64,000 bases of DNA from NCBI GenBank assembly GCA_947095585.1, contig OX352762.1, positions 118,512,930-118,576,929 of the forward strand, written 5' to 3'. The position numbers were made by a program, and so were the translations under genes. Source of the stretch: Nephrocerus scutellatus (lineage: Eukaryota; Arthropoda; Insecta; Diptera; Pipunculidae). The notes below the pieces were generated by a model. The model was given only the letters and a program-made list of their open reading frames with translations. It did no database searches and was not told the DNA's origin. Shown piece after piece: positions 1-64,000 of this stretch (position 1 is the first letter of the stretch; the number at the start of each line of letters is the position of its first letter).

Positions 1-640
1 ATTTTGAACATATACGCCTTAAACCTTGTAGTAAGACGTTGTCACGTAAAAAAACCAACCGATGAAACGCAATTTTTGATCAAAAATTGTCTCAACATAT
101 CTGTATATTTTGTGAGATTTACACCTTTTTTTACTATTTTTTTTTATTATTGTTCTTAACTAAATAAACTTAATTGTAAATAATTGGAATAGTGGTAATA
201 TAACCAAAAAAAAAAAACAACCCATAAAAATTAAAATTTTTCATCTAAATTCTCTAATCGCAGAAATTGATATGGGAGCCTCTCGATCCTGGGCCATTTT
301 ATTTTTATTGTAGGAGAAAATAATCGAAACAGACATTTGACATCAGATGTTAAAATTGAAAATGCTCAGATCATTTTATTCTGAGCACGTAGAGCACGCG
401 CATACTCTGAGCAAATAAGAAACACGAGCAGTTATCTTGAGAACTCTTTGACTGCTCTGAACTAATTTATGAAAACGCGAAATGACAGAATATTGTGAAA
501 ACTTGTTGTTCTATCTGTAAGTTGATATCGACAACAAAAAAAACGACATCAATAAAAATACAATTCAGTAAATAAAAAAATGTAAGTTGAATTAAGCATA
601 AAACATTTATGTCTCGTTTCATTTGCTGCGTGAGCTAAGA
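1..640. other. AT-rich flank without a recognisable gene
   Basis: No open frame of convincing length or composition is present on either strand. The stretch is AT-rich with several poly-A and poly-T runs. It precedes an interspersed repeat and lies 1.3 kb upstream of the first coding exon of Rme-8. Nothing functional can be supported. Confidence 0.5.
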
Positions 641-654
641 TTTCTCTCTCTCTC

Positions 655-1110
655 TCCACCACCAAAACCATGCAGCGCAGCCGACTGCGCAGCACACACC
701 GCACACAGTCCATAAAGGGCGACGAATATCTGATGCCAGTATAAATATTTAAAAAATGTATAAGGGCCTTGCGGCCGAACCCGGGACCCGATCACTACCA
801 AATTTTCGAAAAAGTATTGTTTATTGGGTATACACATGTGTGTAAAATTTGAAGAAAATCGGGTAAATTTTTTAAAATTTTTGTTTGGGAGCCCCCCGAT
901 TTAATAGAAAGTGTTGTCTCCGGAAATACACATGTGTGCAAAATTTCAATAAAATCGGGCCATGGGAAGTGGGTTAAAAATTTATCGCAAGAATCCACGA
1001 CAGACGACCGACCGACGACCGACCGACGACCGACCGACGACCCACGGGCAAGTGAAGTTAATATAGAGAATTTAAAAAAAATAACACCAGTGGCCAATTT
1101 TGAATGTTTA
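655..1110 (+). repeat. Interspersed repeat, family A
   Basis: This stretch recurs at about 55210-55530 and 59718-60038. Shared landmarks are GCAGCGC-type sequence at the start, ACACATGTGTGCAAAATTT, a stretch ending in GTGGGTTAAAAATT, and the tail GAAGTTAATATAGAGAATTT. Fragments with the ACATGTGT and TCGGG motifs also occur near 18895-19440 and 55770-56090. No coding capacity was found. It is probably a non-autonomous mobile element; class undetermined because clear terminal repeats were not seen. Confidence 0.6.
1003..1042. repeat. 11-bp minisatellite inside family A repeat
   Basis: The unit GACGACCGACC is repeated about 3.7 times. The matching place in the copy near 55485 carries a different short array based on CAGC (CCAGCCAGCCAGCC). 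This suggests that the position is a hot spot for slippage in this repeat family. Confidence 0.85.
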
Positions 1111-1940
1111 TTCGTGTGCATTTACCCTACGATAAACACTTAAAACTGTCAAGTATACGAACTGTCATGTAATGTCATGTCATTTCGTGTTAAATTTATT
1201 TGATGAGTGTATGGTTTTTGTTGTGACTTTACACGAAATATTATCGCGAAAAACTGCGATTAAGGTGAAAAATCTGTTAAATCGGGCAGTAAAAGTTTTC
1301 ACTGAATAAATTTGATCTCCTACAGCTCTTGTGAAAATGCTTTAATGTGATAATTGTAAGAATTAGAAGCAATAAATTACCTTTAAAAATTCTTCCTTTT
1401 TTGTTAAACTATATGTTGCTGCTGTTGCCTTATATATGACGTTTCCTCCCCTTTTTTGCAAAAAAAAAACAAAGTTTTCTATGTTGATTGTGGCGTTGAT
1501 GATCTGCGGTGTTCGCTTCTTCAGGGCAATAACTTTGTAAAATACATAGTCGTCATCGCCATCAATACCGGCAGAGCTACAAAAGGACAGATTGCCAATA
1601 AAAGCGAAATAATCAAATAATTATCAGTACTTCAATTTGGGTGTGATTTCTTTAAATATTGCATTTTGTCTCGATTTCGACTTTCGACTAATTTGTGCGC
1701 TTTTTCATTTGATTTTCTTCTTTTATATTTTATTGTAAAAATTTTAGTTGTTCCTCGAACAAAGCCATTCACTCTTTGTTTCCTTTCTTTTTTCTTTTGC
1801 TTTATTGTGTTTTTCTTTGGATTTGGATATTATGAAAAAAAGTAACCAACCAGACAAAATAACAACAGCCATATACTACCCACAGTAATCCAGAAGTAAT
1901 AACATCAGCATTTAGTCGTCGTCCTTGCCACGACGTAAAT
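1111..1940 (+). promoter_or_regulatory. Upstream region and probable 5' UTR of Rme-8
   Basis: This 0.8-kb stretch lies directly upstream of the Rme-8 start codon and holds no supported coding frame. The segment from about 1180 to 1940 is AT-rich with T-rich runs and could hold the transcription start and an untranslated leader. No TATA box or initiator can be assigned with confidence. The call rests on position only. Confidence 0.35.
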
Positions 1941-4900
1941 ATGGTTCCATTAAAGGACAATATCGATTTGGAATGTTTTCTTGTAACGAAGCATTCATGG
2001 AAGGGCAAATACAAGCGAATTCTTTCGATTGGATCTGCCGGAATCTCTACATATAATCCGGACAAATTTGATCTGACCAATCGTTGGTATTACTCAGATG
2101 TTGTCGCAGCAGCACCAAATAAAACGTCCAATGTGAGTTCTTAACAAACGATTTACATTTTTTCATAATTCTAAGTATTTATTTATAAAAAAGTACTTTT
2201 TAGTAAACTTTACTATTGGTTGGGTATTAACGAAATAGTATGCAGTGAATAGTTTCTGTAAATGTATTGACAGTCCTTTAAAGACTAAGTACTTTGGTCG
2301 TCTAGACTCTAGAAAATGTATGTTACTTTAATGTGTTAATCATTTTTGCAATTTACTAACTAAAAAAAATTCAAAATCAGAATACTGTACAAACCTCTGA
2401 ATTTTTTTATGTATAGTTTTTAATTCCAAATTCTAAGAATCTTTGTCATTCATACAATGACACAGACGTTTTTACCTTTAAGCTACGAGTATGTTTCTGG
2501 GATTCCCATTAACTTAATAAGTGTACAATTAAAAATTAAAAACCCTAATGTAAATACGTTACAGTTTGGCAGACAAAATAAGAAAAGCATAAAAATCAAA
2601 CTAAAACAGAAACAACGCTTATTATCTTTTTCTAATTCCGTTTAGATTCCAAATGAATTTGCTCTTACAATAAAGAAAGATAAAAAACTGGATACAATAA
2701 AACTGTCGTCAGAGTACCGGAACGACATTCTCAGTTCAATATTAAAAAACTATAAAGAATTTGCTGATAAGCCGAAAAATGTCCAAGTAAGTTACTCAAT
2801 GTTTGTTTACTTTGTGTTGTCGTCTAATCTGGTTTGTTTATTTCAGCGATTTCTTGCATACAAATACCATTGGTCTGGCATTAGCTTGCCAACCGTTCTT
2901 GAAGTTACACCCTGTTCACTGGATCAGTTGGATCCGACAACTAATGAAGTGCTGACAAGCTATATGTACAAAGACATTGAAGGAATAATAGGTACCAAGG
3001 CTTTTATGGTTTTTATTTAAAGATATACTGATTTCGTTGCATTTACGAGTGTATAAGAGAATATCGAATTTATGTCAGTCTTGCAACATTTTCTGAAATA
3101 TCTGAAATGAATGCCTGAATTGGAAGTTGCTCTAGAGGACTTAGCCAAAGTACGAAAAACCATAGAGAATCGTCAAAAGGGATTTTCTCTTTTCTGGCAA
3201 ACTTTGTTTGAATCCAGCTCTTCCGATCATCTTTGGTGCAATGTTTGGCGTCAAGAAAGACATTTTTTCAGTTTCCTAATATTTATTTATACGCGACTTC
3301 TATTTATTTTACAGTATAATAAAAAGAAAATAAAAACCCAAACAAATATTGCTCCTAGGAGAAGCATAGAGCGGTATCGACCTCTTTCCAGCGCATTCTG
3401 TCTCTCGCCAGCAGTTTGACTTCTCACCATACGCCTACTGTACGCAATTCCCTTTTGATTGATCTGCGCTACATGCTCATTGGGCGTCCCGAATTTCGTC
3501 TTCCTTGAGGGTTCCATTCAGAGGCATCCCAGCGTCATTGTCCGGTTTCCGCACGGTTTGCCCTACCCATTGCCATTTCCTACGCTTAATTTCGATGTAG
3601 ATTGGCTCAATGTTAGGCCAAGTAGATCCCAGTTTGAGATCGTGTTTGGCCAAAGATGCCACAAATTCAACGTAGACACTTGTTGACGAATACTTGTAAT
3701 TTTTGAGAAATGGTGGTTGTTACTTTCCTATTTAACACTGAAGATCTTTAGCTTGGTGCTCCTGGATATGTTTTCCGATCGCCACACTTTGTTTAATGAG
3801 TAGTAAGCAAGGCGTGCTTGGTTTGTTCGGGCAGTCACGTGTGATTCGTTTTGACGTTAGCGTTAGCAGGATGGACTGCTCGGCTCGGCATTTAGGCTTT
3901 AGTATAGGGATTCTGTCGTCTGGATTGCGTTGGTGGAGGGTGGTAATTGTCCCAATTGTCTGTCGACAAAACTGGTGAAACTTGGCCAGTCCGCCTTGGC
4001 ATAATTGACGAATTTGCGTTTATCCGCAGACACAAAGTCATCGGGTTTATCCACGGTGATGATGATCGGGATAGGGTCGGAGTTTAACGCAATATCTGTT
4101 CTCCAGAATGTGCAGGCTAATAAGGAGTCACTCACTATGCTGATGTCTGGAGAGCTGGGGCAAGTGGCACAGATCCTGGTGGGAAAATTTTCATTGATGG
4201 TACCAAAGTCTGACTCGTCGGATTTGCAATATGCGTGCCGCGACGATCGTTCTCTAGATTAGATTGCCAGCAATATGGTGGGCGTTAAAATCCACAACTA
4301 TCAGGCGGTTACCATCTGTTAGTAGATGTTCTAAATAAGGAAGGTAGCCGGAAGTCCAGCAGGCAATTAGAGGAATATAGTCATTTGTGATTTCTATTAG
4401 AGTGTCGTTGGACTTGACTGCAATAGTTTTTGTTCCGAGATGTGGGTCGGGTGTAGTGGGTGCCGGTGTCAGCATGAGTCTGTAGTTGATCGAGTTGTGC
4501 ACAATAAATGCCCTCCACCACCTCCACTGTTTCTGTCCTTGTGTATGTTGTTGTAGCAACTCCAGGCGTGTTGTTGTAGTGACGATCTTTGGCCCAATGT
4601 CTTGATAGGTATTGGGGTCCTTTCGGTGCGTAGAACCAATCTTCGTGGAAAGGTGTGTATGTTGTTGTAATCAGTGCTTCTGGGTAGCAAGCAGGAGGGG
4701 TGAGCTTTGTTTCTTATATGGCGGCAATTAAGATCCCATGGTGCTCCATATAGTTGGTGATTTCTATTACTTTCCCTCGTAGGCCGTTGCAGTTTAGATG
4801 CATCAAAGCGAAAGGTGAGTGGTGTTCATTTGTGGTTTGTTGATATTTTGCAGGTGGGCGTGAGTCCACTGATGTTGGTGGAGTGTTTATGAGCAAATTG

Positions 4901-7900
4901 ACATTGTCTGTAGGACTATAGCTGCAGATGGAGTGTGAGGTTGTTGGTTTGATTTGAGCAGCATGGGGCTAAGAAGTTAGCGTTCTATTGACGACAGTTA
5001 TTAAGTCCAGAGCAGCCTCTAAGATGACACCTGTTATCACACATCATAGCAAATGCATTTGACGGAAGAGGCATTGCCGTGTATGAGGATCTGGCACGCT
5101 GAGCAGTGCCCGGTTGTAACGTGGTTGGTTGGCTGAACTCGTCTCCTGCAGCATTCCGCAATGAAACTCAGATTCCAGTCTCTGATCTTGGCTAGACCTG
5201 AGCATCGTCGGAAATGGCACCAGTGTCCGCAGTTATTGAACATAAGTTAGGAGATTTTACTATTGATCCTGGTGTTGCATACGGGGCCAGTCCAGATCCG
5301 AGGACTTGGATTCGGCACGATGCCAGCTAGTAGGAATAGTATGCGGAGCAAGGATGTCGGCATAATTTGCTCAACTATGGAAAAAACATTGATTGTTGAC
5401 ATTCTTGGACCAGGAGAAATCGATCCTGGTAGATCCTGGGACAAAGACACAAATGACGTGAGGGTAATTGGTCGTATCTTGCGCTTCTTAGGCAGGTCCA
5501 ACTGGTTCAACGAGTAGGTGAGAAAATTTTCTCAAGATCCACGTGGTATTACAAAGGATCCGTACTGATCTAAGTGTGTTGGCCTTTCGACCGACAGCAA
5601 GTTTAACCTAACCTCACCTCAATAAGTTTATATTAAAAAAAAGCACATAAAATAGTCAAAATGCTTCAATTTCTTTTATGTTTCATAAATTGTGGTAACT
5701 GTTATCCTATATTTATTTACGCTACTTAGCTCAGCCAATGTACTAAATAATCATTTGTTATCTAATTTTTTCTTCTCATTTTATTTTGCTGTGCGCCACA
5801 TCGTTTGCTTTTCTCGTTCTTCGATCGTTTCTCGTTCTTCGATCGTTTCTCGTCTTTCTTTCTTTTCTTTTTTTTGTATGTATTTTATCTTCGGTTCTCT
5901 TCGATTTTCGACAACGTTTTAAGCAGGTATCCAGGACTATGAAAATGGTATTGTTATGGCATATGGCGGTTTTAGCCGCTTGCATTTGTTCAAAGCTTTA
6001 AATCATCATGAAATAGTGCAAAATATCGCACACAATTCATCACAATTCCTGGGAATTGATACGAAAATTCTCAAAAGTCAAATAACTTTGGAGCAATTTG
6101 AGCGACAGCGTTTCGGAAAATACAGGTGAGTTGATTGAAAGGTGTAAAATGTGAAGACGAAGAAGAAAAAGTTACAATATGTGAATGCTTTTTTTTAGTG
6201 GCGATCAATTTCAAACATCCATGACTGAATTTACTGTGCAGAAAGTAACAAATCGCCATCCCGATCCGGTAAAAAGAATTCTCTGTCTAACCGAGACGAC
6301 ACTCCTCGAAAGAGATCCACAAACATATAGCGTGTGCACGCTGCGACCATTGATCGAAGTTTTCGCTTTGGTGCGCGACAAGGACAACTTGCAAAAGTTT
6401 TGTATCGAATACAAAAATGGAATTGTTCGAAAGTATATAACAAATGATAGGTATGAATGGATAACTTCTTATAACGTTAATATGTAATTGAAAAACAATT
6501 ATAAATCGCCCTCTGCAACAGAGACTCTTTGCTGGCAACAGTTTTAGATGCAGTTCGCTCCAGTGGCAATCAAGATGTTCACATTTGTATTACGAATACA
6601 CCGCGAGGAAAACGATTTGTCCCGCTCAATAGTTGTGTCGATGAAGAGACTGAAGCAAACCTCCTTCGTATGGTCATAAATAATTTCCAAAACTCAGCGA
6701 GACGTTATGATATTTTGGAAAAATTTAACGCAAACATTCCGCATAGTGGGCTGAATTATAGTGTGACACAGGAAGTAGGTTTATCATTTTGTGGTTCATA
6801 GAAAAAACTACCGCGAATTTCAGATATGTTGTTTTTTAAATACCTAACTTGAGTTCAGACAAACAATTGCTTACAACAAAATCATGAACTGAAAATTACT
6901 GAACGAAAGAAAAACTTGAAGTTTATTTACTCGAACGACTTGTCAGTTTTTTCATGTAACCAGGGAATTGTTAAGAATTGGTAGTAAGATGTCTGATTTT
7001 TATTTTTGTTTTCGCTACTCCACATAGAGCCTGTTCGCTGAAAATAAAGAGAAACTAATTTTGAGCGCTTTGCAAGCCCTGGCACAGAAGGAACTGGATA
7101 ATCCAACAGCACAATTGTCGAATTTAGAATTGGAAGCGATATTCCATGCACTGACACGCTTGCTGGCAAGTAAAGTCGGTTATGCAGCGTTTACCAACCT
7201 TCCAGGGTATATAGTTGTGAACATATTTATGCTCAACCACAAATGGATACATTTTATTTACTCTCTTTTAAGATTTCGAGAAATTATCGGTACAAAAATT
7301 GTAGCATCACTTCGAAGAAAAGATTTAGCGGTCACATATTCTGCCATTGACATGATCAATTCGTTAATGCATTCAATGAATTCCGATCACGATCTCAAAC
7401 AGGAGCAACTTAATAAATCCTCTATATTGGTGTCGAAATCATTTCTGGAAACACTACTCAATATGTGGACAACTCATGTGGCAAGTATAGGATGTTTGTA
7501 ATAAGCGGTTTTCTTTAACTTACCTTTCTTGTTTTTCAGACTCATGGCAGTGGTGCCCTTGTACTCTCTGCAATGTTGGATTTTCTAACATTCGCCCTTT
7601 GTGTGCCATACAGTGAAACAACTGAAGGCAAACAATTTGATATTCTACTTGAACTCGTCGCCGAACGTGGTCGCTACTTGTATAAACTCTTTCAACATCC
7701 ATCGCTGGCAATTGTCAAAGGTGCTGGTCTAGTTTTGCGGGCAATCATTGAGGAAGGTGAAAATCAAGTAGCCCTACAAATGCAAACATTGGCTCTTGAC
7801 GAGGCAGCATTGTGTCGGCATTTATTAGTTGCTCTTTATACACCCGCTAATGATCCCACATTGGCGACACATCGCCAGCTGTCACGACATTTAATTGGTC

Positions 7901-10900
7901 TTTGGATAACGGACAATAACGAGGCTATGGAGTTGTTTAAAAGGATTTTTGTAAGCTAACTAGACAATTTATGTTTTTCATTTTTTTCCTCATTTGCTTA
8001 TGAATTTCTCCCCATTCATTTTAAAAGCCTGCTGGACTTTTGATGTTTCTCGAGAGTGAAGATCCCGTTCCAGAGTCTGAGGTCGAAGCGGACAAATTGA
8101 ATTTTCGAGATAATCTTAAGTTTGCAATACAACATTCCAATAAAACGAGGAAGAATGTGATTGGAAAGCATTTAGAGGTGTGTGAGTCTGCAATACAAGT
8201 TTGTACGTAATATTAAAACTCTCAAAATTTAAAAGGGCATTAAACACTGGGGTATGAGCCTGATTGATCAGTCTGAAAATCCGGCTCAAGCACTAAAAAA
8301 TCGTCCAGTAGTTTTACGCAATCGCCGACAAAAGAAGAAAACCAGCGAAGCGGTCGTGAATTTGCCTTATTTTTTCTACAATTTCGCCAGAGATCACAGT
8401 TTGCCAAACTTAATTTGGAACCATAAGGTGAGCGAATGAGTTTTGTCTACTGGTTTGTGTATTTGTTTTTAATCAAATCTAAAGTAATATGATATGTGAT
8501 CTGTATGTAATGTCTAAGAACACATATATTAATTAATTTTCCTTTCTAGACGCGCGAAGAGTTGCGATTGTGTTTAGAAAATGAGCTGCGACAATTCATA
8601 AACGATCGTGACTTAGCGGGTACAATGATTGTTGCATGGAATTACCATGAATTTGAAGTCACCTATCAGGTTAGTCGATCTATTAACGGTACAACAACTA
8701 CTAATAGATTACCAATTCATTCAGTGTTTGGCCGATGAAATTCAAATTGGCGACTACTATATACGACTGATTCTGGAGAAGGATGACTGGCCGCAGAATC
8801 TAGTCAAAGATCCGTAAATTTTTTATTTAGTTTAAATTGAGGTTTTTCTCTTCATCCGTATGTTCCTTTTTCTTTCAGAGTGGAACTTTTTAATGCGCTC
8901 TACCGTCGAGTTCTCTGCCGGAATCGTGTTAACGATGATCAGTTGACTGTGACATCATTGCAGGCTTTGGCTAAAGTGTACAAGCGTTACCATAAAGAAA
9001 TTGGCAAATTTGGCGACATGACGTACATTCTTCAGCTCAGCGACAGAGTGTGTATAACTTTAACAATGCATTATGTATACCACAACCGGTGTATATATTT
9101 TTATTTCCACCCAATAGTGTCTGTCACCTTCGTTACGCGACGCCCTGATATCTTTGGTTTCTTGTTTAGTATTGGAGAAGGCAAATTGTCGTGCGTTAGT
9201 CGATCATGTTCAGTGTTTAGTTGATCTAATTACATTGGCACATCTACATAAGGGACGCGCACAGCCAAATACCAAGACGAACGTTATCGAAGCTGGTCCC
9301 AATATGCAGGCGTACGAAGAGAAAGATTGGTATTACAATATTGAAAAGGAAGGACACAAACCGGAACGGCAAGGTCCCATAACGTATTCAGAACTGAACG
9401 ATCTTTGGAATAAGGCAGTTATTACGCCAAAGACGCGCTGCTGGGCCATTGGAATGGATGGTTGGCGTTCTTTGTTACAAATTCCTCAATTGAAATGGTG
9501 CCTTATAGCCAAGGGGACACCGTTACTTAACGAAACCGAATTGGCATCGAATATTCTTGATATTCTCATTAGGTGTACAAGTTTCTTTCCGAGTCGAACA
9601 CAAAACGGCTCTGCTGTTTTAATTCCTGGGCCGAAGCTATCACGAAAACTTTCAGAATTTATTTGCCTGCCACATATTGTGCAAGTTTGCCTTACACACG
9701 ATCCCGGTTTGCTAGAACGTGTAGCTACGCTGCTTTGCCAAATAATGGAGGTGATGTAGTTTGTCAACATTTTATTACCTGTCCCACTAATTAATATAAA
9801 AAAAAAATGATTATTACATAAAATGCAGGACAATCCAGAGATGCCGAAGGTTTATATGACCGGTGTGTTTTATTTTATGCTCATGTACACTGGAAGCAAT
9901 ATTCTGCCAATAACAAAATTCCTAAAGATGACACACATGAAACAAGGCTTCCGAAGTGAGGAGGTAATCAATGTTTAATTTTTCACTTTTTATTCTCCTA
10001 ACGGCTTAACGACTTAATGGAAATAATTTTCTAGACATCACAATCGGGAATCATGCATCGCAGTATTCTTGGTCAGCTGCTGCCCGAAGCAATGGTATGT
10101 TTCCTAGAGAATTACAGTGCTGAGAAATTTGCTGAAATATTTCTCGGAGAGTTTGATACGCCCGAAGTAATATGGAGTTCCGAAATGCGTCGGCTGTTAA
10201 TTGAGAAAATCTCTGCACATATCGCTGATTTCACTCCTCGTTTGAAAGGACACACAATGGCCAGGTAAAAGGAAAATTATTCTTTAAAGTTTTCTTGAAA
10301 TAACTAATTCATCTTTCATTAGATATCCATATCTGGCGATACCGGCCATTAGCTATCCACAGCTTGAGAATGAACTCTTTTGTCACATCTATTATTTGCG
10401 TCATCTGTGTGATACGCAGAAATTTCCCAATTGGCCGATATCCGACCCAGTTCAACTGCTTAAGCATACACTCGATGCGTGGCGTAAAGAAGTCGAAAAG
10501 AAGCCACCACAAATGACAATAAAACAGGCGTACGAAGATTTGGGAATTGATTTGACAAAAATACCAACACCCGACGAGTCAATTATACGCAAAAGTTATT
10601 ATCGTTTGGCACAAATGTATCATCCTGACAAAAATCCCAAAGGACGTGAAATTTTCGAAAAAGTCAATCAAGCTTATGAGTTCTTGTGCTCGCGGTCAGT
10701 TTGGAGTTGTGGTGGACCTGACCCTAAGAATATTGTGTTAATTTTGCGCACGCAAAGTATCCTCTTTGAACGGTATTCAGATGGTAAGTGTGGGTGTGGA
10801 CGCCTGCTTGTTCACTCGGTTCATTCTTCTCTCTCTTCATTTTAGTTTTACGGCCATACAAATATGCTGGTTACCCACAACTCATTAAAACGATTTGCCT

Positions 10901-13900
10901 TGAAACCAGAGACGATCAATTATTCTCGAAAGAAGTACAACTATTGACAGCTTCCTCGGAGCTTTGCTATCATACAGTGCATTGTTCTGCGCTAAATGCA
11001 GAAGAGCTTCGCCGTGAGGAAGGCATTGAAGCACTGCTCGAAGCGTATACCAGATGCGTTTCAATTATGAGCGCAGACTCAAAACCAGACTCATTGCATT
11101 ATCAGGTTATTTCGAATGTCACTCGTTGCTTTGAGGTCGCATGCAATTTCGAGAAATGTAAATTGAAAATAATTCAACTACCTCAACTACTTTCGGATGT
11201 CTGCAGGGTGGTTTATTTTAAGGTAATTTCATTTATGAATTTGAGCGAAAGCAAAGCAAAAATCAATCGATTTCTTTTTAAGCATACGCTTTCAGTCAGT
11301 TTGGTAACTAGTTTGGCGGCAAACAACTATGAACTACAATGTAATCTTGTTCGCAATGGTGTTTTGTGGTCTCTGCTTTTATTTTGCTTTGAATACGATT
11401 ACACATTAGATGAGAGTGGCGTTGAGGCAAGCGATAAAACGAACCAGCAACAAGTCGCTAATAATCTGGCAAAAATGGCTGTACTTGCATGCATTGCTTT
11501 AGCTGGATATGGATTGGAACCCACAGGTTATAAACAAAAACAACGGGGGAATGGCACCAATGACAATGAAGACTCAACGACAACGACGTCAACATCACCT
11601 ACAGTACAGCCAAAATCAGCCAAGACTTCCATTTCAGCGCCCTCCTCGGCTTATACACAAAATGCCCACAATGTTATACAGAACTCTGCCAAGCAGTTGG
11701 CTATCACCGCTGGCGATGGTATCATAAGCGGTAAAGCGGTTACACGGCAAGATTCCAGCGAATCTCGTACAACGACTACAAGTGAGAAATCAGAAACCGG
11801 ATCACCAACTCATGTAGAAGCAGAAAAAGAAAACGTCATCAGTAAGCAAAAATATGTGATTACCACCGAGCCGAAGAATGCGATTGTAAAGCAGATATTA
11901 GACAAACTACTGACGGAATACATTGCCAACAAGTTGACCAAGGAGAAAGCCAGTGAGGTAAGTAGATCACGAGGCTGTAGCCAATAATTAGAATACATTT
12001 GCTTAAACTTAAATAAGCGGCAGCTTTTTAATATATAACTTTTTTCGATGATTCTTTTATTAGGTACTGAAAATCCTAACGTCCAACACTCGAAATCCAT
12101 ACCTCATCTGGGACAATGGAACACGAGCTCAATTGCTCGACTTTCTAGAACAACAACGCACAACAGCGACCAAAGAGACATACGAAGATATTTTGGCGGT
12201 GCATGCACTGGCATCTGATTTCCAATTCGATGCTCACAAGTAAGTCTAAAAGAGACATTTCTGACTATCTGGTAAATGTGCTGATTTTTTTGTTTTCTTT
12301 GTTTGCAGAGATGAACTCCAAATTGGTGGTGTCTTCATTCGAATTTACAATGACATGCCCACATTCCAGATAATCAATCCCAAAACATTCATAATCGATC
12401 TGCTAGAGTACCTAAAAGAATCATATCATTTCCTTACATCGAAGAAACAAGCAAACACCATCATAAGTTCGCATCCCACAAGCAATACTATGGGATTGGA
12501 TGGGATTCTACAACCAACTTTGGCGCCTAACCATCCGCAGTTTTTACAGCAACAGCACCAGTTGAACAAGGGAAGTACCTTCGATGATGTCCTCAATGCT
12601 TACAATCGCTCAAAGAGTCGCAAAAAAATCGAATCTTTTGCTATTATGGAGCAAAACCTCGCGCAATCGAAATATAAATACAATTTCGCTAATGATACCA
12701 AATTGGAGGAACACACCATTATGGTGTTGCGTGCTCTGATATCTGTGATAAAATCAAACGCTGATGTGGATGTACAATGTATCGGAAGTTTCGATATGAT
12801 TTTCGGATTCCTGGCGAATAATATTTTCTATGATGTAAGTACTGGGACGTTCGTTATCTTTGCATTTGTATTTGTTTTAAAAACCCTCCACCCCGCATCT
12901 AGAACACGATCGTCAAGAGTGTTGCCTTAGAAGTGGTCGCTTTAGTTTCACGTAACAAAGAATGCGTTTCTGAGATTGCTGCCTGTGAGATTATTGGAAG
13001 TTTCTTGGTTGCCCTTAAAGATCCCGATTTGCGAGCTAGTCAGATGAAAGTATTAGAGACGCTATCCGGTCTAATGAATGCCCAAGAAATGATCAAAGAA
13101 GCACAAAACAAGGGAGCTGTTATTTATCTGTTGGACATGTTTTGTAACTCTCGAAATCCACAAATTCGAGAATCGTGCGCCGAAATAATGTCCAAAATGA
13201 CAGCAGATCGGTTAAGTGGTCCTAAGGTAATATTTTTTGCTACTCTCTTAGCCAAAACGAATGTAAATATTTCCCTTTTATTTACAGGTCCGTATAACTA
13301 TTTGTAAATTCCTGCCACCGCTCTTTGTCGATGCGATGATTGAATCTCCACAAACATCCGTCCAGCTATTCGAATCTATCCACGAACATCCTGAACTTAT
13401 ATGGAATGATAAAACGAGATCGAATGTTTGCGATGCTGTTTCGGATATGTGTGGAAGGTTTGTGCAAGTCTACGAATACCTATTTTCATGTTGACAACTT
13501 TTAAAAACGAAATCTTACAGTTTCTACAAAATGCAAAAAGTCAATTCGAGAACTCTTTGGAAAGATCCTGAAATTCTCAAGGATATTGTTACGAATGAAA
13601 TTGTTGTTGCAGGAGTGTATTTGCGTCTGTTTGTTGGCAATCCCGCGTGGACATTACGAAAACCGAAGCAATTTCTATCCGATTTATTAGATTTTGTTGT
13701 TGATCAAATTAGTAAAAGCTCAACTGAGGTGAGTTTAACGTTTTTGTTGTTGTTTTAGTTGCTTATCACATTTTGTATAATATTTTGCAGAAAGATGTAC
13801 TTGATCTGTCAACGACTGCATTAGTAGAATTGCTACGGTCACAACCAAATTTAGCTGACGAAATTCCCGTACTTGGTCATATTCCTAAATTATTTAATTT

Positions 13901-16900
13901 GTTATCGGTTAAACCTAATAATACACTTTCAGTATTGCATCAGTTGTCCTTGTCAGAGGTAAGTTGCATAAAATACGTTTAATGGCATAAGGTATGGCTG
14001 GTCTTTTTTTATAATGTACACGCGCTAAAGGGGTTTGCACCTTTATAATGGTTAGCACAGCGTGAGCGTTAGGAAATTACGGAAATGGAAAGATAAGATA
14101 TATATACACATGTGTCTTAAATGACTGTGACGCATACGGAATGCAGAAACACAGAATCCGGCAATTCATTCCACATAGTTATAGTTTCGACGACTAAAGA
14201 AGGAATTTCTGAATTGGTTGGTACGTCCGAAGATAGGTCTAATGGTAAACCCGTCCGCTCCAGTTGAGGCATGGGTATTGCTGTTGGTTTGGAGGATGGG
14301 CGGAATGCATCTGGATATTTCTTTTGAACGCCGCTTGTGAAAAAAGCGATAAAACAGTTCCAAGCTGGAAACATTCCTACGATGTTCAAGCGATTCGATT
14401 GTTTTCGTGATATTTACGTCACCAATAAGTTTTATCGCGCGGTTGTCAAACCATTATTAGATCCAGGATCACAGACGCGGCCATGGTTTGGTGGCCAAAA
14501 ACAGAACAATCAAACGGGCGCCGTTGCTCTAGGAAAGCTCAAAGGAATCCCACCACTGAACTTACATATAAAAAGCGAGGCTGCTTCAAAAAGCCATCCA
14601 ACTAAAAATTGCTATTCAAATAAAAGCAAAATTTGGAAAATTAAACTTTCCAACCATCAGACTTAATGATAAAAACGACTAACTTCCAAAGAAATTTTTC
14701 GATAAGAACACCAGAACGGAATCAAGTGGAAAATATTATAGTTCCCTTCTACACCATGCATCCATCTGGTATACAGACGGATAAAAAACTTTCCATACTT
14801 TCATTCAAAACCAACGTGGAGCTGCTTCAGTCACTCAAGCATCTTAGGAAACGAGGCTGCATACCTATTTGCAAAAGAAGGTACATAAGAAGTCTTTACT
14901 GGCGCCGAGCCCAGTATTGCATATTCGAAAACCCAATCATTTATACAAAGCATTTAAATTGAACAGCTATGCATTAAGAACACTAGTCTGGTACATGGTC
15001 CATTCCATGGCCAGCTTTTGAAAATGCGTAAATCCCAATGGGATCGCCGCCAATTCTGGAACGAGCCGAAAGAAACATCAGAACACATACTTTTTATATG
15101 TGAAGCACTCACCCGGAAAATAATAAATGATTAGTCGAATACAAAACCAATTGACTTGGTAGATATAGTTGCATTCACAAAGGAACTAAGCAACCACATA
15201 ATCTGTGTAAACATCTGGTATGTACAATAGATCTCAAGGTCGCAGTGTACAAGGCTTTATAGCCAACACCATCAATAACAATACAAAAATAACAATATAA
15301 TTGTATTCATGTTTAGAGCGAATATACGTCTTGTAAATAGGAGCCAGGTTTGAAGCACCGTTTTAGGAAATCTAAATATTTTACAGCATTCTTAGCGATG
15401 GCAAATATGTAGTTATTCCAACTAAGCTTGTTGTTGACGCACTTAGCTAGTATTGCGATCCGTTCATGGTTAAAGACAGTATTGGTTTTCAGAAGCGTTA
15501 AATTCATTTGATTTCTTCATTGATTGATTCATTCTATTGAGTAGTCTCCACCTTGTTGTGCTGTCAAGATCAGAATTTAACGTGCTTAACATACGCTGTT
15601 GTTCAAGTACCACTTGAGATCAAGAAAGGCTTGCAGAAAGCGTGAACTCATATGAAAAGCTAAGAGTGCTGACGTCAGCGAAAGAATGAATTGGATTAGA
15701 AGTAAAGGATATGAGATCATTATTGAAAATGAGAAAGTGTCGGAGACAAAACAGAGCCCTGGGGAATACCAGCGTTTATGCGGTGAGCAATGGATTTGAA
15801 ACCTAGATTGAACGGTCGGTAAGGTAGCTACTAGTCCAATCAAGCAGGGCCTTATCAATTCAATAGGCATTCATTTTCGACAAAAAAGCTTGATGCCAGG
15901 CACTGTCAAATGCCTTGGAAATATCGAGTGCAACACCTCTACTTTCACCAAATTTGACTGGTTCCACTTTTCAGTGAGATATGCCATCAGATCACCTGTA
16001 TAATGTTGCCTTCGAAAAACGTAATGCTGATTGCTAAGGATTTCACGTGATTCGAGGTATTGCATAAGATTACGATTGATCAACGTTTCCATGACTTAAT
16101 AAAATATGGATGTTAGCGCAATGGGCCGTTACGAGTAAAGGTACAGAAAAATATATATAATTTTACAGAAGACGTGTTTGGTATGATTTGCTGCGTTATT
16201 CTGTAGGTCAAATAATCAAGTGTTTGACAGGCGGTAAAGTGAACCCAGTATTCAGTTGCCTGCCTCTATCTGCAATCTCGTTCATGCAACATTTTCTGTT
16301 TTCCTTCCAAAACAAGCTAAAGATTTTGACATATTTTCAGACCAAACATATCATCAACTTATACCTTATAGCCGTGTCTAATATTACTAAGTTTGCAGAA
16401 TAAGTGATATTCTGTTGTGATGACTATTGCATTCAGTGGGACAACATTCTTAGTAATGAAAAGTGTCAAAGTCAACTGAAAAAACGAGGAGAGATAACGA
16501 ATCTATATAGTTTTGGTCTTGAAACATCGGAGTTTTCAGTGAGGTCTCATTTAAGAATATAGAGTGATACTTAAATAGGGCACGGCTAATCAAACTTTAT
16601 TACATAGTTGTCATTTAAAGCTTTTCTTATGAAAAATAAAATTAATTTTAGTGGATAGTTGAACAATAAAACAAAACTCCAATAATCTCCTTAACATAAA
16701 AGACATTTAATTAAAGTTTATATCTATTTTGAAAGTTTCAAAATGCCATTTTCATGAACATAGAGCATAAAAAGTTAACATAAAATTAAATTTTAATAAA
16801 ATTACTTGTTGCAGTTTTGTGTAAGTGCCGTCTCCCAAACAGAATGCATTTTACCATTGAAAAGATGCATGGAACACCATAGGGATTGCATCGAGAAGGC

Positions 16901-17452
16901 CTGTGAAACACTAAGCCGTCTCTTTAAACACCAGCATGTAAATTGAAATATAATTGCAACTTGCTCAATTTTTATAACGTAACGTTATAATTACAGGATT
17001 CCCTTATCAGTCAATCGCTCGAAGTTAACTTAATTCAATTTTTACTCGGTCTTCTCGATAGTCGCTTGGAATTTGTCGATAACCCATCAACAGTTAAAGC
17101 CCAAATAGTATCAGCTCTGAAGGGCATGACACACAATTTAAATTATGGTGATCGTGTCACACAAATTCTGTTGAAACATCCGGTTTGGGCAGAATTCAAA
17201 GATCAGCGCCATGATCTTTTTATTACAGACACCAACGTCAGAGGCTATCTAATGGGTAAGTTATAACCATATAAAAAAATTTTCTCACCCATGGAATTTT
17301 TTCTGATGAATGGTGTCTTCATTATATATGTAGGAGTAAATCCAACAGCTGGTTACCTAACGCAAGCACCTGCGCAAAATGTTGAAGTTCTCACCTCGCC
17401 ACCACCAATCGATCGTGACGATCCATCAGCACGACCGCCTTCCGATTTATAA
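1941..17452 (+). CDS. Rme-8: Rme-8 / DNAJC13, endosomal J-domain protein, 29 exons
   Basis: Large J-domain protein of early endosomes; the family recruits Hsc70 to remodel clathrin and retromer coats during endosomal sorting. Exons as read: 1941-2132, 2646-2786, 2847-2991, 5927-6125, 6199-6450, 6522-6774, 7028-7206, 7273-7480, 7540-7950, 8028-8177, 8236-8427, 8550-8669, 8725-8813, 8879-9047, 9118-9750, 9829-9963, 10035-10264, 10323-10783, 10846-11222, 11283-11957, 12064-12239, 12309-12834, 12903-13226, 13288-13457, 13521-13728, 13791-13958, 16815-16937, 16997-17255, 17334-17452. All phases close, giving 2427 residues, near the Drosophila length. The J-domain (exon 18) keeps HPD in [13 protein letters not shown] motifs (LIWNHK, YLIWDNG, ELIWND) and the GYF-like [16 protein letters not shown] segment are present. 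No frameshift was seen. Exon 8 probably uses a GC donor. Introns 3 and 26 hold LINE debris. Confidence 0.96.
3290..5590 (-). mobile_element. Decayed Jockey-like LINE remnant(s) in Rme-8 intron 3
   Basis: Reading the minus strand from 5510 downwards, broken frames resemble a non-LTR retrotransposon. First comes a [14 protein letters not shown] stretch, then a Cys-rich [13 protein letters not shown] stretch (5243-5037). The start of an endonuclease domain follows ([16 protein letters not shown], about 4815-4760), and then its VVDFNAHH motif near 4290. Further down, 3662-3477 encodes a [17 protein letters not shown] segment typical of sequence after the reverse transcriptase in some LINEs. The reverse transcriptase itself is missing, and stops and frame changes are frequent. 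It may be two LINE fragments joined. The element is antisense to Rme-8. Confidence 0.75.
14100..16110 (-). mobile_element. LINE reverse-transcriptase remnant in Rme-8 intron 26
   Basis: Minus-strand frames from 16092 downwards read as a Jockey-like reverse transcriptase in pieces: [20 protein letters not shown] and [15 protein letters not shown] (16092-15950), a middle part in shifted frames (15870-15586), and [18 protein letters not shown] (about 15430-15370). The C-terminal signature WNELPDSVF lies at about 14180-14150. Many frameshifts make it non-functional. The part between about 15250 and 14390 is interrupted by a fragment of another LINE in the opposite orientation. Confidence 0.8.
14390..15250 (+). 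mobile_element. Second LINE fragment (RNase H region), plus strand
   Basis: The plus strand reads [20 protein letters not shown] at about 14525-14585, a segment typical of the RNase H part of I/Jockey-group LINEs. Near 15000-15120 it reads [15 protein letters not shown] and [15 protein letters not shown], the region after RNase H with its CxxC-like features. Frames are broken. It sits between two parts of the minus-strand LINE, so it was probably inserted into it or joined by rearrangement. Confidence 0.65.
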
Positions 17453-18235
17453 ATACTAAGAAGACAAACATATATCAACTAGTTATCACAATTGGCCGGA
17501 ATGTTGAGGTTTTCTCAGTTTTGGTTTGCTTTTATATACAAAAGAAAACGGAGAGAAGCTCTTGCCTGAGTAACTAATAGCAATTATAAGCACACGGCTA
17601 CAATCAATTAAGCAGATGATCAATGAATGTGTGTTATAATAATATTTGTCCCACAATTTCCCGAAAAGGAGAAGAGGGATGATTTAAAGAACATTTTGAA
17701 TTTATACGATATATTATTTTCATTCAAAACCATTAACGTTCTATATTCTTTCATTGCTTGTATATATAAACAGAAAAATTGGAAGCATATGATATAGCAG
17801 CAAAAATCCTATTTCCACTATCGACTTTTATTCCTTATTGTAGGTATTTATGTACTAAAGTTATACTTTTTATTACTGCATTAACTGAAAAAAATCATGA
17901 ATAATAACAAATATGATAATAATTTACCGACATGAGTAATTTTTATATTTATATGCATACAATTCGAAGGAATTTTTAATTAAAGATGAAACAAATAAAT
18001 GGGAAATTAAATTTCATACATAAAACATACTCGTATATATGTATACATAAAACGTACACAAGAACTATCAAGGGACGTAACAATGGTTTTCTTTGAACAA
18101 AGAACAGAAACTACCGTTACGAAGCCACAACTTTGTCCATTAACTAGCAAGGATCAAGCTCCTGAAATCTCGTAGTTATTTCTACGCTGATTTGTCATCT
18201 CATCGAACACCGTGGTACAGGACGGTTTCTTAGAT
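17453..18235 (+). other. Rme-8 3' UTR and AT-rich spacer
   Basis: The stretch directly follows the Rme-8 stop codon. A canonical AATAAA polyadenylation signal occurs at 17994-17999 and is a plausible end of the transcript. No coding frame is supported here. The sequence is AT-rich with TATATA runs. Confidence 0.5.
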
Positions 18236-18289
18236 TATTAATGTCTTTCCACACAAACTACCCGAAACCATACCAACGGGTAAGCTATT

Positions 18290-18800
18290 AAAATACCAGG
18301 GTTTTCGTGGTTAATGCTTTGCAAATAGAACGTTAAACAGAAACCAAATTTGACAAGAAAAACAAACTGAGAAATTAGTCTGATTCTGCTTGCTCTCTCA
18401 TCGCCATCTTTCTGAGTAAACGAAACCTTACCCGTCAATTGCAGACGGGAAGCAAAGTTATAGTGTCGGTTACAAAACTTTGCAAATAAAACGCAAAATC
18501 AAACCCGGTAACAGTTTGCGAATAGAACGTCATACCAAAACCACGAGAGAAATCTTAACTTTACGCTACAAATCGAAAGAGCTAAAAGTTACAAGGTTTT
18601 CGTGATGAACGCTATGCAAATGTAACGCCAAACCGAAACCAAATTTGACATTTGAAATTTACAGAAAATTTCTTGAGAAATTAGTTTGCTTGGTCCTTTT
18701 TGTCATCTTGTCTAGTAAACGGAACCATACCCGTCGATTGCCAACAAGTAGCAAAGTTATACAAATACAAAACTTTACCCAGCAAATGGAATAAGCTATT
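18290..18800. repeat. Diverged direct repeat of about 300 bp
   Basis: Two diverged copies lie in direct orientation, about 18295-18480 and 18595-18780. Shared landmarks are GGTTTTCGTG, ATGCAAAT or TTTGCAAAT, ACCAAATTTGACA, GAGAAATTAGT, and AGCAAAGTTATA near the end. A related piece (GTAGCAAAGTTTACAAAG) appears near 22195. No protein is encoded. It could be part of a larger mobile element. Confidence 0.55.
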
Positions 18801-18894
18801 TTTGTCTGACCGTCTTTACAAAAAATTTTTAAATTCTCTTTTAACTTGGCGTGCCCGTGGCTGGTGGACTGGCTGGTCAGTTCTTATGATCAAT

Positions 18895-19450
18895 TTTTAA
18901 CCCACTTCCCAAAGCTTAATTTTATTGAAATTTTGCACACATGTATATTTCCGGTGACAATACTTTCTATTAAAATTTGACAGTGATCGGGGGGCTCTCA
19001 TTTTGTATTTTTCTATTTCAGCATTTATAGTGGAATTTAGTATACTTTTGGTTATTAGAGAATTTACATGAAAAATTTTAATTTTTATGCGTTGTTTTTT
19101 TACAAATAGAACTATTACATTTTCATAACTCGATAAATTGCAATCACGATAAATTTGATTCTTGTGATCAATTTTTAACCCACTTCTTAATGTCCGATTT
19201 TATTCAAACTTTGCACACATGTGTATCTCAGATGACAACACTTTTTGTAAAAATTCGGTAGTGATCGGAACACAGGGCCGAGGGGCTCTCATATAAATTT
19301 CAAATTAACCCGATTTTCTTCAAATTTTGTATACATGGGTATCTTCGGTGACAACACTTTTTATAAAAAGTTGGTAGTGATCGGGCCGAGGGGCGACTAT
19401 ATAAATTTTAATTTTAAATTTTATTAAAATTTGCGATTGAAGGCGCCAAA
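18895..19450. repeat. Fragments of family A-like repeat
   Basis: Three successive segments share phrases such as CACACATGTGTAT or ATACATGGGTATC, GACAACACTTTTTATAAAA or similar, TAGTGATCGG, and GAGGGGCTCTCAT. They resemble the repeat near 730-1000 and those near 55770-56090. The pattern suggests an element with internal repetition, or several fragments side by side. Nothing here is coding. Confidence 0.5.
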
Positions 19451-19489
19451 TTTTTTTCCCAACTACCGGCGTCAGATCATGTCATACTG

Positions 19490-20270
19490 ATGTTGTTTTT
19501 TTGTTTTTTTTAGAAATCTGCGCTCGAGCTCAGATTTTTTCTCGAAAAAAAAATTACAACCCATCACACGCGACACGCGTCATACTCGAAATATAAAAAA
19601 TGCTATTTTAGGCTTAGACACTCACAATTTCAGCTGTGAACATCTCAATGTCAGGGGACCTCTTTGATATCTTTTGACGCGTGTAGCGAATCGTGTGTGG
19701 AGCGAGTGAAGCGTGGAAAAACGGAAATTGTTTAAAAAAAGCTCCAACCTCAAAAACATATATTTTGGCGATTATTACCAAATAATAAACGACTGTACCC
19801 GAAAAACGAAGTTTTTTTACATTTACTTCTTTTCTGTGATTTCTCCGACAAAAGAAAAACACACCCGAAATCGTTAAAAATGCCGAAACTGTCGTTTTGA
19901 TGTGATAAAAAAATTTCGATATCTAGTATCCACCACGCCGTTGCAACGTAGGTGTAAAGACGGACGTAATGAAAATACTTGCGTTTGACATTTAAACAAT
20001 TAATTCATGTCGAGTCTGGCCCATATTGATTCTTTGGCTGTCATGTTGTTTGTTTTTTCTAAAAAACCAATCTACGGTAGATCGGATTTCCCCTCTAACA
20101 GATTTTGATATTTTGGGAGATTTACCCCTCTTTTCATTAACTACAAACAAAACACATGCAAAAAAAAACAGTGTAAACAAAAGATTATCGGCTATTGTGT
20201 TCGTTTTTTCGAGAAAAAAATCTGAGCTCGAACGTAGATTTCTAAAACAAACAAAAAACGACATAAAACA
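19490..20270. mobile_element. MITE family B: one fragment and one full-length copy
   Basis: A full copy spans about 20030-20265. Its marks are CCAATCTACGGTAGATCGG, GGAGATTTACCCCTCTTTTC, ACACATGCA, GTAAACAAAAGATT, and TCGAGAAAAAAATCTGAGC followed by AGATTTCTAAAAC. A fragment in the other orientation lies at 19490-19560. Further copies occur at about 34625-34875, 49870-50250, 56818-57010 and 61326-61518, and related TIR-bearing copies at 23239-23493 and 23913-24173. About 230 bp and non-coding, this fits a miniature inverted-repeat element. Confidence 0.7.
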
Positions 20271-20831
20271 GTTCAACAGAATTGAAAAAACATACCCTTA
20301 CGCGCTGTTTCCGCGTCAATTAATAATAATTCTACAATAAAATAATTTCCTACTGTGGGTAAAATTATGGCATGGCAAAAATTCAATAAAAAATTTGGAA
20401 CATATATTATCCTATTGGGAAAACATATGTTCTTGTTGCATCTGTATCTTAAGGTAATATGTGTTCTAAATAATGAGTTTGGTAGTGCATAAGTTGTGGT
20501 TTTGTTAATAATTTCGGTGAATACATCTACCAATTTTAACGCCCACAAATATATATGTTCTATTTCGAATTTCAAATTTCGCTATTATTATTTGTACTGA
20601 CCTTGAAAATCGCTAATATAATCCTACAACATTTTCCTTTCAATTCGGCTGTCATTTATTGTAGCATTATTTGAAGCCCGTATTCGTGTACAAGCAAATT
20701 AGTTTATTGTAGCATTATTGTTCGTTGACGTGGAAACAGCGCGTTAGTACTGTTCCGGTAGAAATTTATTGAAGTGAAGGAAGTGAAAGTCAACCAGTTC
20801 GTTATTTTTTTCAAAAATATACAAATTTAGT

Positions 20832-21404
20832 ATGACAAAATGCAAAAAAAAATCTGGCGTAAACCGCTTCATAAGAGGAAAATTGTTTGTCTTATTATCT
20901 TGCAAAATTGTACAAAACTTTAAACAATTTTCATTGCAGTGGAAACAAATGCCATTAATTAGCAAAATTATATATTACATGCGACCGTTTGTGAACCATT
21001 TTTTCGCCACCTGGTTATGTTCCTTGCCAGTTCCAACAATGTTTAAATTCTTCTACTCCAGTTGTTTGATGGTATTCATTCTCTTGCCAATTATGTATCC
21101 ATCAGCGGTTATTTTTGCAGGATACACGATAAGCCAATTTATAGCTGAAAGGTTAGTAAAATTGTTGTAGTTGTTGCCTGTTTGTTATAACTACTAACTT
21201 CTCTGCAGACATTTAGAATTTAAATTTCCAACCCAATTGGATGCGATTGGATTTATGAAAAAAATAATTTTCGGACCAGATCCCAATGGAAAGTATAATT
21301 TCCCACTACAATTGTATTTGGAACGGTATAAGATACTGGGAACAGCAATTTTCTCAACAATTGATTACATTTACCTTGTGCTAAGTCTTATCTATGGAAC
21401 CTAG
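20832..21404 (+). CDS. Small membrane protein, function unknown, two exons
   Basis: I do not recognise this gene. Exon 1 is 20832-21151 and exon 2 is 21209-21404; the 57-nt intron has GT...AG ends and the frame closes, giving about 171 residues. The N-terminus is short and basic (MTKCKKKSG). A hydrophobic stretch at residues about 73-100 (FYSSCLMVFILLPIMYP and following) looks like one or two membrane spans. Another weakly hydrophobic stretch lies at the C-terminus (AIFSTIDYIYLVLSLIYG). Between them is a hydrophilic loop with IIFGPDPNGKYNFP. Uninterrupted coding across a good intron supports a real gene. The start could be a later in-frame Met. Direct neighbours are mobile elements. Confidence 0.6.
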
Positions 21405-21541
21405 AAATTGTGACATTATTTTTGTAAATTAAGGAGAAGAGAAAATCGTCAAAATTTGTTTTTCAAATACTAAATCATCATGTGCATCGCGTAGGTACTC
21501 GTCATTGCCATTGAATATCTTGATTGTGTGGCAGCTTCAAT

Positions 21542-21742
21542 CAAAACCTTCTCTATATCAACTAAATAATCAACTAAAGAGCGAAATCCATATACAATTT
21601 TTCTGTTTCCCACTTCCACATCTTACGTTTCTCGCTCTTTGCGAGTTCTTTTTTTTTGTACACTGTATTCACATCCCACAAACACACATGCGTTTGGTCT
21701 TGGTTTCTCTATAGAGTTGGGCTTTCTATAGAAAAGGTTTTG
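21542..21742. mobile_element. MITE family C
   Basis: The left end CAAAACCTTCTCTATA and right end TATAGAAAAGGTTTTG are inverted repeats of each other. The inside shares AGAGCGAAATCCATATA, CACTGTATTCACATCCCAC and other phrases with the copies at 21889-22180 and 39373-39728. It is about 200 bp and non-coding, so a non-autonomous DNA transposon is the likely class. Confidence 0.75.
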
Positions 21743-21888
21743 GCTTCAATGACCTAAGCATTGCTGTAACTAAACCCAGCATTATTCAAGTGTGTACCCG
21801 TTTGTAGCACTATGTCCGGCGGACCTAAACCTAAATGATAGGGATATTATTATGCAATTACGCTTATATATGTAGTACTACCTGAAAT

Positions 21889-22180
21889 CAAAACATTCTC
21901 TACAGAAAGCCCAACTGTTCTGCTGATACACAGACACCTGCTTAAAAAAATCCCAAATGTTTATGGATTGGTTATCAACAAAAGAGCAAAATCCATAGAA
22001 AAATTCTCTGTTTCCTACTACCGCATCATACGTCGCTCTTTTCATTATCACCTTAGTGCGTTTCATAAAATATGTCTGCTTTTTTTTTACACTGTATTCA
22101 CATCCCACAAATACAGCCGCGTTTGGGATTGTTTCACTGCATTAGTATGTGTACAGTTGGGCTTTCTATAGAGAAGGTTT
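21889..22180. mobile_element. MITE family C, second copy
   Basis: It begins CAAAACATTCTCTACAGAAA and ends TCTATAGAGAAGGTTT, which are inverted repeats. The core shares ACTGTATTCACATCCCAC and GCAAAATCCATA with the copy 150 bp upstream, in the same orientation. It is longer than that copy (about 292 against 200 bp), so one of them carries an internal indel. Confidence 0.75.
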
Positions 22181-23230
22181 GCCGTCGGGTAGCAAAGTTT
22201 ACAAAGATTACAGTGACAGTAAGAAAACCTTGTAAATAAACCTAAAAATCCAACTGTATCTCGGGTAGAGTTTGCAAATAGAATGCCAAACCAAAACCTC
22301 GAGAGATAAATGTTGACTATATTCTGCAAATCGAAAGAGCTAATAGTCATATTCATATACAGCTTTTCGTCTAAAATCTGTGGCACTGACCGAAAGCTAA
22401 GAATGTTGTCGCACTGAATACAAAAGTTCTCATTGAGAGAAATGTGAATTTTTATTTTATGCCTCATCCGATAACCATAGTTACAGAAGAACATCAAACC
22501 AAAACAACAAGGGAGCAACCTTAACTATATCCTGCAAATCGAAAGATATCGAAGAAACTCACGTTCCAGTTGAAGAAATCTGGCATTATGAGGTCCTTCA
22601 CTCCCAGAGTCAAGGAGCGTCCTCACATTCCAGAAACCAATCTTAGTCCGGGTACAATAGCCAAAAGTCGTCATTATTCGATCATTACTTATCCGAGGCG
22701 TTGTGTCAGTTTCAGTAGCGGGTATTTTTCGGTACCGCAGGGTGCTAGCCCACGTTACCTAGACTAGAAACGCTAGACCGTTCGCACTTGCAGTTTTAGC
22801 CTACATGTATAAGGATTTATACACATAGTTGCCCGGGGACCACCACGAGGAGGTAGAGCAAGCACTACATCACGAACTTGATTGTTACGCTACTGGCCCA
22901 AACCAAGTTTTTAGCAGTCAGTAGTTTCCCGATCAATCGCAATGCAGATCCCCAAATCGAAAGAGCTATTAGTTTATTTGTCAGAAATTGCATTTATTTG
23001 TAAACCTTGGTTTTTTCACATAAGGTCTTTTCCCGCACTCAAAAGTAGTAATAATTTTTGCTAATTATTTCGATCTTTTACTCAAAAGCATTCCCGTATT
23101 CGAAAAAATAGTAAAAGGGGAGCGGAAAATAGAGGGTGAGTTCATTTCCCCTACATGCAAATTTTGCTAATTTTTACTACAAACATTTCTGTGAGTAAAG
23201 GAGCATTCACAATGAAAAGACTTAATATTC
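22181..23230. other. Spacer with unclassified repeat-like sequence
   Basis: Includes a piece resembling the 18290-18800 repeat (GGGTAGCAAAGTTTACAAAG, about 22190) and a GC-richer stretch at 22600-22960. The latter could be debris of a retroelement, but no conserved domain is readable. No gene is supported. Confidence 0.4.
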
Positions 23231-23238
23231 AATGTTAA

Positions 23239-23493
23239 TTTTTTTTCCATAAAAACACTACCCCAGAGCGCGCTCGACCACAGAATTTTTCAAAAGGGAA
23301 ATCGAACACGAAAGCCGAAAATCTTTTGTTTACATTTTTTGGTTGTATGTGTTGTTGTTGTGCTAGTATAATGAGGGGTAAATCTCCCAAAATATACAGA
23401 TCTGTTTTTGCTATACGATAGAGTCTTTTTGAAGGGGAAACGAACAACTTGACAGCCAAAAAAAATCTGCGGCAGAGTTTTACGAAAAAAAAA
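23239..23493. mobile_element. MITE of family B with clear inverted ends
   Basis: The left end TTTTTTTTCCATAAAAACAC and right end AGAGTTTTACGAAAAAAAA are imperfect inverted repeats. Internal phrases (AAAATCTTTTGTTTACA, GAGGGGTAAATCTCCCAAAA) match family B in reverse orientation. It forms an inverted pair with the copy 430 bp downstream. Confidence 0.7.
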
Positions 23494-23912
23494 CCGATAT
23501 AAGACTTAAAGGATTGTATGGATTTAGGTTTGGACAAAAAAAAATTAAGCGTTATGTTGGAAATCCATGCAATCCTGTAATTCTTAAGTATAAAGTTTTT
23601 CCACTATCAGAGCGCCCTAACATGCGTTCGTTTTTTCCTACACTTTCTTAACCAAGTGCATTAATTTTAGGCAGTAGCGAAGAAAATGTGCCCTCGCAGG
23701 TTTGTTTCTGAATTTGTGTCAAAATGGTCGCCTTTCATATTCGATTTGCCGAGAAAAAATCGGAGCTTGAGCACTGATTTCTAAAAAAAAAAAAAAACGA
23801 CTTTAGTTGTGAATTTTGAAAGTTGGCGTAAAGGGGCCAGTCCATAGAATCCGTTGCGTCCGTCTCCGTTGTTTGACGTATGCAACTGACAGATCGAAAT
23901 ATATGAATTCTT

Positions 23913-24173
23913 ATGTTAATTTTTTTTTCGTAAAACTCTGCCCCAGATTTTTCGTTTCGTTTCGTTTCCCCTTCAAAATGCCTCTACCGTAGAGCTAAAG
24001 CAGCTCTCGATATTTTGGGAGATTTACCCCTCTTTATACTAGCACAACAACAACACATGCAGCAAAAAAATGTAAACAAAAGATTTTCGCCTTTCATGTT
24101 CGATTTCCTTTTTGAAAAGTTCTGGGGTCGAGCGCGATTCTGGGGTAGAGTTTTACGAAAAAAAATTTAACAT
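23913..24173. mobile_element. MITE of family B, TIRs of 30 bp or more
   Basis: The two ends form an inverted repeat of at least 30 bp with one or two mismatches; the left one contains TTTTTTTTCGTAAAACTCTG and CCCCAGA. The middle carries GGGAGATTTACCCCTCTTTA and ACACATGCAG, as in other family B copies. It lies in inverse orientation to the copy at 23239-23493, so the two could form a large snap-back. Confidence 0.75.
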
Positions 24174-24809
24174 TAATTTCTTATGAGAAGTGTCCCATAG
24201 AAAAATCATGTGGCGGAAGCGACGCAAAAAGTTTTTCAACTTTTCTCTCCAGCAAATGCTTTGACAGTTCTCTCTCAAATCTATTTGAATTTTTTTTGGC
24301 ATTACTTTTGTTTGCCTGAACGACGACAACGTATTCATTAGGTCACCTCTTTGGAATACATACGGCAACGAGTCGACGCTACGGATTCTATGGGCTGGGC
24401 CCTTAAGGAGTTTTGACAGTTTCTACCAAGCGAACAATTTTGTGGCTTAATGCGTTCCGTACTTTTTGTGTGCTTGCTCTCTCTGTTATATTTTATTTTT
24501 TATGTCAATTTTCTCTTTTGACACTACAAAAAGTACGGGAACAAAAGGTCAACAGAGTGAACAAAACAGAACTGGTTTCTTTTTTCCTTGTCGCAATGAA
24601 GAATGAATTAAAGAATATGCTATGGTCCTGATCCGTTAGTATTGTATGTTGTTTTTCATACATCAAAACTCATACCACAACAATACGCTGCATTTTTCTG
24701 TTAAATAGTTCTTTTAGTTTTTAGTTTACAGTTAATGTATAAAAACCTTAAGACATAATAATATTAAACAATTGTGTTAATAAAAGAAGACACTTTACCA
24801 ATAATTACA

Positions 24810-26524
24810 ATGAAACGCGCCAGAAATATAAAAACTTCATTAGGAAAAAAGCAAAAGACATTACTGGATGTTGGAATTGGAAAGGAAATTGCTCCATCCA
24901 GCAGCAGCGATTGTCAGGAATCTGCTACTTTAAATTCTAACACAGAATTTATTTCTAGTCTGCATGAAAGACGCTTGGCCGAGGCAAATAACATAATTGA
25001 CTTCAATTTTAAAAAGAAGCGCGTTCGTATTCTAACTGAAACGAAAGAAGTTAAAGATGCTTCTGGTGGAATTCTCTATTGGATGTCGCGCGATGCTCGA
25101 GTGCAGGACAACTGGGCATTTCTTTTTGCGCAAAAACTCGCACTTAAAAACGAATTTCCCCTATCGGTTGCCTATTGCCTGGTGCCAAAGTTCTTGAATT
25201 CCACAATTCGTCACTACAAATTTCTAATGGCAGGGCTTCAGGAAGTCGAGAGGGATTGCGCAGAATTAAATATACCTTTTTACCTTCTGTTGGGTCCAGC
25301 TGCGCTTCGAATTCCAGAAATTGTACATAAGAAGAATTTTGGCGCTGTTATTTGTGATTTTTCCCCTCTGCGTGGTCCAATGGAGTGGGTCGAAGGAGTC
25401 AAAGAGCACCTGCCCAACGACATCCCACTAACTCAAGCGGACGCACACAACATAGTTCCTGCGTGGGTTGCCTCAGACAAACAAGAGTATGCCGCACGAA
25501 CAATTCGAAATAAAATAAATTCAAAACTAGATGAGTACTTGACGGAATTTCCACCACTTGTCAAGCATCCGTTTAGTGGTCCCGAAGAAAAAATCAAAAC
25601 TGTTGACTGGAAACTGGCCTATGATACGCTTGAATGTGATATGTCTGTGGACACAGTTGATTGGGCAAAACCTGGCTACCGTTCAGCGTGTCAGGTATTA
25701 GAAAATTTCTGCTTGAAGCGTTTGAAAAACTTTAATGAAAAACGCAATGATCCTACGTTGAACGCACTCTCGAATTTATCCCCGTGGTTTCATTTCGGTA
25801 AAATAATAAATATGCCTACTTTATATTTGAAAATCCATTAAAACAATTGTGCGTAATGCATTTGCAGGACACATTTCGGTACAACGCTGCATTCTCGAAG
25901 TAAATCGCTTTAAGAAGAACCATCAGAAATCTGTTGAGGCGTTTTGTGAGGAGGCAATCGTACGAAGAGAGCTGTCTGAAAACTTTTGTTTCTACAACAA
26001 AAACTATGACAATTTGCAGGGAATAGCATCGTGGTCGTTTAAGACACTGGACGAACATCGTAAAGACAAAAGAACTCATCTGTACTCCTTAGAGGAACTG
26101 GAAGAATCAAGGACCCACGATGATCTGTGGAATTCGGCTCAATATCAACTTGTAAAAGAGGGCAAAATGCATGGTTTTCTTAGGATGTACTGGGCTAAGA
26201 AAATACTTGAGTGGACCGTGTCACCTGAAGAGGCTCTAAAAATTGCGATACTTCTTAATGATAAATATAGTTTGGACGGCCGCGACCCTAACGGATATGT
26301 AGGTAGGATTAAAAATTTAAGTATGTACATTTAATGGGTGTTTGATTGTTAAATTATAACTTTAAGGTTGCATGTGGTCCATCGGAGGCGTTCACGATCA
26401 GGGTTGGGCCGAGCGCTCAGTATTTGGGAAAATTCGCTATATGAATTATCAGGGATGCAAACGAAAGTTCGATGTTGCCGCTTTTGTGTCTCGGTACGGC
26501 GGAAAAGTGCACACCAAGAATTAA
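24810..26524 (+). CDS. phr: Class II CPD photolyase, three exons
   Basis: DNA photolyase that uses FAD and blue or near-UV light to split cyclobutane pyrimidine dimers. Exons 24810-25797, 25868-26302 and 26367-26524 join in frame to 526 residues, close to insect class II enzymes. The N-terminal part has the class II signature [16 protein letters not shown]. The C-terminal exon carries the second signature, with [10 protein letters not shown] followed by [10 protein letters not shown]. An N-terminal extension is Lys-rich and may hold a nuclear or mitochondrial signal. The ATG at 24810 is the first good start; the in-frame GTG at 24774 was not used. Downstream it meets the zinc-finger gene tail to tail, with about 510 bp between the stops. 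No damage was seen. Confidence 0.95.
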
Positions 26525-27036
26525 GCTTGAGAGAGCTTATTTGCACGAGGCGTAAAAGTACCGTTTAGTACTTTTAACGATAGTTTGTTTAAATGTAGCG
26601 AAGAAATTGAACCTATCACTGCCGATTAACTTTTCAAAATTAATAAATAAATAAAAAAACACTCAATTTGTTTTTAAAATTAAAACCGGAATATTTATGC
26701 TTGTCCTTTGTATATAAATTATATATAAGATTTTCACTACACCTTAAATTAATTATATCTAATTAAAACAATAAATCACAAAAGCATACTATTTATGTAT
26801 ATCCTTATCAACAACCAACTAGAGTGAAGTTAAAACATGGCAATCTTATATCTAGCTGTGAGCTGCCTTTTAGGAGCTCTTAGTTTATGAATTTTTTAAA
26901 ACATGATAGAGTTGTATCAATTAAAAATGCACATTTGCATTCTTATTGCTTAGGGGATCCTGCATCAGTCATATAAAAAAACCAATTGCTTGAGTGGTAT
27001 ATTTAAGTTAAGTAAAATAATAATAAACTATGTATT
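26525..27036. other. Shared 3' region between photolyase and zinc-finger genes
   Basis: AT-rich intergenic space between two convergent genes. AATAAATAAATAAAA at about 26641 can serve as the photolyase polyadenylation signal. No coding frame is supported. Confidence 0.5.
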
Positions 27037-28988
27037 TATATTGACCGACACTTACAAACTACTTTGTTCTGTTGTTGGTAATCGCTTTTGTCGATTTTCC
27101 TCCCATTCTCTGCGATGCATTTTTTTGCGATGCGAGTGCATATTCGCATTCGAGTTGAACGTTTTCGGGCAGTGAGGACAAGTATACAGTACCTCGCCAG
27201 TATGTGTTGTCATATGTTCCTGAAAAGAGCAATTTCATTGAATATAAAATCATTATACAAAAGAATAAGATTGTCCCTACCCTCAAACCCTGCGCACGCT
27301 TAAAAGCTTTATCACACATGGGGCACTGATGATTGCGCTTCAGATCATGCACATAGTTCATATGGCGTTGATGCGCCGATACGTTCGGCGAAACTTTCGC
27401 ACAAATTGTACAGATTTGAGGTTTGATATTCTCTTCCAAATGCATTGCCTTCATGTGACGCGCCAGACCATATTTATTCGTCAGAGAAGTGCCGCATAGT
27501 TGGCATTGCACGGTAGGCATTGGTACACCGGCATGCTCCAGCTGATGACGTTGGAATAGTTCACGACCGCGAATCGATTTGCCACAAATATCACATATTT
27601 TCGCATATGCATTAACGTGTACATTATTCAAATGCTGTTTCATAATGTAATTGGAAGCAAAGCTGCAATTGGATGAGATTGTGATAGAATAAGCTAGTCT
27701 CATTGTTTATTAATTGTATTTACCTCTTACTACATTCTGGGCATTCAAATATGCACTCCTCCTTCGGTACATGGATCAACATGTGCCGCGTTAGCATAGT
27801 TTGTCGAAAGAAAGTTTTGGAGCATTTTTCGCACTGATACTTACGCTCTTTGACTGTTTCATGGACGGTCATATGTACTTCTAAGCAGCGACGATCAGCC
27901 ATTATTTTATTACATTTGTCACACTTGAAGTAATTGGGATCCAGATGCGTGTGAATATGATCAACCAAAATGCCCCGCTTAAGGAACTTTTTGCCACAAC
28001 ATAAAACATAGCCACGTTGTTGGTGTTCTGTCCGAAAGTGTCGCTTCAGTTCGAGAAAATTGGGCATTGGCGACGAACAGTGACAACATGTTAGCTTCAT
28101 ATTATTTGCAAGAAAGTCATCGTAGTCTTTTGAAAGCTGGTACTTGGCTGATAGTTTTCTTTCCTTCAGTTTTTCCGATGCTGCAAAAGTGTTAATACTT
28201 TTTCTTATGTGTTTTTTTCTCTTTCTTAGAGAGCAATGATGGGAGACACGGAATTGTTTATCTGAATCGCTTTCAGATTCGGCTTTCGTCGTTGGGTGAG
28301 GCGTGGAGCCTCTACAAAATTCATCTGCTGACCCTGTAGTTTCTTCCTTAGGCGCGCACAAACGAGCTAAGTGAGCAAGCGGAATTTCAGATTCGTCGGA
28401 CTCATCTTTGTCTGATTTTTCAGTAATTTTTTTTAAACGAGGTCGTCTGCGCTTGCTTTTCACTATCGCCGGTACAGATAGTAATTCCTGTCCGTCCTTT
28501 TCATTACATCGCAGGTCATCGGCCACCTTGACTTCTACTTTGATTTCTACATGGATAAATATTAACAAAAATGGTTTGCTAACAAAAGTCAATATGAACC
28601 TGGCTCGAAAAGCTTTGTGCAAGAAATAAGAATCTCAGATATTTTGTCATCGTCTTCCTCCTTTAATGGATTCACGATCAGATCATCTGATAAAGCTTGC
28701 TTAGTAGTTAAGTGCAGATGTGCATTTTGCACTTTAAGATAGAATTGATGGAACTTAAGCAGCGTATCCCAGCATGGCAAACATATCTCTCGGTGTAGTG
28801 GTGAGCCATCGTCCGGCTTAAACAGAAATCTTTTTTCATTCAATTCAAAAGGAATCCAAGCAAAACTAAAGTACCTGCAACCAAAAGTGTTTCACAATTA
28901 ATGCACAAGCGTCGAGCTTTGTACCTTTCTCAGAAAAAATTTCGACTCGATCATCGTCGGAATATTCCAAACACAGAATACATGTCAT
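27037..28988 (-). CDS. ZAD + C2H2 zinc-finger transcription factor, grauzone-like
   Basis: Nuclear DNA-binding protein of the insect ZAD family. Exons on the minus strand are 28988-28875, 28816-28600, 28546-27724, 27662-27281 and 27219-27037; each intron is about 50-65 nt and phases close. The ZAD domain is split by the first intron: [11 protein letters not shown] and IVKHFWLQ in exon 1, [20 protein letters not shown] in exon 2. An acidic and basic linker with [10 protein letters not shown] and [10 protein letters not shown] follows. About ten C2H2 fingers fill exons 3-5; one looks degenerate ([19 protein letters not shown]). The CC-finger followed by [10 protein letters not shown] is typical of grauzone-like proteins, so that is the family call, not proven orthology. 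The target genes are unknown. A decayed paralogue lies at 31680-32155. Confidence 0.9.
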
Positions 28989-29220
28989 TTCCACCCTAAA
29001 ATATAATATTTGTAAAACAAATTTATTTTCCTTCCAGCGAGCGAGCAGATGAAGCCAAAGGACTGTATTGTGTTGTGAATTGTTTGACATACAACAAATC
29101 TGCCGTCTAAATGACATCAGAGTGACACTATAGTTCTGTTTGTTTTTTTTCTTTCTTTAAATATTCCAATGAGATCGATTTTTTCAAATCAAAATACACC
29201 GGGGTCCCGATTTGTGTCGT

Positions 29221-29405
29221 AGATTGGTTCCAAAAGTTGTGGACGCAAAACGAAACAACGCAAACCGAAACACATTTTCTCGTATATTCCTATACAATTG
29301 GTTGTAGATTGGTTCCAAAATTTATAAAAATATTCTTTGTGACGCAAATCGAAGCAAATTTTCCCATACTATTCAATACTTTTGGTGGAAGATTGGTTCC
29401 AAATA
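29221..29405. repeat. Tandem repeat, 85-bp period
   Basis: AGATTGGTTCCAAA occurs at 29221, 29306 and 29390, giving two diverged full units and the start of a third. The unit also contains ACGCAAAnCGAAnCA and a CCTATACAATTGG-like part. It is non-coding and lies between the zinc-finger gene and DXO copy 1. Confidence 0.75.
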
Positions 29406-29884
29406 TGTATTATAAATTTTTTTTAATAATTAAAAACTCATTTAATTTGACATAAATATTTTATTTCAATCTGTATGTACATATGTACATTAAATAGTCC
29501 AAAGGTATTAAAAATAAAATAAACTTATAAGGAACATAAAATAACTTTTTGTTGTTAACATTTCATTTTGTTTCAATTCAATTAATTTTTGTTAAGCCAA
29601 AAATTTTTAAAAATAACGGCACAAGTAAATTTATGTTTCAAAAATAAAAACGGTATCATTTTGGAAAAAAGGCAAAAGTTAAGTTATGTTTGCGTTGGTT
29701 TGATTAGACAGTGTAGTAAATAGCATATATAAAAAAAGTTATTGGAACTTATGCCGTTTTTCCATGTGCATATATGTACACAAATCACTTATCCTATATG
29801 CTGCGTTACTTTGGCTAATCCTGCTTGGCTTACAACAACAATCGCATAACCATAAAGCCGAAAATAAACCCCAAAAGATTTAAA

Positions 29885-30040
29885 ACTAAAGCCATTTTAT
29901 AGTTATAGCGCTCACCGTAAGGCGGTGATAAAGCGACATAAAGCCGAAGTAAATAAAAATGTTCAGGATTAAGGAAACTGAAGCCATTTTATAGTACTGG
30001 TGCTCACCGTAAAGCGGTAAAGCCAAAAGCTGTTGCCCAG
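29885..30040. repeat. Diverged 92-bp direct repeat
   Basis: AAGCCATTTTATAGT followed by GCTCACCGTAAxGCGGT occurs twice, about 92 bp apart. CACCGTAAGGCGGTG is itself a small perfect-looking hairpin with a 3-nt loop. No protein is encoded. Its position is 240-390 bp upstream of DXO copy 1. Confidence 0.65.
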
Positions 30041-30274
30041 CCGGCTTTACGCAACGCAGCAATATTTTCCTGGTATATTACTAAGCATAAACAACCATAA
30101 GCCATAACAAGTTCATAAAGTGAAAAAACTGTTGTACAAAGTATGGCGCATTCTCAAACTCACAAACAAACGCACGAACGCTGTGACAAAATTCCATTGC
30201 CTTTAATATTTAGGTTCGCAACAAGTGTTTTTATTGAAGCCGCAAAAATTAAGTAAATTAGTAATTAGTTAACT

Positions 30275-31543
30275 ATGTCAAATTTGGACACTGGACTTCG
30301 AGTCCGACCCTACAGATACAATGATCTAGGATTCCCGAAAATGGAAAAACCTCAAATAGTAGGTTACTTCAGTGTTACCGGAAATAGAGATTACGAACCA
30401 GGTGCTCGAAATTTGCGATATTACAAACAACCTAAGAAATTTCCTTTCGACTTAAATGAAGGATTTGAAACTCGCATCGAAAAACCACAAACAGCGTATG
30501 ACAAAAAATTGAACAATATGTTGCAATTTATTTACAATAGTCGCGGGGATAACTACAACAATGTGCCACCAAAACTACTTGTAGATGCAGACTTCATATG
30601 TTTCAATGGTCTATTTCGTCTTATAATGTGCACACCTTGTGAATTCCGTAATGACTGGTGCATTCATGTGACAAAGTTTAAAGGAAATCATTACCTCTAC
30701 CACAGTGAAACGGTGAGAGCGGAAAATGATCGGGTTAACAAGACGGAAGAACGAAAGAAAATGAGTTCGTGGGGCTACAAGTTTGAGCAGCACTGCTTAA
30801 CTGGTACATCAGCAATCAGTTCGTAGCTTACTCATTGTCATTATGTATTCCTTATATAGAAAATACTTCCCAAGACCCGAACACCAGTCTACCAGTTGAC
30901 GAATGCGCTGAATTCTATTGCGTTTTTAAGACGAACCTGCTAGGTCTTGATTTGTTATATGGTGCTGAAATAGACGGTGTTATAAGTGAAACACCTATGT
31001 TGGTTATAGCTATTTTTAAATTTCATACCTGTATTAATAATTTGATTTTTAGCAATGAGGACATATCTACATTCAATAGCTTACGATTCGTTGAACTTAA
31101 AGTAACACAGCACGAACGCAGTGTATACCAGAAACAATCTTTTGAGCGATTCAGGAGTCGTGACTGGTGGTGCTTACTTGTTAACATAAAGGATGTTTTT
31201 TTGGGTGGCCGAAATGCTAATGGAATTGTAGAGAAAATCGATCATGTCGATGTGAGGTCATTGCCTGAACAAGGAAAAGTAAATCTGATTTCGATTTGCT
31301 TAAGTTGTAAAATCATTATTTCTTCAAATATTTCAGAGATACTGGACGCCGAATGTATGTACGAACTTTCTTGTACAATTTCTAGCTTGTGTAAAGTCTC
31401 TAATGCAGGATGTCAACTGTCCTTACACAGTATTTGAATTTTATTTCGACCCTCAAATGTCTAAGATTACATATAAACGCTTGAATGGGAAGACGATTCA
31501 TTCATGTTTGCCCGAATGGTACATAGATTTTTTGAATGAGTGA
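30275..31543 (+). CDS. DXO/Rai1-family protein, copy 1 (intact frame)
   Basis: Member of the DXO/Rai1/Dom3Z family, enzymes that remove incomplete or non-canonical 5' caps and degrade RNA. Exons 30275-30803, 30860-30998, 31053-31278 and 31337-31543 join in phase to 366 residues, the family length. Family landmarks: GYFSVTGNRDYEPGARNLRY, WGYKFEQ (motif II Glu), GAEIDG (ExD), FVELK (ExK), and NVCTNFLVQFLTC with CLPEWYIDF at the end. Compared with copy 2, six bases (two residues, QS) are missing after DWWC, which removes the conserved active-site Gln. The Arg in MLRF, probably motif I, is Gln here. So it has the best preserved metal site among intact copies, but activity is doubtful. It lies 1.3 kb from the head-to-head zinc-finger gene. 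Confidence 0.87.
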
Positions 31544-31679
31544 TCAATTCAACGAAAAATAAAGAAAAACGAGCAGCGACTCAGACAAAAGAAGTGTAGT
31601 TGATTTAACTTTATTCTTGACTCAGATTTTCTGGGTAGCTCAGAATAATATATTACATATGATGAAATGAAATGGCATC

Positions 31680-32155
31680 GGCGTCTAACAGTAGCATGTT
31701 AGCTTCACATATTTTGCCAGAAAATCGCAGTTTTTTGAAAGCAGGTACTTGGCAAAAGTGTTAATACTTTATGCGTTTTTTCGCTTTCTTAGAGGACGAT
31801 GATGGGAATTTTTCATCTGAATCGCTTTAGATTCGAATTTTGTCGGGTCGAATTCATCGCCTGTACAATATTTATCTGTTCATTGCTGAACCTGTGGCTT
31901 CTTCCATGGGTGTGCAAAAACGCGCCAAGTGAGCACGCGAAATTTTAGATTTGTCAGACTCATCTTTGTTTGCGTTTTCACTAATTTTTTCTTGAGGTCG
32001 TCTGTGGTTTCTTTTCACTATTACTATAGTATAGCATACCAATAGTAATTCATTCCAATTACACATCAGGTCATCGTACACACCATACCTTGACATCTAC
32101 TTGATATCTACATTGATAAATATTAACAAAAATGGTTTGTTAACAAAAGTTAAGG
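31680..32155 (-). pseudogene. Fragment of a second ZAD zinc-finger gene
   Basis: This stretch aligns by eye with the linker-coding part of the zinc-finger gene at about 28085-28592: the same order of CATGTTAGCTTCA, GGTACTTGGC, AAAAGTGTTAATACTTT, CTGAATCGCTTT and AATATTAACAAAAATGGTTTG. Frames are broken by indels, although one minus-strand piece still reads LAHLARFC-like sequence. It keeps the orientation of the parent gene. The 5' part is replaced by the repeat block starting near 32160; homology to the parent's upstream region resumes near 34527. It suggests a former [zinc finger + DXO] duplication. Confidence 0.8.
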
Positions 32156-32176
32156 CGTTTCAACGGTATGACCGGC

Positions 32177-34492
32177 AATGGGGCGAATAGAGCCCCCCTT
32201 GACGGAGTTAGAGCAAAAAACAGACTTTTTCATAAAAATGTAAAAAGGGGCGTGTTTAAAAATGGGTGGGGCTAAATATTGGTATCAAATGAAAGGTGAT
32301 AATTAGGACTACACAGCCATGCTTATTTTATGAGCGTGTCATTCTTTTTTCGTGCAATTTCATATAATTGAGGGGTTTTCATACGATTGAGTTTTTCCCA
32401 TACAAAACCGGGTGATATATAGCAAACTACGGTACATCCGGCATTCGATTTAGCCTTATTGACACCCCTCACCTTAAAGCCCTAATTGAGCAGATTGCGA
32501 AAATCGCCATCTTGTTTGGGGGAGACGCCCACTTTAGGTGTGAGGGGCGTCCAAAGTTTTGATTTTTTTTTTCAGAAAAATGCATTTTTCTAAGTTCTTA
32601 GAAGGAGGTATACGCTTTTTAAAAGGAAGAACTCATTTCTGAATATAAACCAACTGAGCAATGGAGTCACACTTTTTAAAAGGAAGAACTTCAATAAAAA
32701 TATAAGTTAATTGAGCGCAAATAATTTTACAGTGCGTTCATAATTTTTAAATACGCTTTTTAAAAGGAAGAACTCATTTCTGAATATAAACCAACTGAGC
32801 AATGGAGTCACACTTTTTAAAAGGAAGAACTTCAATAAAAATATAAGTTAATTGAGCGCAAATAATTTTACAGTGCGTTCATAATTTTCGAACACGCTTT
32901 TTAAAAGGAGAACTCATTTCTGAATATAAACCAACTGAGCAATGGAGTCACACTTTTTAAAAGGAAGAACTTCAATAAAAATATAAGTTAATTGAGCGCA
33001 AATAATTTTACAGTGTGTCCATAATTTTTAAATACGCTTTTTAAAAGGAAGAACTCATTTCTGAATATAAACCAACTGAGCAATGGAGTCACACTTTTTA
33101 AAAGGAAGAACTTCAATAAAAATATAAGTTAATTGAGCGCAAATAATTTTACAGTGCGTTCATAATTTTCGAACACGCTTTTTAAAAGGAAGAACTCATT
33201 TCTGAATATAAACCAACTGAGCAATGGAGTCACACTTTTTAAAAGGAAGAACTTCAATAAAAATATAAGTTAATTGAGCGCAAATAATTTTACAGTGTGT
33301 CCATAATTTTTAAATACGCTTTTTAAAAGGAAGAACTCATTTCTGAATATAAACCAACTGAGCAATGGAGTCACACTTTTTAAAAGGAAGAACTTCAATA
33401 AAAATATAAGTTAATTGAGCGCAAATAATTTTACAGTGCGTTCATAATTTTCGAACACGCTTTTTAAAAGGAAGAACTCATTTCTGAATATAAACCAACT
33501 GAGCAATGGAGTCACACTTTTTAAAAGGAAGAACTTCAATAAAAATATAAGTTAATTGAGCGCAAATAATTTTACAGTGTGTCCATAATTTTTAAATACG
33601 CTTTTTAAAAGGAAGAACTCATTTCTGAATATAAACCAACTGAGCAATGGAGTCACACTTTTTAAAAGGAAGAACTTCAATAAAAATATAAGTTAATTGA
33701 GCGCAAATAATTTTACAGTGCGTTCATAATTTTCGAACACGCTTTTTAAAAGGAAGAACTCATTTCTGAATATAAACCAACTGAGCAATGGAGTCACACT
33801 TTTTAAAAGGAAGAACTTCAATAAAAATATAAGTTAATTGAGCGCAAATAATTTTACAGTGCGTTCATAATTTTCCAACACGCTTTTTAAAAGGAAAAAC
33901 TCCTATCTGAACATAAATGAATTGAGCGCAAAGCATTTTACAGTGCGTCCATAATTTTCGAACACGCTTTTTAAAGGAAAAACTCATTTCTGAATATAAA
34001 GCAACTAGCAAATGAAATCATATCATCATATCTTTTTGTATGAAAAAAACTCAATCATATGTAATGAGTATAAAATAATCTACCTTCCGTTAAAATAAGG
34101 CCACAGCCATAAAGATAGCATGGCTGTGTAGACCTAATTATCACCTTTCATTTGATACCAATATTTAGCCCGACCCACTTTTAAACACGCCCCTTTTTAC
34201 ATTTTTATGAAAAAGTCTGTTTTTTGCTCTAACTCCGTCAAGATGGGCTCTATTGGCCCCATTTTTTTTTAAATGAAAGGTATTTTTATTACCTTTCGTA
34301 TGATACCAATTAACCCCCATAACTCCTTCTAAATACTTAGAAAAATGCATTTTTCTGAAAAAAACTCAAAACTTTGGACGCCCCTCACACCTAAAGTGGG
34401 CGTCTCCCCCAAACAAGATGGCGATTTTCGGAATCTGCTCAATTAGGGCTTTAATGTGAGGGGTGTCAAGAAGGCCAAATCGAATGCCGGAC
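32177..34492. mobile_element. Composite element: inverted arms around a 141-bp satellite
   Basis: The left flank holds block A (about 32177-32400) and block B (32438-32612). The right flank holds inverted copies of A (about 34060-34262) and B (34318-34491). The order is A-B, satellite, A'-B', each inverted singly, so it is not a simple terminal inverted repeat. Block A includes AAACAGACTTTTTCATAAAA; block B includes GGGGGAGACGCCCACTTTAG. No transposase frame exists. It sits inside the decayed zinc-finger paralogue. It could be a non-autonomous DNA element that amplified an internal minisatellite. Confidence 0.75.
32611..34000. repeat. 141-bp satellite array, about 9 full units
   Basis: ACGCTTTTTAAAAGG starts units at 32612, 32753, 32894, 33034, 33175, 33316, 33457, 33598, 33739 and 33880. 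The period is 141 bp with one 140-bp unit. Units are nearly identical except at the junction, which alternates between TTTTTAAATACG and TTTTCGAACACG, with GTGTGTCC or GTGCGTTC just before. That gives a 282-bp dimer. The array decays after 33880. Each unit has an internal echo: CTTTTTAAAAGGAAGAACT occurs twice per unit. Confidence 0.95.
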
Positions 34493-34519
34493 GTTCCGTT
34501 GTTTAGCCACAGAATATTA

Positions 34520-34605
34520 CTTTTTGTTTCCAGCGAGCAAAGAAGAAGCGAAAGTAGAGCGAAGCCAAACAACTGTGTTGTGACTGTGTTCTTTGAGTTC
34601 TGATA
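34520..34605 (-). pseudogene. Remnant of the 5' region of the zinc-finger paralogue
   Basis: TTCCAGCGAGCAAAGAAGAA, then GAAGCCAAACAACTG and TGTTGTGA match the region just upstream of the intact zinc-finger gene (about 29028-29092) in order and orientation. Together with 31680-32155 this brackets the composite satellite element, so the element replaced the middle of this paralogue. Confidence 0.6.
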
Positions 34606-34624
34606 ATTTTAATTTAGTTTTTTT

Positions 34625-34875
34625 TAAAAACCTGCCGCAGATTGATTTTTTAGCTTTCAAGTTGTTCGTTTTTTCTAAAAAACCAATCTACGGTAGATCG
34701 GATTTCCCCTCTAACAGATCTTGATATTTAAGGATATTTACCCATATTTTCATCAACTAAAACAACAACTCATGCAACAAAGCAATATAAACAAAAGGTT
34801 CTCGGCTTTCGTGTTCGTTTTTTCGAGAAAAAAATCTGAGCTCGAGCGCAGATTTCTAAAACAAAAAAAAACGTA
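34625..34875. mobile_element. MITE family B copy
   Basis: Carries CCAATCTACGGTAGATCGG, CCCCTCTAACAGATCTTG, AACTCATGCAAC and TCGAGAAAAAAATCTGAGC in the same order as the copy at 20030-20265. Only non-coding sequence is present. Confidence 0.75.
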
Positions 34876-34879
34876 AACG

Positions 34880-35460
34880 TTTCATGATATTCTCGTTGAT
34901 ATTTTCTCATGATACCAGCTAGACAACCCTGTAGTTGAAAAAACGAAGAAAGTGCGCGTAAGTCAAAACTAATGCTTGATTTATATTTGGACCGTGCAAG
35001 AAAAAATGAGCAGGATGGCTGTATGCGCATAACACGAAGACCCCTCATCCGGGCTGGATGTTTGTAGGGGGTAATGGTGAGGTTAGTCAATCTATTCTGG
35101 CTTACCAAAATTTTAATTTAACTATAGTCGTCCTGCGCATTTTTCTCGCACTGCTCAAATGTAAATTAAGCATAACTAACATTCCGTACTTTGTTTAGAT
35201 GGATATAAAGAATAACGACAGCTTGTCAAGGTGTGCAGATGATAAAAAAACGCAAAATATCTGCTTTTGGTTTAACTTTTCACTTCTCTTTCACACATGA
35301 GATATTATTGACATCCTTACTTTTTTGAATAGCTGATAAGATATGGATTTTACCTTAATAATAATAGTTATGTATACGTGTTGCCCATTCTTTCTCCAAA
35401 AAAACTACATTTTCTATCAACTAAAAATAAAATGAAGTTCCACCTCTGAGTGGGAAAGCT
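34880..35460. other. Spacer with repeat-derived pieces
   Basis: Contains ATGCTTGATTTATATTTGG and AGAAAAAATGAGCAGGA, phrases that recur near 54590-54640 and 55015-55060, so part of it is repetitive. No gene is supported. Confidence 0.45.
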
Positions 35461-35461
35461 T

Positions 35462-35580
35462 GTCAATTCGCCGTTCGGATCCGGCCTTAAATTGTAGGTT
35501 CATTTGTGCCCAGAAATGGTCGCGAGAAGCTAGGTCTCGGACCGCAAAGGTCTGTCGCGCCGAATATTATTATTATAACG
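35462..35580 (+). mobile_element. SINE 3' fragment
   Basis: CGCCGTTCGGA, GGCCTTAAATTGTAGGT, GAAGCTAGG, TCTGTCGCGCCGAATATTA match the 3' half of the tRNA-derived SINE at 40872-41166 (which lies on the minus strand). The tail is a short TTA repeat. The tRNA-like head is missing, as expected for 5' truncation during target-primed insertion. Confidence 0.75.
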
Positions 35581-36064
35581 TCCTGCAAGAAATATGTCAG
35601 TTTCCAGTACCCCTGACAAATAAACGTTGTCAAGTACATTTAAGTACTTGTGTATAGATTATAAATAAAAGACAATCAACCAAAAAAAATGATTTTTCTT
35701 CAGAGATATGCTTATGGTTGCTTCCACATATCAGTGAAGCACCCCAAAAAATTTAATTGGTACGATCATTTGTAGTATTTGTATTAAAGCAAATTCATAT
35801 ACAATATATTAGATGTACTCCTTGTTGACTTGAAAATTGAAATGCTGAAAAGTGCTACTATTAAATTCTTTGAGACGACAGCACTGCTGCCAATAGAAAA
35901 TGAACATTGATTTAAAATTGACATTTTGCTCTCAAATTTAAACGCTACATATATATATCTGCCAATAGAAACCGATATAACTTATTATTTACTCTCAAAT
36001 AAAGTAGTTGTGCTTGGAATATTTTTTTATTGGAGCCGGGAACAAATAAGTAAATTAGTTAACT

Positions 36065-37355
36065 ATGTCAAATTTGGACACTGGACTACGAGTTCGGCCC
36101 TGTAGATATAATTATCTGGGATTCCCGAAAATGGAAAAACCTCAAATAGTCGGTTACTTCAGTGTTACCACAAATCGAGATTACGAACAAGGTGCTCAAA
36201 ATTTGCGATATTACAAACTACCTAAGAAATTTCCCTTCGACTTAAATGAAGGATATGAAACTCGCAAAGAAAAACCTGAAACAGCGTATGATGAAAAATT
36301 AAACAATATACTGCGATATATTTATAATAGCCGCGGAAAAAACTACAACCATGTGCCACAAAAACCACTTGTAGATGCTGAGTTCATTTGTTTCAGAAGT
36401 CTACCTTGTCTTATAATGTGCACACCTTATGAATTCCGTAATGACTGGTGCATTTATGTGACAAAGTTTAAAGGAAACTATTACCTCAACGAAACTGAAA
36501 CGGAGCGAGCGCAAAATGATCTGACTTACAACAAGACGGATGAACGGAAGAAAATGAGTTCGTGGGGCTACAAGTTTGAGCAGCAATGTTTAACTGGTAC
36601 AACAACACTATTTTTTTTTTGAGTCAATCAGTTCGTAGCTTACTCATGAACTAATCCTTATATAGGAAATCCTTTCCAAGACCCGAACACCAGTCTACCA
36701 GTTGACCAATGCGCTGAATTCTATTGCGTTTTTAAGACGAACCTGCTAGGTCTTGATTTGTTATATGGTGCTGAAATGGACGGTGTTATAAGTGAAACAC
36801 CTATGTTGGTTATAGCTATTTTCAAAATTTCATACCTGTATTAATAATTTGATTTTTAGCAATGAGGACATATCTACATTCAATAGCTTGCGATTCTTGA
36901 ACTTAAAGTAAGACAGCACGAACGCAGTGTATACCAGCAACAATATTTTGAGCGATTCGAGAGTCGTTACTGGTGGTGCCAGTCCTTACTTGTTAACATA
37001 AATGATATATTTTTGGGTGGCCGAAATGCTAACGGAATTGTAGAGAAAATCGATAATGTGGATGTGTGGTCATTGCCTGAACAAGGAAAAGTAAATCTGA
37101 ATTCGATTTGCTTAAGTTGTAAAATCATTGTTTCTTCAAATATTTTAGGGTTACTGGACGCCGAATGTATGTACGAACTTTCTTGTACAATTTCTAACTT
37201 GTGTAAAGTCTCTCAGGATGTCAACTGTCCTTACACAGTACATATTTGAATTTTATTTCAACCCTAAAACCTCTAAGATAACATGTAAACATTTAATTGG
37301 AAAGACGAATAATTCATGTTTGCCTGAATGGTACATAGATTTTTTGAATAAATGA
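36065..37355 (+). pseudogene. DXO/Rai1-family copy 2, frame broken in exon 3
   Basis: Exon positions are 36065-36596, 36666-36804, 36860-37090 and 37149-37355. Exons 1 and 2 are open and keep WGYKFEQ and GAEMDG. In exon 3 one base is missing just before the ExK motif (CGATTCTTGAACTT against CGATTCGTTGAACTT in copy 1), and a TAA follows three codons later. The active-site Gln is still visible in the old frame (YWWCQSLLVN). In exon 4 a 4-base deletion is followed by a 4-base insertion, restoring the end of the frame. So only exon 3 kills it, which suggests recent loss, or a sequencing error. A truncated protein could still be made. Confidence 0.85.
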
Positions 37356-37429
37356 TCAATTCAGCAAAAACAAAAGTTGTAATTGTTTTTTCTTAATTTT
37401 GCACTCAGAGATCTAATCTACTTATCTCA

Positions 37430-37830
37430 GATGTGAAGAGTTTAACAATATATACTTTATTTGACGAAATCGTTAACTATCCTCGTTAACTGGACTACTT
37501 TGGTCATTTGGTAATCTAAACAATGCTCCGCGCATTATTTGCTGTGGCGTCCATTTTGTCAATGCCAACTTCTTTGTCTTAAGCCGTTAATTCTGAATAT
37601 TGTGCTTCGACTTTCTTTAACTTTGTCTCGTTTCATTGACTATCTTCAAATACTCGTTAGTAGTAGATTCTTTTTCAAATCATGGCATCTAATGGCAGAG
37701 ATCTAATAAACTGGAAGGCAAAAATAAAATCCAAATCGTGACTATATTCATTCTTTAAATTCAAGTAAATATACGGTCCTATTACACTACATTACATTTC
37801 AAAATAGGAATGTAAAGTATAAACATAAAT
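37430..37830 (-). pseudogene. Conserved block after DXO copy 2, decayed minus-strand exon(s)
   Basis: The block recurs after copies 3, 5, 6 and 7. On the minus strand short coding-like phrases remain, such as ESTTNEYLKIVNETRQ, followed by a stop. Candidate splice signals (CCTTCCAG acceptor) match across copies. I cannot identify the protein. It looks like the last exons of a neighbour gene that was carried along in each DXO duplication. Confidence 0.45.
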
Positions 37831-38985
37831 GTTTCATTCAGTTAAAAGGTATTCTTTCATTTGATCCCGCAATATAAATACATTCTTATAGGCATTTTTA
37901 GAAAAAATGAGTTATGCTGTTTTCAGCTGTACGCAGAGTTCAATCCGCCATAATCCACTATTGACTTTTTCCCCTTGGTATCGCTCGAAGTAACACGTAA
38001 CCTGGTGTTACATAGCCTTCATTATTTACACAGTTTGGAAAATTCCACATTCTGTATTTGTTCTAATCGTTGGGTATACTTTTCCATTATGGGTGGTTGA
38101 GGCGTGACAAGTAAGTACATCTATGTAAGTATATAACTGGTCGGCTTGAGTGCTTGAAAATATCGTCTTTTACCAATTGAAAAGAAAGTCAAAAACTTTT
38201 TTATCCGAACTGCCAACTTAATTGATCCGTTCGTTGAAATTGAAATTAAAATATATTACCAAAGACTTCATTTAATATGTATGCAACATTACCCTGTTTA
38301 ATAAATTCCCTTTCTGTTTTAATTGTCATAGACTGAAGACAGCGTTTAATTTTATTCTTGGCAAATTTAATAAAATATTTTCACACGCCCATAGACGAAA
38401 GCTTCGAAAGTAGCCGTTATACATACTAGTGTTTTAACATAAAAAATACTTATTTAGTGCAGTCATAGAGAACACACATTCCCAGAGCAAATTTTCAATT
38501 GAAAATTTGCCGGTTTAGCAGAAAAACCGGTTTTAGTCGTGTGAAAATAGCGTACATTGCTCGCAGAAAAGTGGATCTAACGAGCACTCCACTTTCCTCG
38601 CTCGTTATGTAGTATACTATTTCACAAGACCATCGATGAAAGTGACTGTCTCCTACGCTATAACCTACCCTCAAAAGTAGGCATTATCCACACTAGTGTC
38701 TTGGCATAGAAAATACTTTTGTTATTTACTGCAGTCTCAGCGAACACACATTCCGACAGTAGTTTTACATTGCGCATGAGCAGTTTAGCAGAGAAATTGT
38801 TTTGGTCGTTAGATTGCCGCACTAGGCTACTGACTTGTGCTTCAAGCTTCTAACTCGCACGATAACGTCCACTTTCAGCGCTCGATATGTAATATACTAT
38901 TCAACAGTTTATGGTCTTAGGTGTGCCAACTTAATTTTAAAGTTTAGTAATTATTTAAATTTAAAGTAAGTAATAAACTTTGAAG
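37831..38985. other. Spacer, no gene seen
   Basis: AT-rich sequence. Two segments (about 38395-38660 and 38680-38905) resemble each other: ACACTAGTGT, ACATAAAAAATACTT or similar, GAACACACATTCC, and TAATATACTAT near their ends. They appear to be a diverged duplicate of roughly 260 bp. No protein or RNA gene is supported. Confidence 0.4.
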
Positions 38986-39365
38986 AATTCAGTAGAAAGC
39001 GAAGTCAGTCGCAAAATCAAAACCATCCGGACTGACAATGGAGGTGAGCATTGCAATAATCGTTCAAGAGTTTCCTGAACAAATGCGGAATAAAGTTGCA
39101 AACTACTATGTCGTATACCTATACGCCTCAGCAGAACGGTGAGGCTAAGCGATAATGGCAAAGGTGTTGTATTATTTTCGACACGGGTTTATCCAACGAG
39201 TATTGGGCGTAGGAGACATCTACTACCGCGTACATCATCAAACGATCGCCATTTAGGAGCTTGGGGAGCAAGACGCCATAAGAACAATGGACCGGGAAAG
39301 TGCCAACACTTAAACGAATTCGTGTGTTTGGTTGCAAGTGTTTCATGTACCGAAGCAAAAAAGTC
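38985..39365 (+). mobile_element. Copia-type (Ty1/copia) pol fragment
   Basis: The plus strand, across several frame breaks, reads KIKTIRTDNGGE, then MSYTPQQNGEAKR, LSNEYWA, AYIIKRSP and LKRIRVFGCKCFMYRSKK. These follow the order of the integrase core and its downstream part in Ty1/copia elements. No LTRs were seen nearby. A MITE lies directly at its right end. Confidence 0.85.
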
Positions 39366-39372
39366 GTCAGCT

Positions 39373-39728
39373 CAAAACCTTCTCTATAGAAAGCCCAACT
39401 CATCGCATACTAATGCTGTAAACCAATCCCAAACGCGTCTGTGTTTTTGGAATGTGAATACAGTGTACAAAAAATAAATAATAGCAAAGAGCGAGAAACG
39501 TAAGAAAGGGTATTGGGAAACAGAAAAATTTTATATGGATTTTGCTCTTTAGTTGATTACACAAATGCGTTTGGGATAAATCTAAGCATGCATCTGTGTA
39601 CGATCGGAACAGTTGGGCTTTCTATCAAAACCTTCCCTATAGAAAGACCGACTGTAACACAGACGCGTTTTGGATTGGTTTACAGCATTAGTATGCATTG
39701 AATTGGGCTTTCTATAGAGAAGGTTTTG
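39373..39728. mobile_element. MITE family C, probably a compound insertion
   Basis: The ends CAAAACCTTCTCTATAGAAA and TTTCTATAGAGAAGGTTTTG are perfect inverted repeats over about 28 bp. An internal junction near 39615-39655 repeats the end motifs (TTGGGCTTTCTAT next to CAAAACCTTCCCTATAGAAA). So two copies, one truncated, appear to abut or be nested. Confidence 0.8.
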
Positions 39729-39815
39729 CCTATAGCCCGTCACCAAAATTCCTCCGACGACGACTTCGTTAGCAAGTTGGAATGGGAATTGGATATTTCA
39801 ATGTTAAGCATCCAT

Positions 39816-40352
39816 ACGATGAACTTGTGTGCCGCAACATGTTGTGCTCGCGGGATTTGATCGTGTGTGGAGCTGTTCGCGAGTTTCACGAACATGATCG
39901 CTGGATTTCAAAATATTTTGATTTTTTCTCGTTGTTCGCGAACATGTTCATCGTCTGAGCACATGTTGTCACACCGCCATACAATTTTTCATTCTAAAAA
40001 AAATTTCATGGTGCTCAGTTCAATCATAAGATTGCGGACAAAAAAATTTATTGTAAAATGTATTTTGTATTGTATATATTGGAAATATTTTTCATCGGCA
40101 TCATGGCATCTAGTGTCTATACCGATTTCTGGGTAGAGTTTTCTAACTTATTGGAGCTCGACCAGAAATTTGGAAAGTTAAAAGTGAAGAATATAAGGAC
40201 AAATGTCCGTTATTATTTTGGGCGATGTTGATGAACCGACAGAAATATTTTACTGCTGGCTGCCATGGTGTTGTTTACCTACCGACGTTAGCTACGCCAA
40301 CATGATCGCCATGTGAGGCAACCCAAAACAACATGTTCCGGCACACAAGTTC
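39816..40352. mobile_element. Non-autonomous DNA element D with about 28-bp inverted ends
   Basis: The left end contains GATGAACTTGTGTGCCGCAA and CATGTTGT; the right end ACAACATGTTCCGGCACACA and AGTTCATC. They are inverted repeats with one mismatch. The inside is non-coding with internal near-palindromes (GTTCGCGAACATG). No transposase frame exists. Confidence 0.75.
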
Positions 40353-40860
40353 ATCGTCTGATGTCCTATAGAGAAGGTTTTGGCTGTGTCGCTATGTTGT
40401 TTTTTGCTTCTATTGTTCCTTTCCTTTGGTTGTGCGTCGTTGGTTGTTTGGGAATATTCCATTCCACAGTTTGCCACCTCCGTACTCAACTTGTGCGCAC
40501 TTTGCGTTGGCTGTCTTGCTATGCTGGTTTGCCTTCTGTTGTTGTGCATAATGGGCGTTTGCATTAGTCACAATTTTGTTTGAATTTTTAAACAAAAAAG
40601 TCATTGTTTTTTGCAAACGACTTATTAACATAAAGAACTTGTTTTCTGTCATATCAAACTAAAAAAAAATTAAGTTTAAGTTTAAGTGAAGACGACAAAA
40701 CTAATTAAAACTAATCGAGAATTCTATATCCAATACCTAAAATGAATTGGGAATTGAATTGGCGTATGATAACATGAAGGAAAATCTCGCAAAACAAGAG
40801 CTAGCAGAAAACATTACACGGGAGACACTGGGGCGGCGGTTAGGCCTTTTAAACCGACTC
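40353..40860. other. Spacer after element D, with a MITE C end
   Basis: It opens with CTATAGAGAAGGTTTTGGC, a lone MITE C end at about 40366-40384. The rest is AT-rich; a T-rich plus-strand frame near 40380-40583 looks like chance. No gene is supported. Confidence 0.4.
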
Positions 40861-40871
40861 TTTAGTTTTGA

Positions 40872-41166
40872 AAAATTGTAATAATATTCGGCGCGACAGA
40901 CCATTGCGGTCCAAGTCCTAGCTTCTTGCGATCATTTGTGTTGCGCATTAAATTTTTGGACCCAAATGGAAGGGACCTACAATTTAAGGCCGACTCCGAA
41001 CGGCGAGTCGAGAAGCTCTCCGTGACAAGCCATCACTCTCGGAATGCCTGTCACCCATTCACGAGAGTTTGGACACCGTGAAAAATACCCTTGGTGTTAC
41101 TGGGATTCGAAGCACGAACCTCCTGCTCAGTAGCCACGCGCATTTCCACTGAGCCACAGCGCCCAT
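40872..41166 (-). mobile_element. tRNA-derived SINE, full length
   Basis: Read on the minus strand from 41166, the head is tRNA-like: an A box in CTGTGGCTCAGTGGAAATG and a B box in GCTTCGAATCCC about 40 bp later, spaced as in RNA polymerase III promoters. A body with CCGTTCGGAGTCGGCCTTAA and AATTGTAGGTCCC follows, then a tail ending AATATTATTAC. The fragment at 35462-35580 shares body and tail but not the head. About 295 bp. Confidence 0.85.
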
Positions 41167-41367
41167 GGAAAAATTATAGAATTATACAAATTAGGAATCT
41201 GAATAATACTATTCGTCAATTTCTTCATGGAAACTGCTGTCTGATTTATAATTGACATTTTACAGTCTGATTTATAATTTACATTTTCCAAAAAAAAATC
41301 ATTAGAAGATGATAAAGACATTAATAACTGACCCATATCAAAATTTAATAAAATCACAAATGAATAA

Positions 41368-42200
41368 TCTAATATATAAAAATGGTGTCTGTAATGATTG
41401 GGATAGCCTTTCGCAGGAACCAGACATCGCAGGATGTCACCATAGATTGGGATTTTAGCGGTTTGGGTTTTTGTTTTGGTTTGAACTCGCTAGGTGGCGC
41501 TGTTTCCAAGATATAACGGTTTTTCTGTTTCTTAGTAACGAAGCATCTTAGGAACTTCAGATTTTAACCATAGGTTTGTTTCATTGCTATTTGGGTTTTT
41601 GTGAAATTTGTACCTGATAGATGGCGCTGTTTCCAAGATATAACGGTTTTTCTGTTTCTTAGTAACGAAGCATCTTAGGAACTTCAGATTTTAACCATAC
41701 GTTTGTTTCGTTACTATTTGGGGTTTTGTGAAATTTGGACCCGATATGTGACGCTGTTTTCAAGATTGTAGGTGGTAATACCGCTATTTTTGACATTTAT
41801 TTAGTTTCATTACAGCAGACGCAAGAATACATCGTAGAACGCAAAATGAAAAATAAAATTTATAAGGATTTAAAGAGGTAATTTTGATTTGTATGTAGGA
41901 GGTAATCTTTGAAACTACTGGACGGATTTCAAAATACTTTCACCAGTATTTATAATGGAATTTCACGATCGACTAAAAAACGGTCGAGCGAATGCGTTGA
42001 CTGTGTGCTGCACTGTTCGCCACGCTGCTTTCTGTGCTCGGTTTTTTACGTACTATGGCTGCCCATAGAAAAGTCTAAGACTATGTGCTTAGTGCGTATT
42101 ACTCTATGGTTATAAGTTATAGTACATCCCCCACCACGCGATGATAAGAGAAAGACGTGGGTTCATGTCTGCGGGTAGCAAAGCGTCCGGGAACATCTAG
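41368..42200 (+). mobile_element. Non-autonomous Helitron candidate with 127-bp repeats
   Basis: The left end TCTAATATATAAAAATGGTG and right end CATCTAG, flanked by A on the left and T on the right, fit the Helitron rule (5' TC, 3' CTAR, insertion between A and T). The inside carries a tandem repeat with period 127 bp (GGCGCTGTTTCCAAGATATA at 41496 and 41623, and a diverged third unit near 41749). No Rep/helicase gene is present. The usual 3' hairpin is weak. Confidence 0.6.
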
Positions 42201-42404
42201 TTAATATAATAAAGTTTAAAAGTTACCTAATAATATTTCCAATCTTTCGTGTATTTTAGTTGGGTTTAAAAATACCAAAACAGTGATCAGCGACTTTAGT
42301 CGAAGTTGGGGTTTTAGTATCGTTTAGTTTTTGATAGTATCGATTTTTCTTGAACCAAAATGGATAAATAGAAATGCTACAAACTCTTTAATTTATATCT
42401 ATAC

Positions 42405-42815
42405 TAATTTTTAACCCCGGCGTTACCCGGGATCCGGCCACAAAAACACCGCCAATACCGACAAAAACCCGCACACGTAACCCCTACCACCAGTCACCCC
42501 CACTAACCATGACCCCCCACCACCTATCGACCACCACAATAACCCAGAAAACTATATAATCGACACTAATACCGCAAAAAAAAATATACGTGTTCGAATG
42601 TTGAGTTATGATCGTTTATACAAAAATCCCATAAAAAAATTCAGTTTAATTTTTTCCCAAATGTTACAATTTTCCAGGCAACTTTTCCAGATTTTCTTAT
42701 TCCTATAACCTTATCCGGACTATTACGAACATTAAAAAAAAATGATCCAAATCGGTCGAGTCGAAAATGCAACAGACGGACAGAGTTACTTTTACATTTA
42801 TAATATTAGTATCGA
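42405..42815 (-). mobile_element. Helitron-like element, minus strand
   Basis: On the minus strand it starts with ACTAATATTATAAATGTAAA and AGTAACTCTGTCCGTCTG, very like the 5' ends of insect Helitrons. It ends with a GC-rich palindrome (CCCGGGTAACGCCGGGG) and AAAATTAGT. The middle resembles 55530-55760 and 60038-60268, so it is a dispersed family. It lies 350 bp upstream of DXO copy 3. Confidence 0.65.
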
Positions 42816-42990
42816 TAACTTTTTTAACACATTTTCTTAAATTTTTTTACTCATTTTAAATAAACAAAAATCAATCAATCAAATAATCAACAATTAATCA
42901 ATAAAAAAAAATTTAAATCAAAAGCACTTAAAAAAATCAACCAAACATGACCAATTAAAACTGCGTTAATCAAATGAAATTTTTTACGAC

Positions 42991-43140
42991 AAGTCCAAAA
43001 TGGCTTTGAAAGTGGGGATTTCCCTAGAATGTACTACAAAGTTTGGTATTCCCCATTATTATTGAAAGCTGCTGTCGGCGCTTACGATTGGTGTGTTGTG
43101 TTTTAGTGGCTTGATTTTACAGAAATTAAAAAATTAAGTT
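42991..43140 (+). promoter_or_regulatory. Conserved upstream block of DXO copy 3
   Basis: AAGTCCAAAATGGCTTTGAA, then GTGGGGATTTCCCTAGAATG and AAAGTTTGGTATT recur at the same place upstream of copies 5 (52532), 6 (57040) and 7 (61548). Copies 1, 2 and 4 lack it. Preservation suggests a promoter or leader, or simply recent common origin. No TATA box is clear. Confidence 0.5.
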
Positions 43141-43163
43141 GATTTTGTTGAAGCATGTAAACT

Positions 43164-44452
43164 ATGTCAAATTTAGATACTGGACTACGATTCCGACCTT
43201 ATAGACATTCGTATAATGATCTAGAATTCCCGGAAATGGAAAAGCCTGAAATAGTAGGTTACTTCAGTGTAACCACAAATAGAGAGTACGAGCCAGGTGC
43301 TCAAAGTTTGCGATATTACAGACCACCTAAGAAATTTCCTTTCGACTTGAATATAGGATTTCATATTCGCAAAGAAAAACCTGAAACAGCGCACTATGAA
43401 AAATTAAATCATATGTTGCGATTTATTTACAAAAGCCGCGAGGATAACTACAACAACGTGCCACCAAAACCACATATAGATGCTGAGTTCATTTGTTTCA
43501 AAGGACTACTTCGACTTATCATGTGCACACCATTTGAATTCCGTAATGGCTGGTGCATTCATGTGACAAAGTTTAAAGGAAAATATTACCTCTACCAAAC
43601 TGAAACGGAGAGCGCGCAAAATTATCGTCTTTACAAGACGAATGAACGAAAGAGAATTGATTCGTGGGGTTACAAGTTTAAGCAGCATTGTTTAACTGGT
43701 ACATTAGTATGATTTTAGGCAATTAGTTCGAAGCTTACTCATTACCTATTTCTTATATAGGAAATCCTTCCCAGGAGCCGAACACCAGTCTACCAGCAGA
43801 CGAATGCGCGGAATTCTGTTGTGTTTACAAGACGAACCTGCAAGGTCTTAAATTGTTATATGGTGCCGTAACAGACGGTGTTATAAGTGAAACACCTATG
43901 TTAGTTGTATCTGTTTTCACAATTTCAAAAATGTATTAATACTTTGATTTTTTAGCATTGAAGACTTATCTACCTTTAATAACTTGCGGTTCGTTAAACT
44001 TGAAGCTTTAAGATTCGAGTTAGATGAACGCCGACAAGAAGATTTTAAACGATTTAAGATTCGTGACTGGTGGTGCCACTCCTTTCTTGTTAACATAAAG
44101 GATATATATTTGGGTGGCCGAAATGCTTATGGAATTGTCGAGAAAATCGATCATTTAGATGTAAGATCATTGCCAGAACAAGGAAAAGTAAACTCGATTT
44201 CGATTTGCTTAGGTTGTAAAATAATTGTTTCTTCAAATATTTCAGAGATACTGGACGCCGAATGTATGTACAAACTTTCTTGTGCAATTTCTAACTTGTG
44301 TTAAGTCTCTAATGCAGGATGTCAACTGTCCCTACACAGTATTTGAATTTTATTTCGACTCTCAAATGTCTAAGATTACATATAAACGTTTGAATGGGAA
44401 GACGATTTATTCGTGCTTGCCCGAATGGTATATAGATTTTTTGAATGAATAA
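43164..44452 (+). CDS. DXO/Rai1-family protein, copy 3 (intact, active site replaced)
   Basis: Exons 43164-43698, 43761-43899, 43956-44187 and 44246-44452 join in phase to 370 residues with no stop. The family fold is well kept: GYFSVTTNREYEPGAQSLRY, MLRFIYKSRE, TPFEFRNGWCIHVTKFKG, WGYKFKQHCLTG, KDIYLGGRNAYGIVEKIDHL, CLPEWYIDF. Catalytic positions are changed throughout: motif II Glu is Lys (GYKFK), the first acid of ExD is Val (GAVTDG), ExK is reversed to KLE, and the active-site Gln is His (WWCHSFLVN). Only the Asp of ExD remains. Expected to be inactive as a nuclease, yet the frame is preserved. It may act as a binding or decoy protein, as known for Drosophila Cutoff; this is inference. 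Confidence 0.87.
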
Positions 44453-44519
44453 TCAATTCAACGAAAAATAATACAAATAAAAACATAATCGATGTGCTGA
44501 TCTTAAAAAAATTGCTTTT

Positions 44520-44964
44520 TCTTAAATATCTGCTTAGCTCAGATGTGAATTTTTTAACAATATATACTACATATATGAAATTAGTTAACTTTCTCTGTTG
44601 AGTGGACTAACTTTTTGTCCCTTGGCAATCCAAACAATGCCGAGAATCCGCATTATTGGTTGTGGTCCATTTTATCGATGGCAACTTCTTCGTCTTAAGC
44701 TGTTAAGTTTGTGTTGAATCTTTGGGCTTTGACGTTCTTTTACTATGTCTCGTTCCATTGGATATCTTCAAATACTTGTAAGTAGTTGAATTTTTTAAAA
44801 GCATGACATCTAATGGCAGAGAAATAATTACTGGAAGGTAAAATAAAATCCAAATTGACCACATGTTCTGATAGAAAACCCAAAGGAGATTTGCAAGTCA
44901 GGCATATGTTACCTCATTTTTCTGATTCAAAAACTATATTAACCGTTTGTTTTTACCTTTATAT
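44520..44964 (-). pseudogene. Conserved block after DXO copy 3, interrupted by gypsy
   Basis: Matches the block after copies 2 and 7. On the minus strand a stretch after the CCTTCCAG acceptor stays open for about 40 codons in one frame (LLKNSTTYKYLKISNGTRHS), then stops. The block continues beyond the gypsy element at 49050-49120 (TTGTTCATATTCTTTATGCA), as in copy 7 near 63609. The protein is unidentified. Confidence 0.45.
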
Positions 44965-45663
44965 TGTTACGAAATTCAGGCTTTTGAGTTCGTAATGGAT
45001 TTTGCAATTAAAACACAACACAAGTTAATTAATTTAAAAATAACAACTTTAATTCAAACAATAAAATTAACACAAGTTCACAATCTATATTGGTGATTAC
45101 TTTAATTGTACACAATAAGAACACTAGTACTTCACAATAATTCTCTTAGGTTATATCTTTATTACTTAACAAGAACTTGTACAACTGCACTGGTTAAATT
45201 CCAAACAACTAATGATCTTACTTCAACCTAACACCTCTATTTATACTCAATCATAAGCATCCAGAAACTTCTAATATTGCAGACAGAAATATCCAGAAAT
45301 TGTAGCCTTATTCCCTTATTTACAACTAACGATACTTATATGTAATGAGTCATCTTCTAAAAATAGACTACATGTTCAATCATGTTCTTTTACAAAATTC
45401 GGGCAAACCGCAAAAACTGGTTTGACTACTTGTTTTACTAGTACACAATGATTCAAACTTGCAGGCGGTTACATTTCAAATTTCAAATAACCTAATAGTC
45501 TTAGAACATGAGAGTGCTTATTTTTTTAGTACCCAGTATTTTCTTAGTTCTAATTTCGCACTTATTTTTGGTACGCTAATAGTCTTTGCCTAAAAGTATG
45601 CAACTAATTTAGCACTTCTGATTCTAATTCCATTATATACGCTACTAACTACTTTTCGTAACA
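44965..45663 (-). repeat. Gypsy 3' LTR
   Basis: 699 bp, TG...CA ends, preceded on the element strand by the purine-rich tract. Its left neighbour is the 4-bp target duplication ATAT (44961-44964). Confidence 0.93.
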
Positions 45664-45674
45664 TTCCCCCCACC

Positions 45675-46930
45675 TTAATTCTGTTCGTCCCGAACAGATT
45701 CAGCCCTCCTTCTGTTGTTGTACCTTGTCAATCTGTCAATATGAACAACTTTCATTTTACATCTGGGGCTTTGTTGAATCCGATATACGACATCATTAAT
45801 CCTCTTAATGATCTTATAAGGTCCTTCCCAACTCTGCTGTAGTTTTAGAGATTTACCTTTTCTTCTCTTGGGATTGTAAAGCCAGACCAAATCTCCTTCC
45901 TGAAATCCACCACAGTTTGCTCGCAGGTCATATCGCGTTTTCATCCGGTTGCTGGCATCCACTATGTTGCTCCTTACTGCAGCATGAACAGCGGTCATCC
46001 TCTGCCTTAGATCACTAACATAATTCTCCTTTGTTGTCGGCTCTACTGGTGGTGATCCAAATTTGATGTCGCATGGTAGACGAAGTTCTCTGCCAAAGAC
46101 AATCATTGCTGGAGAGTTTTTAGTTGTGTTGTGGACAGCACTACGATAACCCATCATAAACAACGGTATACAACGATCCCATTCATCTTGGTTGGTATTA
46201 ACTTCTTTTCGCAGATGCTCTTCCAGCGTCCTGTTGAACCTTTCGACCATTCCGTCTGACTGTGGATGTAACGGAGTAGTCCTCGTTTTCTTGATGTTAA
46301 GTACTTGACACAGCTCTTGAAAGACTAGCGATTCAAAATTCCGCCCTTGGTCGGAATGTAATTCCAGCGGTACTCCAAATCTGCAGATCCAATTGTCCAC
46401 GAATGCCCTAGCCACCGTGCTAGCTTCCTGGTTTGCGATGGGATACGCTTCTGCCCATTTACTGAAGTAATCAATGCACACGAGTATATAGCGATTTCCA
46501 TCTCTTGTTTCTGGGAATGGACCAGCTATGTCCATTGCCACCCGCTCAAATGGTGCTCCAACATTGTACTGTTGCATTTTTCCTCTAATTTTTGGCTGCG
46601 GTCCTTTGCTTGCTGCGCACATGTCACACGTTCGACACCAGTCTTCCACATCTCTACGGCAGTTGACCCAATAGAAGCGATTCCTGACTTTATCTAGCGT
46701 CTTATTAACGCCCAAATGCGCTCCTGATGTACCACTATGTAATTCTTGCAGGACTTCTTTGACTCGATTCGTTGGTAGCACAATCTGTGATTTTGTGCTT
46801 TGACCATCAGCCGATTCCCATTGCCTTACCAGTAGTCCATCTTCCAATCTCAATGACTGCTATTGAGCCCAGTAACTTTTTACTGTAGGACTTGCTGTTG
46901 CAATCTCGTGCCACTCCGGTCTTTCACCTT
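45675..46930 (-). pseudogene. Gypsy pol remnant: integrase
   Basis: The open part, 46853-45675, encodes an H2C2 zinc-binding region (HSGTSGAHLGVNK, CRTCDMC) and the integrase core with all three acids: VAMDIAGPF, LHSDQGRNFES and DGMVERFNRTLEEHL. A C-terminal GPYKIIKRINDVVYRI segment follows. Upstream, WLQGERPEWHEIATASP is also pol-like but is cut off by a TAG at 46862-46860. Everything before integrase in pol is deleted. Could not replicate by itself. Confidence 0.92.
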
Positions 46931-48165
46931 GCAGCCAACACTTCATTCATCGACTTTCCTCTGGCTGTTGTCCTCAAATGAAGCTTCAATTGTTCATCTC
47001 GAATAGCATTGATGAACGCATCTACTGCCAGTCCGTCCAAGATACCAGCCGGGACTCCACAATAGGCTTGTCGTGCGAGCTTAGTTATTTCCCGCTCTAA
47101 TTCTTGAAGTCGTTCTCCTCTCTGCTGTTTCTTCATCTGGAGCTGTATTTTGCTTAGCTCCTGTGTGTGAGACTGTCCATAGCGCAAGTTCAACTCCTTC
47201 AAGATTCTTCCGGAACTCATCTCGGCATTTGGAATCATTTGTAATACGTCTGCTGCCTTGCCTCTCAATGCCAGGATTATAGAATTTAGTTGCTCTTCAG
47301 CACCCCATCCGTTGTGTTGTACTGCAGCTCCAAACTGTACTTTAAAATTTTCAAATGCTGTCTCACCATCGAACGCAGGTGGCTTCAAAATTCCTTTCTG
47401 GTTACTAGAAGATTCTGGAATTACTCTTGTACCGCTTTGTTGAGTGTTCTCTCTGACGAATTGGGTACGGCTTTCCAGTCGGGTCTCAATTTCTTTAATT
47501 TTGCCTTCACCACTCATGTTCGTTTCGAGCGATTTCACTTCCTCTTGCATTGTTAATTGAATTTCACTCATCTCACCCCTTAACTTTTCCTGGATAACAT
47601 CCAGCTTTTGATTTTACTGATCGAATTTGGAGTTCAGTTCTTGGGTTTGCCGAGTAAATTCCTGCTTCAGTTCCTGGCTTTGTTTCTGCGATTGTTGAAT
47701 TTGCTGTTCAAACTTAACGGTCAATTTGGAATTTAACTGCTGATTTTGCTGATCCAGTTTTTGGCTTTGCTGTTCCAACTTGTCGCTAATTTGAAAATTC
47801 AAATCTTTCTTCAGACCTTGACTTTGCTGTTCCAACTTCTCGTTTAATTTGGAACTCAATTCTAGATTCTGCTCACTTTGCCGGTCAAGCTTGCTGTTCA
47901 TTTGCTCATTTTGCTGCTTTATTTGTTGCATTAAAACTTGCAACATGGCCTCCATGTTTGGCACACCACTCTTTTCTTCCAAAGTAGCCGTTTTTCTCTC
48001 TACTAACTCCGTCTCAATTGAAAACGGTTCACCAGTCTGCTGTTTTTCTGCTTTAACGACTTGTTGTAAACGGAGAAATAGCTCTTGCTTATTTCCTGCA
48101 GTACTTAGACCTCGCCTTCCAAGCTCTTCTTTAAGCTCCTGGAAACTATAGGATTTAATGTTCAC
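46924..48165 (-). pseudogene. Gypsy gag with one internal stop and lost 3' end
   Basis: The frame opens at 48165 with a SAP-like segment (SYSFQELKEELGRRGLSTAG), followed by a long Gln-rich coiled coil. A TAA at 47616-47614 breaks it, and the same frame then continues through a capsid-like domain (ILKPPAFDGETAFENFKVQF to LKLHLRTTARG) to 46924. The expected zinc knuckle is absent because the deletion joint to pol lies near 46930. A SAP-like N-terminus is uncommon for gag, but it is seen in some insect gypsy lineages. Confidence 0.85.
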
Positions 48166-48346
48166 TGCACTTTGTAAAGTTTCACTTAATTTGTTTACTG
48201 TCTCAAGGTTTGGAAAATCACCAAATAATTTATTGTTCCAAAATGTTACTGTCTCACAATTTGCAAATTTTTATTGTATCTCAATTTACACGATTTGCAA
48301 AATTTTAATGTCTCACGATTTGCAAAATCCCACGTCTGACACCAAT

Positions 48347-49045
48347 TGTTACGAAATTTAGGCTTTCGAGTTCGTAATGGATTTTGCAATTAAAACACAA
48401 CACAAGTTAATTAATTTAAAAATAACAACTTTAATTCAAACAATAAAATTAACACAAGTTCACAATCTATATTGGTGATTACTTTAATTGTACACAATAA
48501 GAACACTAGTACTTCACAATAATTCTCTTAGGTTATATCTTTATTACTTTACAAGAACTTGTACAACTGCACTGGTTAAATTCCAAACAACTAATGATCT
48601 TACTTCAACCTAACGCCTCTATTTATACTCAATCATAAGCATCCAGAAACTTCTAATATTGCAGACAGAAATATCCAGAAATTGTAGCCTTATTCCCTTA
48701 TTTACAACTAACGATACTTATATGTAATGAGTCATCTTCTAAAAATAGACTACATGTTCAATCATGTTCTTTTACAAAAATCGGGCAAACCGCAAAAACT
48801 GGTTTGACTACTTGTTTTACCAGTACACAATGATTCAAACTTGCAGGCGGTTACATTTCAAATTTCAAATAACCTAATAGTCTTAGAACATGAGAGTGCT
48901 TATTATTTTAGTACCCAGTATTTTCTTAGTTCTAATTTAGCACTTATTTTTGGTACGCTAATAGTCTTAGCCTAAAAGTATGCAAATAATTTAGCACTTA
49001 TGATTCTAATTCCATTATATACGCTACTTACTACTTTTCGTAACA
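48347..49045 (-). repeat. Gypsy 5' LTR
   Basis: 699 bp, TG...CA ends, next to the tRNA-Leu-like primer-binding site. The target duplication ATAT follows at 49046-49049. Promoter elements were not assigned. Confidence 0.93.
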
Positions 49046-50413
49046 ATATGTTTTTTTGTTGAAAAATTGTTCATATTCTTTATGCAATGATTGCTAGAAC
49101 ATACATGCTAGAACGTACATGCTTGCGCCGAAAGTCATTGACTCAATCTACACGCTGAAGAATAATTCCATGAAATATGGAAATCTATAAGTGCAACAGA
49201 GAAGGGTAATGAAAAGGAATATATTTCACCCGAAACGTCGCGAGCAAACTTGTTCGTGAAATTTTTGACGTTTTTGTTTCCTAATACGTAATTTTTGTCG
49301 TCCTCTTTACTCTATTCGGCAACCACACTGGTCGCTGCAAAAATAAATATATTTTATTAGTATATACTTTGAGAAATTAAAAACAGAAAATAACGTTTCA
49401 GAATTATGCATTACACACACTTCAACAAAACAATGTCAACAAAAGGTTCTCGCTTTTTGTGTTCGAATTGCTGAGAAAAATTCGAGCTCGAGCGCAGAGA
49501 AAGACGACATTAATTTTTTATATTTTTACATTTTTTTTGTTGCTAATAACACATGTATATTGTTTCGACAGACATTGGCTGCGGTCAACTTGTGGTCAGC
49601 TTGTGCTGAACAAAAAAATGCAATGCAGTCGATATGCACGGAATTGCGGCTGCATTTTAAACCGACTTATAGTCTGCTCGTAGAAAAAGGACATATGCGA
49701 ATTTGCATCCAATTTAAAGTGGCTGCGTGAACTGCGCAGTCGATTTTTTTTATCCCATACGCTGCGCTGCTTTGTCTTCAAAACTTAATTTTTGACTAAC
49801 ATGCAGCATAAACTGCGCAGCGTCTGAATTCTTGACCGAAGCCAATGGCTTTCTTATATCAAGTTTTTTGTTAAAAAAAACATCTGGCGCAGATTGTTTT
49901 TTTGGCTGTCAAGTTGTTCGTTTTTGCCAAAAAAAACAATCTACGGTAGATCGGATTTCCCCTCTAACAGATCTTGATATTTTAGGAGATTTACCCCTCT
50001 TTTCATTGGCTACAACAACAACACATGCAACAAAACAATAGCTGTATAAATTGCCGAGGAATAAGGCATTACAACAACAATTGCACTGTCTTATTCCTTC
50101 TTTAGAATAAGAAAACCTGCTGTTTTGCTGGTTTTGACATTCGAATTCCTTATTCCGCGGCATATAAAATACGCCTGATGTAAACAAACGATTCTCGGCT
50201 TTCGAGAAAAAATCTGAGGTCGAGCGCAGATTTCTAAAATAAAAAAAAAACAACGACATTATAATCTCAATTTGAAACTTTGGCTGAAATCAAAAATTCT
50301 GTTATTATTTTTGGGCCTATTAAATAAAATAATTTTGCCTGGAAATCCTGAAATATTTTAAGTATTTTTTATTGAAGCCGTAAGCCGGCAAAAATTAAGT
50401 AAATTAGTTAGCT
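49046..50413. other. Spacer with MITE B copies upstream of DXO copy 4
   Basis: After the gypsy target site the DXO-linked block continues for about 70 bp. A partial MITE B piece is at 49430-49520, and a long MITE B copy at about 49870-50250 holds a nested element (see 50040-50176). The last 60 bp before the DXO start (ATTGAAGCCGTAAGCCGGCA, TAAGTAAATTAGTTAGCTATG-like) match the leaders of copies 1, 2 and 7. No other gene was seen. Confidence 0.55.
50040..50176. mobile_element. MITE family E nested inside MITE B
   Basis: The ends AGCTGTATAAATTGCCGAGG and CCGCGGCATATAAAATACG form an inverted repeat that includes TGCCGAGGAATAAGG against CCTTATTCCGCGGCA. The inside (ATTACAACAACAATTGCACT) recurs at 54734-54873 and 59242-59381. 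It interrupts a family B copy between AACAAAACAAT and GTAAACAAACG; uninterrupted family B copies show the empty site. Confidence 0.75.
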
Positions 50414-50942
50414 ATGTCAAATCTGGACACTGGACTACGAGTTCGACGATATAGATACTTGTATAACGATCTAAAATTCCCGAAGATGGAAGAACCTCAA
50501 ATAGTAGGTTACTTCAATGTTACCACAAATGGAGATTACGAACCAGGTTCTCAAAGTTTGCGATATTACAATCCACCTAAGAAGTTTCCTTTCGATTTAA
50601 ATGAAGGATTTGAAACTCGCAAACCAAAAACAGCGTATGGAAAAAAATTGAACAATATGTTGCGATTAAATTACAATAGTCGTGGGGATAACTACAACCA
50701 TGTGCCACCAAAACTACTTGTAGATGCAGAATTCATCTGTTTCAGAGGTCTACTTCGTCTTATAATGTGCACACCATTTGAATTCCGTAATGACTGGTGC
50801 ATTCATGTGACAAAGTATAAGGGAAATTATCACCTCTACGAAACTGAAACGAAGAGATCGCAAAATGATCGGGCTGACGAGACGGATGAAGACAAGAAAA
50901 ATAGTTCGTGGGGCTACAAGTTTGAGCAGCACTGTTTAACTG
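50414..50942 (+). pseudogene. DXO/Rai1-family copy 4, exon 1 only
   Basis: An open exon 1 of 176 codons with GYFNVTTNGDYEPGSQSLRY, MLRLNYNSRG, TPFEFRNDWCIHVTKYKG and WGYKFEQHCLTG ends at a good GT donor (50943). About 45 bp of the first intron follow (CAATCAGTTCGTAGCTTACT), then homology stops; no exon 2-4 follows before copy 5. The donor-side sequence ACAATTTTTTAAAGCAATCA is shared with copy 7, its likely closest relative. The lost 3' part was replaced by, or deleted next to, a G-rich minisatellite. A short protein of about 180 residues is possible but would lack most of the active site. Confidence 0.85.
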
Positions 50943-51224
50943 GTACAATTTTTTAAAGCAATCAGTTCGTAGCTTACTTATTTTAAATAAAAATGCTACA
51001 CACTATTTAATATATTATTGCATTGCTTTTCAATTTTGTCTTGCAAATATTGCATTGAGCAAAATTTCGATGTTTTAAAAAAAAATTCCCGCGCGGCGAG
51101 GTTTTTCTCATTTTAAATGCTTTTATATTAACTTGTCTATGTATGTCTTTCTGTCGGTTTATATGTCATTCTGTCATGCTTTTTTCATTCTATTATCTTA
51201 CGTATCTTACGAATTTTTATGGAA

Positions 51225-51960
51225 GACTTTAAGGAGGCGGGTCTTGAGGGGTGTTCTTATGGGCTCTTGAGGGTGGTGTTGTGGGGTCAGGGGTCTTGAG
51301 GTGGTCTTGAGGGTATCTTAAGGTGGTTTCAACAGGGTCTTATATGTTATTCTGTCACGGTTTTTTTCATTCTGTCTCGTACGCATTTTTGGGGTAGGTG
51401 GGTCTTGAGATGGGACTTGAGGTGATTCATTATGGGGCCTTCAGGTGGGTTTAGACGGATCTTGAGGGGGTTTAAAGAGGGTTTTGAGTGGGATGTTGAT
51501 TGTTGGGGTCGTAAAGTAATCTTGAGGGAGTTTTGAGATAGGTCTTGAGAAGTTATTAGGTGGTCTTGAGTAGGTCCTTAAAAGGGTTTTGTGGTGGTCT
51601 TTAGGGAATCTTGAGTGTGGTCCTGAGGCGTTCTTAGAAGGGGTCTTGAAGTGGTCTTGCGGGGGTCTCGAGGGAGTTTTGTGAGATGCTTTAGTGGGTT
51701 CTTGAGGGGATCCTTAGGTGGTCTTGAGGGGATTTTGAGAGGGTCTTGAGTGGATTCTTGAGGGGGTCTTAAGAAGGTTTTGAGGGGGTCTTGAGTGAAG
51801 TCTTGTGTGGTTTTTATGTGTTCTTAAGTCTGGTCTTGAGTATTTTCAGGGGTTCTAAAGGGAATTTTAAGGTGGGTTTTAGGGGGTCTTGAGGAAATAT
51901 TAATGGGAATCGGGGTCTTTTGGAAGTCCTTTGAGGGTATTTTGGGCGACTTGTAGGTGT
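51225..51960. repeat. G-rich, C-poor minisatellite
   Basis: Irregular repeats of TTGAGGGGGTC and GGTCTTGAG fill about 730 bp. The plus strand is rich in G and T and poor in C, except in GTC. Long runs of G (GGGGTC, GGGG, GGGTC) could form quadruplexes. No protein is encoded on the plus strand; the minus-strand frame is a Pro/Lys/Thr-rich shadow. Confidence 0.85.
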
Positions 51961-52097
51961 CACGATATTAACATCCCATCTGAATATTGAAATTGAAAAT
52001 TGAAATATTGAAATTTTATATACATATTTCATTTAAAACTAAAAAGTATAAAATAAAATTATATCATTTTTTTTTAAATCCTTTTATTAAAGCATAT

Positions 52098-52412
52098 ATT
52101 TATTGGTATAACTAAATGTAGAAAATAAAATAGATAGTAGATCTGAAGCAACAAGAACTGTTGTAAAATAAATGAAAATTGCTAGAATGTTTTTAATGGA
52201 ATTCTGGAATATTTGTAGCTTAAAAAATCACATAATTTAAAAGAACTACCTCTAATGCTTAGCAAGGTTCTTTTAAATTATGTGATTTTTTAAGCCAAAA
52301 ATATTCCAGATTTCCATTAAAATTATTCCAGCAATTTTATAATAAATAACAGTTCTAGTTGCTCGGGATCTACCACCTATTTTATTTTCTACATTTAGTT
52401 ATACCAATAAAA
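52098..52412. repeat. Long imperfect palindrome, arms about 148 bp
   Basis: The left arm (about 52098-52246) starts ATTGGTATAACTAAATGTAG and ends TTTAAAAGAAC. The right arm (about 52267-52412) starts GTTCTTTTAAATTATGTGAT and ends with ACATTTAGTTATACCAAT. The loop is 20 nt. A few mismatches and indels are present. It is non-coding and could be a fold-back element. Confidence 0.88.
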
Positions 52413-52722
52413 GCATCAAAAATCAATTGATCAATCAATCTATCAAAAACAAAATTGTAAAATCAAAGCAAATTAAAAAACGATCCAAACATGAACAATT
52501 AAAACTGCGTTAATCAAATTTAATTTTTTGCAAGTCCAAAATGCCTTATAAAGTGGGGACTCCCCTATAATGTACTAAAAGTTTGGTATTACGTCAAATG
52601 AAAATTGCAAAAAATTTAAATGCCCCATTGAAAGCTGCATTTGTTAGTCGGCGCTTACTGGTGTGTGTGTGTTTAGTGGCGTGATTTTACAGAAATTAAA
52701 AATTTAAGCAAACAGGTCAACT

Positions 52723-54009
52723 ATGTCCAATTTAGACACTGGACTACGATTCCGACCCTATAGATATTCGTATAATGATCTAGAATTCCCGGAGATGGAA
52801 AAGCCTGAAGTAGTCGGTTACTTCAGTGTAACCACAAATCGAGACTACCAACCAGGTCTTCAAAATTTGCGATATTATAAACCACCTAAGAAATTTAATT
52901 TTGACTTAAATGAAGGATATAAAATTCGCAAAGAAAAATCTGAATCAGCGAACGATGAAAAATTAAATTATATGTTGCGATTTATTTACAATAGCCGCGA
53001 GAATAACTACAAAAATGTGCCACCAAAACCACTTACAGATGTTGAGTTCATTTGTTTCAAAAGTCTACTTCGTCTTATAATGTGCACACCATTTGACTTC
53101 CGTAATGACTGGTGTATTCATGTGACAAAGTTTAAAGGAAAATACTACCTCTACCAAATTGAAACGGAGAGCGCGCAAAATTATCGTCTTTACAAGACGG
53201 ATGAACGAAAGAGAATTGATTCGTGGGGTTACAAGTTTAAGCAGCATTGTTTAACTGGTACATCAGTATTTTTTTGGCAATTAGTTCGTAGCTTACTCAT
53301 TACCTATCTCTTATATAGGAAATCCTTCCCAAGAGCCGAACACCATTCTACCAGTAGACGAATGCGCTGAATTCTGTTGCGTTTACAAGACGAACTTAAA
53401 AGGTCTTAAATTGTTATATGGTGCCGTAACAGACGGTGTTATAAGTGAAACGCCTATGTTAGTTATATCTATTTTCACAATTTCAAAAATGTATTAATAC
53501 TTTGATTTTTAGCAATGAAGACTTATCGACATTTAATAAATTGCGGTTCATTAAACTTGAAACAGTACGTTACGAACTAGATGAACACCAACAAGAAGAG
53601 TTTAAACGAATTAAGATTCGTGACTGGTGGTGCCACTCATTTCTTGTTAACATAAAGGATATATATTTGGGTGGCCGAAAGTCCAATGGAATTGTCGAGA
53701 AAATCGATCATTTAGATGTGAGATCATTGCCAGAACAAGGAAAAGTAAACTCGATTTCGATTTGCTTAAGTTGTAAAATCATTGTTTCTTCAAATATTTC
53801 AGAGATACTGGACGCCGAATGTATGTACAAACTTTCTTGTACAATTTCTTACTTGTGTAAGGTCTCTAATGCAGGATGTCAACTGTCCTTACACAGTATT
53901 TGAATTTTATTTCGACCCTCAAATGTCTAAGATTACATATAAACGCTTGAATGGAAAGACGGTTCATTCGTGTTTGCCCGAATGGTACATAGATTTTTTG
54001 AATGAATAA
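52723..54009 (+). CDS. DXO/Rai1-family protein, copy 5 (intact, active site replaced)
   Basis: Exons 52723-53257, 53319-53457, 53513-53744 and 53803-54009 join in phase to 370 residues. As in copy 3, motif II is GYKFK, ExD is GAVTDG, ExK is reversed (FIKLE) and the active-site Gln is His (DWWCHSFLVN). The remaining fold elements are present: GYFSVTTNRDYQPGLQNLRY, MLRFIYNSRE, TPFDFRNDWCIHVTKFKG, NVCTNFLVQFLTC, CLPEWYIDF. Shared changes show that copies 3, 5 and 6 descend from one already altered ancestor. The encoded protein appears identical to that of copy 6. Probably not a functioning nuclease. Confidence 0.88.
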
Positions 54010-54019
54010 TCAATTAAAC

Positions 54020-54733
54020 GAAAAATAATACAAATAAAAACATAATCGATGTGCTGCTCCTAAAAAAATTGCTTTTTCTTAATTTTGCACTCAGAGATCT
54101 AATCTGCATAGCTCAGATGTGGAGAGTTTAACTATATGTACTACATATGAGGAAATCGTTAACTACCCTCGTTAACTGGACTACTTTGGTCCTTTGGTAA
54201 TCCAAACAATGGTGAAAATCCTGCATTATTGGCTGCAGCGTCCATTTTGTCAATGGCAACTTCTTCTTAAGCCGTTCAGTTAATTTTGAATCTTTGGCTT
54301 TGACGTTCCTTTACTTTTTTCGTTCTATTAACTATCTGCAAATGCGAGACCGAAGGACGAATAATTGGGACTAAGGAAAGTTTACAAGGAATTTTGTCCA
54401 TTGCAGATACACATATGTTTAAAATGTATAGAAAATCGGACTAATTAAAAAAAATATATGCCCCCCGCGCCGTAAGACCCATTCACTCCACAAATTGTAC
54501 AAAAAGTTTTGTCCATCGGAGAACGGATATACATATGTTTAAAATTTTAAGCAAATCGGGTTAATTTTTATTTTTGTAAATTTTGCATTATGCTTGATTT
54601 ACATTTGTGGCGTGCGAGAAAAAATGAGCAGGACGGCTGTTAAATTGAAGTAGTAGTTAGCCAGACGAGAGAAGTAGTATATTTTTCAATGTTACCATAA
54701 TGCTATAGATAACATCTCCCATGTTACTATAAA
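54020..54733. other. Downstream block of copy 5 and repeats
   Basis: 54090-54350 matches the block behind the other copies. Its minus strand reads MDAAANNAGFSPLFGLPKDQ then SSPVNEGS and a stop, preceded by EEVAIDK; upstream of that a stop occurs. 54400-54560 is family A-like repeat (ATACACATATGTTTAAAAT twice). The function of the block is unknown. Confidence 0.45.
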
Positions 54734-57039
54734 AGCTGCATTTTATTTGCGGAGCGAGTTCGGAATTCGAATGTCAAAACGAGCAAAACCGCAGGTTTTA
54801 CAATTCCAGGGAAGGAATTCGACAGTGCAATTGTTGTTGTAATCCCCTATTCCTCGGCAATTAAAATACAGCTAAAATAACTATAACTTTCGTGTAGTGT
54901 CAATTTCTTCTGACTAACCTAGCTGCAAAAGGAGAGTGCTTGCCAATAGAAACCGATATAATTTAGTAGATAGGGTGCAGTCTTAAATTCAGCCGCTGTA
55001 CAGTTAATGCAACGTAACGCTTGATTTACATTTCTGGCGAGCGAGAAAAAATGACCAGGACGGCTGTTAAATTGAATTAGTAGTTAGCCAGAGGAGAGAA
55101 GTAGTATATTTTTCAATGTTACAATAATGCTATAGATAACTTTTCCTATGTTACTATATATAAACTATAACATTCGTGTAGTGTTAATGTTTCCGGCTAA
55201 CTACAACTAACCAAATGACGCCTCGGCAGCGAACTGCGCTGCACACAAAGCACAGAGCTCAGACTTTGCCGTGATCTGATGCGATATACCGATATTTAAA
55301 AATTGTATATGGGGGTCCCTAGGGGGCCGATCACTCAAAATTTTTACAAAAAATGTATTTGTATGGGAGCCCCCCGAACCCGAGGTCCGAGGAGAAAGTA
55401 TTGTCACCGGAAATATACATGTGTGCAAAATTTCAATAAAATCGGGCTATGGGAAGTGGGTTAAAAATTGATCAGAAAATCTGACCAGCCAGCCAGCCAC
55501 GTGCACGCGAAGTTAATATAGAGAATTTAAAAAGAATATAATCGACACTAATATAACAAAAAAATATACGCGTTCGAATCGTGAGTTATGAAAGTTCATA
55601 TAAAAATCCCATGGAAAAATCACTTTCCCGAATTTTACAACTCTTCAGGAAAATTTTCCAATTTCTTTTCTTCCTATAACCTTATCCGGACTATAACGAA
55701 CATTTTTTTTTAAAATTGAACCGTTTAGCTGTGAATATGTAACAGAGGGACAGAGATACTTTTACCCTTTACCCCTACACCCCGATTTTATTCAAACCTT
55801 GCACCATGACAACACTTTCTATTAAAATTTTGGTCGGGAGGTTCCCATACAAATTTTTTTTAATAATCCACCCAATTTTTTTCAAGTCGGGGTCGGGGAG
55901 GAACCATACACATTTTTTAGTAAAAAGTATCAGATTTTCTTCAAATTTTATATATATGAATCTTCGATTGACAACACTTTTTGTAAAATTTTGGAAGTAA
56001 TTGGGCGTGGTCGGGTGTCTTCTATACAATTTTTTTTAAAAATTATTCAAACAACACACATATGTATCTCCGATTAGAGGAATTACAAGAAAAACTTTAA
56101 TTTTTATGGACAGTTTTTTTTATTTTAAAAATATATCTGACAAGTTAGAAGTATTCTCACTGGTTTTGAATTTCTTTTTGCAAAAATTGGCATTAAGAAG
56201 TTTTTTTTTTTTTTTTTTAAATTTCTGCGCAGACAAACTCATTTACTCATTTTAAATAAACAAAAATCAGTCAATCAAACAATCAACAATCATACAATCA
56301 ATAAAAAAATTTGAAAGTCAAAAGCAAATTTAAAAATGAGCCAAACATGAACAATCAATGGGTAACCGGCCGATTCCGCTAGCACAATTCCACTAGACAC
56401 AATTCCACCGGACACAATTCAATTGGCACAATTCCCCTGGGGAACAATTTAACTTGCACAATTTAACTTGTATAGTTACACGAAAACGAAAATACAGAAG
56501 TACACACATTAATATTTTATTTGCGTATGCGTGGTTTTAATTGTACCGTGTATCGTTTTTTATGTTTTTTTTTTCAAATATTTTGCAATTATGTATTATA
56601 TACCATTCGTATACTTTCTTTGGGTAACTTTTTAAGTTTAACTTTTTTTGTAATTAAACGATCGCGTTCGAATTACCACCCTAAATGCGTTTGATTATCA
56701 AAAAGTTTAATTGAGCAAGTTGAATTATGCAAGTTGCATTGTGCCAAGTGGAATTGTGTCCAGTGGAATTGTGGTAGTGGAATTGGCCTAGAATCAATTA
56801 ATGTCGTATTTGTTTTGTTTTAGAAATCTGCGCTCGATCGTAGATTTTTTCTCGATAAAAAGAACACGAAAGCCGAGAATCTTTTGTCTACATTGTGCAC
56901 ATGTCTACATCAAGATCTGTTAGAGGGAAAATCCGATCTACAGTAGATTGGTTTTTTTTGGAAAAAACAAACATCTTGAAAGCCAAAAAATCAATATGCG
57001 CCAGACAAAAAACAACATTATACTGCGTTTTAATCGACA
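54734..57039. other. Repeat-filled spacer between DXO copies 5 and 6
   Basis: Contains MITE E (54734-54873), two near copies of GAGAAAAAATGA(G/C)CAGGACGG followed by TAGTTAGCCAGA (54615-54670 and 55045-55095), family A repeat (55210-55530) and a Helitron-like relic (55530-55760). Family A-like pieces follow at 55770-56090. Next is a stretch rich in CACAATTCCACT-type motifs and their reverse complements (56380-56480 and 56710-56790), then MITE B (56818-57010). No gene. Confidence 0.65.
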
Positions 57040-60000
57040 AAGTCCAAAATGCCTTATAAAGTGGGGACTCCCCTATAATGTACTAAAAGTTTGGTATTAC
57101 GTCAAATGAAAATTGCAAAAAATTTAAATGCCCCATTGAAAGCTGCATTTGTTAGTCGGCGCTTACTGGTGTGTGTGTGTTTAGTGGCGTGATTTTACAG
57201 AAATTAAAAATTTAAGCAAACAGGTCAACTATGTCCAATTTAGACACTGGACTACGATTCCGACCCTATAGATATTCGTATAATGATCTAGAATTCCCGG
57301 AGATGGAAAAGCCTGAAGTAGTCGGTTACTTCAGTGTAACCACAAATCGAGACTACCAACCAGGTCTTCAAAATTTGCGATATTATAAACCACCTAAGAA
57401 ATTTAATTTTGACTTAAATGAAGGATATAAAATTCGCAAAGAAAAATCTGAATCAGCGAACGATGAAAAATTAAATTATATGTTGCGATTTATTTACAAT
57501 AGCCGCGAGAATAACTACAAAAATGTGCCACCAAAACCACTTACAGATGTTGAGTTCATTTGTTTCAAAAGTCTACTTCGTCTTATAATGTGCACACCAT
57601 TTGACTTCCGTAATGACTGGTGTATTCATGTGACAAAGTTTAAAGGAAAATACTACCTCTACCAAATTGAAACGGAGAGCGCGCAAAATTATCGTCTTTA
57701 CAAGACGGATGAACGAAAGAGAATTGATTCGTGGGGTTACAAGTTTAAGCAGCATTGTTTAACTGGTACATCAGTATTTTTTTGGCAATTAGTTCGTAGC
57801 TTACTCATTACCTATCTCTTATATAGGAAATCCTTCCCAAGAGCCGAACACCATTCTACCAGTAGACGAATGCGCTGAATTCTGTTGCGTTTACAAGACG
57901 AACTTAAAAGGTCTTAAATTGTTATATGGTGCCGTAACAGACGGTGTTATAAGTGAAACGCCTATGTTAGTTATATCTATTTTCACAATTTCAAAAATGT
58001 ATTAATACTTTGATTTTTAGCAATGAAGACTTATCGACATTTAATAAATTGCGGTTCATTAAACTTGAAACAGTACGTTACGAACTAGATGAACACCAAC
58101 AAGAAGAGTTTAAACGAATTAAGATTCGTGACTGGTGGTGCCACTCATTTCTTGTTAACATAAAGGATATATATTTGGGTGGCCGAAAGTCCAATGGAAT
58201 TGTCGAGAAAATCGATCATTTAGATGTGAGATCATTGCCAGAACAAGGAAAAGTAAACTCGATTTCGATTTGCTTAAGTTGTAAAATCATTTTTTTTTCA
58301 AATATTTCAGAGATACTGGACGCCGAATGTATGTACAAACTTTCTTGTACAATTTCTTACTTGTGTAAGGTCTCTAATGCAGGATGTCAACTGTCCTTAC
58401 ACAGTATTTGAATTTTATTTCGACCCTCAAATGTCTAAGATTACATATAAACGCTTGAATGGAAAGACGGTTCATTCGTGTTTGCCCGAATGGTACATAG
58501 ATTTTTTGAATGAATAATCAATTAAACGAAAAATAATACAAATAAAAACATAATCGATGTGCTGCTCCTAAAAAAATTGCTTTTTCTTAATTTTGCACTC
58601 AGAGATCTAATCTGCATAGCTCAGATGTGGAGAGTTTAACTATATGTACTACATATGAGGAAATCGTTAACTACCCTCGTTAACTGGACTACTTTGGTCC
58701 TTTGGTAATCCAAACAATGGTGAAAATCCTGCATTATTGGCTGCAGCGTCCATTTTGTCAATGTCAACTTCTTCTTAAGCCGTTCAGTTAATTTTGAATC
58801 TTTGGCTTTGACGTTCCTTTACTTTTTTCGTTCTATTAACTATCTGCAAATGCGAGACCGAAGGACGAATAATTGGGACTAAGGAAAGTTTACAAGGAAT
58901 TTTGTCCATTGCAGATACACATATGTTTAAAATGTATAGAAAATCGGACTAATTAAAAAAAATATATGCCCCCCGCGCCGTAAGACCCATTCACTCCACA
59001 AATTGTACAAAAAGTTTTGTCCATCGGAGAACGGATATACATATGTTTAAAATTTTAAGCAAATCGGGTTAATTTTTATTTTTGTAAATTTTGCATTATG
59101 CTTGATTTACATTTGTGGCGTGCGAGAAAAAATGAGCAGGACGGCTGTTAAATTGAAGTAGTAGTTAGCCAGACGAGAGAAGTAGTATATTTTTCAATGT
59201 TACCATAATGCTATAGATAACATCTCCCATGTTACTATAAAAGCTGCATTTTATTTGCGGAGCGAGTTCGGAATTCGAATGTCAAAACGAGCAAAACCGC
59301 AGGTTTTACAATTCCAGGGAAGGAATTCGACAGTGCAATTGTTGTTGTAATCCCCTATTCCTCGGCAATTAAAATACAGCTAAAATAACTATAACTTTCG
59401 TGTAGTGTCAATTTCTTCTGACTAACCTAGCTGCAAAAGGAGAGTGCTTGCCAATAGAAACCGATATAATTTAGTAGATAGGGTGCAGTCTTAAATTCAG
59501 CCGCTGTACAGTTAATGCAACGTAACGCTTGATTTACATTTCTGGCGAGCGAGAAAAAATGACCAGGACGGCTGTTAAATTGAATTAGTAGTTAGCCAGA
59601 GGAGAGAAGTAGTATATTTTTCAATGTTACAATAATGCTATAGATAACTTTTCCTATGTTACTATATATAAACTATAACATTCGTGTAGTGTTAATGTTT
59701 CCGGCTAACTACAACTAACCAAATGACGCCTCGGCAGCGAACTGCGCTGCACACAAAGCACAGAGCTCAGACTTTGCCGTGATCTGATGCGATATACCGA
59801 TATTTAAAAATTGTATATGGGGGTCCCTAGGGGGCCGATCACTCAAAATTTTTACAAAAAATGTATTTGTATGGGAGCCCCCCGAACCCGAGGTCCGAGG
59901 AGAAAGTATTGTCACCGGAAATATACATGTGTGCAAAATTTCAATAAAATCGGGCTATGGGAAGTGGGTTAAAAATTGATCAGAAAATCTGACCAGCCAG

Positions 60001-61547
60001 CCAGCCACGTGCACGCGAAGTTAATATAGAGAATTTAAAAAGAATATAATCGACACTAATATAACAAAAAAATATACGCGTTCGAATCGTGAGTTATGAA
60101 AGTTCATATAAAAATCCCATGGAAAAATCACTTTCCCGAATTTTACAACTCTTCAGGAAAATTTTCCAATTTCTTTTCTTCCTATAACCTTATCCGGACT
60201 ATAACGAACATTTTTTTTAAAAATTGAACCGTTTAGCTGTGAATATGTAACAGAGGGACAGAGATACTTTTACCCTTTACCCCTACACCCCGATTTTATT
60301 CAAACCTTGCACCATGACAACACTTTCTATTAAAATTTTGGTCGGGAGGTTCCCATACAAATTTTTTTTAATAATCCACCCAATTTTTTTCAAGTCGGGG
60401 TCGGGGAGGAACCATACACATTTTTTAGTAAAAAGTATCAGATTTTCTTCAAATTTTATATATATGAATCTTCGATTGACAACACTTTTTGTAAAATTTT
60501 GGAAGTAATTGGGCGTGGTCGGGTGTCTTCTATACAATTTTTTTTAAAAATTATTCAAACAACACACATATGTATCTCCGATTAGAGGAATTACAAGAAA
60601 AACTTTAATTTTTATGGACAGTTTTTTTTATTTTAAAAATATATCTGACAAGTTAGAAGTATTCTCACTGGTTTTGAATTTCTTTTTGCAAAAATTGGCA
60701 TTAAGAAGTTTTTTTTTTTTTTTTTTAAATTTCTGCGCAGACAAACTCATTTACTCATTTTAAATAAACAAAAATCAGTCAATCAAACAATCAACAATCA
60801 TACAATCAATAAAAAAATTTGAAAGTCAAAAGCAAATTTAAAAATGAGCCAAACATGAACAATCAATGGGTAACCGGCCGATTCCGCTAGCACAATTCCA
60901 CTAGACACAATTCCACCGGACACAATTCAATTGGCACAATTCCCCTGGGGAACAATTTAACTTGCACAATTTAACTTGTATAGTTACACGAAAACGAAAA
61001 TACAGAAGTACACACATTAATATTTTATTTGCGTATGCGTGGTTTTAATTGTACCGTGTATCGTTTTTTATGTTTTTTTTTTCAAATATTTTGCAATTAT
61101 GTATTATATACCATTCGTATACTTTCTTTGGGTAACTTTTTAAGTTTAACTTTTTTTGTAATTAAACGATCGCGTTCGAATTACCACCCTAAATGCGTTT
61201 GATTATCAAAAAGTTTAATTGAGCAAGTTGAATTATGCAAGTTGCATTGTGCCAAGTGGAATTGTGTCCAGTGGAATTGTGGTAGTGGAATTGGCCTAGA
61301 ATCAATTAATGTCGTATTTGTTTTGTTTTAGAAATCTGCGCTCGATCGTAGATTTTTTCTCGATAAAAAGAACACGAAAGCCGAGAATCTTTTGTCTACA
61401 TTGTGCACATGTCTACATCAAGATCTGTTAGAGGGAAAATCCGATCTACAGTAGATTGGTTTTTTTTGGAAAAAACAAACATCTTGAAAGCCAAAAAATC
61501 AATATGCGCCAGACAAAAAACAACATTATACTGCGTTTTAATCGACA
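57040..61547 (+). repeat. 4508-bp tandem duplication, unit 2
   Basis: Second unit of the duplication described for 52532-57039. It ends exactly where the conserved upstream block of DXO copy 7 begins (61548). The start of its block is copy-5-like (CCTTATAAAGTGGGGACTC) whereas copy 7's reads CCTTTGAAAGTGGGGATTC, as expected if crossing-over took place at the start of these blocks. Confidence 0.95.
57231..58517 (+). CDS. DXO/Rai1-family protein, copy 6 (duplicate of copy 5)
   Basis: Exons 57231-57765, 57827-57965, 58021-58252 and 58311-58517. All exons match copy 5; the two visible differences (ATTGTTTCTTC against ATTTTTTTTTC near 58292) lie inside intron 3, so the proteins are identical as read. 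The T-rich change strengthens the polypyrimidine tract before the acceptor. The same replaced active site is present as in copies 3 and 5. Being almost identical, copies 5 and 6 may be an assembly artefact or a very young duplication; identity in both repeats and genes cannot tell these apart. Confidence 0.87.
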
Positions 61548-61830
61548 AAGTCCAAAATGCCTTTGAAAGTGGGGATTCCCCTAGAATGTACTATAAAGTT
61601 TGGTATTACGTCAAAAGCTAATTGCAAAAAGGGGATTCCAACAAAAAGTCTATAGGAATGCACTATGCAAACACAGTTCCGTTACTAATAATTGTGCTGT
61701 TTTTAGTCGACGCTCAACGCTTAGACTAGCTGTTGATTTGCGCTGTCATTGGCTTAGTTTTCAAAAAATTAAAAGATTCAAGTGTTTTTTTTTTATTGAA
61801 GCTGGCAAATATTAAGTAAACAAGTTAACT
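61548..61830 (+). promoter_or_regulatory. Upstream region of DXO copy 7
   Basis: Starts with the conserved block (AAGTCCAAAATGCCTTTGAA, GTGGGGATTCCCCTAGAATG), then ends with the other leader type (ATTGAAGCTGGCAAATATTA, AAACAAGTTAACTATG) found before copies 1, 2 and 4. So copy 7 carries both kinds of upstream sequence and links the two subgroups. Confidence 0.5.
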
Positions 61831-63097
61831 ATGTCCAAATTAGACACTGGACTACGAGTCCGACTCCATAAATACTCGGATAATGATCTAAAATTGCCGA
61901 AAATTGAAAAACCCCAAATAGTAGGTTACTTCAGTGTTACCACAAATAGAGATTACGAACCAGGTGCTCGAAATTTGCGATATTACAAACCACCTAAGAA
62001 ATTTCCTTTCGACTTAAATGAGGGATTAAAAATTGTAAAAACAAAACCTGAAGCAGTGTATGATGAAAAATTAGACACTATGTTGCGATTTATTTACGAT
62101 AACTACCGCAAGAATTACAACAATGTGCCACCAAAACCACTAGTAGATGCTGAGTTCATTTGTTTCAGAGATCTACTTCGTACCATAATGTGCACACCTT
62201 TTAACTACGATGACTGGTGCATTCATGTGACAAAGTATAAAGGAAATTATTACCTGTACGAAACTAAAACGGAGAGATGGCAAAATGATCGGGCTAACGA
62301 AACGGATGAAGAAAAGAGAAATAGTTCGTGGGGCTACACTGTTTAACTGGTACAATTTTTTAAAGCAATCAGTTCGTAGATTACTCATTACCTATTGCTT
62401 TTATAGAAAACCCTTCCCGACACCCGAACACCAGTCTACCAGTAGACGAATGCGCTGAATTCTGTTGTGTTTATAAGATGAACCTGCAAGGTCTTAAATT
62501 GTTATGTGGTGCCGTAACAGACGGTGTTATAAGTGAAACACCAATGTTAGTTGTATCTATTTTCACAATTTGAAAAATGTATTAATACTTTGATTTTTAG
62601 CAACGAGGACATATCTACATTTAATAGCTTACGATTCGTGGAACTTAAAATCTTGCAGCACGAACTCAATGAACGCCAACAAAAAACTTTTAATCGATAT
62701 AAGAGTCGTAACTGGTGGTGCCAGTCCTTTCTTGTTAACATAAAGGATATTTATTTTGGTGGTCGAAATGCTAAAGGAATTGTCGAGAAAATCGAGCATT
62801 TGGAAGTGAGCTCATTGCCTGAGCAAGGAAAAGTAAACTTGATTTCGATTTGCTTAAGTTGTAAAATCATTGTTTTTTCAAATATTTCAGGATTACTGGA
62901 CGCCGACTGTGTGTACAAACTTTCTTGTACAATTTCTAACTTGTGTTAAGTCTCTAATGCAGGATGTCAACTGCCCTTATACAGCATTTGAATTTTATTT
63001 CGACCCTAATATGTCTAAGATTACATACAAACGTATGAATGGAAAGACGATTTATTCGTGTTTGCCCGAATGGTACATAGATTTTTTAAATGAATGA
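61831..63097 (+). pseudogene. DXO/Rai1-family copy 7, 13-base deletion in motif II
   Basis: Exon positions are 61831-62349, 62407-62545, 62601-62832 and 62891-63097. Compared with copy 4, thirteen bases are missing in GGCTACAAGTTTGAGCAGCA, leaving GGCTACACTGTTTAA. This removes KFEQ of motif II and creates a stop at 62344. Exons 2-4 stay open. They show GAVTDG (first acid lost, as in copies 3, 5 and 6), but FVELK and WWCQSFLVN are intact, as in copies 1 and 2. Copy 7 is thus a mosaic or an intermediate between subgroups. A protein of 171 residues could be made; the full-length one could not. Confidence 0.85.
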
Positions 63098-63169
63098 TCA
63101 TTGCACCGAAAAATAATACGAATAAAAACATATGCGATGTGCTGCTCTTAAAAAATAGCTTTTTCTTAA

Positions 63170-63700
63170 ATATTGACTCAGCGATCTAATATGCTTAGCT
63201 CAGATGTGGAGTGTTTAACAATATATACAACATATATGAAAAAGTTAACTTTCCTCATTGGCTGGTCTAACTTTTGGTCTCTTGGTAATCCAAATAACAC
63301 CGAGATCCACATTTTATCAGTGGAAACTTCTTGGTCGCCGTTTAGTTCATTTTGAATAATTGGGCATTTACGTTTCGTTCCATTTACTATATTCAAATAC
63401 TCGTGAGTAGTAGATTTTTGCAAATCATGGCAGAGATCTAATTAACTGGAAGGTTAAATAAAATCAACGGTTCTGATGGAGAAGGTGTCAGGCATATGTT
63501 CCATTTTTTCTGATTCAAAAGGAATACGGAAATACATAGACAAAAATTGTAGAGAAAACTTTATATATTAACCGTTTGTTCTTACCTTTATATGTTTTTT
63601 AATAAGTTGTTCATATTCTTTATACAATGATACTCTGCCAGACCATATTCATTATTTAAATTCAACTGAATATACGGACCCATTACCTTCTAATTAATAA
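63170..63700 (-). pseudogene. Conserved block after DXO copy 7, unidentified gene remnant
   Basis: The longest open piece on the minus strand (63423-63178) reads STTHEYLNIVNGTKRKCPII, then EVSTDKMWISVLFGLPRDQK. An upstream exon-like stretch near 63640-63594 reads LYKEYEQLIKKHIK before a GTAAG donor, with a CCTTCCAG acceptor near 63450. Related sequence lies behind copies 2, 3, 5 and 6. I cannot name the family. It looks like the tail of a gene that neighboured the duplicated DXO gene. Confidence 0.45.
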
Positions 63701-63802
63701 GTAATTTTTAATTACGATAAGTGATGGGCTAACATTCTTTATTCGAAATGGTATCCTTTATAATAAATTTAATTGTTTACAAGTTGTCGTGCAATATTAT
63801 GT

Positions 63803-64000
63803 AGCTAGATTTATTTGCTTAAAAATGATGAGGATACCAATTTTAGCATCGAATTTTTCGTCAGCGGTTAAACTATGGAGTGAAGGGACAAGAGATAAGG
63901 CAAAGTTTCATCCGTATTAGCTCCTTTCAATGCTTCTATTAATGCTTCATCCAAATTCGTTTGCTTCGGTACCTTAGTCCGCTGACAAATAGGTGTGGAA
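63803..64000 (-). pseudogene. BESS-motif protein, C-terminal part, frameshifted; cut by window edge
   Basis: Minus strand from 63999: PKQTNLDEALIEALKGANTD, then after one frame change FALSLVPSLHSLTADEKFDA and KIGILIIFK before a stop. FALSLVPSL...KFDAKIGIL fits the BESS motif, a protein-interaction motif at the end of many insect MADF-BESS regulators. The frame change could be a real mutation, a short unseen intron or an error. The remainder lies outside the window, so a living gene cannot be excluded. Confidence 0.5.

Follow-up and report, generated by a model that had tools for sequence, protein, structure and literature searches.

The window analysed here, a 64,000-nt stretch of the Nephrocerus scutellatus genome, contains between positions 30275 and 63116 seven copies of a RAI1-family (PF08652) gene, all in the same orientation and with 2.3 to 7.3 kb between the start of one copy and the start of the next (Table 1). 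A sequence-only reading of this DNA had described a seven-copy array in one orientation, with four exons in every full copy and states ranging from intact to truncated, and on each of these points it was right. Six of the seven copies have a common four-exon layout, with introns of 56-69, 54-56 and 58 nt, while the remaining copy (C4) is an exon-1 stub; four copies are open, two are frameshifted and one is truncated.

Table 1. Positions within the window of the seven gene copies, of the tandem repeat bearing two of them and of the mobile elements lying among them.
Feature	Position	Strand	Description
C1	30275..31543	+	Open, 366 aa; exons 30275-30803, 30860-30998, 31053-31278, 31337-31543
Satellite-bearing inverted-repeat element	32177-34263		Within array region
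C2	36065..37376	+	Frameshifted; end set by DNA homology
C3	43164..44452	+	Open, 370 aa; exons 43164-43698, 43761-43899, 43956-44187, 44246-44452
LTR element	44963-49045		Within array region
C4	50414..50982	+	Truncated: exon 1 (50414-50942), then a partial intron 1
Tandem repeat	52532..61547	+	Two 4508-bp units bearing C5 and C6
C5	52723..54009	+	Open, 370 aa; exons 52723-53257, 53319-53457, 53513-53744, 53803-54009
C6	57231..58517	+	Open, 370 aa; exons 57231-57765, 57827-57965, 58021-58252, 58311-58517
C7	61831..63116	+	Frameshifted; end set by DNA homology

Gene structure, family membership and phylogenetic position

The reading frame runs uninterrupted from ATG to stop in C1, C3, C5 and C6. 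Three of the seven copies are broken (C2, C4 and C7): a 1-bp deletion immediately before the ExK motif leads to an early stop in C2, a 13-bp deletion at GYKFE does the same in C7, and in C4, which retains GYKFE, homology stops at 50982. The two repeat units that carry C5 and C6 differ by 4 mismatches in 4508 bp, none of them in coding exons, and the two proteins are identical. Judging from these few differences, C5 and C6 are the product of a very recent duplication and, for the same reason, one of them could be an assembly duplicate. Together, the broken copies and this recent repeat bear out the birth-and-death pattern proposed earlier. The third-intron junction was placed by comparison with the gall-midge protein P0001; a junction farther downstream was rejected, as it resulted in a wrong C-terminal stretch relative to that protein, and with the corrected intron the C-terminal half aligns well to fly homologues.

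Assignment to the RAI1/DXO family, which the sequence-only reading had made from the order of short motifs, was upheld by the Pfam profile. RAI1 was matched by all nine exon ORFs, drawn from six of the seven copies, at E-values of 3e-37 to 4e-32 for the six first exons and 3e-21 to 2e-15 for the three later-exon ORFs; this test was run without C6, the coding exons of which are those of C5. When spliced models were used, the full RAI1 domain was matched by C1, C5 and C3 with 261, 256 and 258 bits, respectively (cut-off 26.8), and by this full-length domain the three belong to DXO/Rai1 (PF08652). The best solved relative of C5 in the PDB search is mammalian DXO (chain 6aiy, E 3e-36). In the whole window, no RNA gene was matched by Rfam at gathering thresholds.

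The C5/C6 pair aside, identity between copies in exon 1 is 81 to 91%. Exon 4 of C1 is 95.7% identical to that of C5 and 90.6% to that of C2, whereas its exon 3 is 78.3% identical to that of C5 and 93.8% to that of C2, and the opposite nearest copies of these two exons point to exchange between members of the array. The nearest named homologues of C5 are four tephritid DXO proteins, with which it shares 46-49% identity. In a tree of 27 proteins, into which C4 and C6 were not entered, C1, C2, C3, C5 and C7 form a single clade (100/100) that adjoins Tephritidae plus Calyptratae (fork 89/79) within the higher flies, with Syrphidae outside. No match was named Cutoff in the protein and PDB searches and none was named as a Drosophila protein in the protein searches, many of the protein matches being nameless. 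Mobile elements, with which the region had been described as packed, are present, among them an LTR element and an inverted-repeat element, and no link from those in the array region to gene function was found.

Active-site residues and their conservation in homologues

Mouse DXO numbering was carried onto the array via an alignment of C5 to mammalian DXO (chain 6aiy). We considered eight named active-site residues, R132, G133, E192, E234, D236, E253, K255 and Q280, of which E192, E234, D236, E253 and K255 constitute the metal site; within ExD, D236 is the second acidic residue. R132, G133 and Q280 were put into the active-site set after the array sequences had been seen. According to a report on mouse DXO, E234 and E253 bind metals directly, E192 contacts a metal-bound water, and the substrate phosphates are contacted by R132, Q280 and K255 (PMC7293010).

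Most of these residues are replaced in three of the open copies. C3 carries R132K, E192K, E234V, E253K, K255E and Q280H, and C5 and C6 carry the same six substitutions and G133S in addition. The metal-site motifs GxKxE, ExD and ExK are broken in all three, reading GYKFK, GAVTD and KLE, and WWxQSF has become WWCHSF. In C1, the fourth open copy, the metal-site residues are kept (5/5) and the three motifs are intact; R132 is changed to N and Q280-S281 is deleted in frame, so that QS is absent from WWxQSF. The motifs on which the family call had been based are therefore canonical in some copies, but are broken in the open C3, C5 and C6 and lack QS in C1. At least two of the substrate-contact residues R132, G133 and Q280 are altered in each open copy (C1, C3 and C5/C6). 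As for the frameshifted copies, C2 has intact GxKxE, ExD and ExK motifs and canonical codons at the metal site, R132 and Q280, with G133 changed to S, while C7 carries E234V and G133D, keeps E253, K255, R132 and Q280, and has lost the E192 site to a deletion.

The protein searches yielded 108 homologues in total, and conservation was assessed in the 84 that have at least 330 residues, after removal by hand of P0025, P0090 and P0101 (over-long or with a second domain). C6, being identical to C5, was left out of the conservation counts as well as of the selection, tree and pair analyses. At 21 positions, conservation reaches at least 95% across the 84 full-length homologues, and all eight active-site positions are among them. 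C5 (and thereby C6) has lost seven of the eight active-site positions and none of the 13 others (Fisher p 7e-5), and C3 six of eight and again none of 13 (p 5e-4); those 13 positions are all kept in C1 as well as in C3 and C5. C1 has lost two of the 21 positions, both in the active site (R132 and Q280), C2 one (G133) and C7 two of 18 readable ones (G133 and E234), while the single loss among the ten readable positions of C4, Y142H, lies outside the active site. The enrichment is weaker when the five metal-site residues alone are taken as the named set (C5, 4/5 lost vs 3/16 others, p 0.025; C3, 4/5 vs 2/16, p 0.011), because R132, G133 and Q280 are then left out of it. When the threshold is lowered to 90%, which gives 34 positions, the losses are 7/8 vs 1/26 for C5 and 6/8 vs 1/26 for C3, the one added loss being Y124, outside the named set, in C1, C3, C4, C5 and C7.

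Changes of this kind are rare among the homologues. No position of the 21 is lost in 68 of the 84, and one or more in 16; any of the eight active-site positions is changed in only one of the 84, P0073, a partial record, and none of the 13 higher-fly homologues (12 named ones and P0081) departs from the consensus at any of the 21. Within the set of 21, the losses of C3 and C5 all fall in the catalytic pocket.

Selection on the array copies

Distinct copies can be paired in 15 ways, and pairwise codon models were fitted to 12 of these pairs. Omega was below 1 throughout (0.32 to 0.80), and omega = 1 could be rejected for 11 pairs but not for C1-C4 (0.80, p = 0.52). At 0.32, omega is lowest between C3 and C5, both of them altered types, and for this pair omega = 1 was rejected with p = 5e-6. 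On the tree of five copies, the C3 and C5 tips had an omega of 0.33 (omega = 1 rejected, p = 2e-6), which became 0.37 when exon 4 was excluded (p = 8e-5); for their common stem the estimate was 0.45 (p = 0.04), and for the remaining branches 0.60. The omega near 1 expected of a neutral pseudogene is thus not what the C3/C5 tips display. A branch model with three omegas brought no significant gain over a single omega (p = 0.07); the altered copies are thus under constraint, though not demonstrably a tighter one than the rest of the array. Each of the four exons contributes silent differences to the C3-C5 comparison (14, 5, 7 and 8 in 178, 47, 77 and 69 codons), and the motif-bearing exons have therefore diverged as anciently as the rest, with no recent copying. 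The C3/C5 type appears to have been retained by selection after the loss of its catalytic residues. As to positive selection, no omega above 1 was found in the 12 of 15 pairs, although averages over pairs and branches could hide positive selection at a few sites; read with that limit, rates of 0.32 to 0.80 lend no support to the idea, advanced in the sequence-only reading, that the cluster evolved under conflict with viruses or transposons.

Candidate pseudoenzymes, alternative explanations and known relatives

We lean towards the interpretation that the array arose from a DXO/Rai1 decapping gene and that its open copies, predicted not to cut, are likely binders of RNA 5' ends like Cutoff. What we see looks like the in-place conversion of a decapping enzyme to pseudoenzymes maintained by selection. 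That the proteins of C3, C5 and C6 would not hydrolyse RNA is inferred from the roles which the altered residues have in mouse DXO and in EOL-1 of C. elegans. Substrate binding may also be altered or lost through K255E and Q280H, because K255 and Q280 contact substrate phosphates in mouse DXO. C1 might still be an enzyme, given its complete metal site. The earlier label of a decapping family therefore holds as a statement of ancestry and probably fails as one of activity, considering that active-site losses are present in all four open copies and in only one of 84 homologues.

With two glutamates near the metals exchanged for lysine (E192K and E253K) and E234 replaced by valine, the pocket would no longer hold two metal ions, and the metal-less pocket could still accept a 5' phosphate or cap. 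Once bound, the pseudoenzyme would protect a selected set of RNAs against decapping and 5'-3' decay or, alternatively, would act as a competitor of an active DXO from another locus. The germline is our best guess for the tissue of action, by analogy with Cutoff. More tentatively, and as a proposal that we would expect to fail rather than to hold, the array could be a second, independent Cutoff-type system, that is, a family of DXO pseudoenzymes with lysines at the metal site that act as a metal-free 5'-end clamp and shield chosen RNAs, be they piRNA precursors or RNAs attacked in genetic conflict, with the intermediates of the conversion standing side by side.

The alternative that survives best is plain birth and death, by which unequal crossing over generates functionless copies and the open ones are simply young pseudogenes. 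Three broken copies out of seven, the very recent duplication of C5/C6 and the conflicting affinities of exons 3 and 4 of C1, as expected from inter-copy exchange, all fit this explanation, and we regard it as unlikely rather than far-fetched. Neutral decay is not, however, expected to concentrate losses in the active site (7/8 vs 0/13), nor to leave omega at 0.32-0.33 since the split of C3 and C5 with omega = 1 rejected, and for these two reasons we disfavour it.

An expansion of active decapping enzymes in antiviral or transposon conflict, as in the case of C. elegans EOL-1, has a precedent in the eleven DXO homologues of that species, which are described as mostly clustered in tandem (PMC13129544), and in the tie of EOL-1 to the intracellular pathogen response (PMC13129544, PMC7735679); the five metal-site residues kept in C1 would also agree with it. 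We nevertheless consider this explanation distinctly improbable, as six or seven of the eight active-site positions are lost in C3, C5 and C6, and R132 and Q280 in C1, and as omega is below 1 in every pair tested.

We strongly doubt that the array represents the cutoff locus of N. scutellatus, i.e. an amplified orthologue of Drosophila cuff without any independent conversion. It has the family and the class of active-site loss in common with Cutoff, and both cuff and CG9125 are Rai1-like in Drosophila (PMC6179187). Yet C5 resembles the DXO proteins of tephritids, and C1 and C2 keep their metal-site residues, on which grounds the active-site loss seems to have occurred inside the array. Finally, that a single locus was merely repeated in the assembly, as the near-identity of the C5 and C6 units might suggest, is scarcely credible for an array whose other copies are 81 to 91% identical in exon 1 and whose flanks and intervening elements differ from copy to copy, and misassembly, named earlier as a possible refutation, is conceivable for C5/C6 only.

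For the preferred reading, selected pseudoenzymes derived from a decapping gene, the relevant comparisons are with canonical DXO/Rai1 proteins, with Cutoff, a piRNA factor and the Rai1-like member of the Rhino-Deadlock-Cutoff complex at piRNA clusters in Drosophila, with eIF3d, which is a subunit of a translation factor, and with the DXO clusters of C. elegans. Non-catalytic DXO relatives are known already, as are tandem DXO clusters, the former being eIF3d and Cutoff (PMC7293010) and the latter those of C. elegans (PMC13129544). Like canonical DXO/Rai1 proteins, the array copies have a full-length domain and, in C1, C3 and C5, the usual residue at all 13 near-invariant positions that do not belong to the active site; they differ in lacking six to seven of eight active-site positions (C3, C5 and C6) or two (C1), and in being present as seven copies where most animals are stated to have one DXO homologue (PMC13129544). 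In mouse DXO, E192S/E234Q/E253Q were combined in a triple mutant, modelled in part on the sequences of eIF3d and Cutoff, that was meant to bind without hydrolysis (PMC7293010), and it is the same three glutamates that are replaced in C3, C5 and C6; with eIF3d, the likeness is that of a non-catalytic DXO homologue, by the description given there. Cutoff is described as a Rai1 homologue without key catalytic residues that is thought to protect the 5' ends of piRNA-cluster transcripts (PMC11125864). C3, C5 and C6 similarly combine a DXO-type domain with the absence of such residues, but the array is multi-copy and has two members (C1 and C2) that keep the metal-site residues. With eol-1 and the other clustered DXO genes of C. 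elegans the array shares tandem amplification, and E197K, a loss-of-function allele of EOL-1 at the homologue of DXO E253, corresponds to the lysine already in place in C3, C5 and C6 (PMC13129544). EOL-1 is treated in that source as an active decapping exonuclease, whereas the open copies of the array carry their changes as normal sequence.

Among the matches listed in a search of the open-access literature, no title or abstract describes a tandem DXO array in insects, and to that extent an array that would show enzyme-to-pseudoenzyme conversion among neighbouring genes is new. Cutoff has suggested that a decapping enzyme can turn into a germline RNA-protection factor, and a one-gene case hides the steps of the conversion. 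Here, a canonical metal site (C1 and C2), E234V alongside E253 and K255 (C7) and the converted state (C3, C5 and C6) occur within 33 kb, in copies that can still be aligned from end to end. Should expression and RNA binding prove true, the order of steps from decapping enzyme to pseudoenzyme would become directly testable, as would the question whether flies have recruited dead DXO proteins more than once.

Metal-site changes like those of the array may exist elsewhere. The five metal-site residues are present in 92 of the 108 homologues, 12 are gapped in a motif, and four align with substitutions, namely P0025 (534 aa), P0076 (291 aa), P0077 (308 aa) and P0078 (226 aa). P0025, a wasp protein outside the set of 84, has four of its five metal-site residues changed in the alignment.

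Probable exchange among the array copies

Identities compared exon by exon conflict between the copies of the RAI1-family array (30275-63116): in C1, an open copy, exon 4 groups with the open copy C5, and exon 3 with the frameshifted copy C2. Such discordance points to gene conversion or unequal exchange among the copies.

Genes adjoining the array

The RME-8_N, GYF and DnaJ domain ORFs are assigned, by their domain content, to an RME-8/DNAJC13 gene. Directly 3' of C1, the segment 31674-32153 is a duplicate (70% identity) of 28063-28592, a portion of a zinc-finger gene region, and a gene near the array was therefore partly duplicated too.

Features beside and within the array
Feature	Position	Strand	Description
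RME-8_N, GYF, DnaJ domain ORFs	within 2646-25841		left of array; domain matches
DNA photolyase ORF	24768-25841		left of array
Inverted-repeat element with satellite	32177-34263		paired inverted arms flanking satellite array
LTR element	44963-49045	minus	paired LTRs and integrase ORF

Mobile elements and repeats

The inverted arms (172 nt, 91% complementarity) enclose 9.3 copies of a 141-bp satellite unit (32612-33917), and the whole is probably a single mobile element carrying an internal satellite. The LTR element, which starts about 500 bp beyond the end of the open copy C3, has 701-bp LTRs of 98.3% identity, and 45675-46859 holds its integrase ORF. Since neither of the two ORFs searched against Pfam, among its three long minus-strand ORFs, is a reverse transcriptase, the element may have lost internal sequence. 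A degenerate, G-rich 11-bp repeat occupies 51520-51795, approximately 0.5 kb beyond the point where the truncated copy C4 ends.
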